A program made the translations under genes and the position numbers. 64,000 nucleotides of DNA, from positions 2,046,001 through 2,110,000 of the forward strand of contig NZ_CP076060.1 of assembly GCF_018729255.1 (NCBI RefSeq), given 5' to 3'. The notes below the pieces were generated by a model that ran no database searches, was not told where the DNA came from, and was given only the letters and a program-made list of their open reading frames with translations. Positions 1 through 64,000 of the stretch are shown piece by piece (position 1 is the first letter of the stretch; every line of letters begins with the position of its first letter). This stretch comes from Cupriavidus sp. EM10. GTDB taxonomy: Bacteria > Pseudomonadota > Gammaproteobacteria > Burkholderiales > Burkholderiaceae.

Positions 1-287
1 CTGCCCGCTGCGTAAAGCCATCGCTGCAATGGCAGATATTCTTGACGCCATACGGTCGCGCCCACGGCACCCATCACCGCACCCAGCAGCATGTAAGTCG
101 TGACGCGACCCGCATGCATGATGCACAGCGCGGCCCACCAATGACGCGTGGAACGGTGTATGACAATTGCCACATTGCTGGCACGTTTCTGCTCCGCAGC
201 AATAGCAATTCCTCCACACATGGCAGCGCAATGCATGCCACCAAGCAGGGCCATCAGAAAAACGCTTAAAAGCACACCAAATGGCAA
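1..287 (-). CDS. Sulfite exporter TauE/SafE family membrane protein (5' part only)
   Basis: The reading frame on the minus strand runs off the left edge, so only the N-terminal ~95 residues are present. They contain the MHCAAMCGG motif and the LHAGR-like segment MHAGRVTTYM, both typical of the TauE/SafE (cytochrome biogenesis transmembrane-like) family that accompanies cbb3 oxidase clusters in betaproteobacteria. Hydrophobic stretches predict membrane segments. The start is uncertain: a TTG at 287 has a GAGGAA-like ribosome site about five bases upstream, while a GTG at 275 and an ATG at 254 are alternatives. It is divergent from fnr, sharing the short region 288-372. The CxxxC-type motif suggests a metal or redox role in oxidase maturation, but that is inference. 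Confidence 0.8.
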   Translation of the reverse strand, partial: MPFGVLLSVFLMALLGGMHCAAMCGGIAIAAEQKRASNVAIVIHRSTRHWWAALCIMHAGRVTTYMLLGAVMGAVGATVWRQEYLPLQRWLYAAG

Positions 288-372
288 CTGTTCCTCGCTT
301 CTGCGTCACATGACGCTGTAAAATGCCTGCATCGCGCCCTCGCTGCAAGCGCATTCATCACGAGCACTTCAA

Positions 373-1098
373 TTGTTGACTTCCATTCCCGTCACCGAGA
401 TGTCGCCCCGTTGTTCGACGTGTTCCATGGGTCAGCTTTGCCTGCCCGTCGGGATGTCGCAACAAGACCTGGCGAAGATGGACACGCTCGTTCAGGAACG
501 CGTGCGTGTTCACAAGGGCGAAACGCTTTATCGCATGGGCGAACCGCTCAATGCGGTCTACGCCATTCGCTTTGGCACACTGAAGACGCACGTCACCATG
601 GAAGACGGGCGCACCCAGATCACCGGCTTTCACCTGCCCGGTGAAGTCATTGGCCTCGACGGCCTCAGCGAGATGCAGCATGCATCCGACGCGACCGCGC
701 TGGAAGACGCTGAAGTCTGCGTCGTGCGCTATGACGACCTGCAATCGCTGTCGGGTACCCTGCCCTCGCTGCAAGGCCAGTTCCTTCGCCTGATGAGCAA
801 GGAAATCTCGCAGGACCAGGTCATGCTGATCACGCTGGGCTCGATGCGTGCTGAAGAACGCCTGGCTGCCTTTCTCGTCAACATGTCCGAACGCCTGTCG
901 GCACGCGGCTACTCGTCCACCGAGTTCGTGCTGCGCATGAGCCGCGAGGAAATCGGCAGCTACCTCGGCCTGAAGCTCGAGACCGTCAGCCGCCTGTTCT
1001 CGCGCTTTGCCGAAGCCGGCCTGATCCACATCCGTCAGCGACATGTGAAGCTCGTCGATATGGCAGGCATCAAGCAGGTGTACAGCCGGTCCTGCTGA
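373..1098 (+). CDS. fnr: Fnr-type oxygen-sensing transcriptional regulator
   Basis: CRP/FNR family activator of anaerobic and microaerobic genes. The N-terminus has C14-x2-C17-x5-C23 and a later Cys at about residue 116, the four ligands of the oxygen-labile [4Fe-4S] cluster of E. coli FNR. A cyclic-nucleotide-binding-type beta roll follows, then a winged helix with recognition segment ETVSRLFSRF; the E..SR triad fits recognition of TTGAT half-sites. Three such sites occur in this window, upstream of ccoN, ccoI and narK1. The ORF opens with TTG at 373; an ATG at 400 is possible and would still keep all four cysteines. No FNR box was seen in its own upstream region. It is convergent with the cco cluster and shares a terminator with it. 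Confidence 0.93.
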   Translation: MLTSIPVTEMSPRCSTCSMGQLCLPVGMSQQDLAKMDTLVQERVRVHKGETLYRMGEPLNAVYAIRFGTLKTHVTMEDGRTQITGFHLPGEVIGLDGLSEMQHASDATALEDAEVCVVRYDDLQSLSGTLPSLQGQFLRLMSKEISQDQVMLITLGSMRAEERLAAFLVNMSERLSARGYSSTEFVLRMSREEIGSYLGLKLETVSRLFSRFAEAGLIHIRQRHVKLVDMAGIKQVYSRSC

Positions 1099-1130
1099 CG
1101 CAGCCCTCGTACATAGGACTTCACGACAAA

Positions 1131-1169
1131 GGCCGCGCCGGAGCATATCCGGCGCGGCCTTCTTGTTTT
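1131..1169. terminator. Bidirectional rho-independent terminator between fnr and the cco operon
   Basis: An 11-bp perfect GC-rich stem (GGCCGCGCCGG, seven-base loop, CCGGCGCGGCC) at 1131-1159 is followed on the plus strand by TTCTTGTTTT. On the minus strand it is followed by a shorter TTTG. It lies between the convergent ends of fnr (1098) and the 81-residue gene (1191). Confidence 0.85.
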
Positions 1170-1190
1170 GCAGTGCATATTTCGCATTGC

Positions 1191-1436
1191 CTATTCGAGT
1201 TCTTCGGTGTCGCTAAGCTTCACCGGCATTGTGTACAACGTGAGTCCACTGGACAGCGCGCAGAACAGCCACGCCACCAGGAATCCCACGGTGTAGATCG
1301 CCTGCCGCGAGGCTTCCACCGGTTGTCCGAAGAAACTCAGATCGCCGGGATCCACCACCGAGAACACCACCGCCGTCGCCGCACCGCCCATCAAGAACGC
1401 CGGCCACAGCACCCACATCAGCCAGCGCAGTCTCAT
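1191..1436 (-). CDS. Small two-helix membrane protein at the end of the cco operon
   Basis: An 81-residue hypothetical protein with one hydrophobic segment near residues 4-27 and a second near 46-68, ending in an acidic tail (SDTEELE). Its ATG overlaps the stop of ccoH by four bases (ATGA), so it is translationally coupled to the cco operon and is probably an accessory of oxidase assembly. I do not recognise a named family. The overlap and the terminator immediately downstream make it a credible last gene. Confidence 0.7.
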   Translation of the reverse strand: MRLRWLMWVLWPAFLMGGAATAVVFSVVDPGDLSFFGQPVEASRQAIYTVGFLVAWLFCALSSGLTLYTMPVKLSDTEELE

Positions 1437-1639
1437 GGGCGCCTCGCAGCCGGTTCAACGCGATGGGCAGCTTTTTCGACGACCAGTCCGTGGCGGGTCG
1501 CGTCGGTCACCGGCACATCGGCATGGGTGTTAGCCAGCCAGATCGTAATGCCGCAACCGACCATTGCCAGCAGCGGACCACTCATCAGAATCCAGGGCCA
1601 TGGCTCGCGGTACCAGGGCTTTGCGGGGTGTTGGGTCAT
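1433..1639 (-). CDS. ccoH: CcoH/FixH-like cbb3 oxidase assembly protein (short form)
   Basis: Only 68 residues, against about 150-170 for classical FixH. It keeps the family signature: a proline- and tryptophan-rich N-terminus (PWYREPWPWILM), one transmembrane helix (about residues 15-36) and a short periplasmic tail with a GLVVEKA segment reminiscent of the GLVV region of FixH. FixH assists assembly of cbb3-type cytochrome c oxidase. It lies 47 bases downstream of ccoG and overlaps the next gene by four bases, so the short length is probably genuine rather than a truncation. Assignment rests on the N-terminal motif and position. Confidence 0.75.
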   Translation of the reverse strand: MTQHPAKPWYREPWPWILMSGPLLAMVGCGITIWLANTHADVPVTDATRHGLVVEKAAHRVEPAARRP

Positions 1640-1686
1640 TGCGCTCTCCTGTTGGCGTCGGTCCCGATTCAGCATCCGTGACAGCA

Positions 1687-3180
1687 TCACAGATTGCGAG
1701 GGACGATAAAACTCGTGCTCTGCCGGATATCCACCTTGCGCTCGGCTGCGGTCTCGGCGGTGACGGTTACCTCTATCTTGTGCGTTCCCTGCGTTGCATC
1801 GTCGATGGGCACGCGAATCCGGATTGGCAGCAGGCGGTTCGAAGTCGGCGACAAAGACCCCGCGCCGTGATCGTATTCCACCATCAGGCCCTTCAAGTCG
1901 TCGCTCTGCGCCTGCACGTGGAACTTCATTGGCGCCTCTGTCGCATTGATCAGTTGCAGGCGGTACACGTTCTCGATCCAGCGGCCTTCCACTTCGCGCC
2001 CCAGCGCGCCACGGTCGCGAATGATGTCGACCTTGAGCGGCGCCCGCATGGCGAGCGATGCGACAAAGCCCACGGTCAACGCCAGCCAGATCGCGGAGTA
2101 GACAACGGTGCGCGGACGCAGCAGGCGCTTCCGCGCATCGGACGCCGACAGCTTCTTGCGCATCGCGTTCTCCGATGTGTACCGGATCAGCCCGCGCGGA
2201 TACGCCATCTTGTCCATGACCTGGTCGCAGGCGTCGATACATGCGCCACAACCGATGCACTCGTACTGCAGGCCGTCACGGATATCGATACCTGTCGGAC
2301 AAACCTGCACGCAAATGCTGCAGTTCACGCAATCGCCCAGGCCGGCCGCACGATGATCGGCCTTGCGCGACCGGCTGCCACGCGGATCGCCGCGGCCCAC
2401 GTCGTAGGTCACGACATAGGTGTCGCGATCCACCATCACGCTCTGGAACCGCGCGTACGGGCACATGTACTTGCACACCTGCTCGCGCATGAACCCGGCG
2501 TTGCCCCACGTGGCAAACGCATAGAACAACATCCAGAACCCCTGCCACGGGCCCAGCGTCCAGTGCAAGACTTCGCCGCCCAGCTCGCGGATCGGCGCGA
2601 AGTAGCCGATGAACGTGAAGCCCGTCCACAGCGCAATCGCGATCCACAGCGTGTGCTTGGTCGCCTTGAGGCGGATCTTGCGCAAGCTCCACGGATCGCC
2701 GTCCAACCGGATGCGCGCAATGCGGTCGCCTTCCACCCGGCGCTCTATCCACATGAATATCTCGGTATAGACCGTCTGTGGACAGGCGTAGCCGCAGAAC
2801 AGCCGCCCTGCAATGGCCGTGAAAAGAAACAGTGCCAGCGCCGAAATGACCAGTAGCAACGCCAGGTAGATCACGTCCTGAGGCCATAGCACCAGGCCGA
2901 AGATATAGAACTTGCGGGCGCCAAGATCGAACAGCACCGCCTGCCGGTCATTCCATTGCAGCCACGGCGTACCGTAGTAGACCAGCTGCGTGAGGATAAC
3001 CAGCCAGACCCGCCAGCTGGAGAAGGCGCCCGTCACCGAGCGCGGATAAATCTTGCGGCGGACTTCGTACAGCGCCTCTTCGGTGGCATCGGCCGCCGGC
3101 TTCGGCGGAGGTGCGGGCCGCCAGCCGGCGGCCTCGCTTGCATCGCGGGTAGTGGGGGGAGATTCCAGGGGCGCGTTCAT
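1687..3180 (-). CDS. ccoG: CcoG (FixG/RdxA), cbb3 oxidase copper-maturation ferredoxin-like membrane protein
   Basis: A 497-residue inner-membrane protein with several transmembrane helices. Cysteine motifs are CGYACPQ and CKYMCPY in the membrane part, then two ferredoxin-type clusters, CVNCSICVQVCP and CIGCGACIDAC, near residues 285-320. The C-terminal ~150 residues form the periplasmic Ig-like FixG domain. CcoG proteins reduce Cu(II) to Cu(I) for CcoN maturation (known of the family). It lies 58 bp downstream of ccoP across a stem-loop at 3214-3235 and precedes ccoH. Length and domain order are complete. Confidence 0.95.
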   Translation of the reverse strand: MNAPLESPPTTRDASEAAGWRPAPPPKPAADATEEALYEVRRKIYPRSVTGAFSSWRVWLVILTQLVYYGTPWLQWNDRQAVLFDLGARKFYIFGLVLWPQDVIYLALLLVISALALFLFTAIAGRLFCGYACPQTVYTEIFMWIERRVEGDRIARIRLDGDPWSLRKIRLKATKHTLWIAIALWTGFTFIGYFAPIRELGGEVLHWTLGPWQGFWMLFYAFATWGNAGFMREQVCKYMCPYARFQSVMVDRDTYVVTYDVGRGDPRGSRSRKADHRAAGLGDCVNCSICVQVCPTGIDIRDGLQYECIGCGACIDACDQVMDKMAYPRGLIRYTSENAMRKKLSASDARKRLLRPRTVVYSAIWLALTVGFVASLAMRAPLKVDIIRDRGALGREVEGRWIENVYRLQLINATEAPMKFHVQAQSDDLKGLMVEYDHGAGSLSPTSNRLLPIRIRVPIDDATQGTHKIEVTVTAETAAERKVDIRQSTSFIVPRNL

Positions 3181-3213
3181 TGTTCAGCCCTCATACCCCG
3201 GGCCGGACAGGGC

Positions 3214-3235
3214 ACCGTCCAGACCGGGGGACGGT
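3214..3235 (-). promoter_or_regulatory. Intercistronic stem-loop between ccoP and ccoG
   Basis: A perfect seven-base inverted repeat (ACCGTCC, eight-base loop, GGACGGT) lies in the 58-bp gap after the ccoP stop. It lacks a U-tract, so it is better read as an mRNA-processing or stabilising hairpin that separates structural subunit genes from the assembly genes. This is inference. Confidence 0.45.
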
Positions 3236-3238
3236 TTG

Positions 3239-4164
3239 TCATTGCCCTGCGGGTGAGGCATTCGTGTTGGTATTGGACAGACCCCAGACATACGCGGTCA
3301 GCATGCGGATGCGCTCCGGCGTCAGGATCTCTTCATGGGCCGGCATATGGCCGTTGTGTCCCTTCAGGATGGCTTCGACGATCACGCCTTCCGAACTGCC
3401 ATACAGCCATACGTTGTCGGACAGGTTCGGCGCGCCAAGCGCCTGGTTGCCCTTGCCGCTCGCGCCGTGACAGGCCGCGCAGGTCGACTTGAACGTGCTT
3501 TCGCCGCGCGACGCCCGAATCGGGTCGTAGGTCAGCCCAGACAGCGAACGGACATACTGCGCCGTATCGCCGGCCAGCTTGGCGTCGATCGCCCCGGCAA
3601 ACGGCGGCATCACGCCATTGCGGCCCTTCGCGATGGTCTGCTGGATCGTCTCGGGGTCGTCACCATAGAGCCAGTCGTTGTCGGTCAGGTTCGGAAAGCC
3701 CCGGCTGCCGCGCGCATCGGAACCGTGGCACTGGGCACAGTAGTTCAAGAACAGGCGCTGGCCGATCTCGCGCGCATCGGGGTCTCCGGCCACCTGCTTG
3801 ACATCCATCTTCAGGTATTTGGCGTAGATCTCGTGTTGCATCTTCTCGGCAGCTTCCCGATGCGCGGCGAGTTCGCCTTGCGACGAGAACTTCAGCACCC
3901 CGGCGTATTTGCCCAGGCCCGGGTAGAGCACCAGGTAGCCCAGGGCGAACACACACGCCAGCAGGAACATCCACATCCACCAGCGCGGCAGCGGGTTGTT
4001 CAGCTCGCGCAGGTCGCCATCCCAGACGTGGCCGGTGTCGTCCGTGGTGCTGACGCCCTTCGGCATCTTGCGTTGCGAAAACAGCAGCCACACGCACCAG
4101 GCGATACCAATGAGCGCGATGGCCGTGATGTAGTAGCCCAGAAATCGGAAATGAAATCGCTCAT
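3239..4164 (-). pseudogene. ccoP: CcoP, diheme cytochrome c subunit of cbb3 oxidase (frameshifted near its start as sequenced)
   Basis: Subunit III of cytochrome cbb3 oxidase, which passes electrons from soluble cytochrome c to CcoO. Two CxxCH heme sites (CAQCH and CAACH) lie near residues 143 and 229 of the restored 308-residue protein, after an N-terminal membrane helix and a second helix typical of CcoP. The true start is the ATG at 4164, giving MSDFISDFW, but one base is missing in the G run at 4137-4139, so the sequence continues as GYYITAI in another frame. Restoring TGGGG joins MSDFISDFW to GYYITAIALIG, the normal family N-terminus. Everything downstream is intact. It starts six bases before the ccoQ stop. 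Most likely a sequencing error. Confidence 0.88.
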
Positions 4165-4169
4165 GGTTA

Positions 4170-4328
4170 CTAGTTCCGGCTTGGATTGTTATGTTCGTCC
4201 GGCAAGGCAAACGGCAGCATCGCCGATTCCTCGTTGGCCGCCTTGCGGCCCGCCGACCAGGCCCACCAGCAGATGGCCAGGAACGTCAGCATCGACAGGA
4301 CGGTGGCAATGGAAGTCACGATCACCAT
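4170..4328 (-). CDS. ccoQ: CcoQ, small subunit of cbb3 oxidase
   Basis: A 52-residue protein with one transmembrane helix (about residues 4-26, ending in CWWAWSAGRK) followed by a short cytoplasmic tail. This is the usual size and form of CcoQ/FixQ, which stabilises the oxidase complex. It sits in the canonical place between ccoO, whose stop is four bases upstream, and ccoP. Conserved WWA and K/R after the helix support the call. Confidence 0.88.
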   Translation of the reverse strand: MVIVTSIATVLSMLTFLAICWWAWSAGRKAANEESAMLPFALPDEHNNPSRN

Positions 4329-4332
4329 GGCG

Positions 4333-5027
4333 TTACTCCTTCGCGGGCGCGGCGATGTCTGTCGCGGGCGCTGCCGCGGCAGGTGCGGTGCCCGTGTCCA
4401 GACGAACGTTGCGACGGTTCAGGCCCAGACCCTGCAGGTACGCGACCATGGCGTCCTCTTCGGTCTTGCCGACCAGCTCTTCCGGTGCGCCCGCGATGTC
4501 GGCGTCTGTATAGGGCACGCCGAGGCGCTGCAGTGCACGCATGCGCACCTGGATCGAATCGGTCGGCAGCGGCGTCTTCTCAAGCCACGGATACGATGGC
4601 ATCACCGACTCGGGCACCACGTCGCGCGGATTGCGCAGGTGGATGCGCTGCCAGTCATCGGAGTAGCGGCCACCAACGCGAGCCAGATCCGGGCCGGTAC
4701 GCTTGGAACCCCACAGGAACGGGTGGTCGTACACCGACTCGCCGGCCGTGGAGAAATGGCCATAGCGCTCGGTTTCGGCCTGCAGCGTACGTACCTGCTG
4801 CGAGTGGCAGCCCACGCAGCCTTCACGGATATAGATGTCCGCCCCATCAGTCGCAGCGGCGAATATGGCGTGATGCCCGGGTCGGGTTGGGTAGTGGAGT
4901 GTTGGAAGAACAGCGGCACGATCTGCACCAGGCCAGCAATACTGACCACGATGATGGTCGCGATAATCAGCCAGCCGACGTTCTTTTCCAGCGTCTCGTG
5001 CCTGAAAAATCCTTGATTCTGAGACAT
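4333..5027 (-). pseudogene. ccoO: CcoO, monoheme cytochrome c subunit of cbb3 oxidase (frameshifted as sequenced)
   Basis: Subunit II of the oxidase: an N-terminal membrane anchor (about residues 16-40) and one periplasmic cytochrome c domain with heme site CVGCH. From the ATG at 5027 the frame reads correctly to the conserved LMGR, then breaks at 4839-4841; the remainder ([13 protein letters not shown] onward) continues in another frame to the stop at 4333. Adding one base in the CGG of the arginine codon restores [16 protein letters not shown], the family consensus, and a 231-residue protein. The start has a strong context and lies 19 bases after ccoN. Because the rest is fully conserved, a sequencing deletion is the likeliest cause. 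Confidence 0.9.
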
Positions 5028-5046
5028 TATCTGCGTCCTCGGCTTG

Positions 5047-6495
5047 TCAGTGGGCGGAAGCCGGCAGGCTGGCCGGAATCGGCGCATCCACGGCGGGCTT
5101 GCCGGCGATGGTGCGGAACACGTTGTAGGCCATGATGAACATGCCACCCAGGAAACACAGGCCGCCCGCCAGACGGATCAGGTAGAACGGATACTTGGCC
5201 TTGACCGCTTCCACGAACGCGTAGGTCAGCGTGCCGTCAGGCTGCGTGGCACGCCACATCAGGCCTTCCATCACGCCGGCGATCCACATCGAGGCGATGT
5301 AGAGCACCACGCCGATCGTGGCCACCCAGAAGTGCAGTTCGATCAGGCGCGTGCTGTACATCTGCTTTTCGCCAAACAGGCGCGGAATCAGGTAGTACAG
5401 CGAGCCGATCGAAATCATCGCGACCCAGCCCAGGGCGCCCGAATGGACGTGGCCGATCGTCCAGTCCGTGTAGTGCGACAGCGCGTTCACGGTCCTGATC
5501 GACATCATCGAGCCCTCGAACGTGGCCATGCCGTAGAACGACAGCGCCACCACCAGGAACTTGAGGATCGGGTCGGTACGCAGCTTGTGCCACGCACCGG
5601 ACATGGTCATGATGCCGTTGATCATGCCGCCCCACGACGGCGCCAGCAGGATCAGCGAGAACACCATGCCCAGCGACTGCGCCCAGTCCGGCAGCGCGGT
5701 GTATTGCAGATGGTGCGGGCCGGCCCACATGTAGGTGAAGTTGAGCGCCCAGAAGTGGACGATCGACAGACGATAGGAGTAGATCGGGCGCTCGGCCTGC
5801 TTCGGAATGAAGTAGTACATCATCCCCAGGAAGCTGGTGGTCAGGAAGAAGCCCACCGCGTTATGGCCGTACCACCACTGGATCATGGCGTCCTGCACGC
5901 CCGCATAGGCGGAATACGACTTCCACATCGACGCCGGCATCTCGATGTTGTTGACGATATGCAGGATGGCGATGGTGAGGATATAGGCGCCGAAGAACCA
6001 GTTCGCGACGTAGATGTGGCGCGTCTTCCTCTTGACAATCGTGCCGAAAAAGACAATGGCGTAGGCCACCCAGACCAGCGTGATCAGGATGTCGATGGGC
6101 CATTCCAGTTCGGCATATTCCTTCGAAGTCGTGATGCCCATCGGCAGCGTGATCGCGGCCGCAACGATGACGAGCTGCCAGCCCCAGAACGTGAATGCCG
6201 CGAGCGGTCCGCAGAACAGGCGCGCCTGGCAGGTGCGCTGCACCACGTAGTACGACGTGGCGAACAGCGCGCTGCCGCCAAATGCGAAGATCACCGCATT
6301 GGTATGCAACGGACGCAGGCGGCCGAACGACAGCCACGGTGTGTTGAAATTCAGATCCGGCCAGATCAATTGCGCCGCAAGCAGAACGCCTACGGCCATG
6401 CCGACGATGCCCCAGACAACGGTCATGACGGCGAACTGCCGCACAACACCGTAATTGAAGGTGTCGACGCGTGGAGACGCGGTGGTGACAGCCAT
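5047..6495 (-). CDS. ccoN: CcoN, catalytic subunit I of cytochrome cbb3 oxidase
   Basis: A 482-residue, 12-helix heme-copper oxidase subunit that reduces O2 at high affinity in the inner membrane. Visible ligands are H64 (low-spin heme), H211 in HNAVGFF and H261-H262 in HHLQYT for CuB, and H349 and H351 in HVHSGALGW for the two hemes. The glutamate in FEGSMMS is the cbb3-type channel residue. It is the first gene of ccoNOQPGH. Its promoter at 6538-6579 carries a class II FNR site, predicting induction at low oxygen. The frame is intact. Confidence 0.97.
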
Positions 6496-6537
6496 TCAGA
6501 CCCCCAACTAAGTAAGAATAAACCTATTGACAGTGTG

Positions 6538-6579
6538 ACTTTAGAAAAACAGGGCGGTCGTCGCGTTGACTTCAATCAA
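6538..6579 (-). promoter_or_regulatory. FNR-activated promoter of ccoNOQPGH
   Basis: The FNR box TTGATTGAAGTCAA lies at 6566-6579 (nine of ten consensus bases). Exactly 22 bases later is a -10 hexamer TAAAGT at 6538-6543. This spacing puts the box at about -41.5, the class II FNR activation geometry. Predicted transcription start is near 6531, giving a leader of about 36 bases before the ccoN ATG. Confidence 0.85.
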
Positions 6580-6653
6580 TCCTTTCGCGCGACACCCGAA
6601 CTGTTTTCGCCGGGTCATGTCAGGGCACCAGATCCCGCACCCGGCCGATACGC

Positions 6654-6821
6654 CTACCGGCTGCGTTCCGCCCCCTGCGGCTTGTCGTTGTCGAGCAGGA
6701 TGGCTTCGGCGGGCCGGTCCAGGTCGTCGTACTGGCCCGCATGCAGCGCCCACCACAGGACCCCTGCGATCAGCGCCACGAGCACCAGGCTCATCGGCAC
6801 CAGCAGATAAAGCGTTTCCAT
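6654..6821 (-). CDS. ccoS: CcoS, cbb3 oxidase maturation protein
   Basis: A 55-residue protein with one transmembrane helix (about residues 4-27) and a short cytoplasmic tail containing GQYDDLDRPAEAILLDND, the conserved FixS/CcoS signature (DDLD..A..IL.DD). CcoS is needed for cofactor insertion into the oxidase. Its ATG directly abuts the ccoI stop codon, so the two are co-translated. It ends about 75 bases upstream of the ccoN FNR promoter. Confidence 0.92.
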   Translation of the reverse strand: METLYLLVPMSLVLVALIAGVLWWALHAGQYDDLDRPAEAILLDNDKPQGAERSR

Positions 6822-9347
6822 TCACGAATCCCCTTCGCGCGCAGCGGCGCTGACGCGCAGCAGCCGCCAGGCATTGGCCACCACCAGCAGCGACGACAAT
6901 GACATGCCGATTCCCGCCATCCAGGCCGTGACGTGGCCCGTGGCCGCCAGCGGGATGGCCACCACGTTGTAGGCGAACGCCCAGCCCAGGTTTTGCCGCA
7001 CCACGCGGCGAGCGCGACGCGCTGTGGCGATGGCGGTGGCGATCTCCGCCACACCGCCGTGCGTCAGCACCGCATCGGCCCCCGCCTGCGCCAGCGGCGC
7101 GCCGCTGCCAATCGCGATCGACACCTGGGCCTGCGCCAGGACCGGAGCATCGTTGATGCCATCGCCCACCGCTAGGACCACCGCCCCGCCTTCCTGCAGC
7201 CCGGCCACGTATTCCCGCTTGCCTTCCGGTGTCACGGCGCCCACGGCGGTGCGCATGCCAAAGCGGCCAGCCCACCAGCGCACGGCCTCCACCCCATCGC
7301 CCGACACCAGGTGGCAACGCACGCCGAGCGAGCCGAGCGCGTCCAGCAATGCGCGGGTCTGGGCACGTTCGACGTCGGATAGCTGGAAACAAGCGAGCAG
7401 GCCGGCGGCGCCGCCCAGCCACACCTCGGTAGCACCCGGGTGGCTCTGGTGCCCGCGTAGACCGGCATCGATATGGGATGAGAGGGCCGCTACGAACTCG
7501 CGGCGTCCCAGGCGAAGCCGGCGGCCATCTACCGAAGCTTCGAGACCTTGCCCTGGCACATTGCGCAGGTCGATCACCGTGGGATTTGCAGTGCCGGCCT
7601 CGTCGGATGACGCCGCAAACGCCCGGGCGATCGGATGCTCGCCACCCTGCTCCATGGCGGCCGCAAGGCGTCGGCAGGCCTGTGCGTCGAGTGCGCCGAA
7701 TGTCTGTGTGGACGCCAGCGCGAAACGCCCTTCCGTCAGCGTGCCCGTCTTGTCGAGCACGACATCGGTCACGCGGGCCAGTGCATCGAGCGCATGCGCA
7801 CGGGTCAGCAGCATCCCCCGACGCGACAACGCCGCGCCCGCCGCCGCCAACGCTGCCGGCGTGGCCAGCGACAGCGCACAGGGACAACTCACAACCAGCA
7901 CCGCCACCGTCACCAGCAGCGCGCGCGACGGATCGATCCACAGTGCCCATACGGCGCCCGTCACGACGGCCATGATCAGCAACGTGCCGACAAACCAGCC
8001 AGCAACGCGGTCGGCCACCTGGGCCAGCCGGGGCTTGTCCGCCAGCGCGCGGTCGAGCACCCCCACGATCTCCGCGAGCCGCGTCTGGGCACCAATGCGG
8101 TCGATGCGCACTTCGAGCGGACTGGCGGCGTTGAAGCAGCCGGCCAGTACGGTGTCGCCCACCGCGCGCTTCACCGGGCGCGCCTCGCCGGTCAGCATCG
8201 ATTCGTCTAGCTCGCTGGCACCGGCCAGCACCACCCCGTCGGCCGGCACGATTTCGCCAGCCTTGACGCGGATGCGGTTGCCTGGCTGCAGCCTGGCAAC
8301 CGGAATGCGCTCGCCCGCGCCACCAGCCTGCGCCAGTCGTTCGCAGGTGGCCGGCAGCTGCCGCGCCAGCATTTCCGCGCCGCTGCGCGATGCCTGGCGC
8401 ACGCGCAGCTCCAGGTATCGCGCCAGGAGCAGGAACGCGACGAACATCGTCACGGAATCGAAATAGACCTCGCCCACGCCGCGCGCGGTAGCGACGGCGC
8501 TGGCCAGGAAGCCCGCCGCCACGCCAATCGCGACCGGCACGTCCATACCCATGTGGCGATGTCGGAGCGACCGCCAGGCGCCAGCAAAGATCGGCCAGGC
8601 GGAATAGAAAACGACCGGAACGGTCAGTGCGAAGCTGGCCCAGCGCATCAGTTGCAGCTGGCCGGGATCGATCGTGGCTTCGTGGGTGTAGAGCGGCCAC
8701 GCGTACATCATCACCTGCATCATGCCAAGCATGGCCACGGCCATCCGCATCAGCAGGCTGCGGCGCTCGCGGCGGTCCTGCTGATCGGAGCGCGACACTT
8801 CGAATGGCCATGCCGCATAGCCGATATCGGCCAGGCTCGAAAGCAGGTCGGCCACGCCTTGTGACGCGTCGCGCCAGCGCACGATGACGCGGCGCGTCGC
8901 CACGTTGGCCACCACCGATTCCACCCCGTCGAGTTGCGTCAGATGCTGCTCGATCAGCCATGCGCATGCGGCGCAGCGGATGTTTTCAGGCGCCAGCGTG
9001 ACCTCGGAGCGGCCATCGCCGGCCGGCCGCACGAACTGGCCGCGCAATTCCGGGGTGTCATAGGCAGCCCAGACGGGCTCGGCTTCCCGGCGGGCGTCGG
9101 CGTCGATCGGGCGCGCAAAGCGCGTGACATCGCCGTACAGGTGCCCGAAGCCGGCGGCGTGCAGCGTCTGGGCCAGCGTCTGGCAGCCACCGCAGCAAAA
9201 ACTGCGAGCGTGGCCGTCAATCTGCGCGACAAACGGTGCGGCGGCCTTCAGTGGCTGGCCGCAATGGAAGCAATCGGTGGATGAATCAGAGAAGAAAGCG
9301 GCAGAAGATGCCGAAGAAGACGCCGAAGAAGACGCCGAAGAAGACAC
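6822..9347 (-). CDS. ccoI: CcoI, P1B-type copper ATPase for cbb3 oxidase assembly
   Basis: An 841-residue copper-translocating P-type ATPase. In order: a cysteine-rich N-terminus (CFHCG, CCGGC), a heavy-metal-associated domain with CAACAW, membrane helices, the CPC motif in VSCPCALS, the phosphorylation motif DKTGTLT and the hinge GDGINDAP. FixI/CcoI exports copper for CuB. The start is a GTG at 9347 preceded by only a weak ribosome site. The first ~20 residues are a low-complexity Ser-Ala run encoded by a 12-base DNA repeat, not typical of the family, so the real start could differ. It has its own FNR promoter at 9466-9507 and is followed without gap by ccoS. Confidence 0.93.
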   Translation of the reverse strand: MSSSASSSASSSASSAAFFSDSSTDCFHCGQPLKAAAPFVAQIDGHARSFCCGGCQTLAQTLHAAGFGHLYGDVTRFARPIDADARREAEPVWAAYDTPELRGQFVRPAGDGRSEVTLAPENIRCAACAWLIEQHLTQLDGVESVVANVATRRVIVRWRDASQGVADLLSSLADIGYAAWPFEVSRSDQQDRRERRSLLMRMAVAMLGMMQVMMYAWPLYTHEATIDPGQLQLMRWASFALTVPVVFYSAWPIFAGAWRSLRHRHMGMDVPVAIGVAAGFLASAVATARGVGEVYFDSVTMFVAFLLLARYLELRVRQASRSGAEMLARQLPATCERLAQAGGAGERIPVARLQPGNRIRVKAGEIVPADGVVLAGASELDESMLTGEARPVKRAVGDTVLAGCFNAASPLEVRIDRIGAQTRLAEIVGVLDRALADKPRLAQVADRVAGWFVGTLLIMAVVTGAVWALWIDPSRALLVTVAVLVVSCPCALSLATPAALAAAGAALSRRGMLLTRAHALDALARVTDVVLDKTGTLTEGRFALASTQTFGALDAQACRRLAAAMEQGGEHPIARAFAASSDEAGTANPTVIDLRNVPGQGLEASVDGRRLRLGRREFVAALSSHIDAGLRGHQSHPGATEVWLGGAAGLLACFQLSDVERAQTRALLDALGSLGVRCHLVSGDGVEAVRWWAGRFGMRTAVGAVTPEGKREYVAGLQEGGAVVLAVGDGINDAPVLAQAQVSIAIGSGAPLAQAGADAVLTHGGVAEIATAIATARRARRVVRQNLGWAFAYNVVAIPLAATGHVTAWMAGIGMSLSSLLVVANAWRLLRVSAAAREGDS
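9304..9345. repeat. 12-base tandem repeat encoding the Ser-Ala N-terminus of CcoI
   Basis: Copies of GAAGAAGACGCC start at 9313 and 9325, with a partial third at 9337 and a diverged nine-base copy at 9304. Copy-number changes would stay in frame and only alter the length of the SSSA run. Confidence 0.8.
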
Positions 9348-9465
9348 CTGTACCCGCCCGGCTGAAGGGGCTTCTGTGGGGTCGGCAAATGCGTTGCCGG
9401 ATGCCAGACGTGGCGCGAGGGGGCTGTAGTAGGAGACGGCATGGCGCGCTTTTATTACCCAGTGG

Positions 9466-9507
9466 ATACTAGGTACCTTGCGCGCGCCCCACCTTGATAC
9501 AAATCAA
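9466..9507 (-). promoter_or_regulatory. FNR-activated promoter of ccoIS
   Basis: A perfect FNR palindrome, TTGATTTGTATCAA at 9494-9507, is followed after exactly 22 bases by a -10 hexamer TAGTAT at 9466-9471, matching class II FNR promoters. Predicted start is near 9459, leaving a leader of about 110 bases before the GTG of ccoI. Confidence 0.88.
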
Positions 9508-9546
9508 ACTTGGCGGAACGACCACGGAATCGGCGCCAGCGGGTGT

Positions 9547-9570
9547 CCGGCAAACAACGGGTCTTGCCGG
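9547..9570 (-). terminator. Weak hairpin downstream of zapE
   Basis: A seven-base perfect stem (CCGGCAA / TTGCCGG) with a ten-base loop lies 20 bases past the zapE stop. It has no U-tract, so termination activity is doubtful. Confidence 0.3.
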
Positions 9571-9590
9571 ATGCCCTGACGCCGGGCGAA

Positions 9591-10688
9591 TCAGGTCAGC
9601 GAAGTGTCCATCACCCGGCGTTCGGATTCCAGGTACTCGCGCGACTGCATCTCAATGATCCGCGACACCGTCCGATGGAACTCGTTGGCCATCTGCCCTT
9701 CCGTGTACAGCTCGTCAGCCGGCACCTCGGCCGACATCAGCAGCTTGACCTTGTGGTCGTAGAACACGTCGATCAGCCACGTAAACCGGCGCGCCTCGGA
9801 CGACATCCGCGGCGTCATCTTTGGTACGTCCGAAAGAATCACCGTGTGGAACTGCGAAGCAATTTCCAGATAGTCGTTCTGCGAGCGCGGGCCGCCGCAC
9901 AGGGTGGCGAAGTCGAACCAGACCACGCCGTTCGCCTTGCGCAGCGCCTTGATCTCGCGATGTTCGATATGGAGAATCGGCGATTCGTCGGCGGTACCGG
10001 CGATCGACACGAACGCGTCGCGCAGCGCGGCGCTCGCCTCGCGGCCCAGCGGCGTGTGATACGCCTGCACCTGCTCCAGCGCCCGCTTGCGGTAGTCGAT
10101 GCCGGCGTCGACGTTCAGCACGTCGAGCTTGGTCTGCAGCAGGTTGATGGCCGGCAGCACGCGGTCTCGGTGCAGGCCGTCCGGGTACAGCAGGTCCGGA
10201 CGGTAGTTCGACGTCATCACGAACTGCACGCCGTTGTCGAACAGTTGCTGCAGCAGCCGGTGCAGGATCATGGCATCCGCCACGTCGCTGACGTGGAACT
10301 CGTCGAAGCAGATCAGGCGGAAGCGGCGCGCGATGCGCTTGGCCAGCTCGTCGAGCGGGTCGGGACGGCCCCGCAGCTCCTCAAGCTCGCGATGCACCTC
10401 GCGCATGAATTCGTGGAAGTGCAGCCGGGTCTTGCGCACCACGGGCACGCAGGAATAAAAGCTGTCCATCAGGAACGACTTGCCGCGCCCCACGCCACCC
10501 CACATGTACACGCCCTTGGGCACGTCGGGATGCACCAGCAGCTTCTTCAGCGCGTTGTTGCGGCGGCTCTTGTACGCCACCCACTCGTCGTAGCACTGCT
10601 GCAGCCGCATCACGGCGCGCAGTTGCGCCTCGTCGGACTGGTAGCCGCGCTGCTTGAGTTCGTGTTCGTAAAACTCGGTGACGTTCAT
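9591..10688 (-). CDS. zapE: ZapE / AFG1-family AAA+ ATPase
   Basis: A 365-residue single-domain P-loop ATPase. Walker A is GGVGRGKS (about residue 65) and Walker B is ICFDEFHVSD (about residue 130), with downstream sensor segments MTSNYRPDLLY and DGLHRDR typical of the ZapE/AFG1 family. E. coli ZapE associates with the divisome under low-oxygen conditions; mitochondrial AFG1 acts on respiratory complexes. It is next to the 2-oxoglutarate dehydrogenase operon, as in other Burkholderiales, but separated from lpdA by a strong terminator, so it probably has its own promoter. The frame is full length. Confidence 0.93.
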   Translation of the reverse strand: MNVTEFYEHELKQRGYQSDEAQLRAVMRLQQCYDEWVAYKSRRNNALKKLLVHPDVPKGVYMWGGVGRGKSFLMDSFYSCVPVVRKTRLHFHEFMREVHRELEELRGRPDPLDELAKRIARRFRLICFDEFHVSDVADAMILHRLLQQLFDNGVQFVMTSNYRPDLLYPDGLHRDRVLPAINLLQTKLDVLNVDAGIDYRKRALEQVQAYHTPLGREASAALRDAFVSIAGTADESPILHIEHREIKALRKANGVVWFDFATLCGGPRSQNDYLEIASQFHTVILSDVPKMTPRMSSEARRFTWLIDVFYDHKVKLLMSAEVPADELYTEGQMANEFHRTVSRIIEMQSREYLESERRVMDTSLT

Positions 10689-10719
10689 GTCGGGGCCTGG
10701 GAAATACGGGGTGCTGCAA

Positions 10720-10756
10720 GCGAAAACGGCGCGCCGCGAAAAAAAGCGGCGCGCCG
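10720..10756 (-). terminator. Terminator of the odhA-odhB-lpdA operon
   Basis: An 11-bp perfect stem (CGGCGCGCCGC / GCGGCGCGCCG, arms at 10727-10737 and 10746-10756) with an eight-base loop. On the minus strand it is followed by TTTTCGCTT. It lies 25 bases past the lpdA stop. Confidence 0.8.
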
Positions 10757-10780
10757 GTGCTCACCAGAGGTGAACGGGTA

Positions 10781-12205
10781 TTACATGTTCAGCTGACGCT
10801 TGTCGACGGCCAGCGCGGCTTCGCGCATGACTTCCGACATCGACGGGTGCGGGTGGCAAACGCGGCCGATGTCCTCGCTTGCCGCCTTGAACTCCATGGC
10901 CACCACGGCTTCGGCAATCAGGTCCGAAGCATTGGCCGCCACGATGTGCACGCCCAGGATCTCGTCGGTCTTGGCATCGGCCAGCATCTTTACAAAGCCA
11001 TCGGCAGCGCCCATGCCCAGTGCACGGCCGTTGGCCATGAACGGGAACTGGCCGGACTTGTACGCGCGGCCTTCGGCCTTGAGCTGCTGCTCGGTCTTGC
11101 CGACCCAGGCGATTTCCGGGAACGTGTAGATAACCCAGGGCACCGTGTTGAAGTCGATATGCGGCTTCTGGCCGACAATGCGCTCGGCCACGGCCACGCC
11201 TTCGTCTTCCGCCTTGTGCGCCAGCATCGGGCCACGCACCACGTCGCCGATTGCCCAGATGCCCGGCACCTTGGTCTGGCAGTGGTCGTCAACTTCGATG
11301 AAGCCACGCTGGTCCACGCCCAGGCCAACCGCTTCCAGGCCCAGGTTGTCGGTGTTCGGCACGCGGCCGACCGACACGATCAGGCGATCGACTTCCAGCG
11401 TCTGGTCCTTGCCGTCCTTGTCGGTGTAGGCAACGGTGACGTTGTCCTTGCCGGCCTTGACTTCGTTGACCTTGACGCCCAGGTTGAACTTCAGGCCCTG
11501 CTTGGTCAGCAGCTTCTGGGCTTCCTTGGCCACGCCTTCGTCGGCGGCACCCAGGAACGCGGGCAGCGCTTCCAGCACGGTCACGTCGGCACCCAGACGG
11601 CGCCACACCGAGCCGAGCTCCAGGCCGATCACGCCGGCCCCGATCACACCCAGCTTCTTAGGCACCGACTCATACTTCAGCGCGCCTTCGTTGTCGCTGA
11701 TCAGCTTGTTGTCGACGGCGATACCCGGCAGGTGACGGGCCTTCGAGCCCGTGGCGATGATGACCTGCTTGGCGGTCAGCGTTTCGCCGTTCACTTCGAC
11801 CTGGAAGCCTTCGGCGGCCTTGCCGGCGAACTTGCCGTAGCCCTTGAACAGCGTGACCTTGTTCTTGCGGAACAGGAACTCGATGCCCTTGGTCATCTTG
11901 CCGACGATGTCGTCCTTGCGCTTGAGCATCTTGGCCACGTCGACCTTGACGTCGCCCACGGTGATGCCGTGGTCAGCCAGGTGGTGCGAGGCGTTCTCGA
12001 ACTCTTCCGAGGAAGCCAGCAGCGCCTTGGACGGGATGCAGCCCACGTTCAGGCAGGTGCCGCCCAGGCGGGCTTCGCCCTTGGGATCGTCATAGGCGTT
12101 GCCTTCCAGGCAGGCCACGTTCAGGCCCAGCTGGGCAGCACGAATGGCGGCGATGTAGCCGCCGGGGCCGGCGCCGATCACCAGCACGTCGAATTGTTTG
12201 CTCAT
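10781..12205 (-). CDS. lpdA: Dihydrolipoyl dehydrogenase (E3) of the 2-oxoglutarate dehydrogenase complex
   Basis: A 474-residue FAD flavoenzyme that reoxidises dihydrolipoyl groups of E2 with NAD+. Visible features are the N-terminal dinucleotide fold GAGPGGY, the redox disulfide CLNVGC near residue 50, a second GxGxxG (IGAGVIGLE) near 185 and the C-terminal dimer motif HPHPSMSEV with the catalytic His. It is third in odhA-odhB-lpdA, 147 bases after odhB, and ends at a strong terminator, consistent with the dedicated E3 of this complex. Confidence 0.96.
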   Translation of the reverse strand: MSKQFDVLVIGAGPGGYIAAIRAAQLGLNVACLEGNAYDDPKGEARLGGTCLNVGCIPSKALLASSEEFENASHHLADHGITVGDVKVDVAKMLKRKDDIVGKMTKGIEFLFRKNKVTLFKGYGKFAGKAAEGFQVEVNGETLTAKQVIIATGSKARHLPGIAVDNKLISDNEGALKYESVPKKLGVIGAGVIGLELGSVWRRLGADVTVLEALPAFLGAADEGVAKEAQKLLTKQGLKFNLGVKVNEVKAGKDNVTVAYTDKDGKDQTLEVDRLIVSVGRVPNTDNLGLEAVGLGVDQRGFIEVDDHCQTKVPGIWAIGDVVRGPMLAHKAEDEGVAVAERIVGQKPHIDFNTVPWVIYTFPEIAWVGKTEQQLKAEGRAYKSGQFPFMANGRALGMGAADGFVKMLADAKTDEILGVHIVAANASDLIAEAVVAMEFKAASEDIGRVCHPHPSMSEVMREAALAVDKRQLNM

Positions 12206-12352
12206 GGGAAATATCTCTTTGGCACGTCATGCCCGCGCCAATATGGCAGGCATCCGGAGGCATCGTGCGGACGATGCGCTCGCCGGGTCCCCGCACCGGA
12301 GCGCGGGACGACGACAAACGAAAGACGGAGAGTCTGTCTGGGACAGGACCGA

Positions 12353-13618
12353 TTACAGGTCCAGCAGCAGGCGGGCCGGATCTTCCAGCGCTTCCTTCAT
12401 GGCCACCAGGCCCAGGACGGCTTCGCGGCCGTCGATGATACGGTGGTCGTAGGACATGGCCAGGTAGTTCATCGGACGGATCACGATCTGACCGTCTTCC
12501 ACCACGGCGCGGTCCTTGGTGGCGTGAACGCCCAGGATGGCCGATTGCGGCGGGTTGATGATCGGAGTCGACAGCATCGAACCGAACGTACCGCCGTTCG
12601 AGATCGAGAACGTGCCACCGGTCAGGTCGTCCAGCGACAGCTTGCCGTCACGGGCCTTGGCGCCAAACTCGGCGATCTTCTTCTCGATGTCGGCCAGGCT
12701 CATCTGGTCGGCGTTGCGCAGGATCGGCACCACCAGGCCACGCGGCGAGCCCACGGCGATACCGATGTCGAAGTAGCCGTGGTAGACGATGTCGTTGCCA
12801 TCGACCGAAGCGTTGATGATCGGGTACTTCTTCAGCGCGTGGACGGCGGCCTTCACGAAGAACGACATGAAGCCCAGCTTCACGCCGTGTTCCTTCTCGA
12901 AGCGATCCTTGTACTTGTTACGCAGATCCATGACCGGCTTCATGTTCACTTCGTTGAACGTGGTCAGGATGGCGTTGGTCGATTGCGACTGCACCAGGCG
13001 CTCTGCGATACGGGCACGCAGGCGGCTCATCGGCACGCGCTCTTCCGGGCGGTCGCCCAGCGCGGCGAAGTCGACCTGGGCCGACACTTGCGGCAGGGCC
13101 GGCTTGGCAGCGGCCGGAGCCGGTGCAGCCTTGGCGGCCGGGGCCGGCGCCGAGCCGGCTGCCAGCACGTCGCCCTTGGTGATGCGGCCGTCCTTGCCGG
13201 TGCCCGCAACCTGCGAAGCCGACAGGCCACCTTCGGCCATCAGCTTGGCAGCCGACGGCATGGCGACGGCGCCAGCCGCTGCCGGAGCAGCAGCCGGGGC
13301 AGCGGCCGGAGCCGGTGCAGCGGCAGCGGCAGCGGGAGCCGGGGCGGCAGCGGCCGGAGCGGCGGCGCCAGCGGTGGCTTCCGTGTCGATCTTGGCGATG
13401 ATCTCGTCGGCAACGACGGTATCGCCGTCGTTCTTGACGATCTGCGACAGCACGCCAGCCGACGGGGCCGGCACTTCCAGCACAACCTTGTCCGTTTCGA
13501 TTTCAATCAGGATTTCGTCCTGAGCAACGGCTTCGCCCGGCTTCTTCTTCCAGTTCAGCATGGTCGCTTCGGCGACCGATTCAGACAGTTGCGGAACCTT
13601 GACGTCAACAATAGCCAT
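12353..13618 (-). CDS. odhB: Dihydrolipoyllysine succinyltransferase (E2) of 2-oxoglutarate dehydrogenase
   Basis: A 421-residue E2 (sucB type). An N-terminal lipoyl domain carries the lipoylated lysine in [11 protein letters not shown] (about residue 43). An Ala/Pro-rich linker follows, then a peripheral subunit-binding domain (about 115-150), a second linker, and the acyltransferase core with the catalytic motif [12 protein letters not shown] near the end. It transfers succinyl from thiamine-bound intermediate to CoA in the TCA cycle. It lies 96 bases downstream of odhA. The linker accounts for strong base-composition bias at 13090-13380. Confidence 0.96.
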
Positions 13619-13714
13619 GGTTTGTTAGATCCTCGATGTATGCGTGTGTGTTTCGTTTCAGGCAGGTAGCCCCGTGGCGCGCATCCCTGTACGCCGCCGC
13701 GGGGTACCAACGAA

Positions 13715-16566
13715 TTACTTGGTCAGAACAAAGCCCTTGAGCTTGGAGAACGCGGCTTCCAGCAGCGCCTTCTGTTGCTCGTTGTGCTTTGCGTAGTAGC
13801 CCACCGCCGGCGAAGCCGAGGCGGGACGACCGGCATAACCGAGCTTCTGGCCTTCCGTCATGTTTTCCATGATGTAGTGCTGGACGAAGAACCAGGCACC
13901 CTGGTTCTGCGGCTCGTCCTGGCACCACATGATTTCGGTCGCGCCGGGGTACTTCTTGAGTTCGGCGGCCACGGCCTTGTGCGGGAACGGATACAGCTGC
14001 TCCAGGCGGATGATGGCGGTGTCGGTCGCCTCGCGTTCCTTGCGGGTGTTGACCAGGTCGTAGTAGACCTTGCCCGAGCACATGATCACGCGCTTGACCT
14101 TGCTGGCGTTCAGTTCCTCGTGATCGGGGATCACGGTCTCGAAATGGCCCTTGGCCAGGTCGGACAGCGGCGACACGGCGTCCTTGCTGCGCAGCAGCGA
14201 CTTCGGCGTCATGATCACCAGCGGCTTGCGGAACAGACGGATCATCTGGCGACGCAGCAGGTGGAAGATCTGGGCCGGCGTGGTCGGCTGCACGACCTGC
14301 ATGTTGTGGTCTGCGCAGAGCTGCAGGAAACGCTCGATACGGGCCGAGCTGTGTTCCGGACCCTGGCCTTCGTAGCCGTGCGGCAGCATCATCGTCAGGC
14401 CCGAGGCGCGGCCCCACTTGACTTCGCCCGACGAGATGAACTGGTCGATCACCACCTGGGCGCCGTTGACGAAGTCGCCAAACTGGGCTTCCCAGATCAC
14501 CAGCGCGTTCGGTTCGGCGGTCGAGTAGCCGTATTCGAAGCCGAGCACGGCTTCTTCGGACAGCACCGAGTCGATCACCGTGAACGGCGCCTGGTTGTCG
14601 GACACGTTCTGCAGCGGCACGTACGAGCCGGCATCCCAGCGCTCGCGCGCCTGGTCATGCAGCACGGCGTGGCGGTGCGTGAAGGTACCGCGGCCGGCGT
14701 CCTGGCCGGTGATGCGCACCGGGTAGCCCGAAGCGACCAGCGAGGCGAAGGCCAGGTGTTCACCCATGCCCCAGTCCAGCATCTGCTCGCCCTTGCCCAT
14801 GTTGGCACGGTCCTTGACGACCTTTTCAACCAGCGGGTGCAGCTTGAGCTGTTCCGGAATCGTGGTGATGCGCTCGGCCAGACGCTTCAGTTCCGTCATC
14901 GGAACGGCGGTGTCGGCGGCATCGGTCCACTTGCGGTTCAGGAACGGCATCCAGTCCACGGCGAACTTGTTCTTGAAGTTCGACAGGACCGGGTCGACCG
15001 TGTGCTTGCCGGCGTCCATGGCGGCACGATAGCCCTTGACCAGCTCGTCACCGAAGTCGGCGGCGGTCAGGTTCTGGGCCACCAGCTTGTCGGCGTACAG
15101 CTTGCGCGTACCGGCGTGCTGGCCGATCTTCTTGTACATCAGCGGCTGCGTCATGGCAGGGGTGTCCTGCTCGTTGTGACCCAGCTTGCGGAAGCAGATG
15201 ATGTCGACCACGACGTCCTTGTTGAATTCCATGCGGAAGTCAACGGCCAGCTGCATGGCGTACACCACGGCTTCGGGATCGTCGCCGTTCACGTGCAGCA
15301 CCGGGGCCTCGATCATCTTGACCACGTCCGTGCAATACAGCGTCGAACGTGCGTCGCGCGGATCCGAGGTGGTGAAGCCGATCTGGTTGTTGATGACGAT
15401 GTGCATCGTGCCGCCCGTGCCGTAGCCGCGGGTCTGCGCGAGGTTCAGCGTTTCCATCACCACGCCCTGGCCGGCAAAAGCCGCGTCGCCGTGCACCTGC
15501 ACCGGCAGCACTTCCTTGTGGCCGGCGTCGCCGCGGCGTTCCTGGCGCGCCTTCGACGAGCCTTCCACCACCGGGTTGACGATTTCCAGGTGCGACGGGT
15601 TGAACGCGAGCGACAGGTGAACCGGGCCGCCTTCGGTCGAGACATCGCTCGAGAAGCCCTTGTGGTACTTCACGTCACCGGCCGGCAGGTCGTCGACGTG
15701 CTTGCCTTCGAATTCGGCGAACAGGTCGGCCGGCATCTTGCCCAGCGTGTTGACCAGCACGTTCAGACGGCCGCGGTGGGCCATGCCGATAACGATTTCC
15801 TGCACGCCCTTGCTGCCGGAGTGCTGGATCAGTTCGTCCATCGCGGCGATGAAGCTTTCGCCGCCTTCCAGCGAGAAGCGCTTCTGACCGACATACTTGG
15901 TGTGGAGGAAGCGCTCCAGGCCTTCGGCCGCGGTCAGGCGGTCGAGGATGTGCTTCTTTTCTCCAGCGTGAACACGGGCTTGGAACGCGTGGTTTCCAGG
16001 CGCTCCTGCCACCAGCGCTTCTGCGCCTGGTCGCTCACGTACATGAACTCGGCGCCGATGGTGCCGCAGTAGGTCTCGCGGAGGTTGTTGAGCAGCTCGC
16101 GCAGGCTCATCGACTCCTTGCCGAAATACGTGTTGCTGGCATTGAAGACGATGTCGAGGTCGGCCTCGGAAAAACCGTAGAACGCCGGATCCAGGTCAGG
16201 CAGGGGCGGACGCTCCTGGCGCTTGAGCGGATCGAGGTCGGCCCAGTGCGAACCGATGTTGCGGTAGGCGGCGATCAGCTGCGTGGCAGCGACGCGCTTG
16301 CGGCCCATGTCGGAATCGGCCGAGGCAACAATGGTCTTGATGGGGCCCTGCTTGGCGCGCTCGGCGAACGAGGCGACGATCGGTGCGTGGGGGATATCGC
16401 GGGCGTTGGAACCATCCACAGCCGGGACATTCTGCATCGCGTCGAAATACGCGCGCCAGTTGTCGGGGACCGAGCTGGGATTCTGGAGATAGGCCTCGTA
16501 CAGCTCTTCCACATAGGGGGCGTTGCCGCCGAAGAGGTACGAATTGCTTTGATACTGCTGCATCAT
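13715..16566 (-). pseudogene. odhA: 2-oxoglutarate dehydrogenase E1 component (frameshifted as sequenced)
   Basis: Thiamine-diphosphate E1 (sucA type) that decarboxylates 2-oxoglutarate. The first frame (ATG at 16566, MMQQYQSNSYLFGGNAPYVEEL) carries the N-terminal ~200 residues to PVFTLEK and then fails. The rest, from KKHILDRLTAAEGLERF to the C-terminal GFVLTK, is intact in another frame, including GMAHRGRLNVL and the ThDP region. The break lies in a run of four A at about 15958-15961 on the minus strand; a fifth A gives TLEKKKHILDRL, the family sequence, and 950 residues. Loss of this enzyme would break the TCA cycle, so a sequencing deletion is the likely cause. Upstream, an extended -10 (TGCTATGCT, 16780-16788) is a possible promoter. 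Confidence 0.93.
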
Positions 16567-16691
16567 GGGGCGCTCACTATTCTCCGGGTATGCCGGAGTT
16601 AAGCGGGTTCATCAACCTTCCGCGACACGGCCTGACCGGTTAGCGGATTGCAAACAACTCTTGGGGTCCTGCGGTTACCACCTTGAACGAA

Positions 16692-16709
16692 CGGCACCCG
16701 GGGGTGCCG
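16692..16709. promoter_or_regulatory. Hairpin in the leader region upstream of odhA
   Basis: Eight-base perfect arms (CGGCACCC / GGGTGCCG) with a two-base spacer lie about 125 bases upstream of the odhA ATG, between the possible promoter near 16780 and the gene. No U-tract follows on the minus strand. A role in leader structure is speculative. Confidence 0.35.
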
Positions 16710-16852
16710 TCTGTCTCGGTCTCGCCGCCAGACCCGAAAGGGCAAGTTGTGCGGGAAGGACCTAAGTCTTCACTCGCAGAGCATAGCATGTAATCCACCC
16801 GACAGTGGGGACTTTTCGTGATGCAAAATCGAGACAGTGTGTCCAGCATCCG

Positions 16853-17604
16853 TTACGGTTGCGGTGCGATCTGGTCGACCGCATCGGTGATCAGGCCATC
16901 GAGCCCCCAGGACAGCAGATCGCCGGCCCGCGCCGGGTCGTTGACCGTGTAGCACAGCACCTTGAAGCCGGCCGCATGGGCGTCGGCGATGATCTTCGCG
17001 TCGAGTTCGCGATGGTTCGAATCCAGCGCCACGCAATCCAGGCGCCGCAGCCGGTCGACCCAGTCCGCCGGCAGCTTGTCGAGCAGCAAGGCGCGCGGCA
17101 GGTCCGGCGCAGCCAGGCGCGCCGCTTCGAGCGCAACTTCGGAAAACGACGACAACAGCGGCGGCACGGCTGCACCCTTCCACAAGGAAAGTGCATCAAG
17201 CGCCACCGCGGCACCGGTGCGATATTCGGCGCCCGGCACCGGCTTGATCTCGATATTGACCAGGAAGCCGTTGGCCTGCGTATAGCGGGCGATGGCCGCC
17301 AGCGTCGGCACCGGCTCGCCAGCGAACGCCGGACCATGCCAGGAGCCGGCGTCCAGCATGGCAATTTCGCCAAGCGTCAGCGCATCGACACGCCCGTGGC
17401 CCGAAGTCGTGCGGTCCAGCGTGGCGTCGTGCATCAGCACGGGCTTGCCGTCGCCGGACAGCTTCACGTCGAACTCGAACATCCGGTAGCCGAACGACGC
17501 CCCATGGCGAAACGCCGCCAGCGTGTTCTCGGGCGCCAGCTTGCCAGCGCCACGGTGCGCGATATGGCGCGGATACGGCCAGTTGCCGCCGGCGAAGGAA
17601 GTAC

Positions 17605-17608
<4 letters not shown>
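16853..17608 (-). CDS. ugpQ: Glycerophosphodiester phosphodiesterase (cytoplasmic UgpQ type)
   Basis: A 251-residue GDPD-family TIM-barrel enzyme that hydrolyses glycerophosphodiesters to glycerol-3-phosphate and an alcohol. The catalytic pair is in [15 protein letters not shown] (about residues 15-27); metal ligands are in [17 protein letters not shown]; the late EIKP motif is present. It has no signal peptide, fitting the cytoplasmic UgpQ rather than periplasmic GlpQ. Its ATG overlaps the ugpC stop by four bases, making it the last gene of ugpBAECQ. Confidence 0.93.
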
Positions 17609-18711
<1,103 letters not shown>

Positions 18712-18719
18712 GTCTGACC

Positions 18720-19568
18720 TTATTTTTCCGTTTCCACCAGGCCCTTGACGAACCAGCGTTGCATCAGCACGACCACCACGGCCGGCGGGATCATGGCCAG
18801 CATTACCGTGGCCATCACCAGATTCCAGTCGGTGGCCGCATCGCCCGAGCGGGAGATCATCTGCGTCACGCCCACCACCACGGGCGTCATCGATTTCTGC
18901 GTGGTGATCAGCAGCGGCCACAGGTACTGGTTCCACCCGTAGATGAACTGGATCACGAACAGCGCGGCGATACTGGTGCGCGACAGCGGCAGCACCACGT
19001 CCCAGAAGAAGCGCAGCGGCCCGGCGCCATCGATGCGGGCGGCCTCGGCCAGTTCGTCCGGAATCGTCAGGAAGAACTGGCGGAACAGGAACGTGGCCGT
19101 GGCCGACGCGATGATCGGGATCGTCAGGCCGAAGTAGCTGTCGAGCAGGCCCAGGTCCGACACCACCTTGTAGGTCGGCAGGATCCGCACTTCCACCGGC
19201 AGCATCAGCGTGATGAAGATCATCCAGAAGAAGAACTTGCGCAGCGGAAAGCGGAAATAGACCACCGCAAAGGCCGAGATGATCGAGATGGCGATCTTGC
19301 CCAGCGCGATGCCCAGCGCCATGATCAGGCTGTTCTTCATCATCGTGGACACCGGCGACGCCGACTCGCCCACGCCCTGGAACAGCACCGTGCGATAGTT
19401 TTCGATCAGGTGGCCGCCCGGGATCAGCGTCATGGGGGCGTCCAGCACCTGCTCGGCCGTCAGCGTCGACGCCACGAAGGTCAGGTACACCGGAAATGCC
19501 ACCACGACGATGCCCAGGATCAGCACCACGTGGGTAATGAAGTCCAGTACAGGACGACGCTCTACCAT
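18720..19568 (-). CDS. ugpE: UgpE, permease of the sn-glycerol-3-phosphate ABC transporter
   Basis: A 282-residue inner-membrane permease with six predicted helices. The coupling motif [20 protein letters not shown] (EAA loop, about residues 180-200) contacts UgpC. Length and termini match UgpE of E. coli. It follows ugpA by 14 bases. Confidence 0.94.
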
Positions 19569-19582
19569 TGCCTATCCTCCTG

Positions 19583-20464
19583 TCAGTACTGCACCTTGCG
19601 TTCCACGAAGCGGAACTGCACCACGGTGAGCGCGATCACGATCACCATCAGCACCACCGACTGCGCGGCCGAGCCGCCGATGTCCATGCCCCGGAAGCCG
19701 TCGTGGAACACCTTGTAGACCAGCGTGTTGGTGGAATTGAACGGGCCGCCGTGCGTCACCGCGTCGATGATCGCGAACGTGTCGAAGAACGCGTAGACCA
19801 CATTGATCACAAGCAGGAAGAACGTGGTTGGCGACAGCAGCGGGAACACGATCGACCAGAAACGCTTCCACGGCCCGGCGCCGTCGATGGCCGCCGCCTC
19901 GATCAGCGACTTCGGAATGCTCTGCAGCCCCGCCAGGAAGAACAGGAAGTTGTAGCTGATCTGCTTCCAGGCGGCCGCCAGCACCACCAGCGCCAGCGCC
20001 TGGTTGGCGTCGAGCAGGTAATTCCAGTCCACGCCGATTTTGCGCAGCGCGTACGACACCACGCCCAGCGTCGGGTTGAACATGAACATCCAGAGCACGC
20101 CGGCCACGGCAGGCGCCACGGCGTACGGCCAGATCAGCAGCGTCTTGTAGCCGGTGGCGGCACGCACCACGCGGTCGGCAAAGTACGCCAGCAGCAGCGC
20201 CACCGACAGGCCAACCACGGTCACGCCAACGGCAAACACCGCCGTCACCTGGAACGATTCGATGTAGTTCGGATCGTTCCAGAGTGTGACAAAGTTGTCG
20301 GCGCCAACGAAGTCGAGGTTGATGCCGAAGGCATCCTGCTGCAGCATCGACTGCCACAGCGCCTGCCCGGCGGGCAGGAAGAAGAAGACCAGCGTGATGA
20401 CGATCTGCGGCAGCACCAGCAGATACGGCAGCCACGGCGACCGGAATACGACGCGTTTTTCCAT
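19583..20464 (-). CDS. ugpA: UgpA, permease of the sn-glycerol-3-phosphate ABC transporter
   Basis: A 293-residue inner-membrane permease with six helices. The EAA coupling loop is [18 protein letters not shown], about 90 residues from the C-terminus. The ATG at 20464 ([16 protein letters not shown]) is preferred over a longer upstream frame, as it matches UgpA N-termini. It forms the heterodimeric channel with UgpE. A stem-loop lies between ugpB and this gene. Confidence 0.94.
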
Positions 20465-20507
20465 GGGATGGATTCCGCCTTGATCCTGAACGACTGAACA
20501 AACGTCA

Positions 20508-20536
20508 AGCGGGCGACGGTTGTGCCGCCGCCCGCT
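20508..20536 (-). promoter_or_regulatory. Intercistronic stem-loop between ugpB and ugpA
   Basis: Eight-base arms AGCGGGCG / CGCCCGCT bracket a GC-rich loop in the 93-bp gap after ugpB. There is no U-run, so partial termination or 3' stabilisation of the abundant binding-protein message is more likely than full termination. This is a common device in binding-protein operons (inference here). Confidence 0.5.
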
Positions 20537-20557
20537 CGGGTCCTGCACCGGCCGGTG

Positions 20558-21868
20558 TTATTCCCGGGCGGTCTTCTGGAAGCGTTCCAGCTGCTCGTTG
20601 CCGCGCGCCACGGCCGCGTCCAGCGCCGCCTTCGGCTCCTTCTTGCCGGCCCACACCGATTCGAGTTCCTCGTCGACGATCGTGCGGATCTGCACCAGGT
20701 TGCCCAGGCGCACGCCGCGCGACTTCTCGGTGGTCTTCACGACCATCTGCTCGACCGAAACATCGGCACCCGGGTTCTTGTCGTAATAGCCCGACTTCTT
20801 GGTCAGTTCGTAGGCGGCCATCGTCACCGGCAGGTAGCCGGTGGCCTGGTGCCAGTCGGACTGGATCTCGGGCTGCGACAGGAACGTGAAGAACCTGGCC
20901 ACGCCCTTGTATTCGTCGGCCTTCTTGCCGCCCATCACCCACAGCGAGGCGCCGCCGATGATCGTGTTCTGCGGCGCGCCCTGCACGTCCGCGTAGTACG
21001 GCAGTTGCGACACGCCGAACTGGAACTTGGCGTTTTTACGAATATTGGCCAGCGACGCCGACGAACCCGTGAACATCGCGCATTCGCCGTTGTAGAACTT
21101 GGCCTGCGACTCCGACTTGCGGCCGCCGTAGCTGAAATAGCCCTTCTTGACCATTTCCTGCAGGTTGGTGATGTGCTTCACGTGCAACGGGCTGTTGAAG
21201 ACCAGGCGCGCGTCGGTGCCGCCGAAGCCATTGTTCTTGGTCGCGAACAGCGTGTTGTGCCAGGCCGAGAAGCTTTCCAGGTGCACCCAGCTCTGCCAGT
21301 CGGTGGTGTAGGCGCAACTGCTGCCCGCCGCCTTGAGCTTGGCCGAGTACTGCATCACCTCCGGCCAGGTCTTCGGCGGCGCCGACAGGCCGGCCTTTTT
21401 GAAGGCGTCCTTGTTGTAATAGAAGACGGTGGTCGAGCTGTTGAACGGGAACGACAGCATCTCGCCCTTCGACGAGGTGTAGTAGCCCGCCACGGCCGGG
21501 ATGTAGGCCTTCTGGTCGAACTTCTCGCCGGCTTCCTTCATGACGACGGACACCGGCTTGATGGCGCCCTTGGCGCTCATCATGGTGGCCGTGCCCACTT
21601 CGAAGACCTGCAGGATGGCCGGGGCGCCGCCCGCGCGGAACGCCGCGATGCCGGCAGCCATCGTCTCGTCGTAGTTACCCTTGTTAACGGGCACGATCTT
21701 GTAGTCGGACTGGCTGGCGTTGAACTTGTTGGCGATCTCGTTCACCTTGTCGTTCAGCGCGCCCTGCATGGCGTGCCACCACTGGATCTCTACGGCTGCG
21801 TGGGCCGTGCCGGCCAGGGCCAGGCTGGCCACGGCGGCGAATTTCAACGCAAAGCGCGGGAAGGACAT
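20558..21868 (-). CDS. ugpB: UgpB, periplasmic sn-glycerol-3-phosphate-binding protein
   Basis: A 436-residue family-1 extracellular solute-binding protein. A Sec signal peptide (residues 1-24, ending TAHA before [11 protein letters not shown]) directs it to the periplasm. Conserved ligand-pocket segments of UgpB are visible ([24 protein letters not shown]). The start at 21868 was chosen because AGGAG lies eight bases upstream; an ATG at 21874 is too close to it. It heads ugpBAECQ, and a candidate Pho box with a -10 lies 54-86 bases upstream. Confidence 0.95.
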
Positions 21869-21921
21869 TGGCATTTCTCCTAAGGCCATTCGGTGCGACA
21901 GTTTTTTTGAAAAAGCGACCG

Positions 21922-21954
21922 ACTGTATGCATTTTTGTGACAGGCATGTTACGC
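21922..21954 (-). promoter_or_regulatory. Candidate Pho box and -10 for the ugp operon
   Basis: On the minus strand, GCGTAAC-N4-CTGTCAC (21937-21954) has one perfect and one partial 7-base PhoB half-site at the normal 11-base spacing. Nine bases later is TACAGT (21922-21927), a plausible -10 where PhoB replaces the -35 element. PhoB control of ugp is established in E. coli; here it is inferred from the sequence. Confidence 0.6.
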
Positions 21955-22072
21955 CGCTCTGTTGTCACCGAACACCGGGCAAACCCGGCCTTGCGCAAGA
22001 GAATGTTGCAGCATATTGACGACCGCCAATTGCGGCGCCGGACGCGGGTCGCCACGGCTACAATGCCCCGCC

Positions 22073-22879
22073 ATGACCGTACCGATTTCCTTTTCCGCCC
22101 TGCCCGACAGCGCACTGCGCCGCGTCCGCGGCATCCTGACCGACATCGACGGCACGCTGACCACCGACGGCCGCCTGCCCGCCTCCACCTATGTCGCGCT
22201 CGATCGGCTGAAACGCGCGGGCCTGCACGTGATTCCGGTCACGGGCCGCTGCATCGCGTGGGCCGAAATCCTGACGCGGCTGTGGCCGGTCGACGCGATC
22301 ATCGGCGAAAACGGCGCGTTTTACTCTCATCTGATCGACAACAAGCTGGTCACCCGCTTCCTGGACGATGCCCCGACGCGCGAGGCCAACCTGTTTCGCA
22401 TCCACGCGCTGGGCCAGCAGATCCTGCGCGAGGTACCCGGCTGCGCGCTGGCGTCCGACCAGGCCTGGCACGCCGCCGACCTGGCGATCGACCATGCCGA
22501 GGACGTGTCGCCGCTGCCCCAGGCCGCCGTCGATCGCATCGTGGCCATCATGCGCGGCGCCGGCATGACGGCCACCGTCAGCTCGATCCACGTGAACGGC
22601 TGGTTTGGCCATCACGACAAGCTGTCGATGAGCCGGCTCTGCGTGGCCGAACTGCTTGGCGACGATATCGACGCGCAGCGCGATGAATGGCTGTTTATTG
22701 GCGATTCGGCCAACGACGTGGCGATGTTCGGCCATTTCCCATTGTCGGTCGGCGTGGCCAACGTGCGGGACATCCTGGACACGCTGCCGGTAAAGCCGGC
22801 CTATATCACCGACGCCGCCGGCGGTGAAGGATTTAGTGAAATGGCGGAAAGGGTGTTAAAGCTGAAACAGTTGGCATGA
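22073..22879 (+). CDS. HAD-superfamily hydrolase, Cof-type IIB phosphatase
   Basis: A 268-residue HAD phosphatase. Motif I is DIDGTLTTDG (nucleophile and acid-base Asp near residues 24-26), motif II lies in VIPVTGRC, and motif IV is IGDSANDVAMF (about residue 222). The cap resembles C2B (Cof/mannosyl-3-phosphoglycerate and sucrose-phosphate phosphatase-like) enzymes. The substrate is unknown; a sugar phosphate or phosphoglycolate is possible. The ATG at 22073 was chosen because TACAAT at 22059-22064 would place the transcript start at or within two bases of it, suggesting a leaderless or nearly leaderless mRNA. It is divergent from ugpB. Confidence 0.85.
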   Translation: MTVPISFSALPDSALRRVRGILTDIDGTLTTDGRLPASTYVALDRLKRAGLHVIPVTGRCIAWAEILTRLWPVDAIIGENGAFYSHLIDNKLVTRFLDDAPTREANLFRIHALGQQILREVPGCALASDQAWHAADLAIDHAEDVSPLPQAAVDRIVAIMRGAGMTATVSSIHVNGWFGHHDKLSMSRLCVAELLGDDIDAQRDEWLFIGDSANDVAMFGHFPLSVGVANVRDILDTLPVKPAYITDAAGGEGFSEMAERVLKLKQLA

Positions 22880-23003
22880 CGCCCATCAACTAGCGTCGAT
22901 GTTCCCCTCCAACGGGTAGTAATCCTTCGAGTCGCCCCGGTATAAGCACGGCTGCGCCGCACTGGCCGGCGATACCAACGATACCGAGACTTGAGGGGAA
23001 ATC

Positions 23004-24710
23004 ATGACGCACAAGCTGCGCAAGTTGTCACGTCCATCGTCCGCCACGGTGGCCATGCTGCTGCTAATGGCGGGAACATTGGGTGCCTGCGGGGGAGGCG
23101 GCGACGACGGCAAACAGCCGTCCCAACCCGTGACGGCCACCGTTCCGCCCAACACGCCCCAAGTCACTCCGACCGAGCCACCCGAGCCACCTCCGCCGCC
23201 GCCCACATTGGCGCCGGCCTGCACCGATTGCGGCGCCACCGATGCAAACAGCTACGCAGGAAATGGCGTCGGGGTGTGGCAGGCCATCAACGCCACGTCC
23301 GAAAGTCACGACGTACCCCTCAATATCGCCGGCCTGGACGGCCAGGAGGTGACGCTGGTCCTGACCAATACAACCGGCATCCCCAAGATCATGCCGACCA
23401 TCGCGCTGACCACGCCGCAGGCGCCGACCGTCGCCGCAAGCATGCTCCAGTGGGACCACGGCGCGACATCCGTAAAGCAGCAGATTGCCGACTTCAACCG
23501 CGAAGGCTGGGTTGCACTGGCCGGCAAGCGGGGCGATACCCCCAGCTACTCCATTCGCAACCGGCGTACCCTGGCGGCGGTGAACGACACCAGGAACTGG
23601 TACAACGAGGTCGATAACACCACCCGTTCGGCGCGCCTGGTCCGCCAAGGCACGACCAGCGACGGGACCACCGTCAATTTCTGGCTGGAAGAATCGGAAA
23701 GCGCCCCTGACAGGGTGAGTCCGGCCATCCTCGATTCGCTGTTTGGCAGCTTTACCCCTGCCGGACGGATCTACGACATGCTCAAATCGATCGGCGGTCC
23801 GGTCTGGGGCCCGCATGCCTACCCTGATTTGATTCCCGCCACCGGCCAGCCCATCGATATCGTGATCCTGAATTTCGACAGGAATGGTGAGCCGCTTGGC
23901 CTGCTCGGGTACTTCCATGCCCGGAATGCCTTCGCCCGGGATGCCACGACCAATCCACACAGCAACGAATCCGTGTCGCTGTACCTGGACGCCGAGACGC
24001 TCTACCTGGGCGGACCCGTGGCCTTCAGGGAAATGCACATAACGATGGCACATGAAGCGATGCATATGCAGAACTTCTACCGCCGCGGCGTGCTCCGAGG
24101 ACCGAAGCACGTCTTCGACCGCTGGCTGGAGGAAGCCTCGGCGATGATGATGGAGGACTTCGCGAGCCATACGGTCGATCCAGCCCACCATTCGATCAGA
24201 GACATACAGTTCCCCGGTTATGTCGCCGAGAACATGTACAACTGCAATCTCACCGGCTCGACGACATCGACCAGTGTTTGCGACACCTACGCCGTCGGCG
24301 GCTCGTTCGGCGGCTTCCTGAACCGGCAGCTTGGCCTGGACTTCTACAGGAACCTGCTGAACAACTTCAGCAGCACCTCGTCGGTCATGGTGCTCGAATC
24401 GGCCATCCGCTCGACTGCGCCGTCGTCAGGTATTGGCGACCAGCTACGCAAGTTCGCGGCGACGTCGGGCGCGCTGATGCGGTCGCCCAGCCCGGCCGGA
24501 TTCGGCTTCCCGGCTCGAGTGGATGGCGGTTTCACACTGCCGGCCATCGATCCGCAGGCGTATCTGCCGCTCCGGACGCTGGCCCAGTCGGTGCCGCTCT
24601 TGCTCGCACCGTATGGCAGCCTGCCGATCTCGCGCGGCGCGGTGCGCGGTGCATTCAGCGAAACGGTGACGATTCCGCCCGGTACAACGCTGTCCGTCGT
24701 GGTTCAATGA
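23004..24710 (+). CDS. Lipoprotein zinc metallopeptidase, M30 (hyicolysin)-like
   Basis: A 568-residue predicted lipoprotein. A signal peptide ends in lipobox LGAC (Cys29), followed by a Gly/Asp and Pro-rich linker to about residue 70. The peptidase domain has HEAMH at 350-354 and, 21 residues later, WLEEASAMMMED, a likely third zinc-ligand Glu, as in gluzincin/M30-type peptidases. A start-proximal GAGGGGAAATC ribosome site supports the ATG at 23004. It probably acts on the cell surface or in the periplasm; the substrate is unknown. A small lipoprotein gene lies 69 bases downstream and may be co-transcribed. Confidence 0.75.
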   Translation: MTHKLRKLSRPSSATVAMLLLMAGTLGACGGGGDDGKQPSQPVTATVPPNTPQVTPTEPPEPPPPPPTLAPACTDCGATDANSYAGNGVGVWQAINATSESHDVPLNIAGLDGQEVTLVLTNTTGIPKIMPTIALTTPQAPTVAASMLQWDHGATSVKQQIADFNREGWVALAGKRGDTPSYSIRNRRTLAAVNDTRNWYNEVDNTTRSARLVRQGTTSDGTTVNFWLEESESAPDRVSPAILDSLFGSFTPAGRIYDMLKSIGGPVWGPHAYPDLIPATGQPIDIVILNFDRNGEPLGLLGYFHARNAFARDATTNPHSNESVSLYLDAETLYLGGPVAFREMHITMAHEAMHMQNFYRRGVLRGPKHVFDRWLEEASAMMMEDFASHTVDPAHHSIRDIQFPGYVAENMYNCNLTGSTTSTSVCDTYAVGGSFGGFLNRQLGLDFYRNLLNNFSSTSSVMVLESAIRSTAPSSGIGDQLRKFAATSGALMRSPSPAGFGFPARVDGGFTLPAIDPQAYLPLRTLAQSVPLLLAPYGSLPISRGAVRGAFSETVTIPPGTTLSVVVQ

Positions 24711-24779
24711 GCGGGATCCAATGACAGGCGGCGGGGCCGTCCCGACGGCCCCGCATTTGGCAGATTTCGGAGACAAGGC

Positions 24780-25100
24780 GTGAAAGCAAAGCTCGGCGCA
24801 CTGTTCGCGGCAGGCATCGTCGCATCAGGCATTGCGGCATGCACGACAAATCCATTGGCGGCGCCCAGGCAGACGCTGGTCGGGGAGATCCGGATCAAGG
24901 GCAGCGACCCCTTCCCCACGATCATGCTGGAAACCACCGACAAGAACTGGTGGGAATTGCGCGGCCTGCCGGTGGCCGAGGCGCGCGCGCTCGCTGGCAG
25001 GCGTGTGGAGGCGCACGGGACGGTCGTGATCCCGCCTGGGCCCGGCACATGGCTGCCAGCGCTGCGTGTGGATGATCTTCCCAAGCCCGTGGACCCCTGA
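24780..25100 (+). CDS. Small lipoprotein of unknown function
   Basis: A 106-residue protein starting at GTG (24780) with GGAGA about nine bases upstream. The signal peptide ends in a lipobox with IAAC, giving a lipidated Cys near residue 21. The remaining ~85 residues alternate hydrophobic and charged residues and contain GEIRIKG and GRRVEAHGTVV segments suggestive of a small OB-type beta barrel. I do not recognise a named family. It lies behind the M30-like peptidase and ahead of a terminator, so the pair may form a unit. Confidence 0.7.
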   Translation: MKAKLGALFAAGIVASGIAACTTNPLAAPRQTLVGEIRIKGSDPFPTIMLETTDKNWWELRGLPVAEARALAGRRVEAHGTVVIPPGPGTWLPALRVDDLPKPVDP

Positions 25101-25120
25101 ACAGGCGCCACTGAAATGAA

Positions 25121-25150
25121 AAGGGAGACCTCGCAAGGCCTCCCTTTCTT
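25121..25150. terminator. Bidirectional terminator between the small lipoprotein and ntrC
   Basis: The stem AAGGGAGACC / GGCCTCCCTT has one mismatch and a short loop. It is followed by TTCTT on the plus strand and preceded by A-rich sequence that gives TTTTCATTT on the minus strand. It lies between convergent genes. Confidence 0.7.
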
Positions 25151-25179
25151 ATTGGAGCAGCGAAACACGCGCCCGGGCT

Positions 25180-26769
25180 TCAGTCGAATCCCAATTCCTG
25201 CAGCTTCCGCGTAATCGTATTTCGGCCAATCCCGAGCCGGGTCGCGGCTTCCACGCGGCGCCCGCGCGTAACGCCTAGCGCGGCTTCCAGCACGGCCTTC
25301 TCGAAGCGGCGGGTCAATGCGTCCATGACTTCCTGCTGACCTGACTCCAGCATCGATTTGGCTTCGCCTGCCAGCAGGGTTTCCCAGCTCTGCGTGACGG
25401 CCGGGGCGGCATAGGCGGGCGCCATCGCGGGGGACGTCGCCACCATCGGCGGACGCGTGGCCACCAGGGTGTCCCCATCGCCACCATGCGCGCCCATGCT
25501 GTAGTCGGACGTTTCCAGCGCGTCGTAGTCGCCGGCCGGGCGGATCTCGGCCACCGCCGAACGCGGTGCCGACACGCTTTCGCCATGCCCGGCGTCGATC
25601 ATCTCGCGCGGCAGATCCTTGACCTCGATGGTCTGCGCCGGCGCCATCACGGTCAGCCAGTTGCACAGGTTCTCAAGCTGGCGCACGTTGCCCGGGAACG
25701 GCAGCGTGCTGACGTAGGTCAATGCCTCGTCCGACATGCGCTTGGGCTCCACGCCCAGTTCCTTGGCGCTCTTCTGCAGGAAATGGCGCGCCAGCAGCGT
25801 GATGTCCTCGGGACGCTCGCGCAGCGGCGGCAGCCGCAGCCGGATCACGTTCAGGCGGTGGAACAAATCCTCGCGGAACAGCCCTTCCTTGACGCGGGTT
25901 TCCAGATTCTGGTGGGTGGCGGCAATGACACGCACATTGGCGCGCAACGGGTTATGGCCCCCGACGCGATAGAAATTGCCGTCCGACAGCACGCGCAACA
26001 GCCGCGTCTGCAGATCGAATGGCATATCGCCGATTTCGTCGAGGAACAGCGTGCCGCCTTCGGCCTGTTCGAAGCGGCCGCGCCGCATGGTCTGCGCACC
26101 CGTAAAGGCGCCGCGCTCATGGCCGAACAGCTCGGATTCCAGCAGGTCCTTGGGGATCGCCGCCGTGTTCAGCGCAATGAACGGACCATTCGCACGCGGG
26201 CTGTGCTTGTGCAGCGCGCGGGCCACCAGTTCCTTGCCGGTACCGGACTCGCCCGTGATCATCACCGTCACGTTCGATTGGGACAGGCGGCCGATGGCCC
26301 GGAAGACGTCCTGCATGGCCGGCGCCTGGCCCAGGATCTCGGGCGCATCGACTAGCCGATCGTCCATTTCCTCCTCGCGCAGGCTTTCCTCCAGCGCGCG
26401 GCGGATCAGTTCGACGGCCTTGTCGACATCGAACGGCTTGGCCAGGTATTCGAACGCGCCGCCCTGGAAGGCCGCCACGGCGCTGTCCAGGTCCGAGTAC
26501 GCGGTCATCACGATGACCGGCAGCCCGGGGTGGCGCGCCTTGATGGCCTGCAGCAGGTCCAGACCCGACCCGCCAGGCATGCGGATATCGGAAATCAGGA
26601 CTTGCGGCTCGTCCTCTTCCAACGCCGCGAGCACGTCGCGCACGTTGGTAAAACTGCGGGAGAGCAGGCTTTCACGGGCAAGGGCCTTTTCGAGGACCCA
26701 GCGGATTGATTGATCGTCGTCGACTATCCAGATCGGCTTCATGTGCGTCGCTTGTCTGCTCGGTGTCAT
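25180..26769 (-). CDS. ntrC: NtrC, nitrogen-regulation sigma-54 activator
   Basis: A 529-residue response regulator. The receiver domain has VDDD and the phospho-acceptor Asp in LISDIRMPG (about residue 61). The AAA+ domain has Walker A GESGTGKE, the sigma-54 contact loop ESELFGHERGAFTGA and Walker B TLFLDEIGDMP. A Fis-type helix-turn-helix (RRVEAATRLGIGRNTITRKLQEL) ends the protein, split by a low-complexity linker of about 80 residues. The ATG at 26769 has GGGAG five bases upstream; an ATG at 26742 (MKPIWIVDDD) is nearer the family start but lacks a good site. It is downstream of ntrB, its kinase, and the glnA promoter carries its binding site. Confidence 0.95.
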   Translation of the reverse strand: MTPSRQATHMKPIWIVDDDQSIRWVLEKALARESLLSRSFTNVRDVLAALEEDEPQVLISDIRMPGGSGLDLLQAIKARHPGLPVIVMTAYSDLDSAVAAFQGGAFEYLAKPFDVDKAVELIRRALEESLREEEMDDRLVDAPEILGQAPAMQDVFRAIGRLSQSNVTVMITGESGTGKELVARALHKHSPRANGPFIALNTAAIPKDLLESELFGHERGAFTGAQTMRRGRFEQAEGGTLFLDEIGDMPFDLQTRLLRVLSDGNFYRVGGHNPLRANVRVIAATHQNLETRVKEGLFREDLFHRLNVIRLRLPPLRERPEDITLLARHFLQKSAKELGVEPKRMSDEALTYVSTLPFPGNVRQLENLCNWLTVMAPAQTIEVKDLPREMIDAGHGESVSAPRSAVAEIRPAGDYDALETSDYSMGAHGGDGDTLVATRPPMVATSPAMAPAYAAPAVTQSWETLLAGEAKSMLESGQQEVMDALTRRFEKAVLEAALGVTRGRRVEAATRLGIGRNTITRKLQELGFD

Positions 26770-26827
26770 GTGGTCTCCCGTATGACCGGCTGGATCGACG
26801 CGCCGGACGCGTCGAGGCTTCGACAGG

Positions 26828-28000
26828 TCAGTGCAGCGGCAGCAGGATACGGAAGTCGGTACAGCCCGGCCGGCTCTCGCATTCGATCAAGCCCTCGTGC
26901 TGCTGCACGAAGGTTTGAGCGAGTGTGAGACCGAGACCGCTACCGCCATCCCTTCCCGACACCAGCGGATAGAAGATGCGTTCGCGAATGTCCTCGGGGA
27001 TGCCCGGGCCGTTGTCTGTCACATGCAAGTCCAATGCCAGCTTGTACAAACGCTTGGCAATCGTGACCTGGCGCGCCACCCGGGTCCGCAGGATGATCTG
27101 CGCATCGCCCCGCGCAATGCGCTCGTGCAGCGCCTGCGCCGCGTTGTGGACGATGTTCAGCACGGCCTGGATCAGCTGTTCCATGTCGCCGCGCAGCTCC
27201 GGCAGGCTGGCATCGTAGTCGCGCACGATATCTAGCCCGTTCGGGAATTCGGCCAACACCACGGAACGCACGCGTTCCAGCACCTCGTGGATATTGAGTT
27301 CGGAGACGATATGCGGATGCCTATGGGGCTCCAGCAGGCGGTCCACCAGCGTCTGCAGGCGGTCCGACTCCTTGATGATGACCTGCGTGTACTCGCGCAG
27401 CGCCCGCTCGGGCAGCTCGAACTCCAGCAGCTGCGCCGCCCCGCGGATGCCGCCCAGCGGGTTCTTGATCTCGTGCGCCAGGTTGCGGATCAGTTCCTTG
27501 TTGGCCGATGTCAGGTCGATCAGCCGTTCCTCGCGGTCGCTGCGCACCTTCTGCTCGTTGAGCAGTATCTCGACCAGCGCGATGCTCGAATAGCCCTCGA
27601 TGCCGCCCACCACCACGTGGGCGTGCAGCGGCTCCTGCAGCGGCGGGCGCAGCACCAGGTCCTGGCGGCGCACATCCACCTGCCGGGCCATGACCGAATC
27701 GATCATCGTGTCCAGCTCTTCCGACGCCCCAAACAGGTCGGGCAGCGTCAGCTCCACCATCGCCTTGCGCGACATGGCAAAGCTGGCCTCGGCGGCCGGG
27801 TTGGCGTACACCACCCGCAGCCCCGGCTGGCGCACCAGCAGCACCGGGTTGGCCACCACGTCCAGGCCGGGATGCAATGCAAAATCGCCCAATGGCAGGA
27901 TATCGGCATCGCGCGCTTCCAGGCCCACGGGATCGGCCGCTTCCGGCTTGCGGTCGGCCCCGGTTACCTTGCGCGAAACTCCGCGAATCAGGCGACGCAT
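26828..28000 (-). CDS. ntrB: NtrB, nitrogen-regulation sensor histidine kinase
   Basis: A 390-residue soluble PII-responsive kinase that phosphorylates NtrC when nitrogen is limiting. A PAS-like domain covers about residues 50-150. The H-box is NLAHEIKNPLGGIRG with His176, and the ATPase motifs are the N-box IVHNAAQAL, G1 DNGPGIP and G2 GSGLGLT. No membrane segments are present, as expected for NtrB. The ntrC start lies 58 bases downstream. Confidence 0.95.
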   Translation of the reverse strand: MRRLIRGVSRKVTGADRKPEAADPVGLEARDADILPLGDFALHPGLDVVANPVLLVRQPGLRVVYANPAAEASFAMSRKAMVELTLPDLFGASEELDTMIDSVMARQVDVRRQDLVLRPPLQEPLHAHVVVGGIEGYSSIALVEILLNEQKVRSDREERLIDLTSANKELIRNLAHEIKNPLGGIRGAAQLLEFELPERALREYTQVIIKESDRLQTLVDRLLEPHRHPHIVSELNIHEVLERVRSVVLAEFPNGLDIVRDYDASLPELRGDMEQLIQAVLNIVHNAAQALHERIARGDAQIILRTRVARQVTIAKRLYKLALDLHVTDNGPGIPEDIRERIFYPLVSGRDGGSGLGLTLAQTFVQQHEGLIECESRPGCTDFRILLPLH

Positions 28001-28005
28001 CGGTT

Positions 28006-28548
28006 TCAGTCCTTCAGATTCGACAGTTCCCGACGAAGCGATGCCACGTTGGCTTCGCTGCGGGCCACGTCATCGCGCAGCCGTGCCGTGCGATCCAGAT
28101 ACTTTTGATAATTGCGCTCGCCGCCCTGGCGCTCGGGCTCGCCGTTGTTGTATTCGGCGCGCAGACCCGCCAGCCTGGCTTCCTCGGATTGCAGTTCTTG
28201 TTCCAGCACCGTCCGGCGTTCGCCGTCGCGGGTGCGCTGCGTGGCGCTGTCCACGCGCGGAAAGGCAGCCGGCGACGTGGCGGCCGGCCGGGCGGACGAC
28301 GTCGCGGCGCCACCGCCGCTGCGCGTGCCGGGCACCGTCACCACATCGGGCAGGTTGAGCTTCTTGCAGTCCTTGCCGCCGCTGCTGCCGTTGCGGTATT
28401 CGGGCACGCCGTTGGCGCCCTTGCACATGTACACATCCGACGACTGCGCGGCGGCCGGCGCGGCCCAGACAGCCAGCGCCACGGCGGCCATCGTCACCAG
28501 AATGGGGAAACCCACACGCATTTGGTGCGGCAGCGCGCCGCCGGCCAT
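28006..28548 (-). CDS. Secreted DUF4124-domain protein
   Basis: About 180 residues with a Sec signal peptide (VGFPILVTMAAVALAVWAAPAAA) followed by DVYMCKGANGVPEYRNG, the N-terminal pattern of DUF4124 proteins (a small Y-C-x-D-x-x-G-x-x-Y-type domain). The C-terminal ~80 residues are charged and predicted coiled coil (EQELQSEEARLAGLRAEY). Function is unknown. The start is uncertain: ATG 28548 has AAGG eight bases upstream, 28521 gives a tidier signal peptide. It sits between glnA and ntrB with five bases to ntrB, so it is probably co-transcribed with ntrBC. Confidence 0.75.
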   Translation of the reverse strand: MAGGALPHQMRVGFPILVTMAAVALAVWAAPAAAQSSDVYMCKGANGVPEYRNGSSGGKDCKKLNLPDVVTVPGTRSGGGAATSSARPAATSPAAFPRVDSATQRTRDGERRTVLEQELQSEEARLAGLRAEYNNGEPERQGGERNYQKYLDRTARLRDDVARSEANVASLRRELSNLKD

Positions 28549-28633
28549 GCGGAAAACCTTGTTCGAAATGGCGTTCATGAACATCGACATGAAGGTTGGG
28601 AAAAGGAGCCCCATTCTAGCCAGCAACGCCCCG

Positions 28634-28667
28634 GCAAAACAAAAAGGGACAGCCGAAGCCGCCCCTT
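28634..28667 (-). terminator. Terminator of glnA
   Basis: A ten-pair stem with two G-U pairs and a TTCG tetraloop (AAGGGGCGGC / GCTGTCCCTT) is followed on the minus strand by TTTGTTTT. It lies 49 bases past the glnA stop. Confidence 0.85.
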
Positions 28668-28715
28668 CCTGGTGCAAGTGTTGCCCGGTCACAACCTGGC
28701 AACCCAAAACTCGCT

Positions 28716-30131
28716 TTACAGCGAGTAGTACATGTCGAACTCGATCGGGTGCGTCGTCATGCGGAAACGCGTGACTTCTTCCATCTTCAGTTCGATGTAC
28801 GCATCGATCATCGAGTTCGAGAACACACCGCCGCGCGTCAGGAACTCGCGGTCGTTGTCCAGGTACTCCAGCGACTGGTCGAGGCTCGAGCACACGGTCG
28901 GGATCTTTGCGTCTTCTTCCGGCGGCAGGTCGTACAGGTTCTTGTCAGCGGCTTCGCCCGGGTGGATCTTGTTCATCACGCCGTCCAGGCCGGCCATCAG
29001 CAGCGCCGAGAAGCCCAGGTACGGGTTCATCAGCGGATCCGGGAAGCGCGTTTCGATACGGCGGCCCTTCGGGTTCGCCACGTACGGAATGCGGATCGAG
29101 GCCGAACGGTTGCGGGCCGAGTAGGCCAGCTTCACCGGGGCTTCGAAGCCCGGCACCAGGCGCTTGTACGAGTTCGTGCCCGGGTTGGTGATGGCGTTCA
29201 GGGCGCGGGCGTGCTTGATGATGCCGCCGATGTAGTACAGCGCGAATTCCGACAGGCCGGCGTAGCCGTTGCCTGCGAACAGGTTCTGGCCGTCCTTCCA
29301 CACCGACTGGTGAACGTGCATGCCCGAACCGTTGTCGCCCACGACCGGCTTCGGCATGAACGTGGCGGTCTTGCCGTAGGTGTGCGCCACGTTCTGGATC
29401 ACGTACTTCTGCAGCTGGGTCCAGTCGGCGCGTTGCACCAGCGTGCTGAAGCGCGTGCCGATTTCGTTCTGGCCCTGGCCAGCCACTTCGTGGTGGTGCA
29501 CTTCAACCGGAATGCCCAGCGATTCCAGGATCAGGCACATTTCCGAACGCATGTCCTGGAACGTGTCGATCGGGGCAACCGGGAAGTAGCCGCCCTTCTT
29601 GCCCGGACGGTGGCCGCTGTTGCCGTGCTCGAATTCCTTGCCCGACGACCACGGTGCTTCTTCCGACTGGATCTTCACCGAGCAGCCCTGCATGTCGATG
29701 TTCCAGGTCACGCCGTCGAAGATGAAGAATTCGGGTTCCGGACCGAAGAAGGCGGTGTCGCCCAGGCCGGTGCTCTTCAGGTAGGCTTCGGCGCGCTTGG
29801 CGATCGAGCGCGGGTCGCGGTCGTAGCCCTTGCCGTCCGACGGTTCGATCACGTCGCAGGTCAGGACCAGGGTCGGTTCTTCATAGAACGGGTCGATGTA
29901 GGCGGTACCCGAGTCCGGCATCAGCAGCATGTCCGATGCTTCGATACCCTTCCAGCCGGCGATGGACGAACCATCAAAGGCGTGGCCGCTTTCGAACTTG
30001 TCTTCGTCGAAGTGCGACGTCGGAACCGACACGTGCTGTTCCTTGCCCTTGGTATCCGTGAAGCGGAAGTCGACGAACTTGACGTCGTTTTCCTTCACGA
30101 GCTTCATCACATCTGCAACGCTCTGCGCCAT
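28716..30131 (-). CDS. glnA: Glutamine synthetase type I
   Basis: A 471-residue GSI that makes glutamine from glutamate, ammonia and ATP as a dodecamer. Visible motifs are the beta-grasp start ([17 protein letters not shown]), [12 protein letters not shown], the ATP-binding [16 protein letters not shown] and the adenylylation site with Tyr in NLYDLPPEE. The ATG at 30131 has AGGAGA five bases upstream and matches the family; a longer upstream frame is rejected. A sigma-54 promoter is centred near 30240 and an NtrC site at 30412-30428, so nitrogen limitation should raise its expression through NtrBC encoded just downstream. Confidence 0.97.
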
Positions 30132-30231
30132 GCCTATCTCCTGGAAATTCGAGGCTGTGTCTGAGAAAGCCATTGTTGGTGCGACCTCCGGACCTGCCGA
30201 TCTGGCCGCCCCAAAAGGGACGAAGGATGTT

Positions 30232-30247
30232 AGCAGAAAGCATGCCA
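30232..30247 (-). promoter_or_regulatory. Sigma-54 promoter of glnA
   Basis: On the minus strand TGGCATGCTTTCTGCT matches the -24/-12 consensus TGGCAY-R-N4-YTGCW, with GG and GC separated by 12 positions as required. Predicted transcription start is near 30220, about 90 bases before the ATG. Confidence 0.75.
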
Positions 30248-30411
30248 ACGCCTGTCCCAAGCGGGGCGCCAATCGCACAGACTTCCCGAAAAACGTGCAT
30301 CTGCCTGTCAGACCGCACCGCGACGGGGGATGCGGATTGCATGCAATCTCGGCTGCAGGCCTGAGCCTGCCTCGCACAATCACCCCGGGCCGGCAGACCG
30401 GACATCCATGA

Positions 30412-30428
30412 CACACCATTATGGTGCA
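30412..30428. promoter_or_regulatory. NtrC binding site upstream of glnA
   Basis: TGCACC-ATAAT-GGTGTG on the minus strand matches the NtrC palindrome TGCACC-N5-GGTGCA in 10 of 12 arm bases. It is about 200 bp upstream of the predicted sigma-54 start, a usual enhancer position. Confidence 0.75.
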
Positions 30429-30684
30429 TGATTCAAGTCGCGGCACCGTTTCAGTGCCGAAGCCGGTGAATTGCACCGAACCAGCACCAAAACAGCGCAT
30501 CCGGTTGCCGCCATTTTTCGGGCCGCTCGCAACGGCCGGGCGCTAGAATAGCGCCGATTCCGTCTGACTCCCAGCGAAGATTTGCGCTTTGTTGCCGCCG
30601 GATCCGGCAGCCGCCGGTTTCCGGTCGCATGCCAGCGCCCAAGTCAGCCGTCCGCCCGCTTTTCCATTAGATCCGTCACCCAGA

Positions 30685-31149
30685 ATGACTACCCGAGACA
30701 CCCTCCTCCAGGCCGCCCACGCCCGTCAGCAACAGGACCAGCTTGCCTACTACGGCGCCCTCTCCCCGCAGGAAGCCTACGCGCTGCTGCAGGCCGACCC
30801 CACCGCCGTGCTGGTCGACGTGCGCACGCAGGCCGAGCTGGACTGGGTGGGCGGCGTGGCGTTGCCCGACGAACAGTTTGCCCATGTCGAATGGTCGACC
30901 TACCCGGGCGGCACCCAGAACCCGAATTTCGTGGCTGAACTGAAAGCCCGCGTGCCGCAGGACGCCCCGGTGCTGTTCCTGTGCCGCAGCGCGGCCCGCT
31001 CCAAGCATGCGGCCCGCGTAGCCACGGAGGCCGGCTACAAGCTGGCGATGGATGTGCTGGAAGGTTTCGAAGGCGCCCGTGACGACGAGCACCATCGCAA
31101 GACCGTGGAAGGCTGGTGCTTCCGTGGTTTGCCGTGGCATGGGGCCTGA
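30685..31149 (+). CDS. Single-domain rhodanese-like sulfurtransferase
   Basis: A 154-residue rhodanese domain protein. Segments include VLVDVRTQAELDWVGGV and the active-site loop with persulfide Cys, LCRSAARS, near residue 103, followed by a C-terminal LEGFEG and GWCFRGLPW segment found in a rhodanese subfamily of beta- and gammaproteobacteria. It could pass sulfane sulfur to an unknown acceptor. The start at 30685 was chosen over a longer frame (30589) because MTTRDTLLQ begins the conserved helix. It is divergent from glnA. Confidence 0.88.
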   Translation: MTTRDTLLQAAHARQQQDQLAYYGALSPQEAYALLQADPTAVLVDVRTQAELDWVGGVALPDEQFAHVEWSTYPGGTQNPNFVAELKARVPQDAPVLFLCRSAARSKHAARVATEAGYKLAMDVLEGFEGARDDEHHRKTVEGWCFRGLPWHGA

Positions 31150-31162
31150 AGATGGTTTTCTG

Positions 31163-31186
31163 CCCTCTCCCGCCGGCGGGAGAGGG
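31163..31186. repeat. Perfect 24-bp palindrome (REP-like or bidirectional terminator)
   Basis: CCCTCTCCCGCC followed directly by GGCGGGAGAGGG lies 13 bases after the rhodanese stop and 40 bases before the end of the convergent gene. The CTCTCCCGC-type palindrome is common in intergenic DNA of Burkholderiales, as far as I recall. There is no U-run, so dispersed repeat is as likely as terminator. Confidence 0.65.
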
Positions 31187-31226
31187 GAGCGCATAGCAAC
31201 CGCTATCGCGCTGTCATCATGCTTTC

Positions 31227-32027
31227 CTACTGCTCGACGATTTCAAATCCCATCGCGCGAACGCCGTCCAGCAGCATCGCGTAGGCCGGGTTCACCAGGT
31301 CAGCGGATCCCTTCACCCCCAGGTCGATATGGCGACGCCCCAGGCGGTCGCCACGGGTGACGTCGCCCACCGACGGCAGGCTGAATACGCGGATGCCCGG
31401 GAACGCGGCCTCCACCTGCTCCATCAGCGGCGTCAGCGTCGACTCCGGCGCCTCGAACACGTAGAACGCGCGCGACTGCTCCGCATCCAGGTGGAACAGG
31501 TGCGTGTAGTAGTGGTCGAGCACCCATTCCATCATCGGCCATGCCATTACCGGAAAGCCCGGCATGAAGTGGTGATCGGCCACCGAGAAGCCCGGAATCC
31601 GGTTGTAGCTGTTCGGGATGATGCGCGCGCCCACTGGAAACTCGCCCATCTTGAACCGGTGCTGGTTCTCGGGCGCGTTCAGGTCGGCCTTGACCGGATC
31701 GCCGTTGGCGGTCTCGGCGATGCGCAGCGCGATCTGCTCGCGCGCCTCGGGGTGCAGTGCCAGGTCCACGCCCAGCGCCGCCGCCGCGCACTGGCGCGTA
31801 TGGTCGTCCGGCGTTGCGCCAATGCCGCCCGTGCAGAACACGATGTCCGGCCCGGCAAACGTACGCCGCAGCGTGGCGGTAATGCGGCCGCGCTCGTCGC
31901 CCACGTACTCGGCCCAGTCCAGCGCCAGGCCGCGCTCGCCCAGCAGTTCGATGGCGCGGCGCATGTGCTTGTCTTCGCGCCGTCCGGAAAGGATCTCGTC
32001 GCCGATGACAATCAAACCGAAACCCAT
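31227..32027 (-). CDS. MoaB/CinA-type molybdopterin-binding domain protein
   Basis: A 266-residue protein with an N-terminal MoCF (MoaB/Mog/CinA N-terminal) domain: IVIGDEILSGRREDKH, then VFCTGGIGATPDDHTRQ (about residues 64-80). The C-terminal half contains NSYNRIPGFSV and PGFPVMAWPMMEWVLD, as in the YfaY/CinA N-terminal family, but the CinA nicotinamide-nucleotide deamidase domain is absent. It is annotated in relatives as competence/damage-inducible protein A or molybdopterin-binding protein; actual function is uncertain. It starts 36 bases after the EI24 gene. Confidence 0.85.
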   Translation of the reverse strand: MGFGLIVIGDEILSGRREDKHMRRAIELLGERGLALDWAEYVGDERGRITATLRRTFAGPDIVFCTGGIGATPDDHTRQCAAAALGVDLALHPEAREQIALRIAETANGDPVKADLNAPENQHRFKMGEFPVGARIIPNSYNRIPGFSVADHHFMPGFPVMAWPMMEWVLDHYYTHLFHLDAEQSRAFYVFEAPESTLTPLMEQVEAAFPGIRVFSLPSVGDVTRGDRLGRRHIDLGVKGSADLVNPAYAMLLDGVRAMGFEIVEQ

Positions 32028-32063
32028 GATGCCCCTCTTGGTTGAAGACTCAGGATGGAAGAC

Positions 32064-32939
32064 TCACGACTGGCCGATCTGGCGCACGTCCGACGGCGCC
32101 AGGTCGATCACATCGCCTGCCGGCGGCGCAGGCGGCGCGGCGGCGTCACGTTCGGCCCGCAGGTCCGCCAGAGCACGCAGGCAGTAGTGACCGAACCACA
32201 GCGCCGAAAAGATGAAGATCAGCACGTAGAGCCACAGCGTGCCGGCCAGCACGACCGGAAACAGGAAGATGATGACAGCCGACCATACCCACAGCAAGGT
32301 GGGCGCGGAACCCAGCAGGCCCACCACCACGCCGATGGTCAGCAGCGGGATGCGATGGCGCTTCATCAGCGTCTTGCGTTCCTCGGCCGTGGCGTGCTCG
32401 GACAGCGCGTCGTACGTCATCACGCGGTAGGTCAGCCAGCCCCACAGCACCGGCGGAATCAGCGCGAAGAACGGCGGGATCAGCCACAGCGGCAGCGTGA
32501 CCAGCACCAGCAGCAGGAAGACCACGGTATTGCCCAGCGCCTGGAACACGCTGCCGGCGATGCTGCCGCCGTGCCCCTTCTGCAGGTCGGGATAGGCGCG
32601 CTCCAGGTGCTTCACCACGGCCGGCACCGAGAACAGGCTGATGAAGATCAGCATCGACGCGATGACCAGCGGAATCGCCAGCGTCAGCACGAACAGCGGC
32701 GCCACCACGGTGCGCAGCGACTGCAGGCCCAGCCAGTCCAGCATCGAGTAGATCCAGCTCGTGAAGACCGAGCCTTCCAGCAGCGCACGGGCGGTGCCCA
32801 TGATGGGGTCCCAGCCCCACCAGATCAGGCCGCCCCACAGGGCGGTGGCCAGGACGAACGGGATGACGGTCAGCATCAGCATGCGGGGATGCAGCTGGCT
32901 GACCACGGCGCGTCCAAACGCGCGAAGGATATCGTTCAT
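32064..32939 (-). CDS. EI24-domain (CysZ-like) inner-membrane protein
   Basis: A 291-residue membrane protein with about six hydrophobic segments. An amphipathic start (MNDILRAFGRAVVSQLHPRML) is followed by the EI24 pattern, including PLWLIPPFFALIPPVLWGWLTYRVMTYDAL. CysZ, the best-known relative, is a sulfate permease; there is no direct evidence of substrate here. The ATG at 32939 matches family N-termini better than the longer upstream frame. Confidence 0.85.
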   Translation of the reverse strand: MNDILRAFGRAVVSQLHPRMLMLTVIPFVLATALWGGLIWWGWDPIMGTARALLEGSVFTSWIYSMLDWLGLQSLRTVVAPLFVLTLAIPLVIASMLIFISLFSVPAVVKHLERAYPDLQKGHGGSIAGSVFQALGNTVVFLLLVLVTLPLWLIPPFFALIPPVLWGWLTYRVMTYDALSEHATAEERKTLMKRHRIPLLTIGVVVGLLGSAPTLLWVWSAVIIFLFPVVLAGTLWLYVLIFIFSALWFGHYCLRALADLRAERDAAAPPAPPAGDVIDLAPSDVRQIGQS

Positions 32940-33021
32940 GCGGCGTTCATGCAGCGGTCTGCGAAAAAGAGTGTTCAGGAAAAAGCCACCAGAGCCTAGC
33001 ACAGCCCAGGGGGCGTTCCCA

Positions 33022-34017
33022 TCACCCCAGACGCAACAGCCGCTTGATGCCCAGCCACTGCTGGGACAGGAAGCCGCCACCATAGTTGCGCCCGCGGCCC
33101 GTGGGCGGCGGCAGCTGGTCGCGGATGCCGGTGGGATAGTAGACGTCCGTGAAGACGGCCGTACGGAACAGCATGTCCCACCACGGGAAGATCACCCCGT
33201 AGTTGCAGCCGCCCAGCCGCACCGGCTTGCCGCCAGTGCCGGCGCGCTCGTGGCCCAGCCCCACCGCGTGGTGCGTGCGATGAAAGCGCGGCGATACAAG
33301 CAGCCGCTCGCCCAGCCAGCCGAAATGCAGCTTCAGGTTGGCATGCTGCAGGCTCTGCAGCAGTTGCGACAGCGCCACCAGCAGCACGTACTGCGACGGC
33401 TCCACGCCAACGGCCAGCGCCACCGTGGCAAACACGGCGTCGCGCAGGACATCGTCCAGCAGGTGGTTGCGGTTGTCGCTCCACAGCGTCATCTGCTGCT
33501 GGCTGTGATGCACGGCGTGCAGGCTCCACCACCAGCGGTAGGTGTGCGACAGCCGGTGATACCAGTAGTCGAGCAGGTCGAACAGCAGCAGGTAGACGAA
33601 GAAGCTGACCAGCGGCACCGACGTCACGGCCGGCCACCAGTCCTCCACATTGATGCGCTGCCAGCCCAGCAGGCGCAGATGGCCTTCCAGCCCGTCCATC
33701 AGCGGCGCCAGCAGGAAGAACATGGCCAGCCGGAACAGGCCCAGGCGGTGGATCACCGTGTAGAAGATGTCGGTGCGGATGGCCCGGCGGTCGGTCACCG
33801 GCTCCACCGGGTTCAGCTTCTCCAGCGGCCCGAGGATCAGGATCATCACGGCGATCTGCACCACGCCTACCAGCAGCCATTCGGTGCCGGTGAAGGCATC
33901 TTCCGCATAGCCGCCAAAGCCGAGGTGATAGACCACGGGCAGGATCATGTCCTGGAAGACCGTGGCCTCGATCTGGCCGACCCAGAGGTTGAGCCAGTTA
34001 GTGAAGGCGTCCCACAT
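33022..34017 (-). CDS. Sterol desaturase / fatty-acid hydroxylase family membrane di-iron enzyme
   Basis: A 331-residue membrane protein with four to five hydrophobic segments and the three histidine boxes of the superfamily: HRLSH, HAVHH and HRTHH, roughly residues 160-260. These bind a di-iron centre that hydroxylates or desaturates lipids using O2. The ATG at 34017 overlaps the TAA of the upstream deacetylase gene by one base (TAATG), so the two are translationally coupled. The lipid substrate is unknown; bacterial members act on hopanoids, ornithine lipids or other envelope lipids. Confidence 0.88.
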   Translation of the reverse strand: MWDAFTNWLNLWVGQIEATVFQDMILPVVYHLGFGGYAEDAFTGTEWLLVGVVQIAVMILILGPLEKLNPVEPVTDRRAIRTDIFYTVIHRLGLFRLAMFFLLAPLMDGLEGHLRLLGWQRINVEDWWPAVTSVPLVSFFVYLLLFDLLDYWYHRLSHTYRWWWSLHAVHHSQQQMTLWSDNRNHLLDDVLRDAVFATVALAVGVEPSQYVLLVALSQLLQSLQHANLKLHFGWLGERLLVSPRFHRTHHAVGLGHERAGTGGKPVRLGGCNYGVIFPWWDMLFRTAVFTDVYYPTGIRDQLPPPTGRGRNYGGGFLSQQWLGIKRLLRLG

Positions 34018-34877
34018 TACCGTTTCGATCCGGAGTCTGGTTGCGCACCGGTCGGGCGCGCCCCTGTTTCCACCGCCCCGTGCTGGGCGATCCAGTTCTT
34101 GTATAGCGGATGTTCGCGCAGGGTGGCAAAGCAGAATCCCTTCTGCTCCAGCCCGGTCAGCAGCGGATCGAGCACGGCCGGCGCCCACGCGTCCTTGCGC
34201 GACCAGATGCCCAGGTGGGCCATCGTGATATCGCCATCGCGCAGGTCACGCAGGGCCTTGTCCAGCAGCGCCTGGTTCGGGAATTTCTCCGACGACAGCT
34301 CGTCGCCGAGGAACCCCGCCGGCGCCCAGCCGACGTGCCGGAAACCGCACTGCTCGGCCCACGCCAGCGTCTGCGGCGCGGTGCGGCCGCCCGGCGCGCG
34401 CCATAGCGGCACCATCGGCTGCCCGGTCATCGACTGGAACGCCTGGGCGCTGCGGCGCAGTTCGGTACAGAACGACGCCTCGTCCATGACCACGTCGCGG
34501 CCGCCCTGCGCGCCGAACTGCGGGCGCATGGTGACCTTGCCGCCCTTTACGCTGCGCAGGTAGACGTGGTCGAAGGTATGGGTGCCGAACGCGTGGCCGT
34601 CGGCGGCCAGCGATTTCCAGTACGGCGCCCAGGTCGGGTCCAGCGAATTGTCCTTGTTGACGGTCGGTTCGCTGGCCAGGAAGAAGGTGGCGCGGATATG
34701 GTGGCGGCGCAGCGTGCGGGCAATCAGCTCCGCCTGGCTCATGCTGCCGGTATCGAAGGTCAGGTAGAGCGTGCCGGCACGGCAGGCACCGGCCTCCGGG
34801 CCGGCCCCGGCGGCCAGCGCCACACCGGCGAGAGAGCCTGCCACCAGTGCGGCAATGCGCGAAATCATCCGGCGCAT
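34017..34877 (-). CDS. Exported polysaccharide deacetylase family protein with altered first motif
   Basis: A 286-residue NodB-homology protein with a signal peptide (about residues 1-23, ending VALAAG). Motif 1 reads YLTFDTGSMS where most deacetylases have TFDDG; the second Asp, a metal ligand, is Thr. Motif 2 is HTFDH, with both metal His. Motif 3 is LWRAPGG, and a late MAHLG is present. PdaA-type enzymes also change this position (FDNG), so activity is possible. It probably acts on a cell-envelope glycan. It follows the YVTN gene by 21 bases and overlaps the desaturase gene. Confidence 0.82.
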   Translation of the reverse strand: MRRMISRIAALVAGSLAGVALAAGAGPEAGACRAGTLYLTFDTGSMSQAELIARTLRRHHIRATFFLASEPTVNKDNSLDPTWAPYWKSLAADGHAFGTHTFDHVYLRSVKGGKVTMRPQFGAQGGRDVVMDEASFCTELRRSAQAFQSMTGQPMVPLWRAPGGRTAPQTLAWAEQCGFRHVGWAPAGFLGDELSSEKFPNQALLDKALRDLRDGDITMAHLGIWSRKDAWAPAVLDPLLTGLEQKGFCFATLREHPLYKNWIAQHGAVETGARPTGAQPDSGSKR

Positions 34878-34898
34878 GTTGTCCTCAGTGCTTGCGAA

Positions 34899-35885
34899 TC
34901 AATACAGCGGGGCGCGGGTCTTGAAATAGATGCCATGCGGCGACTTGCCCACGCGGATCGTCTTCACCATCTTGCGGCTGGCCACGTCGATCAGGCCCAC
35001 CGAGCGCGCCCAGCGGAACGTCACCCACAGCGTCTTGCCGTCGGCGGTCAGTTCCATGTCGTCGGGGCCGGGCAGCAGGCCCGTGATATCGCCCACCTTC
35101 GACAGCGTCTGCTGGTCGATGATGCTGATCGACCCCTGCACGCGATTGGTCAGGAACAGGTGGCGCTTGTCGCCCACGGCACGGAAGTTGTGCGCGCCCT
35201 TGCCGGTCTGGATCTGCTTGACCACGGTACGCGTGCGCCAGTCGATCACGGCCACGTAGTCAGCCCCGGTCATGCCCACCAGCAGGTATTTCTGGTCCGG
35301 CGTGACCCAGACGCCGGCCGGCGCCGAGCCCGCTTCCATGACCCACATCACGGTCAGCGTGGTCAGGTCGATGGCGGCGATCTGGTTGGAATCCTGCAGC
35401 GTGATGAAGGCGATCTTGCTGTCGGCGGTGAAGGCGATATGGCTGGGCGTCTTGGCCAGCGGGAACTGCTTGGCGATCTTGAGCTGATGGCCGTCCCAGC
35501 GGTACACGTCCACGCGATCCAGCCGGTTGCCGGTGGCGATGAACCACTTCTGGTCGGGCGAAAAGCCCACCTGGTACGGATCGTCGATGCCCGGCACGCG
35601 CTGCTGCACCTTGCCGGTGACCGGGTCCAGGAACACCAGGTCGTTGCCGACCGCGTTGGCCACGATCAGCGATTTCTCGTCGGGCGTGGCGATCAGGTGG
35701 TGGGGCTCCTTGCCGATCGGGAACGTCTCCAGAACCTTCTGGGTGTCCTTGTCGATCAACGTGACGCTGGCGTCACCGGAGTTCAGGATCGTCACCACTT
35801 CCGCGCGCACCGGCGCGGAAACCATTGCCAAGGCCAGGGCGCCGACCGACACCATCCCAGCCACAACACGACGCAATGCAAGCAT
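34899..35885 (-). CDS. Periplasmic YVTN-type beta-propeller protein
   Basis: A 328-residue protein with a signal peptide (MLALRRVVAGMVSVGALALAM start, cleavage after VRA). The mature part is a series of about seven ~42-residue repeats with D/N-x-V-x-V-I-D and SPDQKW/TPDEKS elements, the 40-residue YVTN/NHL-like propeller pattern. Such propellers act as scaffolds, or as quinoprotein-like domains when cofactor ligands are present; I see no clear cofactor motif. It starts a same-strand run with the deacetylase and desaturase. The ATG at 35885 gives the best signal peptide; 35915 is possible. Confidence 0.82.
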   Translation of the reverse strand: MLALRRVVAGMVSVGALALAMVSAPVRAEVVTILNSGDASVTLIDKDTQKVLETFPIGKEPHHLIATPDEKSLIVANAVGNDLVFLDPVTGKVQQRVPGIDDPYQVGFSPDQKWFIATGNRLDRVDVYRWDGHQLKIAKQFPLAKTPSHIAFTADSKIAFITLQDSNQIAAIDLTTLTVMWVMEAGSAPAGVWVTPDQKYLLVGMTGADYVAVIDWRTRTVVKQIQTGKGAHNFRAVGDKRHLFLTNRVQGSISIIDQQTLSKVGDITGLLPGPDDMELTADGKTLWVTFRWARSVGLIDVASRKMVKTIRVGKSPHGIYFKTRAPLY

Positions 35886-36036
35886 AAGACCGCCATTTCT
35901 ACACGAATCGCGCATTCTAACGTTTCGTCTGACGGTTGCGATGACGAGCAGAACGGAATCTTAAGCGCAACTTACATTTGGATACATGTGAGTGGCAGTT
36001 TCCATGTCCCACAGCAGGATTGCGCCGGTTTTCCGG

Positions 36037-39000
36037 TCAGCGCTGGATCGATTCCCACACCTTTTGCAGCCGCTTCACCGAGATCGGTTGCGGCGTGCGC
36101 AACTCCTGGGCGAACAGCGCCACGCGAAGTTCTTCCAGCATCCATCGGAATTCGTCCAGCCGCGCGTCCGCGGCCCCCCGGCCCTGGGAACGGATCTGCT
36201 TCTCGGCGCGCTGCCATTGCTGCACCAGCGGCGACATCTCCTGGATGCGCTGGCTGTCCCGCCCGGGATCGCCCTTGAGCTTGTCCACCCGCATCGCCAT
36301 GCCCTTCAGGTAGCGCGGATAGTGGACCAGCTGCGTGTATGGCGTATCGATCACAAACGTCTTGTGCATCAGCCTGCCGAGCTGGGCTTCCAGGTCCTGG
36401 TAGGCCGATCCGAACGGTTTGGCCTGCAGCAGCTTGCGGGGCAGCGACGCGAATTCGGCCAGGATGGTGCCGACCAGCCGCGCGATTTCCTGCGCCAGCA
36501 GCGACAGCCGCGCCCGCCCCTCTTCCTTGCGTGCGTTGAACTCGGCCTCGTTGCGCGGCAGCGGCGCCTGCAGGCACGCCCGCTCCAGCGCCATCAGCAC
36601 GATCTGGTTGCGCAGTTCCTCCTGCGTGCCCAGCGTCATGTACTGCATCGCCATCTGCTGCAGGTTCGGGATGTTCTTCTCGATGAACTTGACCTGCTCG
36701 CGCAGTTGCAGCGCGAACAGCCGGCGCAGGCCCGCGTGGTGGATGCGCGCGGCTTCCTGCGGATCGTCGAACACTTCCACGTCGCAGTGGTCGCCACGAT
36801 CTACCAGCGCCGGGTAGCCAAACAGCGTCTGGTTGCCCTTGCGGATTTCCAGCAGCTCCGGCAATTCGCCGAACGACCATGACGTCAGGTTCTCGTACTG
36901 CCCGGCCTCGGCGGCCGGCACGTCGCGCGCGGCGATGTTCTGGAACGATTGCTGCGCCTGTCCGCCCAGTTCGGCGCGCAGTTGCGCCAGGTTGCGGCCC
37001 ATGTCCAGCTGGCGACCGTGCTCGTCGATCACCTTGAAGTTCATGGCGTGGTGCGCCGGCAGCGTTTCCAGCTTGAAATCCGCGCGCCGGATCATGGTGC
37101 CGGTCTGCTCGCGCACATCGGCAATCAGCACGTCCAGCAGGTCGCCCTCGCCAAACGGCTGGCGCTCGACAAACCCGGCCGCGTAGTCGGGCAGCGGCAC
37201 GCAATGCCGGCGCAGCTTCTGCGGCAGCGACTTCAGCAGCAGGTGCACCTTTTCCTTGATCATCCCTGGCACCAGCCAGTCGGCGCGCTCGGGCCTGACC
37301 TGGTTCAGCGCGTACAGCGGCACGGTCAGCGTCACGCCATCTCGGTGGCTGCCCGGCTCGAAGTGGTACGACAAACCCATATCGATGCCGGCGATCGGCA
37401 GGATCTTCGGGAAGAGGTCGGTCGTGATGCCGGCCGCCTCGTGACGCATCAGTTCGTCGCGGTTCAGGTACAGCAGCTTGCGGTCCTTGGCCGATTCGGC
37501 CTGGTACCACTTCTCGAACGCCACCTGGTTGTGGATGTCCGCCGGAATGACCTGATCGTAAAACGCGTAGATCAGCACATCGTCGACCAGCACATCCTGC
37601 CGGCGCGACTTGTGTTCCAGGTTCTCGATCTCGCGCACCAGCCGCTGGTTATGGGCGAAAAACGGCAGTTTCGTGTCGAATTCACCCTCGACCAGCGCGC
37701 TGCGGATAAACAGCTCGCGCGCCTCGCCCGGGTTCATCGGCCCGAAATCCACCCGGCGATGCTGGTAGACCGGCAGGCCGTACAGCGTGCCGCGTTCCAG
37801 CGCCAGCACCTGGCCGGCCTTCTTTTCCCAGTGCGGCTCGCTCCAGCTCACCTTCAGCAGATGCTTGCCCACCTGCTCCACCCACTCGGGCTCCACGCGG
37901 GCCAGCGTGCGGCCATACAGGCGGCTGGTTTCCACCAGTTCGGCGGCGATGATCCAGCGCCCCACCTTGCGCGCGATCAGCGAGCCCGGCCACAGGTGGA
38001 ACTTGATGCCTCGGGCGCCCAGGTATTCGCGGCCCTTGCCGTCCGCCTCGTCCAGCTTCAGGCCGACGTTGCCCAGCAGGCCCGTCAGCAGCGCCTTGTG
38101 CAGCTGCTCGAAGGTCGGCTCCGAATCGTTCAGGCGCCAGCCCTGCTCGCTCACCGTGGTGTGCAGCTGCGAGTGCACGTCGCGCCATTCGCGCAGGCGC
38201 ACATGCGACAGGAAATTGCTGCGGCACTGATCCTGCAGCTGGCGGTTGGTCTTCTTGTGGGCGATGGCTTCCTCGAACCACTTCCACAGCTTGACCCAGC
38301 CCAGGAACTCGGACTTCTCGTCCATGAACTTGCGATGGGCCTGGTCGGCGGCTTCCTGCGCCTCCTGCGGACGCTCGCGCGGGTCCTGCACCGACAGCGC
38401 GCTGGCGATGATCAGCACTTCCTTCAGGCAGTGGTGGTCGCGGGCGGCCAGGATCATGCGCGCCACGCGCGGATCGAGTGGCAGTTTCGCCAATTGGCGG
38501 CCAGTGTTGGTCAGCTGGTTGCCTTCGTCGAGCGCGCCCAGTTCCTGCAGCAGCTGGTAGCCATCGGCCACGGCCCGGCCCAGCGGGGGCTCGATGAACG
38601 GGAAGGCCTCGATATCGGTCAGGCGCAGCGCCTTCATGCGCAGGATGACCGCCGCCAGCGACGAACGCAGGATTTCGGGGTCGGTAAAGCGCGGCCGGCC
38701 CAGGAAATCGCTTTCCTCGTACAGCCGGATGCAGACGCCATCGGCCACCCGGCCGCAACGGCCGGCGCGCTGGTTGGCGGCAGCCTGCGAGATCGATTCG
38801 ATCTGCAGTTGCTCCACCTTGTTGCGGTACGAATAGCGCTTCACGCGCGCCAGGCCGGTATCCACGACATAGCGGATGCCGGGTACCGTGAGCGACGTTT
38901 CCGCCACATTGGTGGCCAGCACGATGCGCCGCGCGTTCGACGGCCGGAACACGCGCTCCTGCTCCTGCACGGACAGCCGCGCAAACAGCGGCAGGATCTC

Positions 39001-40065
39001 GGTGTGCGGCGGATGGTGCTTGCGCAGCGCCTCGGCGGCCTCGCGGATCTCGCGCTCGCCGGGCAGGAACACCAGCACGTCGCCCGGTCCCAGGCGGCAC
39101 AGTTCGTCCACGGCATCGACGATGCCGTCGTAGAGGTCGCGCTCCTTCGCCTTTTCCGACCGGGGGGCGGCAGGCATCTGGCCCGGCGCCGGCTTGTCTT
39201 CCTGGATCGGCCGATAGCGGATTTCCACCGGATACAGGCGGCCGCTGACCTCGATCACGGGCGCCGGCTTGCCGTTGCGCCCGAAATGCTCGGCAAAGCG
39301 CCTGGCATCGATGGTGGCCGACGTGATGATGACCTTCAGGTCCGGCCGCTTGGGCAGGATCTGGCGCAGGTAGCCAATCAGGAAGTCGATGTTGAGGCTG
39401 CGTTCGTGCGCCTCGTCGATGATGATCGTGTCGTACGCGCGCAGCAGCGGGTCGTTCTGCGTCTCGGCCAGCAGGATGCCGTCGGTCATCAGCTTGACCG
39501 ACGCCCCGGCGGACATCGCATCGTTGAACCGCACCTGGTAGCCCACGTGCTCGCCCACCGGCGTGCCCAGTTCCTGCGCGATGCGCTTGGCCGTGGACGT
39601 GGCGGCGATCCGGCGCGGCTGGGTGTGGCCGATCAGGCCGCCACCGGGCTTGTCTTCGCGCGCCGGGCCGCGCCCGACCGACAGCGCGATCTTCGGCAAC
39701 TGCGTGGTCTTGCCCGAACCGGTCTCGCCCGAGACGATCACCACCTGGTTGGCCAGCAGCGCCTGCGCGATCTCGTCGCGGCGGGCCGATACCGGCAGCG
39801 CCTCGGGGAACGTGATCTCGGGCAGCGGATTGGCCATCCGCACCGGCTGGGGCTGGCGCGGGGGCCGCTGGGCGCCTTCGGGGCGAGGCTTGCGCTGGCC
39901 GCCATCCGGCCTGGGCGGACGCTGGCCGCCCTCGGGACGCGGCGGCCGGTTTTGCGAACGGCCGCCACCCCCTGCATCGCGCGGAGCGGGGTTCGGGCTG
40001 GCCTTGGAGGAGGTCGCCTCGGCGGGGTTGGCCGGGGCAGGCTTGGCGGGGCGTTGTGCTGACAT
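36037..40065 (-). CDS. hrpA: HrpA, DEAH-box ATP-dependent RNA helicase
   Basis: A 1342-residue DEAH helicase. The first ~80 residues are a Pro/Arg/Gly-rich tail with three copies of a PRPEGGQR-like unit. Then come Walker A GETGSGKTTQ (about residue 110), DEAH in IIDEAHERSLN, SAT motif TSATID, QRAGRCGR, an HA2/OB fold and the long DUF3418 C-terminal domain typical of bacterial HrpA. It remodels RNA, including fimbrial mRNA and stalled ribosomes in E. coli. It is divergent from argA with only 23 bases between starts. Confidence 0.95.
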   Translation of the reverse strand: MSAQRPAKPAPANPAEATSSKASPNPAPRDAGGGGRSQNRPPRPEGGQRPPRPDGGQRKPRPEGAQRPPRQPQPVRMANPLPEITFPEALPVSARRDEIAQALLANQVVIVSGETGSGKTTQLPKIALSVGRGPAREDKPGGGLIGHTQPRRIAATSTAKRIAQELGTPVGEHVGYQVRFNDAMSAGASVKLMTDGILLAETQNDPLLRAYDTIIIDEAHERSLNIDFLIGYLRQILPKRPDLKVIITSATIDARRFAEHFGRNGKPAPVIEVSGRLYPVEIRYRPIQEDKPAPGQMPAAPRSEKAKERDLYDGIVDAVDELCRLGPGDVLVFLPGEREIREAAEALRKHHPPHTEILPLFARLSVQEQERVFRPSNARRIVLATNVAETSLTVPGIRYVVDTGLARVKRYSYRNKVEQLQIESISQAAANQRAGRCGRVADGVCIRLYEESDFLGRPRFTDPEILRSSLAAVILRMKALRLTDIEAFPFIEPPLGRAVADGYQLLQELGALDEGNQLTNTGRQLAKLPLDPRVARMILAARDHHCLKEVLIIASALSVQDPRERPQEAQEAADQAHRKFMDEKSEFLGWVKLWKWFEEAIAHKKTNRQLQDQCRSNFLSHVRLREWRDVHSQLHTTVSEQGWRLNDSEPTFEQLHKALLTGLLGNVGLKLDEADGKGREYLGARGIKFHLWPGSLIARKVGRWIIAAELVETSRLYGRTLARVEPEWVEQVGKHLLKVSWSEPHWEKKAGQVLALERGTLYGLPVYQHRRVDFGPMNPGEARELFIRSALVEGEFDTKLPFFAHNQRLVREIENLEHKSRRQDVLVDDVLIYAFYDQVIPADIHNQVAFEKWYQAESAKDRKLLYLNRDELMRHEAAGITTDLFPKILPIAGIDMGLSYHFEPGSHRDGVTLTVPLYALNQVRPERADWLVPGMIKEKVHLLLKSLPQKLRRHCVPLPDYAAGFVERQPFGEGDLLDVLIADVREQTGTMIRRADFKLETLPAHHAMNFKVIDEHGRQLDMGRNLAQLRAELGGQAQQSFQNIAARDVPAAEAGQYENLTSWSFGELPELLEIRKGNQTLFGYPALVDRGDHCDVEVFDDPQEAARIHHAGLRRLFALQLREQVKFIEKNIPNLQQMAMQYMTLGTQEELRNQIVLMALERACLQAPLPRNEAEFNARKEEGRARLSLLAQEIARLVGTILAEFASLPRKLLQAKPFGSAYQDLEAQLGRLMHKTFVIDTPYTQLVHYPRYLKGMAMRVDKLKGDPGRDSQRIQEMSPLVQQWQRAEKQIRSQGRGAADARLDEFRWMLEELRVALFAQELRTPQPISVKRLQKVWESIQR

Positions 40066-40081
40066 TGGCCGGGATTATAAT
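40054..40081 (+). promoter_or_regulatory. Sigma-70 promoter of argA
   Basis: TTGTGC (40054-40059), 16 bases, then a perfect TATAAT (40076-40081). The predicted start is at about 40088, at or one base from the ATG at 40089, so the message would be leaderless. The -35 overlaps the 5' end of hrpA. Confidence 0.65.
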
Positions 40082-40088
40082 CCGCCGC

Positions 40089-41549
40089 ATGAACGCCAGA
40101 ACCGACTCCCCGCAGCAGGACCCCGATCCTGCCGTCTCGCCCTTGCCCGTCGATCCGTCGACCGTCCCGATGACCACTGCCGAGCCCGCCACGCCCATCC
40201 CGTCGGCCACCGCCGGCGCCGACCTGGCCGAGGCCAGCGGCCCCGACCAGCAGCAGTTCGTCGACTGGCTGCGCGCCGTCGCCCCGTACATCCATACGTT
40301 CCGCGGCAAGACCTTCGTGATCGCCTTCAGCGGCGAGCTGGTCAAGGCCGGGGTGCTCAACGCGCTGGTCAACGATGTGGCGCTGCTGCACGCCATGGGC
40401 ATGCACGTGGTGCTGGTGTTCGGCTCGCGCCCGCAGGTGGAAGAACAGCTGGGGCTGCGCAATGTGCAGTCCCAGTTTGCCGAGGGCGTGCGGATTACCG
40501 ACAACGCGGCGCTGGAATGCGCCAAGGAAGCCGCCGGCGAACTGCGGCTGGATATCGAGGCGGCGTTCAGCCAGGGCCTGCCCAACACGCCGATGGCCGG
40601 CGCCCAGCTTTCGGTGGTGTCGGGCAACTTCATCACGGCGCGGCCAGTGGGCATCGTCAATGGCGTGGATTACCAGCACACGGGCCTGGTACGCAAGATC
40701 GACGACGAATCGATGCGCATGTCGCTGTCGCACGGCAAGGTCGTGCTGCTGTCGCCGCTGGGCTTCTCGCCCACCGGGCAGGCGTTCAACCTGTCGATGG
40801 AAGACGTGGCCAGCGCCACGGCCAGCGCGCTCAAGGCCGACAAGCTGATCTTCATCACCGAGGTGCCGGGCGTGCCCGACCCCGTGGGCAAGCTGATGAA
40901 GGAAATGTCGCTGCGCACCGCCGTGGAGCGGCTGCAGAACAACCACTTGCCGCCCGACGTGGCCTATTACCTGGAACACCTGGTCAAGGCGCTCAAGGGC
41001 GGCGTGCCGCGTGCCCACCTGATCCCGTTCGACATGGACGGATCGGTGCTGCTGGAACTGTTCCTGCACGACGGCGTGGGCACGATGGTGTCCGATTCCG
41101 ACCTGGAAAGCCTGCGCGAGGCCACGCTGGACGACGTGGGCGGCATCCTGCAGCTGATCGCGCCGCTGGAGGCCGACGGCACGCTGGTACCGCGCGGACG
41201 CCACCTGATCGAGCGCGATATCGACAAGTTCTCGGTGATCGAGCACGACAACGTGCTGTTCGGATGTGCGGCGCTTTATGCATTCCCGCGCGAGAACATG
41301 GGCGAGATGGCCTGCCTGACCGTGTCGGCCGAGGCCCAGGGCACCGGCGACGGCGAGCGCCTGCTCAAGCGCATCGAACGCCGTGCCCGCACTTTGGGCC
41401 TGGACCGCCTGTTCGTGCTCACCACGCGCACCGAACACTGGTTCCTGAAGCGCGGCTTCGTCCACGCCACCGTGGACGACCTGCCCGAGGACAAGCGCAA
41501 GCTGTACAACTGGCAGCGCAAGTCGATGGTGCTGATGAAGAAGCTGTAA
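40089..41549 (+). CDS. argA: Amino-acid N-acetyltransferase (N-acetylglutamate synthase)
   Basis: A 486-residue enzyme for the first step of arginine synthesis. An N-terminal amino-acid-kinase domain ([15 protein letters not shown] near residue 75; [14 protein letters not shown]) is probably the allosteric arginine site. The C-terminal GNAT domain (about 340-486) has the acetyl-CoA loop [16 protein letters not shown] and ends [10 protein letters not shown]. The first ~60 residues are Pro/Ala-rich, so an ATG further in could be used. Its TATAAT lies so close that translation from 40089 would be leaderless. Confidence 0.93.
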
Positions 41550-41652
41550 CGCCACACCCCACAACACCCACGAAGGTCCGCCGCAAAGACCAAAGACAAC
41601 AGCCGCCGCAGGGGCATGGGCGCCCCGCCCTGCCCTGGCGGCCCGGCTTGGC

Positions 41653-41658
41653 TACAAT
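41653..41658 (+). promoter_or_regulatory. Putative -10 element of yggX
   Basis: GGCTACAATGG contains TACAAT; a start about 41665 would give a 21-base leader with AAGGAG before the ATG at 41686. No convincing -35 was seen. Confidence 0.45.
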
Positions 41659-41685
41659 GGCGGCCACACGAAAAAGGAGTCCCTC

Positions 41686-41961
41686 ATGGCCCGCATGGTC
41701 CATTGCGTCAAACTGAACAAGGAAGCCGAAGGCCTCGACTTCCCGCCGCTGCCGGGCGAACTCGGCAAGAAGATCTGGCAGAGCGTGTCGAAGGAAGCCT
41801 GGGCTGGCTGGCTCAAGCACCAGACCATGCTGATCAACGAAAACCGCCTGAACATGGCCGACGTCCGCGCGCGCCAGTACCTGCTCAAGCAGACCGAGAA
41901 GTATTTCTTCGGCGAAGGCGCCGACCAGGCCGCCGGCTACGTGCCGCCGCCGTCGGCGTAA
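41686..41961 (+). CDS. yggX: Probable Fe(2+)-trafficking protein YggX
   Basis: A 91-residue YggX family member, full length. Conserved features are [18 protein letters not shown] with the single N-terminal Cys, [33 protein letters not shown] and EKYFF. It protects Fe-S enzymes from oxidation and helps iron delivery. AAGGAG lies seven bases upstream of the ATG. Position after argA follows the usual betaproteobacterial order. Confidence 0.95.
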
Positions 41962-42021
41962 GTACGGGGCCACCGGCCCTCCCGCCTGCCGTCGCTTCAC
42001 CCTCGCCCGCCGGGCAGGGAC

Positions 42022-42078
42022 ATTTGCCGCACGCCGCGCGCATGATCCATCCGGATCGGCGCGTGCCGTGCGGCAAAT
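42022..42078. repeat. 57-bp long imperfect inverted repeat
   Basis: ATTTGCCGCACG (42022-42033) pairs perfectly with CGTGCGGCAAAT (42067-42078). Inside, CGCGC and GATCC segments also pair, with a few mismatches, leaving a very short loop, so nearly the whole element can form one stem. No U-tract follows on either strand. It lies 60 bases past yggX and 85 bases before the 872-residue gene. Confidence 0.75.
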
Positions 42079-42163
42079 CCATTCTCAGCCCCGCATCCCG
42101 CCCCCTATCCTGCGCTGGCGCTGGCGCATTGCGCGCCGCGTCCACAACCAGGCGGAGGCAGGC

Positions 42164-44782
42164 ATGGCAATTCTTTTCGATATCAGCATCGATAGTGGCG
42201 CGTCGCCGTGGTACGGCGTGATCACGGTCACCAACATTCGCCACAGCAGCGGCGCGGCGGTCAAGATCGACCACTTTCTGGGGCTGCGCTTCAAGGCCCC
42301 GGTGGCGGTACAGCCCACCGACTTCAACCTCCAGCTATGGAGCTGGATGGCCACCACGACCGAGACCGAGAACAGCCAGATCGGCAACGACCTGTGGGAT
42401 GTCGAGGCGAAGATCCACTTCCCGTCGTCCTATACCTTCAGCGCGCAGGACAAGATCAAGATCGGCATCAACGGCGACCTGACCGGCCCCGACGCCGCGG
42501 CCTTCCTGGCGTCGTTCGCGCTGGCCGCCGACGCCCTGCCGGACACCAACGGCACGGTCCGCGTGCAGGCCGAATCGGCGCCCGATGTCGAACTCTATTC
42601 GGCCGGGCAGTCGATCACCTTCACCGAGGGCTCGCAGGTGCATGCCGAGACGGTATCCCCCGGCACCACCACACCCCTGGCGCTGCCGAGCGGCACCTAC
42701 GCGGTATCGGTCGAGCCGCTGACGAACGCCGACCATACCGTCGTGGCCATGGCCTCGGTGCATCCGGCCAGCGTCACGGTCACGCAGGGCGGCACCAGCG
42801 CGGTGGTGGTCAGCTACGAGGCAGCCCAGCACTACGGCCGGCTCAACGTGGGCATGGGCGCCATCCCGGTGCTGGCCGACGAAGCCTTCAATATCGACGT
42901 GTCGACCCGCAACACCGGCGAGCCGCTGGCCGATTTCTGGCTGGCGCCGGCGTCCGTGATGCCACTGGGCGGGCTGCCGCCGAGCGGCATGGTCGATATC
43001 ACCGTCCAGCCGCTGGCCCTGAACAACGTGCGCTACACCTTCCCGGCCCAGGAGCGCATGTTGTCGACCACGGCCCAGAACGTGTTCTTCGCGGCCGCCG
43101 ACCTGGTCTCCACGGCCGTCGATACCACCGGCTTTGTCGTGCTGCCGATTGTCATCACGTCGGATGTCGGCGTCGATGCCGCGCTCGATGTGCGCCTGGT
43201 GGCCGACAACATGACCTACCGGCAGTCGTTCCCGCTGGCCTCCGGCACCCACAGCTACCACCTTGCCGTGCCCGTGCAGGCGCAGGCGTACGCGGTGGAG
43301 GTATCCGACTTTATCGTCGACGGCATCGTCCACAACGTGACGGCGCCCGATACGCTCCAGGTAGCCGCCGGTGGCACCACGCGACTGCTGATCGAGGCGG
43401 TACAAGGCGCCAACCTGAAGGTGCGCGGCTTTCCGGACTTCCTCAGCTTTGGCGGCTGCGCCGACCTGACGCCTGGCAACGCGGCCGACTTCGCCGCCGC
43501 GCGGGCCTCGTCGGTATTCAAGTACGCGGGCTTCGACGGCGCCGGCGATGCCGGCCAGTACCTGACCTCGGACAACCAGACCACGGCCACGATCCTGCTG
43601 GCGCGCGATGTCGAACAGCGGGTGGGCGGCGGCCACCGCGTGCTGCCGGTGATCGTGTCGTACACGTGCAACCTGTCGCTGGGCGATACACCCACGCAAC
43701 TGGCCAACACGCAGGGCCTGGCGCACAGCTTCGGCAACCTGATCCTGTCACTGAACCTGGCGAACGAACATATCGACGCCGACCATCCCGTGCCGGCCGG
43801 CTACGTCATCAACCCCGACTTCCTGGGCGCGTGCCAGCAGGGCGGCTTCGGCCCGGCCTACGCGATGCCGGTGCGCGAGCCGCTGCGCCTGGCGCTTGCC
43901 CACTGGAACGTGCAGGCGACGATCCCGGACAGCATCGAGAACAATATCCGGGGCTATGTGGCGGCCGTGAACTGGCTGATCCGCACCGTGGCGCCGGCCG
44001 TCACGTTCGGCTGGCAGGTCAATTTGTGGGGCGTGGGCGCATCGGAGTGGATCTACGCGTCGAGCGACGAGCCCGTCCAGAATGCCCGCTCGACTGCGGC
44101 CTATATCAAGGCGCTGGGCGTCCATGATGGCCCCGACGCACCCGATTTCCTGGCCGTGGACCGCTACGAGGCCGACGACTTCACGATCCGCAGCTACGCC
44201 AACGGCTATTGCTACTGGACCCACGAGTGGGACCGCTACTTCGACTTCTGCGCCGAACTGAGCCGTGGCCTGAAGTTTCCGATCATGCCGTGGCAGATTC
44301 CCGCCAGCCACGCGCCGCTGGTGTCCGATCCGGTCAACGACAACTTCGACACGCAGAACTGGGGCACCGGCGGCACCTATATCTTTGGCGACCCGGCTAT
44401 TGGCAGCGACTATCGGAACATCAATCCCAAGATCGTCGCCCTGCCCTTCCCGACCGCGTTCCATTGGGCCATGGGCGCCACCGCCGAAGACATGTTCAAG
44501 CGATCCGAGCCGTTCGATGTCAGCGCACCGGCCTATGGCGACTTCCCGTATCGCGGCATCTTCACGATGCTGCTCGGCGGCGGCGCCACGACCGGCATCA
44601 TCTCCACGGTCGGCGACGACACGTCGTTCGTGCGTGACAAGCTCAATACCTACATGAAGGCGCCAATTTCGTTCACCGACGATCCCTACGCCACGCGGCG
44701 GCCCGCCGTGCTGCGCCGCTGGCGGCATCGGCGGACGGCAACGGTCTGCGGCAATCGGTCCAAGACCCGGCTCACGCGATAG
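42164..44782 (+). CDS. Large multidomain protein of unknown function, possibly carbohydrate-active
   Basis: An 872-residue protein that I cannot assign. The ATG at 42164 has GGAGG five bases upstream. Residues 1-130 look like a beta-sandwich with an aromatic face (SPWYGVITVTN, LQLWSWMATT), reminiscent of carbohydrate-binding modules. Residues ~140-250 contain a PEGA/prealbumin-like unit (LPSGTYAVSVEPL ... VTVTQGGTSAVVVSY). From about 430, alternating strands and motifs such as VLPVIVSYTC, FGNLILSLNLANEHI, GWQVNLWGVG, DFLAVDRYEADDF and FPIMPWQIP suggest a TIM-barrel glycosidase-like domain with acidic residues. There is no signal peptide. The last ~30 residues are Arg-rich and may be out of frame, but the stop sits just before a strong terminator. 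Confidence 0.6.
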   Translation: MAILFDISIDSGASPWYGVITVTNIRHSSGAAVKIDHFLGLRFKAPVAVQPTDFNLQLWSWMATTTETENSQIGNDLWDVEAKIHFPSSYTFSAQDKIKIGINGDLTGPDAAAFLASFALAADALPDTNGTVRVQAESAPDVELYSAGQSITFTEGSQVHAETVSPGTTTPLALPSGTYAVSVEPLTNADHTVVAMASVHPASVTVTQGGTSAVVVSYEAAQHYGRLNVGMGAIPVLADEAFNIDVSTRNTGEPLADFWLAPASVMPLGGLPPSGMVDITVQPLALNNVRYTFPAQERMLSTTAQNVFFAAADLVSTAVDTTGFVVLPIVITSDVGVDAALDVRLVADNMTYRQSFPLASGTHSYHLAVPVQAQAYAVEVSDFIVDGIVHNVTAPDTLQVAAGGTTRLLIEAVQGANLKVRGFPDFLSFGGCADLTPGNAADFAAARASSVFKYAGFDGAGDAGQYLTSDNQTTATILLARDVEQRVGGGHRVLPVIVSYTCNLSLGDTPTQLANTQGLAHSFGNLILSLNLANEHIDADHPVPAGYVINPDFLGACQQGGFGPAYAMPVREPLRLALAHWNVQATIPDSIENNIRGYVAAVNWLIRTVAPAVTFGWQVNLWGVGASEWIYASSDEPVQNARSTAAYIKALGVHDGPDAPDFLAVDRYEADDFTIRSYANGYCYWTHEWDRYFDFCAELSRGLKFPIMPWQIPASHAPLVSDPVNDNFDTQNWGTGGTYIFGDPAIGSDYRNINPKIVALPFPTAFHWAMGATAEDMFKRSEPFDVSAPAYGDFPYRGIFTMLLGGGATTGIISTVGDDTSFVRDKLNTYMKAPISFTDDPYATRRPAVLRRWRHRRTATVCGNRSKTRLTR

Positions 44783-44800
44783 GCCACGGCCACTCACCGG

Positions 44801-44826
44801 GCGGGTGCTTCGGCACCCGCTTTTTC
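44801..44826 (+). terminator. Strong rho-independent terminator
   Basis: An eight-pair stem GCGGGTGC / GCACCCGC closed by a TTCG tetraloop and followed by TTTTT. It lies 18 bases past the stop of the 872-residue gene. Confidence 0.92.
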
Positions 44827-45092
44827 TCCATTTTTCTTTTTGCAGTCGATTTGATCAAAATCATGATCATGTCGATGCGTGCCTGTTTGCCGCCGCGCCG
44901 GCCATCGGCACCATACCCCGCCAGACCCGCCCCAACCGTTGCCCCGCGCGGCGCTCCGGCAGCCCTATGCCGAAAGAACTAGTCCGCCCGGCATAGCCCG
45001 GCCCTCTGCCGGCTGTACGGCCGGCGAATGTTCGGCGCAGACCCGCAGGCCTACTCTGGCATCACTCTTCAAAGTGATCCCGGAACCCGGCC
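44827..45092. other. Regulatory region upstream of narK1
   Basis: With the terminator this makes 310 bp without a gene. It holds the FNR box at 44851-44864 and, just before the narK1 ATG, an inverted repeat ATCACT-N6-AGTGAT (45061-45078) that could mask the ribosome site. No clear -10 was found at the class II distance, so the FNR-dependent start is unresolved. NarL heptamers were looked for but none was convincing. Confidence 0.6.
44851..44864 (+). promoter_or_regulatory. FNR box upstream of the nar cluster
   Basis: TTGAT-CAAA-ATCAT matches nine of ten consensus bases of TTGAT-N4-ATCAA. It is about 235 bases upstream of the narK1 start and downstream of a terminator, in the place expected for anaerobic control of the cluster. 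Confidence 0.65.
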
Positions 45093-46400
45093 ATGGCCAC
45101 CGCAAACCACCCTGCCCAATCCTCAGCATCCGTGCCGCCTGGCGCCTGGACCACGCTCTGGTCCAGCACGTTCGCGTTCACCATCTGCTTTGCCGTCTGG
45201 ATGATGTTCGCGGTGCTCGGCATCCCGCTCAAGAATGAACTCGGCCTCAACGACACGGAATTCGGCCTGCTGGCCGCCACGCCCGTGCTTAGCGGATCGC
45301 TGATCCGCGTGCCGCTGGGCATCTGGACCGACCGCTTCGGCGGCCGCATCGTGTTCTTTGTGCTGATGCTGCTGACGGTCATCCCGATCTGGCTGATTTC
45401 CTATGTCCACACGCTGTGGCAACTGCTGGTGCTCGGCCTGTTCGTGGGCCTGGCCGGCGGGTCGTTCTCGGTCGGCACGCCCTATGTGGCGCGCTGGTTC
45501 CCGCGCTCGCGCCAGGGGTTGGCGATGGGCATCTTCGGGGCCGGCAACTCCGGCGCCGCGCTGACCAAGTTCGTGGCGCCGGCGCTGATCCTGGCCGCCG
45601 GCACCTGGGAAATCGTGCCGAAGGTCTATTCGGTGGCGATGCTGGTCACGGCCGTCGTCTTCCTGCTGTGCTCGCGCAGCAACCCGGCACACCGCTCGGC
45701 GTCGGCCACCAGCTTCCGCGCCCAGCTGGCCGTGATGCGCGACCCGAGGGTCTGGCGCTATTCGCAGTACTACTCGGTGGTGTTCGGCGGCTACGTGGGC
45801 CTGTCGCTGTGGATGACCAAGTACTACATCGGCGAATACGGCTTCGACATCAAGACCGCCGCCTTCCTGGCCGCCTGCTTCTCGCTGCCCGGCGGCGTGC
45901 TGCGCGCGATTGGCGGCTGGATTTCCGACCGCTACGGCGCCCATCGCACCACGTGGTGGGTGATGTGGGTCAGCTGGGTGGGCTTCTTCCTGCTGAGCTA
46001 CCCCAAGACCGACTTCGTGATCCACACGGTCAGCGGCCCGCAGAGCTTCCATATCGCCCTGACCCCCACCCTGTTCACGATCCTGATGTTCGTGGTGGGC
46101 ATCGCCTTTGCCATCGGCAAGGCGTCGGTCTTCAAGTTCATCTCGAACGACTTCACGCACAACATCGGCGCGGTGTCTGGCGTGGTGGGCCTGGCCGGCG
46201 GCCTGGGCGGCTTCATCCTGCCGATCCTGTTCGGCGCGCTGGCCGACCTGACCGGCATCCGCAGCAGCTGTTTCATGCTGATGTACGGCACCGTCTGCGT
46301 CAGCCTGGTCTGGATGCACTACAGCCAGCGCGCCGAGCGGCTGCGTGCCCGGCCGCTGCCCGGGGCCGCCACGCCGGACACGTCCGCGCAGGCTGCCTGA
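45093..46400 (+). CDS. narK1: NarK1-type nitrate/proton symporter (MFS)
   Basis: A 435-residue major facilitator with 12 predicted helices. The first loop signature is GSLIRVPLGIWTDRFGGR, and the nitrate signatures are AGAGNSG-like GIFGAGNSGAALTKF (about residue 150) and GVVGLAGGLGGFILP (about 370). This type imports nitrate to start respiration. It is the first gene of the nar cluster; narK2 starts 45 bases downstream. Confidence 0.92.
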   Translation: MATANHPAQSSASVPPGAWTTLWSSTFAFTICFAVWMMFAVLGIPLKNELGLNDTEFGLLAATPVLSGSLIRVPLGIWTDRFGGRIVFFVLMLLTVIPIWLISYVHTLWQLLVLGLFVGLAGGSFSVGTPYVARWFPRSRQGLAMGIFGAGNSGAALTKFVAPALILAAGTWEIVPKVYSVAMLVTAVVFLLCSRSNPAHRSASATSFRAQLAVMRDPRVWRYSQYYSVVFGGYVGLSLWMTKYYIGEYGFDIKTAAFLAACFSLPGGVLRAIGGWISDRYGAHRTTWWVMWVSWVGFFLLSYPKTDFVIHTVSGPQSFHIALTPTLFTILMFVVGIAFAIGKASVFKFISNDFTHNIGAVSGVVGLAGGLGGFILPILFGALADLTGIRSSCFMLMYGTVCVSLVWMHYSQRAERLRARPLPGAATPDTSAQAA

Positions 46401-46445
46401 TCCCGCCTTCCCATCCCGCTTCTCACAGCATTCTTCTCGCACATC

Positions 46446-47831
46446 ATGTCCAGTACCGTACTCACCCGCTGGGAGCCCGAGAACGCCGCCTTCTGGCGCG
46501 ACCGGGGCGAACACATCGCCTATCGCAACCTCTGGATCTCGATTCCCGCCCTGATGCTGGCCTTCGTAATCTGGATGCTCTGGAGCGTGGTGGCCGTCAA
46601 CCTTGACCGCGCCGGCTTCCAGTTCACCAAGAACCAGCTGTTCTGGCTGACTGCGCTGCCGGCCCTGTCCGGCGCCACGCTGCGCATCTTCTATTCGTTC
46701 CTGGTGCCGGTATTCGGCGGCCGCCGCTTCACGGCGATCTCCACCGCGCTGCTGCTGATCCCGGCGCTGGGCATGGGCTTCGCGCTGCGCGACCCGTCCA
46801 CCAGCTATCCGACGCTGCTGGTGCTGGCCCTGCTGTGCGGGCTGGGCGGCGCCAACTTCAGTTCGTCGATGGCCAATATCAGCTTCTTCTTCCCGAAGGC
46901 GAAGAAGGGCCTGGCCACCGGCCTCAATGCGGGCATCGGCAACCTGGGGGTGTCCGTGGTGCAGTTCGTCACGCCGCTGGTGGTGTCGGTGGCCGTGTTC
47001 GGCGCGCTGGGCGGCGAGCCGCAGGCCTATCAGGCCAATGGCGCGGCGCAGAGCCTTTGGCTGCAGAACGCCGGCTTTATCTGGGTGCCGTTCATCGTGG
47101 CGGCATCGGTGGCCGCGTGGTTCGGCATGAACGACATCGCCGACGCGCGCGCATCGTTCGTCGAACAGGCGGTGATCTTCCAGCGCAAGCACAACTGGCT
47201 GATGTGCTGGCTCTATATCGGCACGTTCGGATCGTTTATCGGTTTCTCTGCCGGCCTGGCGCTGCTGACCAAGTCGCAGTTCCCCGGCATCAACCCCACC
47301 GCCTACGCGTTCCTGGGGCCGCTGGTGGGCGCGCTGACCCGCCCGGTCGGCGGCTGGATCTCGGACAAGCTTGGCGGCGCGCGCGTCACGCTCTGGACTT
47401 TCGTCGGCATGAGCGCCGCCGTCTGCGCCGTACTGGCCGCCCTGCCCCACGACGGCCAGGCCGGCAGCTTCCAGGCATTCCTGGCCGCGTTCATCGTGCT
47501 GTTCGCGCTGACCGGCATCGGCAACGGATCCACGTTCCGGATGATTCCGGTGATCTTCCTGACCGAGCGCCAGCGCGACGCGGCCGGCAAGGGCGACGCC
47601 GCGCAGAAGCAGGCGCTGCAGGACGCCGGCAAGGAATCGGCCGCCGTGCTGGGCTTCTCGGGCGCGATAGGAGCCTATGGCGGATTCTTTATTCCGAAGA
47701 GCTTCGGCACGTCGCTGCAGCTGACCGGATCGCCCGACGCCGCGCTCTACTGTTTCATCGCCTTTTACCTAAGTTGTGTGCTCGTGACCTGGTGGTACTA
47801 CGCGCGCCGTCACGCCCCCATGCCGTGCTGA
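46446..47831 (+). CDS. narK2: NarK2-type nitrate/nitrite antiporter (MFS)
   Basis: A 461-residue MFS transporter with 12 helices. It carries GATLRIFYSFLVPVFGGRR in the first loop and the nitrate signature GLNAGIGNLGVSVVQF (about residue 160), with a second signature FSGAIGAYGGFFIPKSF near 400. The NarK2 subgroup exchanges external nitrate for internal nitrite, complementing the symporter encoded before it. The cluster NarK1-NarK2-NarGHJI is common in Cupriavidus and Pseudomonas. Confidence 0.92.
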   Translation: MSSTVLTRWEPENAAFWRDRGEHIAYRNLWISIPALMLAFVIWMLWSVVAVNLDRAGFQFTKNQLFWLTALPALSGATLRIFYSFLVPVFGGRRFTAISTALLLIPALGMGFALRDPSTSYPTLLVLALLCGLGGANFSSSMANISFFFPKAKKGLATGLNAGIGNLGVSVVQFVTPLVVSVAVFGALGGEPQAYQANGAAQSLWLQNAGFIWVPFIVAASVAAWFGMNDIADARASFVEQAVIFQRKHNWLMCWLYIGTFGSFIGFSAGLALLTKSQFPGINPTAYAFLGPLVGALTRPVGGWISDKLGGARVTLWTFVGMSAAVCAVLAALPHDGQAGSFQAFLAAFIVLFALTGIGNGSTFRMIPVIFLTERQRDAAGKGDAAQKQALQDAGKESAAVLGFSGAIGAYGGFFIPKSFGTSLQLTGSPDAALYCFIAFYLSCVLVTWWYYARRHAPMPC

Positions 47832-47873
47832 GGCGGGCAGCACCCCACAAAAAGCAAGCGGAGAACATAAGAA

Positions 47874-50800
47874 ATGTCTCATTTTTTGGATCGGTTGAAG
47901 TTCCTGTCGCGCGTGAAGTCCACGTATGCCGACGGGCATGGCGCAGTGGTCAATGAAGACCGCACGTGGGAAAACAGCTATCGCAGCCGCTGGCAGCACG
48001 ACAAGATCGTGCGATCGACACACGGCGTGAACTGCACGGGCTCCTGTTCGTGGAAGGTCTACGTCAAGAACGGCCTGATCACCTGGGAGACCCAGCAGAC
48101 CGACTATCCGCGCACCCGCCCCGACCTGCCCAACCACGAGCCGCGTGGCTGCCCGCGTGGCGCCTCGTACAGCTGGTACGTCTATTCGGCGCAGCGCGTG
48201 AAATATCCGATGATCCGTGGCCGCCTGATGGAAATGTGGCGCGAGGCCCGCCAGACCATGGACCCCATCGCCGCCTGGGAATCGATCAGCCAGGACCCCG
48301 AAAAGGCCGCGCGCTACAAGAGCGTGCGCGGCCAGGGCGGCTTTGTGCGCGCGGACTGGAATACCGCCACCGAGATCATCGCCGCCGCCAATGCCTATAC
48401 GGTCAAGCAGTACGGCCCGGACCGGGTAATCGGATTTTCGCCAATTCCGGCGATGTCGATGGTCTCGTATGCAGCCGGCGCGCGCTACCTGAGCCTGATC
48501 GGCGGCGCCTGCCTGTCGTTCTATGACTGGTATTGCGACCTGCCGCCCGCCAGCCCGCAAATCTGGGGCGAGCAGACCGACGTGCCCGAATCGGCCGACT
48601 GGTACAACAGCACCTACCTGATGGTCTGGGGTTCGAACGTGCCGCAGACCCGTACCCCCGACGCGCACTTCTATACCGAAGTCCGCTACAAGGGCACCAA
48701 AACCGTGGCCGTGTCGTCGGATTTCGGCGAAATGGTCAAGTTCGGCGATATCTGGCTGGCCCCGAAGCAAGGCACCGACGCCGCGCTGGCGATGGCCATG
48801 GGCCACGTGGTGCTCAAGGAATTCCACACCACGGGCAAGTCGTCGTATTTCCGCGATTACGTGAAGCAGTACACCGACATGCCGATGCTAGTGCTGCTGC
48901 GGTACCAGGACGGCACGCTGGTGCCCGACCACTTCCTGCGCGCGTCCCACCTGGACGGCAGCCTGGACCAGGCCAACCATCCCGAATGGAAGACGCTGGT
49001 GATCGACCAGGCCAGCGGCGAGATCGTGGCGCCGAACGGTTCCATCGGCTTCCGCTGGGGCGAAGCCGCCCACGACGACGGCGCCAAGGTGGGCCGCTGG
49101 AACCTGGAGATGAAGGACGGCGGCAGCGGCCACGATATCGACCCGCGACTTTCGCTGATCGGCCATGAAGACGAGGTCGCCGAGGTGGGCTTCCCGTACT
49201 TCGGCGGCGAGCACGACGCGCTGCTGCGCCGCCGCGTGCCGGTGCGCCGGCTCACGCTGGCCGATGGCACCCCGGTGCGCGTAGCCACCGTCTACGACCT
49301 GCAGATGGCCAACTACGGCGTCGACCAGGGCCTGGGCGGCCCCAACGTGGCCGCATCGTTCGATGACGAAGTGCCCTACACGCCGGCCTGGCAGGAAAAG
49401 CACACGTCCGTGCCGCGCCATCTCGTGATCCAGGTGGCGCGCGAGTTTGCCGACAACGCCGACCGCACCCACGGCAAGAGCATGGTGATCGTGGGCGCGG
49501 CGCTGAACCACTGGTATCACAACGACATGATCTACCGCGGCATCATCAACCTGCTGATGATGTGCGGCTGCGTGGGCCAGAGCGGCGGCGGCTGGGCCCA
49601 CTACGTCGGCCAGGAAAAGCTGCGTCCGCAGTTTGGCTGGGCGCCGCTGGCGTTCGGCTCCGACTGGTCGCGCCCGCCGCGCCAGATGAACGGCACGTCG
49701 TTTTTCTACAACCACACGAGCCAGTGGCGCCACGAGAAGCTGGGCGTCGACGAGATCCTGGCGCCGACGGCCGATTTCAAGCGCTACCACAACCTGTCGC
49801 TGCTGGACCTGAACGCCAAGTCCGAACGCATGGGCTGGCTGCCGTCGGCACCCCAACTCGGCCGCAACCCGCTCGATGTGATGGCCGACGCTCGCGCCGC
49901 CGGCAAGGACCCGGTAGCCCATACCGTCGAACAGCTGAAGTCCGGCGCGCTGCAGTTTGCCTGCGACGATCCTGACAACCCGGCCAACTTCCCGCGCAAC
50001 ATGTTCGTATGGCGGTCGAACATCCTGGGCAGTTCGGGCAAGGGCCACGAATACTTTCTCAAGTATCTGCTGGGCACCCAGAACGCCGTATTTGGCGACG
50101 AGGCCGATGCCATCAAGCCCAGCGAGGTCAAGGTGCGCCCCGCCGCCGAGGGCAAGCTCGACCTGCTGACCGTGCTGGACTTCCGCATGAGCACCACCTG
50201 CCTGTATGGCGACATCGTGCTGCCCACGGCTACCTGGTACGAAAAGGACGACCTGAATACGTCGGACATGCACCCGTTCATCCACCCGCTGTCCGAAGCC
50301 GTGCAGCCGCTGTGGGAAAGCAAGACCGACTGGGAAATCTACAAGGCCATCGCGAAGACGTTCACCGAGATCGCCGGCCCGTACCTGGGCACGCGCGAGG
50401 ACCTGGTCTGCACGCCGCTGCTGCACGACACCCCGGGCGAACTGGGCCAGCCGTTCGAACCGAAGGACTGGAAGTACGGCGAATGCGACCTGATCCCGGG
50501 CAAGACCGCGCCGTCGATGACCGTGGTGGAACGCAACTACGCCGACATCTACAAGAAGTTCACGTCGATCGGGCCGCTGCTGGACAAGCTGGGCAACGGC
50601 GGCAAAGGCATCAACTGGGACACGAAGCATGAAGTCCACGAGATCGGCCACCTGAGCAAGACCGTGACCGAGCCGGGCGTCAGCTACGGCCGCCCGCGGC
50701 TGGAAACGGCCATCGATGCCGCCGAGATGATCCTGACCTTCGCGCCCGAGACCAACGGCCACGTGGCCGTGAAGGCCTGGGATGCGCTGTCGAAGATCAC

Positions 50801-51634
50801 CGGCCGCGACCATACCCACCTGGCCACGGGCCGCGAGCACGACAAGATCCGCTTCCGCGACGTGCAGGCGCAGCCGCGCAAGATCATCTCCGCGCCGACG
50901 TGGTCGGGCCTGGAATCGGAGGAAGTCAGCTACAACGCGGGCTACACCAACGTCCACGAACTGATTCCATGGCGCACGCTGACCGGCCGCCAGCAGTTCT
51001 ACCAGGACCATCGCTGGATGCTGGACTTCGGCGAAGGCGCGTGCGTCTACAAGCCGGCCATCGACACCAAGACCGTGGGGCCGATGCTGGGCCGCAAGCC
51101 CAACGGCAACCCGGAACTGGTGCTGAACTGGATCACGCCGCACCAGAAGTGGGGCATCCACTCCACCTATTCGGACAACCTGCGCATGCTCACGCTGTCG
51201 CGCGGCGGCCCGCACGTCTGGATCTCGGAAGCCGAGGCCAAGGCCAACGGCATCCGCGACAACGACTGGGTGGAGGTGTTCAACGTCAACGGCACGCTGA
51301 CGGCCCGGGTGGTGGTGTCGCAGCGCGTGCCGCAGGGCATGTGCCTGATGTATCACGCCCAGGAAAAATCGTCAATGTGCCAGGTGCGGAAATGAGCGGC
51401 ATGCGCGGGGGCATCCATAACTCGGTCACGCGGGCCGTGACCAAGCCCACGCACATGATCGGCGGCTACGCGCAACTGGCGTATGGCTTCAACTACTACG
51501 GCACGGTTGGCAGCAATCGCGACGAATTCGTGATCCTTCGCAAGATGAACAAGGTGGACTGGCTGGAAGGCCCGCGCAAGGAAGAACCGTCCCCCCAAAA
51601 CAAGGCAGAAAAGACTGAAGGAGCCTGGCAATGA
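47874..51634 (+). pseudogene. narG: NarG, alpha subunit of respiratory nitrate reductase (frameshifted near its end as sequenced)
   Basis: The Mo-bisMGD catalytic subunit, reducing nitrate to nitrite on the cytoplasmic face. The FS0 cluster ligands are visible as HGVNCTGSCSW plus the distal Cys in PRGCPRGAS, and the Mo-ligand Asp region is LMVWGSNVPQTRTPDAH. The frame is correct for about 1164 residues, to MYHAQEK, then ends prematurely at 51395. In another frame IVNVPGAEMSGMRGG and GGYAQLAYGFNYYGTVGSNRDEFV continue to a TGA at 51634 that overlaps narH. One extra A in the A5 run at 51364-51368 restores QEKIVNVPG and a 1253-residue protein. A sequencing deletion is most likely. Confidence 0.95.
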
Positions 51635-53181
51635 AGATCCGCGCTCAAGTGGCCATGGTGCTGAACCTCGACAAGTGCATCGGCTGCCATACCTGCTCCG
51701 TGACCTGCAAGAACGTCTGGACCAGCCGCGAAGGGGTCGAGTACGCATGGTTCAACAACGTCGAGACCAAGCCCGGCGTCGGTTTTCCGAAGGAATGGGA
51801 GAACCAGGACAAGTGGAACGGCGGCTGGACGCGCCATGCCGATGGCAGCCTGACGCCGCGCCAGGGTGGCAAGGGAAAGATCCTGTCGAACATGTTCGCC
51901 AACCCGAACCTGCCGCAGATCGACGAATACTACGAGCCGTTCACCTACGACTACGAGCACCTGCAGAAGGCCCCGCTGGTGGAAACCCCACCCACGGCAC
52001 GCCCCGTTTCGGCCATCACCGGCAAGAAGATGGACAAGATCGAATGGGGCCCAAACTGGGAAGACGACCTGGGCGGCGAATTCGATTCGCGCAGCCGCGA
52101 CAAGCTGTTCGACGAGATCCAGAAGGACATGTACTCGACATTCGAGAACACGTTCATGATGTACTTGCCACGGCTTTGTGAACATTGCCTCAATCCGACC
52201 TGCGTGGCGTCGTGCCCGTCGGGGTCGGTCTACAAGCGCGAGGAAGACGGCATCGTGCTTGTCGACCAGGACAAGTGCCGCGGCTGGCGCATGTGCATCT
52301 CCGGCTGCCCCTACAAGAAGATCTACTTCAACTGGCAGAGCGGCAAGGCCGAGAAATGCGTGTTCTGCTATCCGCGCATCGAGGCCGGCCAGCCGACCGT
52401 CTGCTCCGAGACCTGCGTGGGCCGCATCCGGTATCTGGGCGTGATGCTCTACGACGCCGACCGCATCGAACAGGCCGCCTCGGCGGCCGACGAGCGCGAC
52501 TTGTACCAGTCGCAGCTGGACATCTTCCTGGACCCCAACGACCCGGCCGTGCAGGCCGAGGCGCTGCGCCAGGGCATCGCCCAGAGCTGGATCGACGCCG
52601 CGCGCAAGTCGCCGGTCTACAGGATGGCAGTCGAATGGAAGGTGGCCTTTCCGCTGCACCCGGAATACCGCACGCTGCCGATGGTCTGGTACATCCCGCC
52701 GCTCTCCCCGATCCAGTCGGCCGCCGAGGCCGGGTTCATGGGGAGGAACGGGATGATTCCCGACGTCAAGAGCCTGCGCATCCCCGTGAAGTACCTGGCC
52801 AACCTGCTGACCGCCGGCGACGTCGTCCCGGTGCTGGGCGCACTGGAGAAGATGCTGGCGATGCGCGCCTACAAGCGCGGACAGGCCGTGGACGGCATCG
52901 AGGACCTGGCCGTGCTCGAACAGGTGGGCCTGACGCCCGCCCAGGTCGAGGACATGTACCAGACCATGGCCATCGCCAACTACGAGGACCGCTTCGTCGT
53001 GCCGTCGTCGCACAAGGAAATGTCCGAGGACAGCTTCGACGAGAAAGGCAGCTGCGGCTTCAGCTTCGGCAACGGCTGCTCGGGCGGCACATCGGACGGC
53101 ACACTGTTCGGCCGCAAGAAGCCACAGCCCGAAGTGGCCTATGCCGACCTGCCGCGCTCGCGCAAGGCGCTGGCGACCTGA
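51631..53181 (+). CDS. narH: NarH, iron-sulfur beta subunit of nitrate reductase
   Basis: A 516-residue electron-transfer subunit that carries three [4Fe-4S] and one [3Fe-4S] cluster between NarI and NarG. Cysteine groups in order are CIGCHTCSVTCK near the N-terminus, CEHCLNPTCVASCP, CRGWRMCISGCP (Trp in place of a Cys marks the 3Fe site) and CVFCYPRIEAG with CSETCVGR. Its ATG overlaps the restored narG stop by four bases, supporting that reading of narG. Confidence 0.97.
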   Translation: MKIRAQVAMVLNLDKCIGCHTCSVTCKNVWTSREGVEYAWFNNVETKPGVGFPKEWENQDKWNGGWTRHADGSLTPRQGGKGKILSNMFANPNLPQIDEYYEPFTYDYEHLQKAPLVETPPTARPVSAITGKKMDKIEWGPNWEDDLGGEFDSRSRDKLFDEIQKDMYSTFENTFMMYLPRLCEHCLNPTCVASCPSGSVYKREEDGIVLVDQDKCRGWRMCISGCPYKKIYFNWQSGKAEKCVFCYPRIEAGQPTVCSETCVGRIRYLGVMLYDADRIEQAASAADERDLYQSQLDIFLDPNDPAVQAEALRQGIAQSWIDAARKSPVYRMAVEWKVAFPLHPEYRTLPMVWYIPPLSPIQSAAEAGFMGRNGMIPDVKSLRIPVKYLANLLTAGDVVPVLGALEKMLAMRAYKRGQAVDGIEDLAVLEQVGLTPAQVEDMYQTMAIANYEDRFVVPSSHKEMSEDSFDEKGSCGFSFGNGCSGGTSDGTLFGRKKPQPEVAYADLPRSRKALAT

Positions 53182-53198
53182 CCGAACCGGAGAACACC

Positions 53199-53885
53199 AT
53201 GACCATCCATCGCGTGCTGAGCGCCGTGCTCAGCTATCCGGAGCAGGCGCTGATCGACGGCCTGGCCGACATCGACTGGGCGCTGGCCGAATGGCCGCAG
53301 GCGCGAGACATGCTGGCGCCGCTGACCGACATGCTGCGCCGCGAACCGCTGATCCGGCTGCAGGAAAACTACGTGGCCACGTTCGACCGCAACCCGGCCC
53401 ACTCGCTGCACCTGTTCGAGCATGTGCACGGCGAAAGCCGCGATCGCGGCCAGGCAATGGTCGACCTGCTGGAGGAATACCGGCGCGACGGCTTCGACCT
53501 GACCACGGCCGAGCTGCCCGACTACGTGCCGCTGTTCCTGGAATTCCTGGGCGCACTGGTCATCGACGGCAAGGAGGCGCGTGCCGGGCAACTGCTGGGC
53601 GACGCCATCCACGTGATGGCGGCCATCGGCGACCGCCTGGCGCGCAGCGAAAGCCCGTACGCCGCCGCGTTTTGTGTACTGCGCACGCTGACCGATGTCC
53701 AGCCGCAGCCCCCGGAAGAACCGCCCGTGCACGACATGGACGAGGCGATGGAGACGTTCGGCCCGGGCGCGGACGGGGTGGAGCCGCTGCTCGCCCGCAA
53801 ACCCGACGTCGAAACGGTCCGCTTTTACAAGCGGGACAAGGTAGCCGCTCCGCGCGAGACGCCGTCAGCCATTCACCCCTGCTAA
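53199..53885 (+). CDS. narJ: NarJ, nitrate reductase molybdenum-cofactor assembly chaperone
   Basis: A 228-residue all-alpha chaperone of the NarJ/DmsD family that holds NarG during cofactor insertion. The conserved pattern includes the N-terminal VLSAVLSYPEQ, the HLFEHVHGESRDRGQAM motif and DYVPLFLEFLG. It starts 17 bases past narH with CGGAGAA upstream and ends with an extended acidic region of about 60 residues. Confidence 0.95.
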   Translation: MTIHRVLSAVLSYPEQALIDGLADIDWALAEWPQARDMLAPLTDMLRREPLIRLQENYVATFDRNPAHSLHLFEHVHGESRDRGQAMVDLLEEYRRDGFDLTTAELPDYVPLFLEFLGALVIDGKEARAGQLLGDAIHVMAAIGDRLARSESPYAAAFCVLRTLTDVQPQPPEEPPVHDMDEAMETFGPGADGVEPLLARKPDVETVRFYKRDKVAAPRETPSAIHPC

Positions 53886-53900
53886 CCGAGGACCCTCACC

Positions 53901-54584
53901 ATGAACCTGGTCCATCAATTCCTGTTCGGGATCTACCCGTATATCGCCGCCGCCATCTTCCTGTTCGGCAGCCTGGCGCGCTTCGAGCGCGAGCAGTACA
54001 CCTGGAAATCCGACAGCTCGCAGATGCTGTACCGTGGCAACCTGCGCGCGGGCAACATCCTGTTCCATGTAGGCATCCTCGGCCTGTTCTTCGGCCATAT
54101 GGCCGGCCTGCTCACGCCTGTGGCCGTATGGGACGCCCTGGGCGTCTCGCACAGCCTGAAGCAGGCCGTGGCCATGACGGCCGGCGGCGTGATGGGCACC
54201 ATGTGCCTGGCCGGGCTGCTGATCCTGCTGCACCGCCGCCTGACCAACGCCCGCGTGTCGGCGGTGACCCGAACGGGTGACAAGGTGCTGCTGCTGTGGC
54301 TGCTGGTCACGCTGCTGCTGGGGCTGTCGACCATCTTCGCCTCGGCCAGCCACATGGACGGCCACATGATGGTGCAACTGATGACCTGGGCCCAGCATGT
54401 CGTCACGCTGCGTGGCGACGCCGCCAGCTACGTGGCCGACGCCCCGCTGGTGTTCAAGGCACACCTGTTCATGGGCATCTCGCTGTTCGCGATCTTCCCG
54501 TTCACCCGGCTGGTGCATGTGTGGAGCGGCTTTGCGTCGGTGGGCTACCTCGGACGTGCCTGGCAGCTGGTGCGCAGCCGCTGA
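53901..54584 (+). CDS. narI: NarI, cytochrome b gamma subunit of nitrate reductase
   Basis: A 227-residue, five-helix membrane subunit that oxidises quinol and anchors NarGH. Heme b ligands are in NILFHVGILGLFFGH (two His in helix 2) and in FKAHLFMGISLFAIFPFTRLVH (two His in helix 5). It begins 15 bases after narJ. The operon continues with a carbonic anhydrase 11 bases later. Confidence 0.96.
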   Translation: MNLVHQFLFGIYPYIAAAIFLFGSLARFEREQYTWKSDSSQMLYRGNLRAGNILFHVGILGLFFGHMAGLLTPVAVWDALGVSHSLKQAVAMTAGGVMGTMCLAGLLILLHRRLTNARVSAVTRTGDKVLLLWLLVTLLLGLSTIFASASHMDGHMMVQLMTWAQHVVTLRGDAASYVADAPLVFKAHLFMGISLFAIFPFTRLVHVWSGFASVGYLGRAWQLVRSR

Positions 54585-54595
54585 GAGGAATCGCC

Positions 54596-55294
54596 ATGCA
54601 CACGATCGAGCGCCTGCTGAAAGGCTTCGAACGTTTCCAGCAGCACTATTTCGAGGATGCCCCGGCGCTGTTCGACGCCCTGCGCGTCGGCCAGCATCCT
54701 CAGACATTGCTGATCGGATGCAGCGATTCGCGCGTGGACCCCGGCCTGTTGCTGGGCAGCGATCCGGGCGATCTCTTCACCGTCCGCAACGTCGCCAACC
54801 TGGTCCCGCCTTGCAGCGAAATGGAGACTGGACGGCTCCATGGCGTGTCGGCCGCGATCCAGTTCGCGGTGGAGCAACTGCGCGTGGCCAGGATCATTGT
54901 CATGGGTCATGGCGGCTGTGGAGGAATTCGAGCATTGTTGGCGCGGCCCGAGGCTGAGGGCGACACCGCACCGGCGCGGGCCGGCCAGGATTTCATCGGT
55001 CCCTGGGTGCGCATCGCTGCACCCGCCCGCCACCTGGTGGAACAGACCATGCCCGGCGCAAGCGCCGAGCAACGTCAGCGTGCCTGCGAGCAGGCATCGA
55101 TCCTGGTGTCGCTGCGCAACCTCGAGTCGTTCCCGTTCGTGCGTGCGGCGCGCGAGCGTGGCGAACTGACCTTGCATGGCTGGTACTTCGATCTCGCCGC
55201 CGGCGCCCTGCTTGCTTACTCGGATCGCGCCGACAGCTTCCTGCCACTGGTTTGCCCGCTGCCCGACGCCGCCGTGCGTCCGGGACGTTGTTAA
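54596..55294 (+). CDS. Beta-class carbonic anhydrase within the nar cluster
   Basis: A 232-residue beta-carbonic anhydrase that interconverts CO2 and bicarbonate. Zinc ligands and catalytic dyad are C42, D44 and R46 in CSDSRVD, with H105 and C108 in HGGCGG. ATG at 54596 has GAGAGGAA upstream, 11 bases after narI, so co-transcription with narGHJI is likely. Anaerobic nitrate respiration yields CO2 and consumes protons; bicarbonate handling is a plausible but unproven link. No signal peptide, so it is cytoplasmic. Confidence 0.92.
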   Translation: MHTIERLLKGFERFQQHYFEDAPALFDALRVGQHPQTLLIGCSDSRVDPGLLLGSDPGDLFTVRNVANLVPPCSEMETGRLHGVSAAIQFAVEQLRVARIIVMGHGGCGGIRALLARPEAEGDTAPARAGQDFIGPWVRIAAPARHLVEQTMPGASAEQRQRACEQASILVSLRNLESFPFVRAARERGELTLHGWYFDLAAGALLAYSDRADSFLPLVCPLPDAAVRPGRC

Positions 55295-55318
55295 GCAAAC
55301 CCTACCCGGAATGGACTC

Positions 55319-56490
55319 ATGACAGAACACTGGCTGAAACTCGCTGGACGGCGATTGCTGCCGCTCGTCCAGGGCGGCATGGGCATCGGCATTTCCGCCC
55401 ATCGCCTGGCCGGCACCGTGGCCGCCCACAATGGCATGGGCACGATTGCCAGCATCGACCTGCGCCACCATCACGAAGACCTGATGGCGCAGACGCGCGG
55501 GACACACGACAAGGAGAAGATCGAGGCGGCCAACCGCGTGGCGCTCGATCGCGAGATCCAGGCCGCGCGGGCGCTGTCAGGCGGCCACGGGCTGATCGCC
55601 GTGAATGTCATGAAGGCGGTGGGCTCCCATGCCCAGCTGGTGCGCCAGGCCTGCGAGAGCGGCGCCGACGCCATCGTCATGGGTGCCGGCCTGCCGCTTG
55701 ACCTGCCCGAACTGGCCGCCGGCCATCCGAAAGTCGCGCTGATTCCGATCCTGTCCGAAACGCGCGGCATCGGCCTGGTGCTGCGCCGCTGGATGAAAAA
55801 GGGCCGCCTGCCCGACGCCATCGTGATCGAGCATCCGGCACACGCCGGCGGCCATCTTGGCGCCGCCACGATCGAGGATCTGGGCAATGACCGCTTCTCG
55901 TTTGCCCGCGTGCTGACCGAATGCCGCGAACTGTTCCACACGCTAGGCCTGGCGTGGGAGAGCATTCCGTTGATCCTGGCCGGGGCATCAATAGCCACGA
56001 AAAGGTGCGCCACTGGCTTGGCGAGGGTGCCTCGGCCGTGCAGCTGGGAACCGCATTCGCCGTGACCGAGGAATGCGATGCCCATCCTGCCTTCAAACAG
56101 GTACTGGCCACGGCCACGCCGGAAACCCTGCGCGAATTCACCAGCGTGGCCGGGCTGCCCGCACGTGCCGTGCTGACGCCCTGGCTGTCGCGCTATCTGT
56201 CGAGCGAAACCCGCCTGCAACGCCGCGCGAAGCCCCGCGACTGCCTGGAGGGTTTCGACTGCCTGCAGGCCTGCGGATTGCGCGACGGCGTGGCCAGGAT
56301 CGGCCAGTTCTGCATCGACCTGAAACTCGCGCAGGCTGTTCGCGGCGACGTGGAGCGCGGCCTGTTCTTCCGTGGCAAGGGCAAGCTGCCATTCGGGGAC
56401 GCCATCCGGCCCGTTGCCGAGCTGATGCACTACCTGCTGACGGGCGAAAAGCCCGCCGCGCTGGCCCTGGCGTCTGCGTCCCCTGCCTGA
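55319..56490 (+). pseudogene. Nitronate-monooxygenase-like FMN protein with C-terminal Cys cluster (frameshifted as sequenced)
   Basis: Restored, a 390-residue TIM-barrel flavoprotein of the NMO/2-nitropropane dioxygenase (FabK-like) family. FMN-site segments are LVQGGMGIGISAHRLAGTVA, DAIVMGAGLPL, IVIEHPAHAGGHLGA and, after repair, ILAGGINSHEKVRHWLGEGASAVQLGTAF. One base is missing in the G4 at 55982-55985; a fifth G joins the two frames. Beyond the usual barrel, C309-x5-C315-x3-C319-x12-C332 could bind a metal or Fe-S cluster. It follows the carbonic anhydrase by 24 bases. Nitronate monooxygenase activity itself is only a family label; detoxification of nitrogen compounds made during nitrate respiration is inference. 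Confidence 0.85.
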
Positions 56491-56603
56491 CAAGGCGCAA
56501 AGGACGTCTTGCAGGTTTGTTGATCTGGCGCAGAAGTTACTTGGTCTACCCGACCGAAAATATGGGCCGAGGCTGTGCCCGCCCCTTGCGCCAGCCCGAT
56601 CCC

Positions 56604-58670
56604 ATGCCCGCCCCCAAGACTTCAGCACACTCAGACATTTCCCCCACGGCATCGGCCACCGATAAGTCACATCCGTTGTCGGACACCGGCCACGTCACGG
56701 ATACCGTCCGGCTGACGCCGCCTCGGTACCGGCTGTCCACGCGCATCATCCTGCTGTCGCTGGTATCGCTGATGGCGGTGCTGACGATGATCGCCGGCAC
56801 GCTCTACCTCTCCTGGAAGCTCGAAGGCGCGGGCGCCGCCATCAACGACGCCGGCAGCCTGCGCATGCGCGCCAACCGCGTCGCCATCGAACTCTCGCTG
56901 TCGGCATCGGGCAAACCCAACAGCCTGGCCGAACAGATCACCACGCTCGACAACACGCTGGCCCAACTGCGCCGGGGCAACCCGGCACGTCCACTGTTCC
57001 TGCCCGACGAACCAGCCGTCCATGCACAACTCGATGCCGTGCTGGCCGACTGGTCGCAGCGGCTCAAGCCGCTGGCGCTGGCCGGCGACGCCAGCCAGTA
57101 CGTCCGGGCCTTGCCCGGATTCGTCGACCGGGCCGACCGCCTGGTCCGGCAGATCGAGCACAACAGTGCGCGCAAGACCGACATGCTGCGCCTGTCACAG
57201 GTGGGCCTGGCCGTCATGGCCTGCGTCGGCACCGTGGCCGTCATCTACCTGCTCTACCTGTGGATCATCCTGCCGGTCCTGCGCCTGCAGGATGGCCTGC
57301 GCCGCATGGCGGCTCGTGAATTCTCGCTGCGTCTGCCGGTGGAGACCCGCGACGAGTTCGGCACGCTGAATGCCGGCTTCAACCGGATGGCGGCCGAACT
57401 GCAGGATCTTTACCATGACCTGGCCGCGCGGGTGTCCAGCAAGACGGCCGAACTGGCGCGCCATAACCGCGATCTCGAATCGCTCTATGACATGGCCGCC
57501 TTCCTGAACCAGGCCGGCGATTCCGAAACCCTGGCGCACGGCTTCCTGGAACGCGTGATGCAGCAATTCGGCGCCGATGGCGGGTCCGTGCGCATGTACG
57601 ACGCCCGCCAGGGCAAGCTGCATCGGCTGGCTTCGGCCGGCCTGTCGATACCCCTGGCTGACAACGATCACTGTGCGGATATCGAAGCCTGCCACTGTGG
57701 GCACGCCACGCAGGCCGGCATCGTCACGGTCGCCGACCTGCGGCGCGCCATGGCACCGGCGCTCGGCATCATGCCCGCCCAGCCGTCACCGTGCCGTCGC
57801 GAAGGATTCCTGTCGATGGCCGCGTTCCGGCTCGACACGCTGCGCGGGCCGGTGGGCACGCTGACGCTGCATTTTCGCGTGGCGCGCGAGTTGCCGCCGT
57901 CGGACCGGCAACTGCTGGAAACCATGGCCCAGCATCTTGCCACCGCGCTCGATCACGTGCGCCTGTCGGCCAGTGCGCGCCAGCTGGCCGTGGTCGAGGA
58001 ACGCAACCTCGTGGCGCAGGGGCTGCACGACAGCATCGCGCAGGGCCTGAATTTCCTGAATCTGCAGGTGCAGCTGCTGGAAGATGCCGTGGACCGGCGC
58101 GCCGACGACGAGGTGCAGGACATCATCCCGCTGCTGCGCCATGGCGTGGACGAGAGCTACCAGGACGTGCGAGAGCTGCTGCACAACTTCCGGTCGCGGC
58201 TGACCACGGGGGAGTTGCGCCCGGCCGTGGAGGAAACCGTGGCGCGCTTTCGGCGCCAGTGCCGCACCGAGGCCACGCTGACCATCGACGACAAGGGCCT
58301 GCCGCTGCAGCCGGAAGACCAGCTGCAGGTGCTGTTCATCCTGCAGGAAGCGCTGTCGAACGTGCGCAAGCATGCGATGGCCGAGCACGTGGCGATCTCG
58401 ATCCGCCACGACCGCCTGTTCCGGCTCGTGGTCGAGGACGATGGCGATGGCTTCGACGCCGGGCGCCTGAACGAGCACGACGCCAGCCATATCGGCCTGC
58501 ACATCATGCGCGAGCGCGCGGCCCGGCTGGGCGCGCAGCTTGCCATCGACGCCCGCCCCGGCCTTGGCGTACGGATCGAACTGACGCTGCCACGCGACCT
58601 TGCATCGGACGCTCGCCCCGCCACCCCGGCCGCTGACAGGCCACACCGGCCTGAGGAACCCGCATCATGA
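56604..58670 (+). CDS. narX: NarX, nitrate/nitrite sensor histidine kinase
   Basis: A 688-residue membrane kinase. TM1 covers about 46-68, a periplasmic sensor follows with the P-box AINDAGSLRMRANR (80-93), TM2 is about 199-224, then HAMP, a central GAF-like module with a cysteine group (CADIEACHCGH ... SPC) and a HisKA_3 domain with His475 in GLHDSIAQGLNF. The ATPase part has ALSNVRKHA and DDGDGFD. It phosphorylates NarL when nitrate is present. The start is unsure: ATG 56604 and ATG 56562 are in frame and neither has a good ribosome site. It overlaps narL by four bases. Confidence 0.94.
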   Translation: MPAPKTSAHSDISPTASATDKSHPLSDTGHVTDTVRLTPPRYRLSTRIILLSLVSLMAVLTMIAGTLYLSWKLEGAGAAINDAGSLRMRANRVAIELSLSASGKPNSLAEQITTLDNTLAQLRRGNPARPLFLPDEPAVHAQLDAVLADWSQRLKPLALAGDASQYVRALPGFVDRADRLVRQIEHNSARKTDMLRLSQVGLAVMACVGTVAVIYLLYLWIILPVLRLQDGLRRMAAREFSLRLPVETRDEFGTLNAGFNRMAAELQDLYHDLAARVSSKTAELARHNRDLESLYDMAAFLNQAGDSETLAHGFLERVMQQFGADGGSVRMYDARQGKLHRLASAGLSIPLADNDHCADIEACHCGHATQAGIVTVADLRRAMAPALGIMPAQPSPCRREGFLSMAAFRLDTLRGPVGTLTLHFRVARELPPSDRQLLETMAQHLATALDHVRLSASARQLAVVEERNLVAQGLHDSIAQGLNFLNLQVQLLEDAVDRRADDEVQDIIPLLRHGVDESYQDVRELLHNFRSRLTTGELRPAVEETVARFRRQCRTEATLTIDDKGLPLQPEDQLQVLFILQEALSNVRKHAMAEHVAISIRHDRLFRLVVEDDGDGFDAGRLNEHDASHIGLHIMRERAARLGAQLAIDARPGLGVRIELTLPRDLASDARPATPAADRPHRPEEPAS

Positions 58671-59329
58671 CCATCCGCATCCTGTTGATCGACGACCACA
58701 CGCTGTTCCGCTCGGGCATTCGCGCCCTGCTGCAACGGCAGCCCGATTTCGAGATCGTCGACGAAGCCGCCGACGGCGTGGAAGGCATCAAGCGGGCCAA
58801 GCAGCACCGGCCCGACGTGATCCTGCTGGACCTGAACATGCCCGGGCTGTCCGGGCTGGAGGCATTGCAGCTGCTGGTGGAAGACCTGCCCGACAGCGCG
58901 GTGGTCGTGCTGACCGTGTCGGAGGAAGCGGAGGAACTGGCTACCGCATTACGCAGCGGCGCGCGCGGCTATCTGCTCAAGAACATCGAGACCGAGGCGC
59001 TGACCAGCGCCATCCGGCGCGCGGCGGCTGGCGAGCCCGTGATCTCGGAAGGCATGACCGCCAAGCTGGTGCAGCAGTTTCGTGCGCCGGGCGCGCAGCC
59101 GGGCGCCGGGCGGGGCCACGAAGGACAAGGCACAGCCCCGCTGACGGCACGCGAGCGCGAAATCGTGCAGGGGCTGGTGCGCGGCGAAAGCAACAAGGAG
59201 ATTGCGCGCGTCCTCGGCGTGGCCGAGAGCACCGTGAAGATTCACGTGCAGAACATCCTGAAGAAGCTGGGCCTGGCCAGCCGCGTGCAGGTGGCGGTCT
59301 ACGCCGTCGAGCATGGGCTCGCCGGCTGA
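58667..59329 (+). CDS. narL: NarL, nitrate/nitrite response regulator
   Basis: A 220-residue LuxR/FixJ-type regulator. The receiver has DD at 9-10 and the phospho-acceptor Asp55 in LLDLNMPG. After a linker, the LuxR helix-turn-helix runs from LTAREREIVQGLVRG to STVKIHVQNILKKLGL (about 157-205). Its ATG overlaps the narX stop (ATGA). It should regulate the nar cluster with Fnr. Confidence 0.95.
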   Translation: MTIRILLIDDHTLFRSGIRALLQRQPDFEIVDEAADGVEGIKRAKQHRPDVILLDLNMPGLSGLEALQLLVEDLPDSAVVVLTVSEEAEELATALRSGARGYLLKNIETEALTSAIRRAAAGEPVISEGMTAKLVQQFRAPGAQPGAGRGHEGQGTAPLTAREREIVQGLVRGESNKEIARVLGVAESTVKIHVQNILKKLGLASRVQVAVYAVEHGLAG

Positions 59330-59347
59330 CCGCCAGGACGGCACCGC

Positions 59348-60034
59348 TCAGTAGTCGGTGCGCTGGACGCCCTGCTCGGTGCCGAGCAGCAGCACATTGG
59401 CGCCCCGCAGCGCGAACAGGCCCACCGTCACCACGCCGGGCAAGTGGTTGATGCGCTGTTCGAGCGCCTTCGGATCCTCGATCTTGAGGCCGGCCACATC
59501 GAGGATCACATTGCCGTTGTCGGTCTTGTAGATACCACCTTCCTTGGTCATGCGCAGGCGCGGCTGGCCACCGAGCGCGGCCAGCTGGCGCGCAACGGCG
59601 GCGCGTGCCATCGGAATCACCTCGACCGGCAGCGGGAACGTGCCCATGACAGGCACCAGCTTGCTGCCGTCAGCGATGCAGACGAAGCGCTCGGCCACCG
59701 ACGCAACGATCTTCTCGCGCGTCAGCGCACCGCCACCGCCCTTGATCATCGCGCCCGAGGCGTCGATCTCGTCGGCGCCGTCGACATAGACCGGGATGGT
59801 GTCGACTTCGTTGAGGTCCAGCACGGTGAAGCCATGCTGCTGCAGGCGGCGCGTGGACGCTTCCGAGCTGGAAACGGCGCCGCTGAAGCGTTCCTTGAAC
59901 GCCGCGACGGCGTCGATGAAGAGATTGGCGGTGGAGCCCGTGCCCACGCCGAGAACGGCACCTTCGGGCACTTCCTGCTTCACATAGTCCGCGGCGGCTT
60001 GCGCGACCTGCGCCTTGAGTTCATCCTGAGTCAT
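59348..60034 (-). CDS. rpiA: Ribose-5-phosphate isomerase A
   Basis: A 228-residue RpiA that interconverts ribose-5-phosphate and ribulose-5-phosphate. Conserved loops are GVGTGSTA (about residue 31), DGADEID (about 85), the catalytic [12 protein letters not shown] and LPVEVIP. The ATG at 60034 begins [14 protein letters not shown], matching the family; a longer upstream frame is rejected. It is divergent from tal, another pentose-phosphate gene. Confidence 0.96.
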
Positions 60035-60171
60035 GACAACAGCCAGAATTGCGTTGGGAAAGGGCGTAGTGTAGCGGATCGCGGTCCGCTCCCCCGGGTT
60101 GCCGGCCGATTGCCGCCCGGGCTGCCGTCCGGTCGCCATCCAGGGCGGCGCCACGGGCCGGTGTCGGCACC

Positions 60172-60199
60172 TTGCCGCATCACGCCACGCCGTTACAAT
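60172..60199 (+). promoter_or_regulatory. Sigma-70 promoter of tal
   Basis: TTGCCG (60172-60177), 16 bases, then TACAAT (60194-60199). Predicted start is near 60206, giving a leader of about 46 bases before the tal ATG. Confidence 0.6.
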
Positions 60200-60251
60200 G
60201 ACCCATTCCCGGCGGGCTTCCGCCCAGACTTCTTCCAGACGGAACCAGATC

Positions 60252-61208
60252 ATGAACGCGCTCGACCAACTGAAGCAGTTCACCACGGTAGTGGCCGATA
60301 CCGGCGACTTCCAGCTGATGAAGCAGTACACGCCGCAGGACGCGACCACCAATCCGTCGCTGATCCTCAAGGCCGTGCAGAAGCCCGAGTACCGGCCGCT
60401 GCTGGAGCAGGCCACGCGCGACCATCACGGCAGCGCGGGCGTCGAGGCCGTCATGGACCAGTTGCTGATCGCTTTCGGTTGCGAGATCCTGGCCATCGTG
60501 CCGGGCCGCGTCTCCACCGAAGTCGACGCGCGCCTGTCGTTCGACACGCAGGCTACCGTCGACAAGGCGCGGCACCTGATCGGCCTGTACGAACAGCGCG
60601 GCGTGGCGCGCGAGCGCGTGCTGATCAAGATCGCGTCGACCTGGGAAGGCATCCAGGCCGCCGCCGTCCTGCAGCGCGAAGGCATCCGCTGCAACATGAC
60701 GCTGCTGTTCTCGCTGGTGCAGGCCGTGGCCTGCGCCGAAGCCGGCGCGCAGCTGATCTCGCCGTTCGTCGGCCGGATTCTCGACTGGTACAAGAAGCAG
60801 GCCTGCGACAAGTGGGACGCCGACGCCAACGCCGGCGACAACGATCCCGGCGTGCGCTCGGTTCGCCAGATCTACGACTACTACAAGAAGTTCGGCTACG
60901 ACACCGAGGTGATGGGCGCCAGCTTCCGCGGCACGGGCCAGATCCTGGCGCTGGCCGGCTCCGACCTGCTGACCATCAGCCCCGACCTGCTGGAGCAGTT
61001 GGCCGGCAGCCAGGCCACGGTGGAGCGCAAGCTGTCGGTGGAACAGGCCCAGGCCGGCAACATCGCACGCATCGCCGCCGACGAGGCGGCGTTCCGCTGG
61101 CAACTGAACGAGGATGCGATGGCCACCGAGAAGCTGTCGGAAGGCATCCGCCTGTTCGCGGCGGACGCGGTGAAGCTCGAGAAGCTGGTGGCGGAGCTGG
61201 CCGCCTAA
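60252..61208 (+). CDS. tal: Transaldolase
   Basis: A 318-residue class I transaldolase of the TalB type in the pentose-phosphate pathway. The Schiff-base Lys is in [12 protein letters not shown] (about residue 131). Other conserved parts are [26 protein letters not shown] and [13 protein letters not shown]. Length matches E. coli TalB. It is next to rpiA but on the opposite strand. Confidence 0.96.
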
Positions 61209-61222
61209 GGGCTAAGCCCGGA

Positions 61223-61966
61223 TCAGGCCGCGTCCTGCGGCCACAGCGCCGGCAGGCACTCCCCGGCCGCCGCGGGCAGCACCAGGTCCGCGGTGGCATC
61301 CAGCGCCGAAGGTTGCGGATTGACCAGCAGCACGCGGGCGCCGTGTTCCTTTGCCAGGCCCGGCAATGCCGCTGCCGGATACACCAGTCCCGACGTCCCC
61401 ACGACCAGGCACAGGTCGCAGTTCTGCGCCGCGTGATCGGCGCGGAAGCGCGCCACGCGCGGCAAGTCCTCGCCAAACCAGACCACGCCGGGGCGCATCA
61501 TCGCTCCGCACAGCGCGCAATGCGGCGGCTCGCCCGGCACGGGCGGCACCGTATCGCAACGGCCGCAGCCATCGAGCCATTTGTTGGCGAACAGGTTGCC
61601 GTGCAACTCCACCACATGCTGGCTGCCGGCCTGCTGATGCAGGCCGTCGATATTCTGCGTGACCAGCGTCAGCGTTTTCTGCCGGGCCAGCGCGGCCAGC
61701 GCGTAGTGGGCCGGATTCGGCCTGGCGGCCGCCACCAGTTCGCGTCGATGCTCGTACCACTGCCACACCAGCGCCGGCTGGCGCCGGTAGGCTTCCTCGG
61801 TGGCCAGTTCCTCGGGATCGAAACGCGCCCACAGGCCGGTCAGGGCATCGCGGAAGGTTGGCACGCCGGATTCTGCCGAAATCCCCGCGCCGGTCAGCAC
61901 GAAGATATTGCGCGCGGCATCGATCCACTCGCGGGCCTGCTCCAGCGCGGCGGCGTCGACGACCAT
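61223..61966 (-). CDS. Sirtuin NAD-dependent protein deacylase (CobB/Sir2, class III-like)
   Basis: A 247-residue Sir2 enzyme. NAD-binding GAGISAESGVPTFRD and TQNIDGLHQQAG are present, with the catalytic His in VELHGNLF. Two zinc CxxC pairs are CGRC and CALC. A YxxR motif in WYEHRREL is the signature of acyl-pocket sirtuins such as SIRT5 and CobB, predicting desuccinylase as well as deacetylase activity. The ATG at 61966 was chosen as it lies two bases after the rlmB stop, so the two genes form a tight pair. Confidence 0.92.
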   Translation of the reverse strand: MVVDAAALEQAREWIDAARNIFVLTGAGISAESGVPTFRDALTGLWARFDPEELATEEAYRRQPALVWQWYEHRRELVAAARPNPAHYALAALARQKTLTLVTQNIDGLHQQAGSQHVVELHGNLFANKWLDGCGRCDTVPPVPGEPPHCALCGAMMRPGVVWFGEDLPRVARFRADHAAQNCDLCLVVGTSGLVYPAAALPGLAKEHGARVLLVNPQPSALDATADLVLPAAAGECLPALWPQDAA

Positions 61967-61968
61967 GC

Positions 61969-62706
61969 TTAGCCCCGGCGCTGGCGCACTGCCTCGTACA
62001 GGCACACGCCGCTGGCCACGGAGACATTGAGGCTTTCCACGCCGCCGGCCATCGGAAGGGCCACCAGTTCGTCACAGGTTTCACGCGTCAGGCGGCGCAT
62101 GCCCTCGCCTTCGGCACCCATCACGATGGCCGTCGGGCCCTTCAGGTCCATGTCGTAGAGCGACTTGTCGGTGCCGTCGGCCGTGCCGATCACCCAGATG
62201 CCGCGCTCCTGCAGTTCGCGCAGCGTGCGGGCCAGGTTGGTCACGGTGATATAGGGCACGGTCTCGGCGGCGCCGCTGGCTACCTTCGCCACGGTGGTGT
62301 TCAGGCCCACGCTGCGATCCTTCGGCGCGATCACGGCATGCGCACCGGCACCGTCGGCCACGCGCAGGCATGCGCCGAGGTTATGCGGATCGGTGACGCC
62401 ATCCAGCACCAGCAGCAGCGGCGTGCCTTCGATGCCATCGAGCAGTTCGTCGAGATTGAGAGCGAGCGAGACATCCTCGGCCCGCGCCACCACGCCCTGG
62501 TGGCGGTCGGTGCCGGCCATGCCGCGCAGGCGGTCGGCATCCACGGGATGCAGCGTCACGCCAAGGCTTTCCGCCAGCCGGACGAAGTCCAGCATGCGGC
62601 GATCCTTGCGGTTCGCTTCGATGTAGATGTCGGAAACGCTCTGCGCGTTCTGGCGCAGGCGTGCGTTGACGGCGTGAAAGCCGATCAGGAGTTTGTGTTT
62701 GGCCAT
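61969..62706 (-). CDS. rlmB: 23S rRNA (guanosine-2'-O-)-methyltransferase RlmB
   Basis: A 245-residue SpoU-family (SPOUT knot) methyltransferase that modifies G2251 of 23S rRNA in E. coli. N-terminal substrate-binding segment [15 protein letters not shown] is followed by knot motifs [35 protein letters not shown] and [21 protein letters not shown] at 62706 is preferred over a longer frame. It is downstream of rnr, the usual rnr-rlmB order, 45 bases apart. Confidence 0.95.
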
Positions 62707-62751
62707 GGCGCGCATTGTACCCGCCATGGCCTCACTAAAACGCCGATTTGC

Positions 62752-64000
62752 TTACCGCTTGCGCGCGGGCCGGCTCGTCTTGCCGGCCGGCTTGGGCGCC
62801 CGCTTGGCAGCGGACTTCCCGGCCGTCTTCAGATGCGGCGGCTTGGGCTTGGCGGCACGCTTGCCGGTCTTGCCCGCCGGTGCCTTGTGGCCCGAATGCG
62901 GCGCATGGCCGACATTCGCCTCGCGCGGCTTGACCGGTGTGATCACGGCCTCGAACACCGGTTGCTCTTCGATCACGCGATCCAGCGTTTCGTCGAACGA
63001 TTCCTCGGGCTTCGATGTGCCGCCAAGCAGCGCCGCCAGTTGCCGGCCCTTCTTGCGCGCCGGCACCGCATGGGCGGCCGGCACACGCGGTTGCTCGGGC
63101 ACGCCGGCACGCGCGCGCAGCGTCTTGGCCGACGGCTCCTGCACCAGGCGGAAATCGATCTTGCGCGCGTCCAGGTCCACGCGCGACACCTGCACACGCA
63201 CGCGGTCGGTCAGCCGGTAGCGGATGCCCGTGCGCTCGCCACGCAGTTCGTTGCGCGCCTCGTCGTACTGGAAGTAGTCGCTGCCCAGTTCGGTGACGTG
63301 GACCAAGCCTTCCACGTAGAGCTCGTCGAGCTGCACGAAGATGCCAAACGACGTGACCGCGCTGATCGTGCCGGCGAAGTCGCTGCCAAGCTTGTCGCGC
63401 ATGAAGTAGCACTTCAGCCAGGCTTCGACGTCACGCGATGCCTCGTCGGCACGGCGCTCGTTGGCCGAGCAGTGCAGGCCCAGTTCGTCCCAGATGCCTT
63501 CGTCGCGCTTGGCGCGCGCGGCGGCATTCTCGGCACGCTTCTCGGCATCGGCGGCCTGCATGCGGCGCGCCTTGGGCGAGACCTGCGTGTTCAGCTCGGT
63601 GCCCGGGATAAAGGCCGGGCGGTACTTGGTATGCGCCAGGATCGCCTTGATCGAGCGGTGCACGAGCAGGTCGGGATAACGCCGGATCGGGCTGGTGAAG
63701 TGCGCGTAGGCCTCGTAGGCCAGGCCGAAGTGGCCGATATTGTCGGGGCTGTAGACGGCCTGCTGCATCGAGCGCAGCAGCATCGTCTGCAGCATCGGCG
63801 CGTCCGGGCGGGACTTGATCTTGTCCATCACCTCGGCATAGTCCGACGCCTGCGGCTTGTCGCCGCCGCCCAGCGACAGGCCGGCCGTCCGCAGGAATTC
63901 GCGCAGGTTCTTGAGCTTTTCCTCGCTCGGGCCCGCGTGGATCCGGTACAGCGCCGGGTGCTTGAAGCGCTCGAGGAAGTCGGCCGCGCAGACGTTGGCC
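62752..64000 (-). CDS. rnr: Ribonuclease R (C-terminal part; continues past the right edge)
   Basis: The final ~415 residues of RNase R, a 3'-5' exoribonuclease for structured RNA. The frame is open to the window edge (AADFLERFKHPALYRIHAGPS upward). Present are the end of the RNB domain with GLAYEAYAHFTSPIRRYPDLLVHR, the S1 domain (FAGTISAVTSFGIFVQLDELYVEGLVHV) and a Lys/Arg/Ala/Pro-rich basic tail of about 100 residues typical of RNase R. The catalytic acidic residues lie outside the window. Confidence 0.95.
   Translation of the reverse strand, partial: ANVCAADFLERFKHPALYRIHAGPSEEKLKNLREFLRTAGLSLGGGDKPQASDYAEVMDKIKSRPDAPMLQTMLLRSMQQAVYSPDNIGHFGLAYEAYAHFTSPIRRYPDLLVHRSIKAILAHTKYRPAFIPGTELNTQVSPKARRMQAADAEKRAENAAARAKRDEGIWDELGLHCSANERRADEASRDVEAWLKCYFMRDKLGSDFAGTISAVTSFGIFVQLDELYVEGLVHVTELGSDYFQYDEARNELRGERTGIRYRLTDRVRVQVSRVDLDARKIDFRLVQEPSAKTLRARAGVPEQPRVPAAHAVPARKKGRQLAALLGGTSKPEESFDETLDRVIEEQPVFEAVITPVKPREANVGHAPHSGHKAPAGKTGKRAAKPKPPHLKTAGKSAAKRAPKPAGKTSRPARKR

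Follow-up and report, generated by a model that had tools for sequence, protein, structure and literature searches.

The window analysed here is the whole 64,000-nucleotide stretch at bases 2046001-2110000 of contig C1, in a 6.66 Mb genome of four contigs, and it contains five genes whose coding sequence changes frame once at a missing base. Three lie on the minus strand: ccoP, encoding cbb3 oxidase subunit III (3239..4164), where the base is missing after 4136, within the first codons; ccoO, encoding cbb3 oxidase subunit II (4333..5027), where it is missing after 4839; and odhA, encoding the E1 component of 2-oxoglutarate dehydrogenase (13715..16566), where it is missing after 15958. The remaining two are on the plus strand and comprise narG, encoding the nitrate reductase alpha subunit (47874..51634; base missing after 51363), and a nitronate-monooxygenase-like (NMO-like) gene of family PF03060 (55319..56490; base missing after 55983). 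For ccoO, odhA, narG and the NMO-like gene, the ortholog in the congener G022 is among the evidence. The alignment placement of the five sites agrees with the coordinates given in an earlier note on this DNA, and the claim made there that the five genes are each one base short is borne out, as every loss is private to the window when compared with all five colinear congeners. The same five single-base losses are also seen in local six-way alignments. The five congeners, compared here much as the note had proposed for the closest Cupriavidus genomes, all read through the five sites in a single frame. Apart from the missing base each gene stays colinear with the congeners, in keeping with the view that the genes are otherwise intact. 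Within the NMO-like gene, the Pfam NMO profile (PF03060) is matched from 13 to 212 in one frame and from 201 to 329 in the next. A comparison of 30 loci, the genome's own and 29 from congeners, covers CcoO and not ccoP, because the 30 loci end inside the latter gene; CcoO occupies two frames at the own locus compared with a single frame in 29 of 29 congener loci.

Single-base losses in the window are not confined to these genes. Five congeners (G022, G042, G053, G029 and G031) carry the region in largely colinear form at 89–92% nucleotide identity, and small indels private to each genome were counted taking one genome at a time. Named sequences nearest to the genome are from Cupriavidus, the best named match to ccoN being that of C. 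gilardii at 91%. The count for the window is 16 private one-base deletions with four one-base insertions, while the same test yields one deletion and no insertion in G022, none of either in G042, one and two in G053, and one and four in G029. G031 has 22 deletions and 17 insertions, many with opposite-signed neighbours, and was left out as a yardstick because it is both more distant and too noisy. Window identity to G022, G042 and G029 is 91.2–92.5%, compared with 92.9–93.0% for those three among themselves, and G022 and G053 are closer sisters at 95.6%. Judged from these alignments, branch length alone cannot account for the 16-fold excess of deletions in the window. When 43 window coding sequences (51.9 kb) were aligned, the filtered events were those of ccoO, odhA, narG and the NMO-like gene, with ccoP excluded because the filter discards the first 150 nt of a gene. 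None of the remaining 11 window deletions is seen as an event in the interiors of these 43 coding sequences. Those at 6507, 9417, 10766, 12304, 12339, 16662, 21931, 30504 and 30664 are each private relative to five of five congeners, and those at 25116 and 56581 relative to all four congeners aligning there. One-base insertions at 30581 and 30669 adjoin the deletions at 30504 and 30664, and the events across 30504..30664 may partly reflect ordinary divergence. As deletions and insertions cluster at 30504-30669 and at 25116-25145, in probable intergenic DNA, a small number of the window's 16 deletions may be of this ordinary kind.

The wider chromosome was surveyed gene by gene, over 420 kb of C1 around the window plus five separate regions totalling 355 kb, which surround (i) ileS, leuS and the division cluster, (ii) rpoB, (iii) nuo, (iv) mutS and (v) valS, with G022 and G053 as references. 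This yielded 468 aligned genes with 395 kb of interior coding sequence. An event was kept if it was no closer than 150 nt to the ORF start and 60 to the end, in sequence whose local identity was 0.8 or higher, and if no opposite-signed frame-changing event occurred in the same genome within 100 columns. On these terms the genome's own assembly has 47 private one-base deletions (27 from the first block, where an unrounded identity filter retains 27 of 28, and 20 more), 10 one-base insertions and one 10-base insertion, compared with 14 frame-changing indels of any length for the two references combined in the same 395 kb. A crude per-gene count made before this filtering gives 63 of 273 genes net-shifted in the own assembly, but also 18 and 16 in the references, largely close to ORF starts called too far upstream. 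Because some ORFs are called too long at the start, event positions were also compared by hand with matched protein-family stretches. By this hand count 33 of the 47 own deletions, in 30 genes, fall inside the matched stretch, versus none of the 10 own one-base insertions and at most one of the 14 reference events, that one at the stretch edge; the family scans of own and reference genes behind these figures are alike in kind and are not matched gene for gene. Genes with own deletions were scanned with NCBIfam and then, mostly where NCBIfam failed, with Pfam, and the others were treated likewise. The 14 deletions outside family stretches are in part upstream of the stretch (polA, nuoJ, maeB, pcm) and in part in genes without a match; four of the 14 reference events and one of the 10 own insertions are in genes with no family match at all and are hence unjudged.

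Two further observations were made in the course of the C1 survey. Six private one-base insertions lie within about 200 bases upstream of the family match in rluC (G000:C1:2366566-2366758), where the sequence is locally 94–99% identical to both relatives, and this cluster may be an error of another kind or a genuinely divergent patch. Separately, a one-base loss is present in the own copy of a group II intron reverse transcriptase/maturase gene (G000:C1 near 3069748; L241:12948-14648 in G022), which is otherwise locally identical across the three genomes.

The deletions have a distinct relationship to homopolymer length. An assembled run of three or more bases is touched by 41 of the 47, where chance would predict 12.6% of positions; the other six touch no run longer than two, which counts against an artefact. 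Taking the true run length as the assembled length plus one, the loss rate is 0.003% at a length of two, 0.04% at three, 0.6% at four, 10% at five (23/221) and 30% at six (8/27), equivalent to a roughly sixteenfold rise in loss probability per added base for runs of three to five. An alignment-free count is consistent with such loss: runs of at least six bases occur at 109 per Mb in the window compared with 162–252 in the five congeners, and their depletion has the same sign in both larger blocks. At the five original sites, the earlier placement at homopolymers needs qualifying in that the runs are two to five bases as assembled. In ccoO, odhA and the NMO-like gene the relatives have a different base at the site, so that a longer run there is inferred and not directly visible; this holds wherever relatives differ at a site, and it counts against the artefact reading. 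Relatives likewise carry another base at the site in several genes of the survey, often at a synonymous third position, and some losses probably appear beside rather than in a run because the relatives' differing base hides it. The proposal that the affected runs are of G or A in the coding direction fails to generalise. Deleted letters at the 47 sites, read in that direction, are G in 21, C in 15, A in seven and T in four, so that 28 of 47 are purines (p = 0.24), and the purine pattern of the five sites was small-number chance. On the plus strand 26 of 47 are purines (p = 0.56), and the loss is thus strand-neutral.

The sampling covered C1 and, in small samples, the chromid C2 and the plasmid C4. 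On C2, four own one-base deletions occur in 17.9 kb of interior coding sequence (30 CDS), and neither reference has a frame-changing indel in that sample, these events being counted without a family check. On C4, an unpolarised comparison of 20 kb with C. metallidurans pMOL28 gives 13 one-base deletions and four insertions; seven deletions and three insertions are within CDS, and four of those seven deletions are outside runs. The chromid and plasmid samples agree in sign with C1. The plasmid stretch itself (L157; G000:C4:1-20000) includes a cnr nickel-efflux region and is about 96% identical to pMOL28, and 64% of it is 99.2% identical to a C. pauculus plasmid. At the level of the whole genome, completeness is 97.5 compared with 99–100 in 53 of 59 congeners, a lower value that fits the presence of split genes and that may have other causes. 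In one congener, G038, the ccoN match is broken into overlapping segments, 1-301 and 299-482, each in an open frame of its own (G038:C1:2657970-2659414), and its assembly may harbour a similar frameshift.

If the deletions were real, they could represent slippage in a mutator or recently decaying strain, with the five genes as young pseudogenes. We regard this as very unlikely, although as the least improbable of the alternatives. Mutator strains defective in mismatch repair accumulate single-base indels at homopolymers in a length-dependent manner, and the present deletions share both properties; slippage likewise favours homopolymers and can favour deletion. The present genome differs from such strains in that no internal stop interrupts its matches to MutS_V and MutL_C, which lie in open frames of 917 and 699 aa (an observation at the domain level only), in the ratio of 47 deletions to 10 insertions, and in the damage to genes expected to be indispensable. 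A deletion divides the only clear D-Ala-D-Ala ligase gene (ddl; C1 near 3095904) into two partial matches of 93 and 82 bits, compared with one whole match of 192 bits in each of G022 and G053. The next own hits to the ddl domain score at most 39 bits, above the family cut-off, and are probably other ATP-grasp enzymes as similar weak hits occur in both relatives. Deletions are also carried by carA, nadB, nuoD, pstC and rpoE. With ddl split, indispensable genes are not spared, as would be expected of real pseudogenes in a mutator strain. The description of the five window genes as essential or co-operonic needs qualifying here, since odhA alone among them is near-essential and ddl, outside the window, is the stronger essential-gene case. 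Counting against an artefact, rpoB, ftsZ and infB were searched and have no internal stop. Real slippage would in addition have had to mutate about 30% of inferred six-base runs. Selection on the broken genes is compatible with either origin: the third codon position accounts for 79% of own-lineage substitutions in broken genes, 81% of those downstream of the deletion and 80% of those in intact genes, so that no relaxed selection is seen by this codon-position test, and young pseudogenes would show none either. Deletions per long run are 0.038 in the least conserved gene quartile versus 0.020 in the most conserved (20 versus seven deletions). This twofold difference would also be expected from real decay, although over-long ORF calls contribute to it.

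A mixed origin, with the assembly mostly in error and at least one of the five genes truly frameshifted, is marginally less probable again. The NMO-like gene and narG, both dispensable, would be candidates. The tests applied are collective, no single site by itself distinguishes an error from a true deletion, and the references too hold their 14 frame-changing indels. However, all five sites show the error profile, and given this fit and the scarcity of reference events within family stretches (at most one), the prior for a true frameshift at any given site is low. Programmed sites, with the frame restored at the run by ribosomal frameshifting or transcriptional slippage, are extremely improbable. 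A and G are the usual slippage letters, and the five frame changes are located at runs of these letters; elsewhere, however, runs of C and T are also affected, and the runs at the five sites are short as assembled. Genes of the programmed type (surveyed with GeneTack, PMC3711429) similarly extend one coding sequence over two frames at a short run, but the frame change here is not conserved, as all five congeners are single-frame. An equally negligible prospect is that the deletions are real and that ribosome or RNA polymerase slippage at short runs would rescue hundreds of frameshifts, including that in ddl.

Our results instead support a model in which the five frameshifts are almost certainly errors of the deposited assembly and not mutations. 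Systematic loss of bases at homopolymers, as the earlier note had suspected, is the best fit to a pattern that is one-signed, dependent on run length, strand-neutral and present at every sampled replicon. An artefact is favoured because such losses are rare in two relatives and affect genes whose loss should not be tolerated, and because long runs are depleted yet without relaxed selection. In mechanistic terms, the assembly consensus would under-count homopolymers, and the most plausible cause is a long-read assembly with insufficient polishing, the platform being presumed. The underlying reads would then be expected to show longer runs than those assembled. As loss climbs steeply with run length, any gene with a run of four to six bases has a real chance of being split.

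Comparable errors have been described. Kastor (PMC12007338) reports deletion errors after homopolymers and includes one long-read assembly in which pseudogenes fell from 23.3% to 5.6% after correction, and the Polypolish report (PMC8812927) describes homopolymer-length errors as usually remaining in long-read-only bacterial assemblies. The present deletions resemble the residual homopolymer indels of long-read assemblies set out in these reports and in Homopolish (PMC8011154), which are mainly homopolymer deletions that split genes and which inflate pseudogene counts, as here. No mechanistic difference from this class is seen, the present case being matched to it by error profile only, and it fits an already known class of assembly artefact and not a real feature.

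These findings have consequences for how the genome is read. If the sampled rate holds, extrapolation from 47 deletions per 395 kb of coding sequence, or from 33 when only family stretches are counted, would give some 450–650 coding deletions genome-wide, which flags the whole 6.66 Mb assembly. Pseudogene counts and claims of gene loss drawn from the present genome are not usable before a read-level check. The earlier caution that loss of cbb3 oxidase, oxoglutarate dehydrogenase or nitrate reductase should not be deduced from this sequence is upheld, such a deduction being unsafe. This removes a mistaken conclusion that respiration and TCA capacity have been lost, and in the living organism all five genes (ccoP, ccoO, odhA, narG and the NMO-like gene) are very probably intact.
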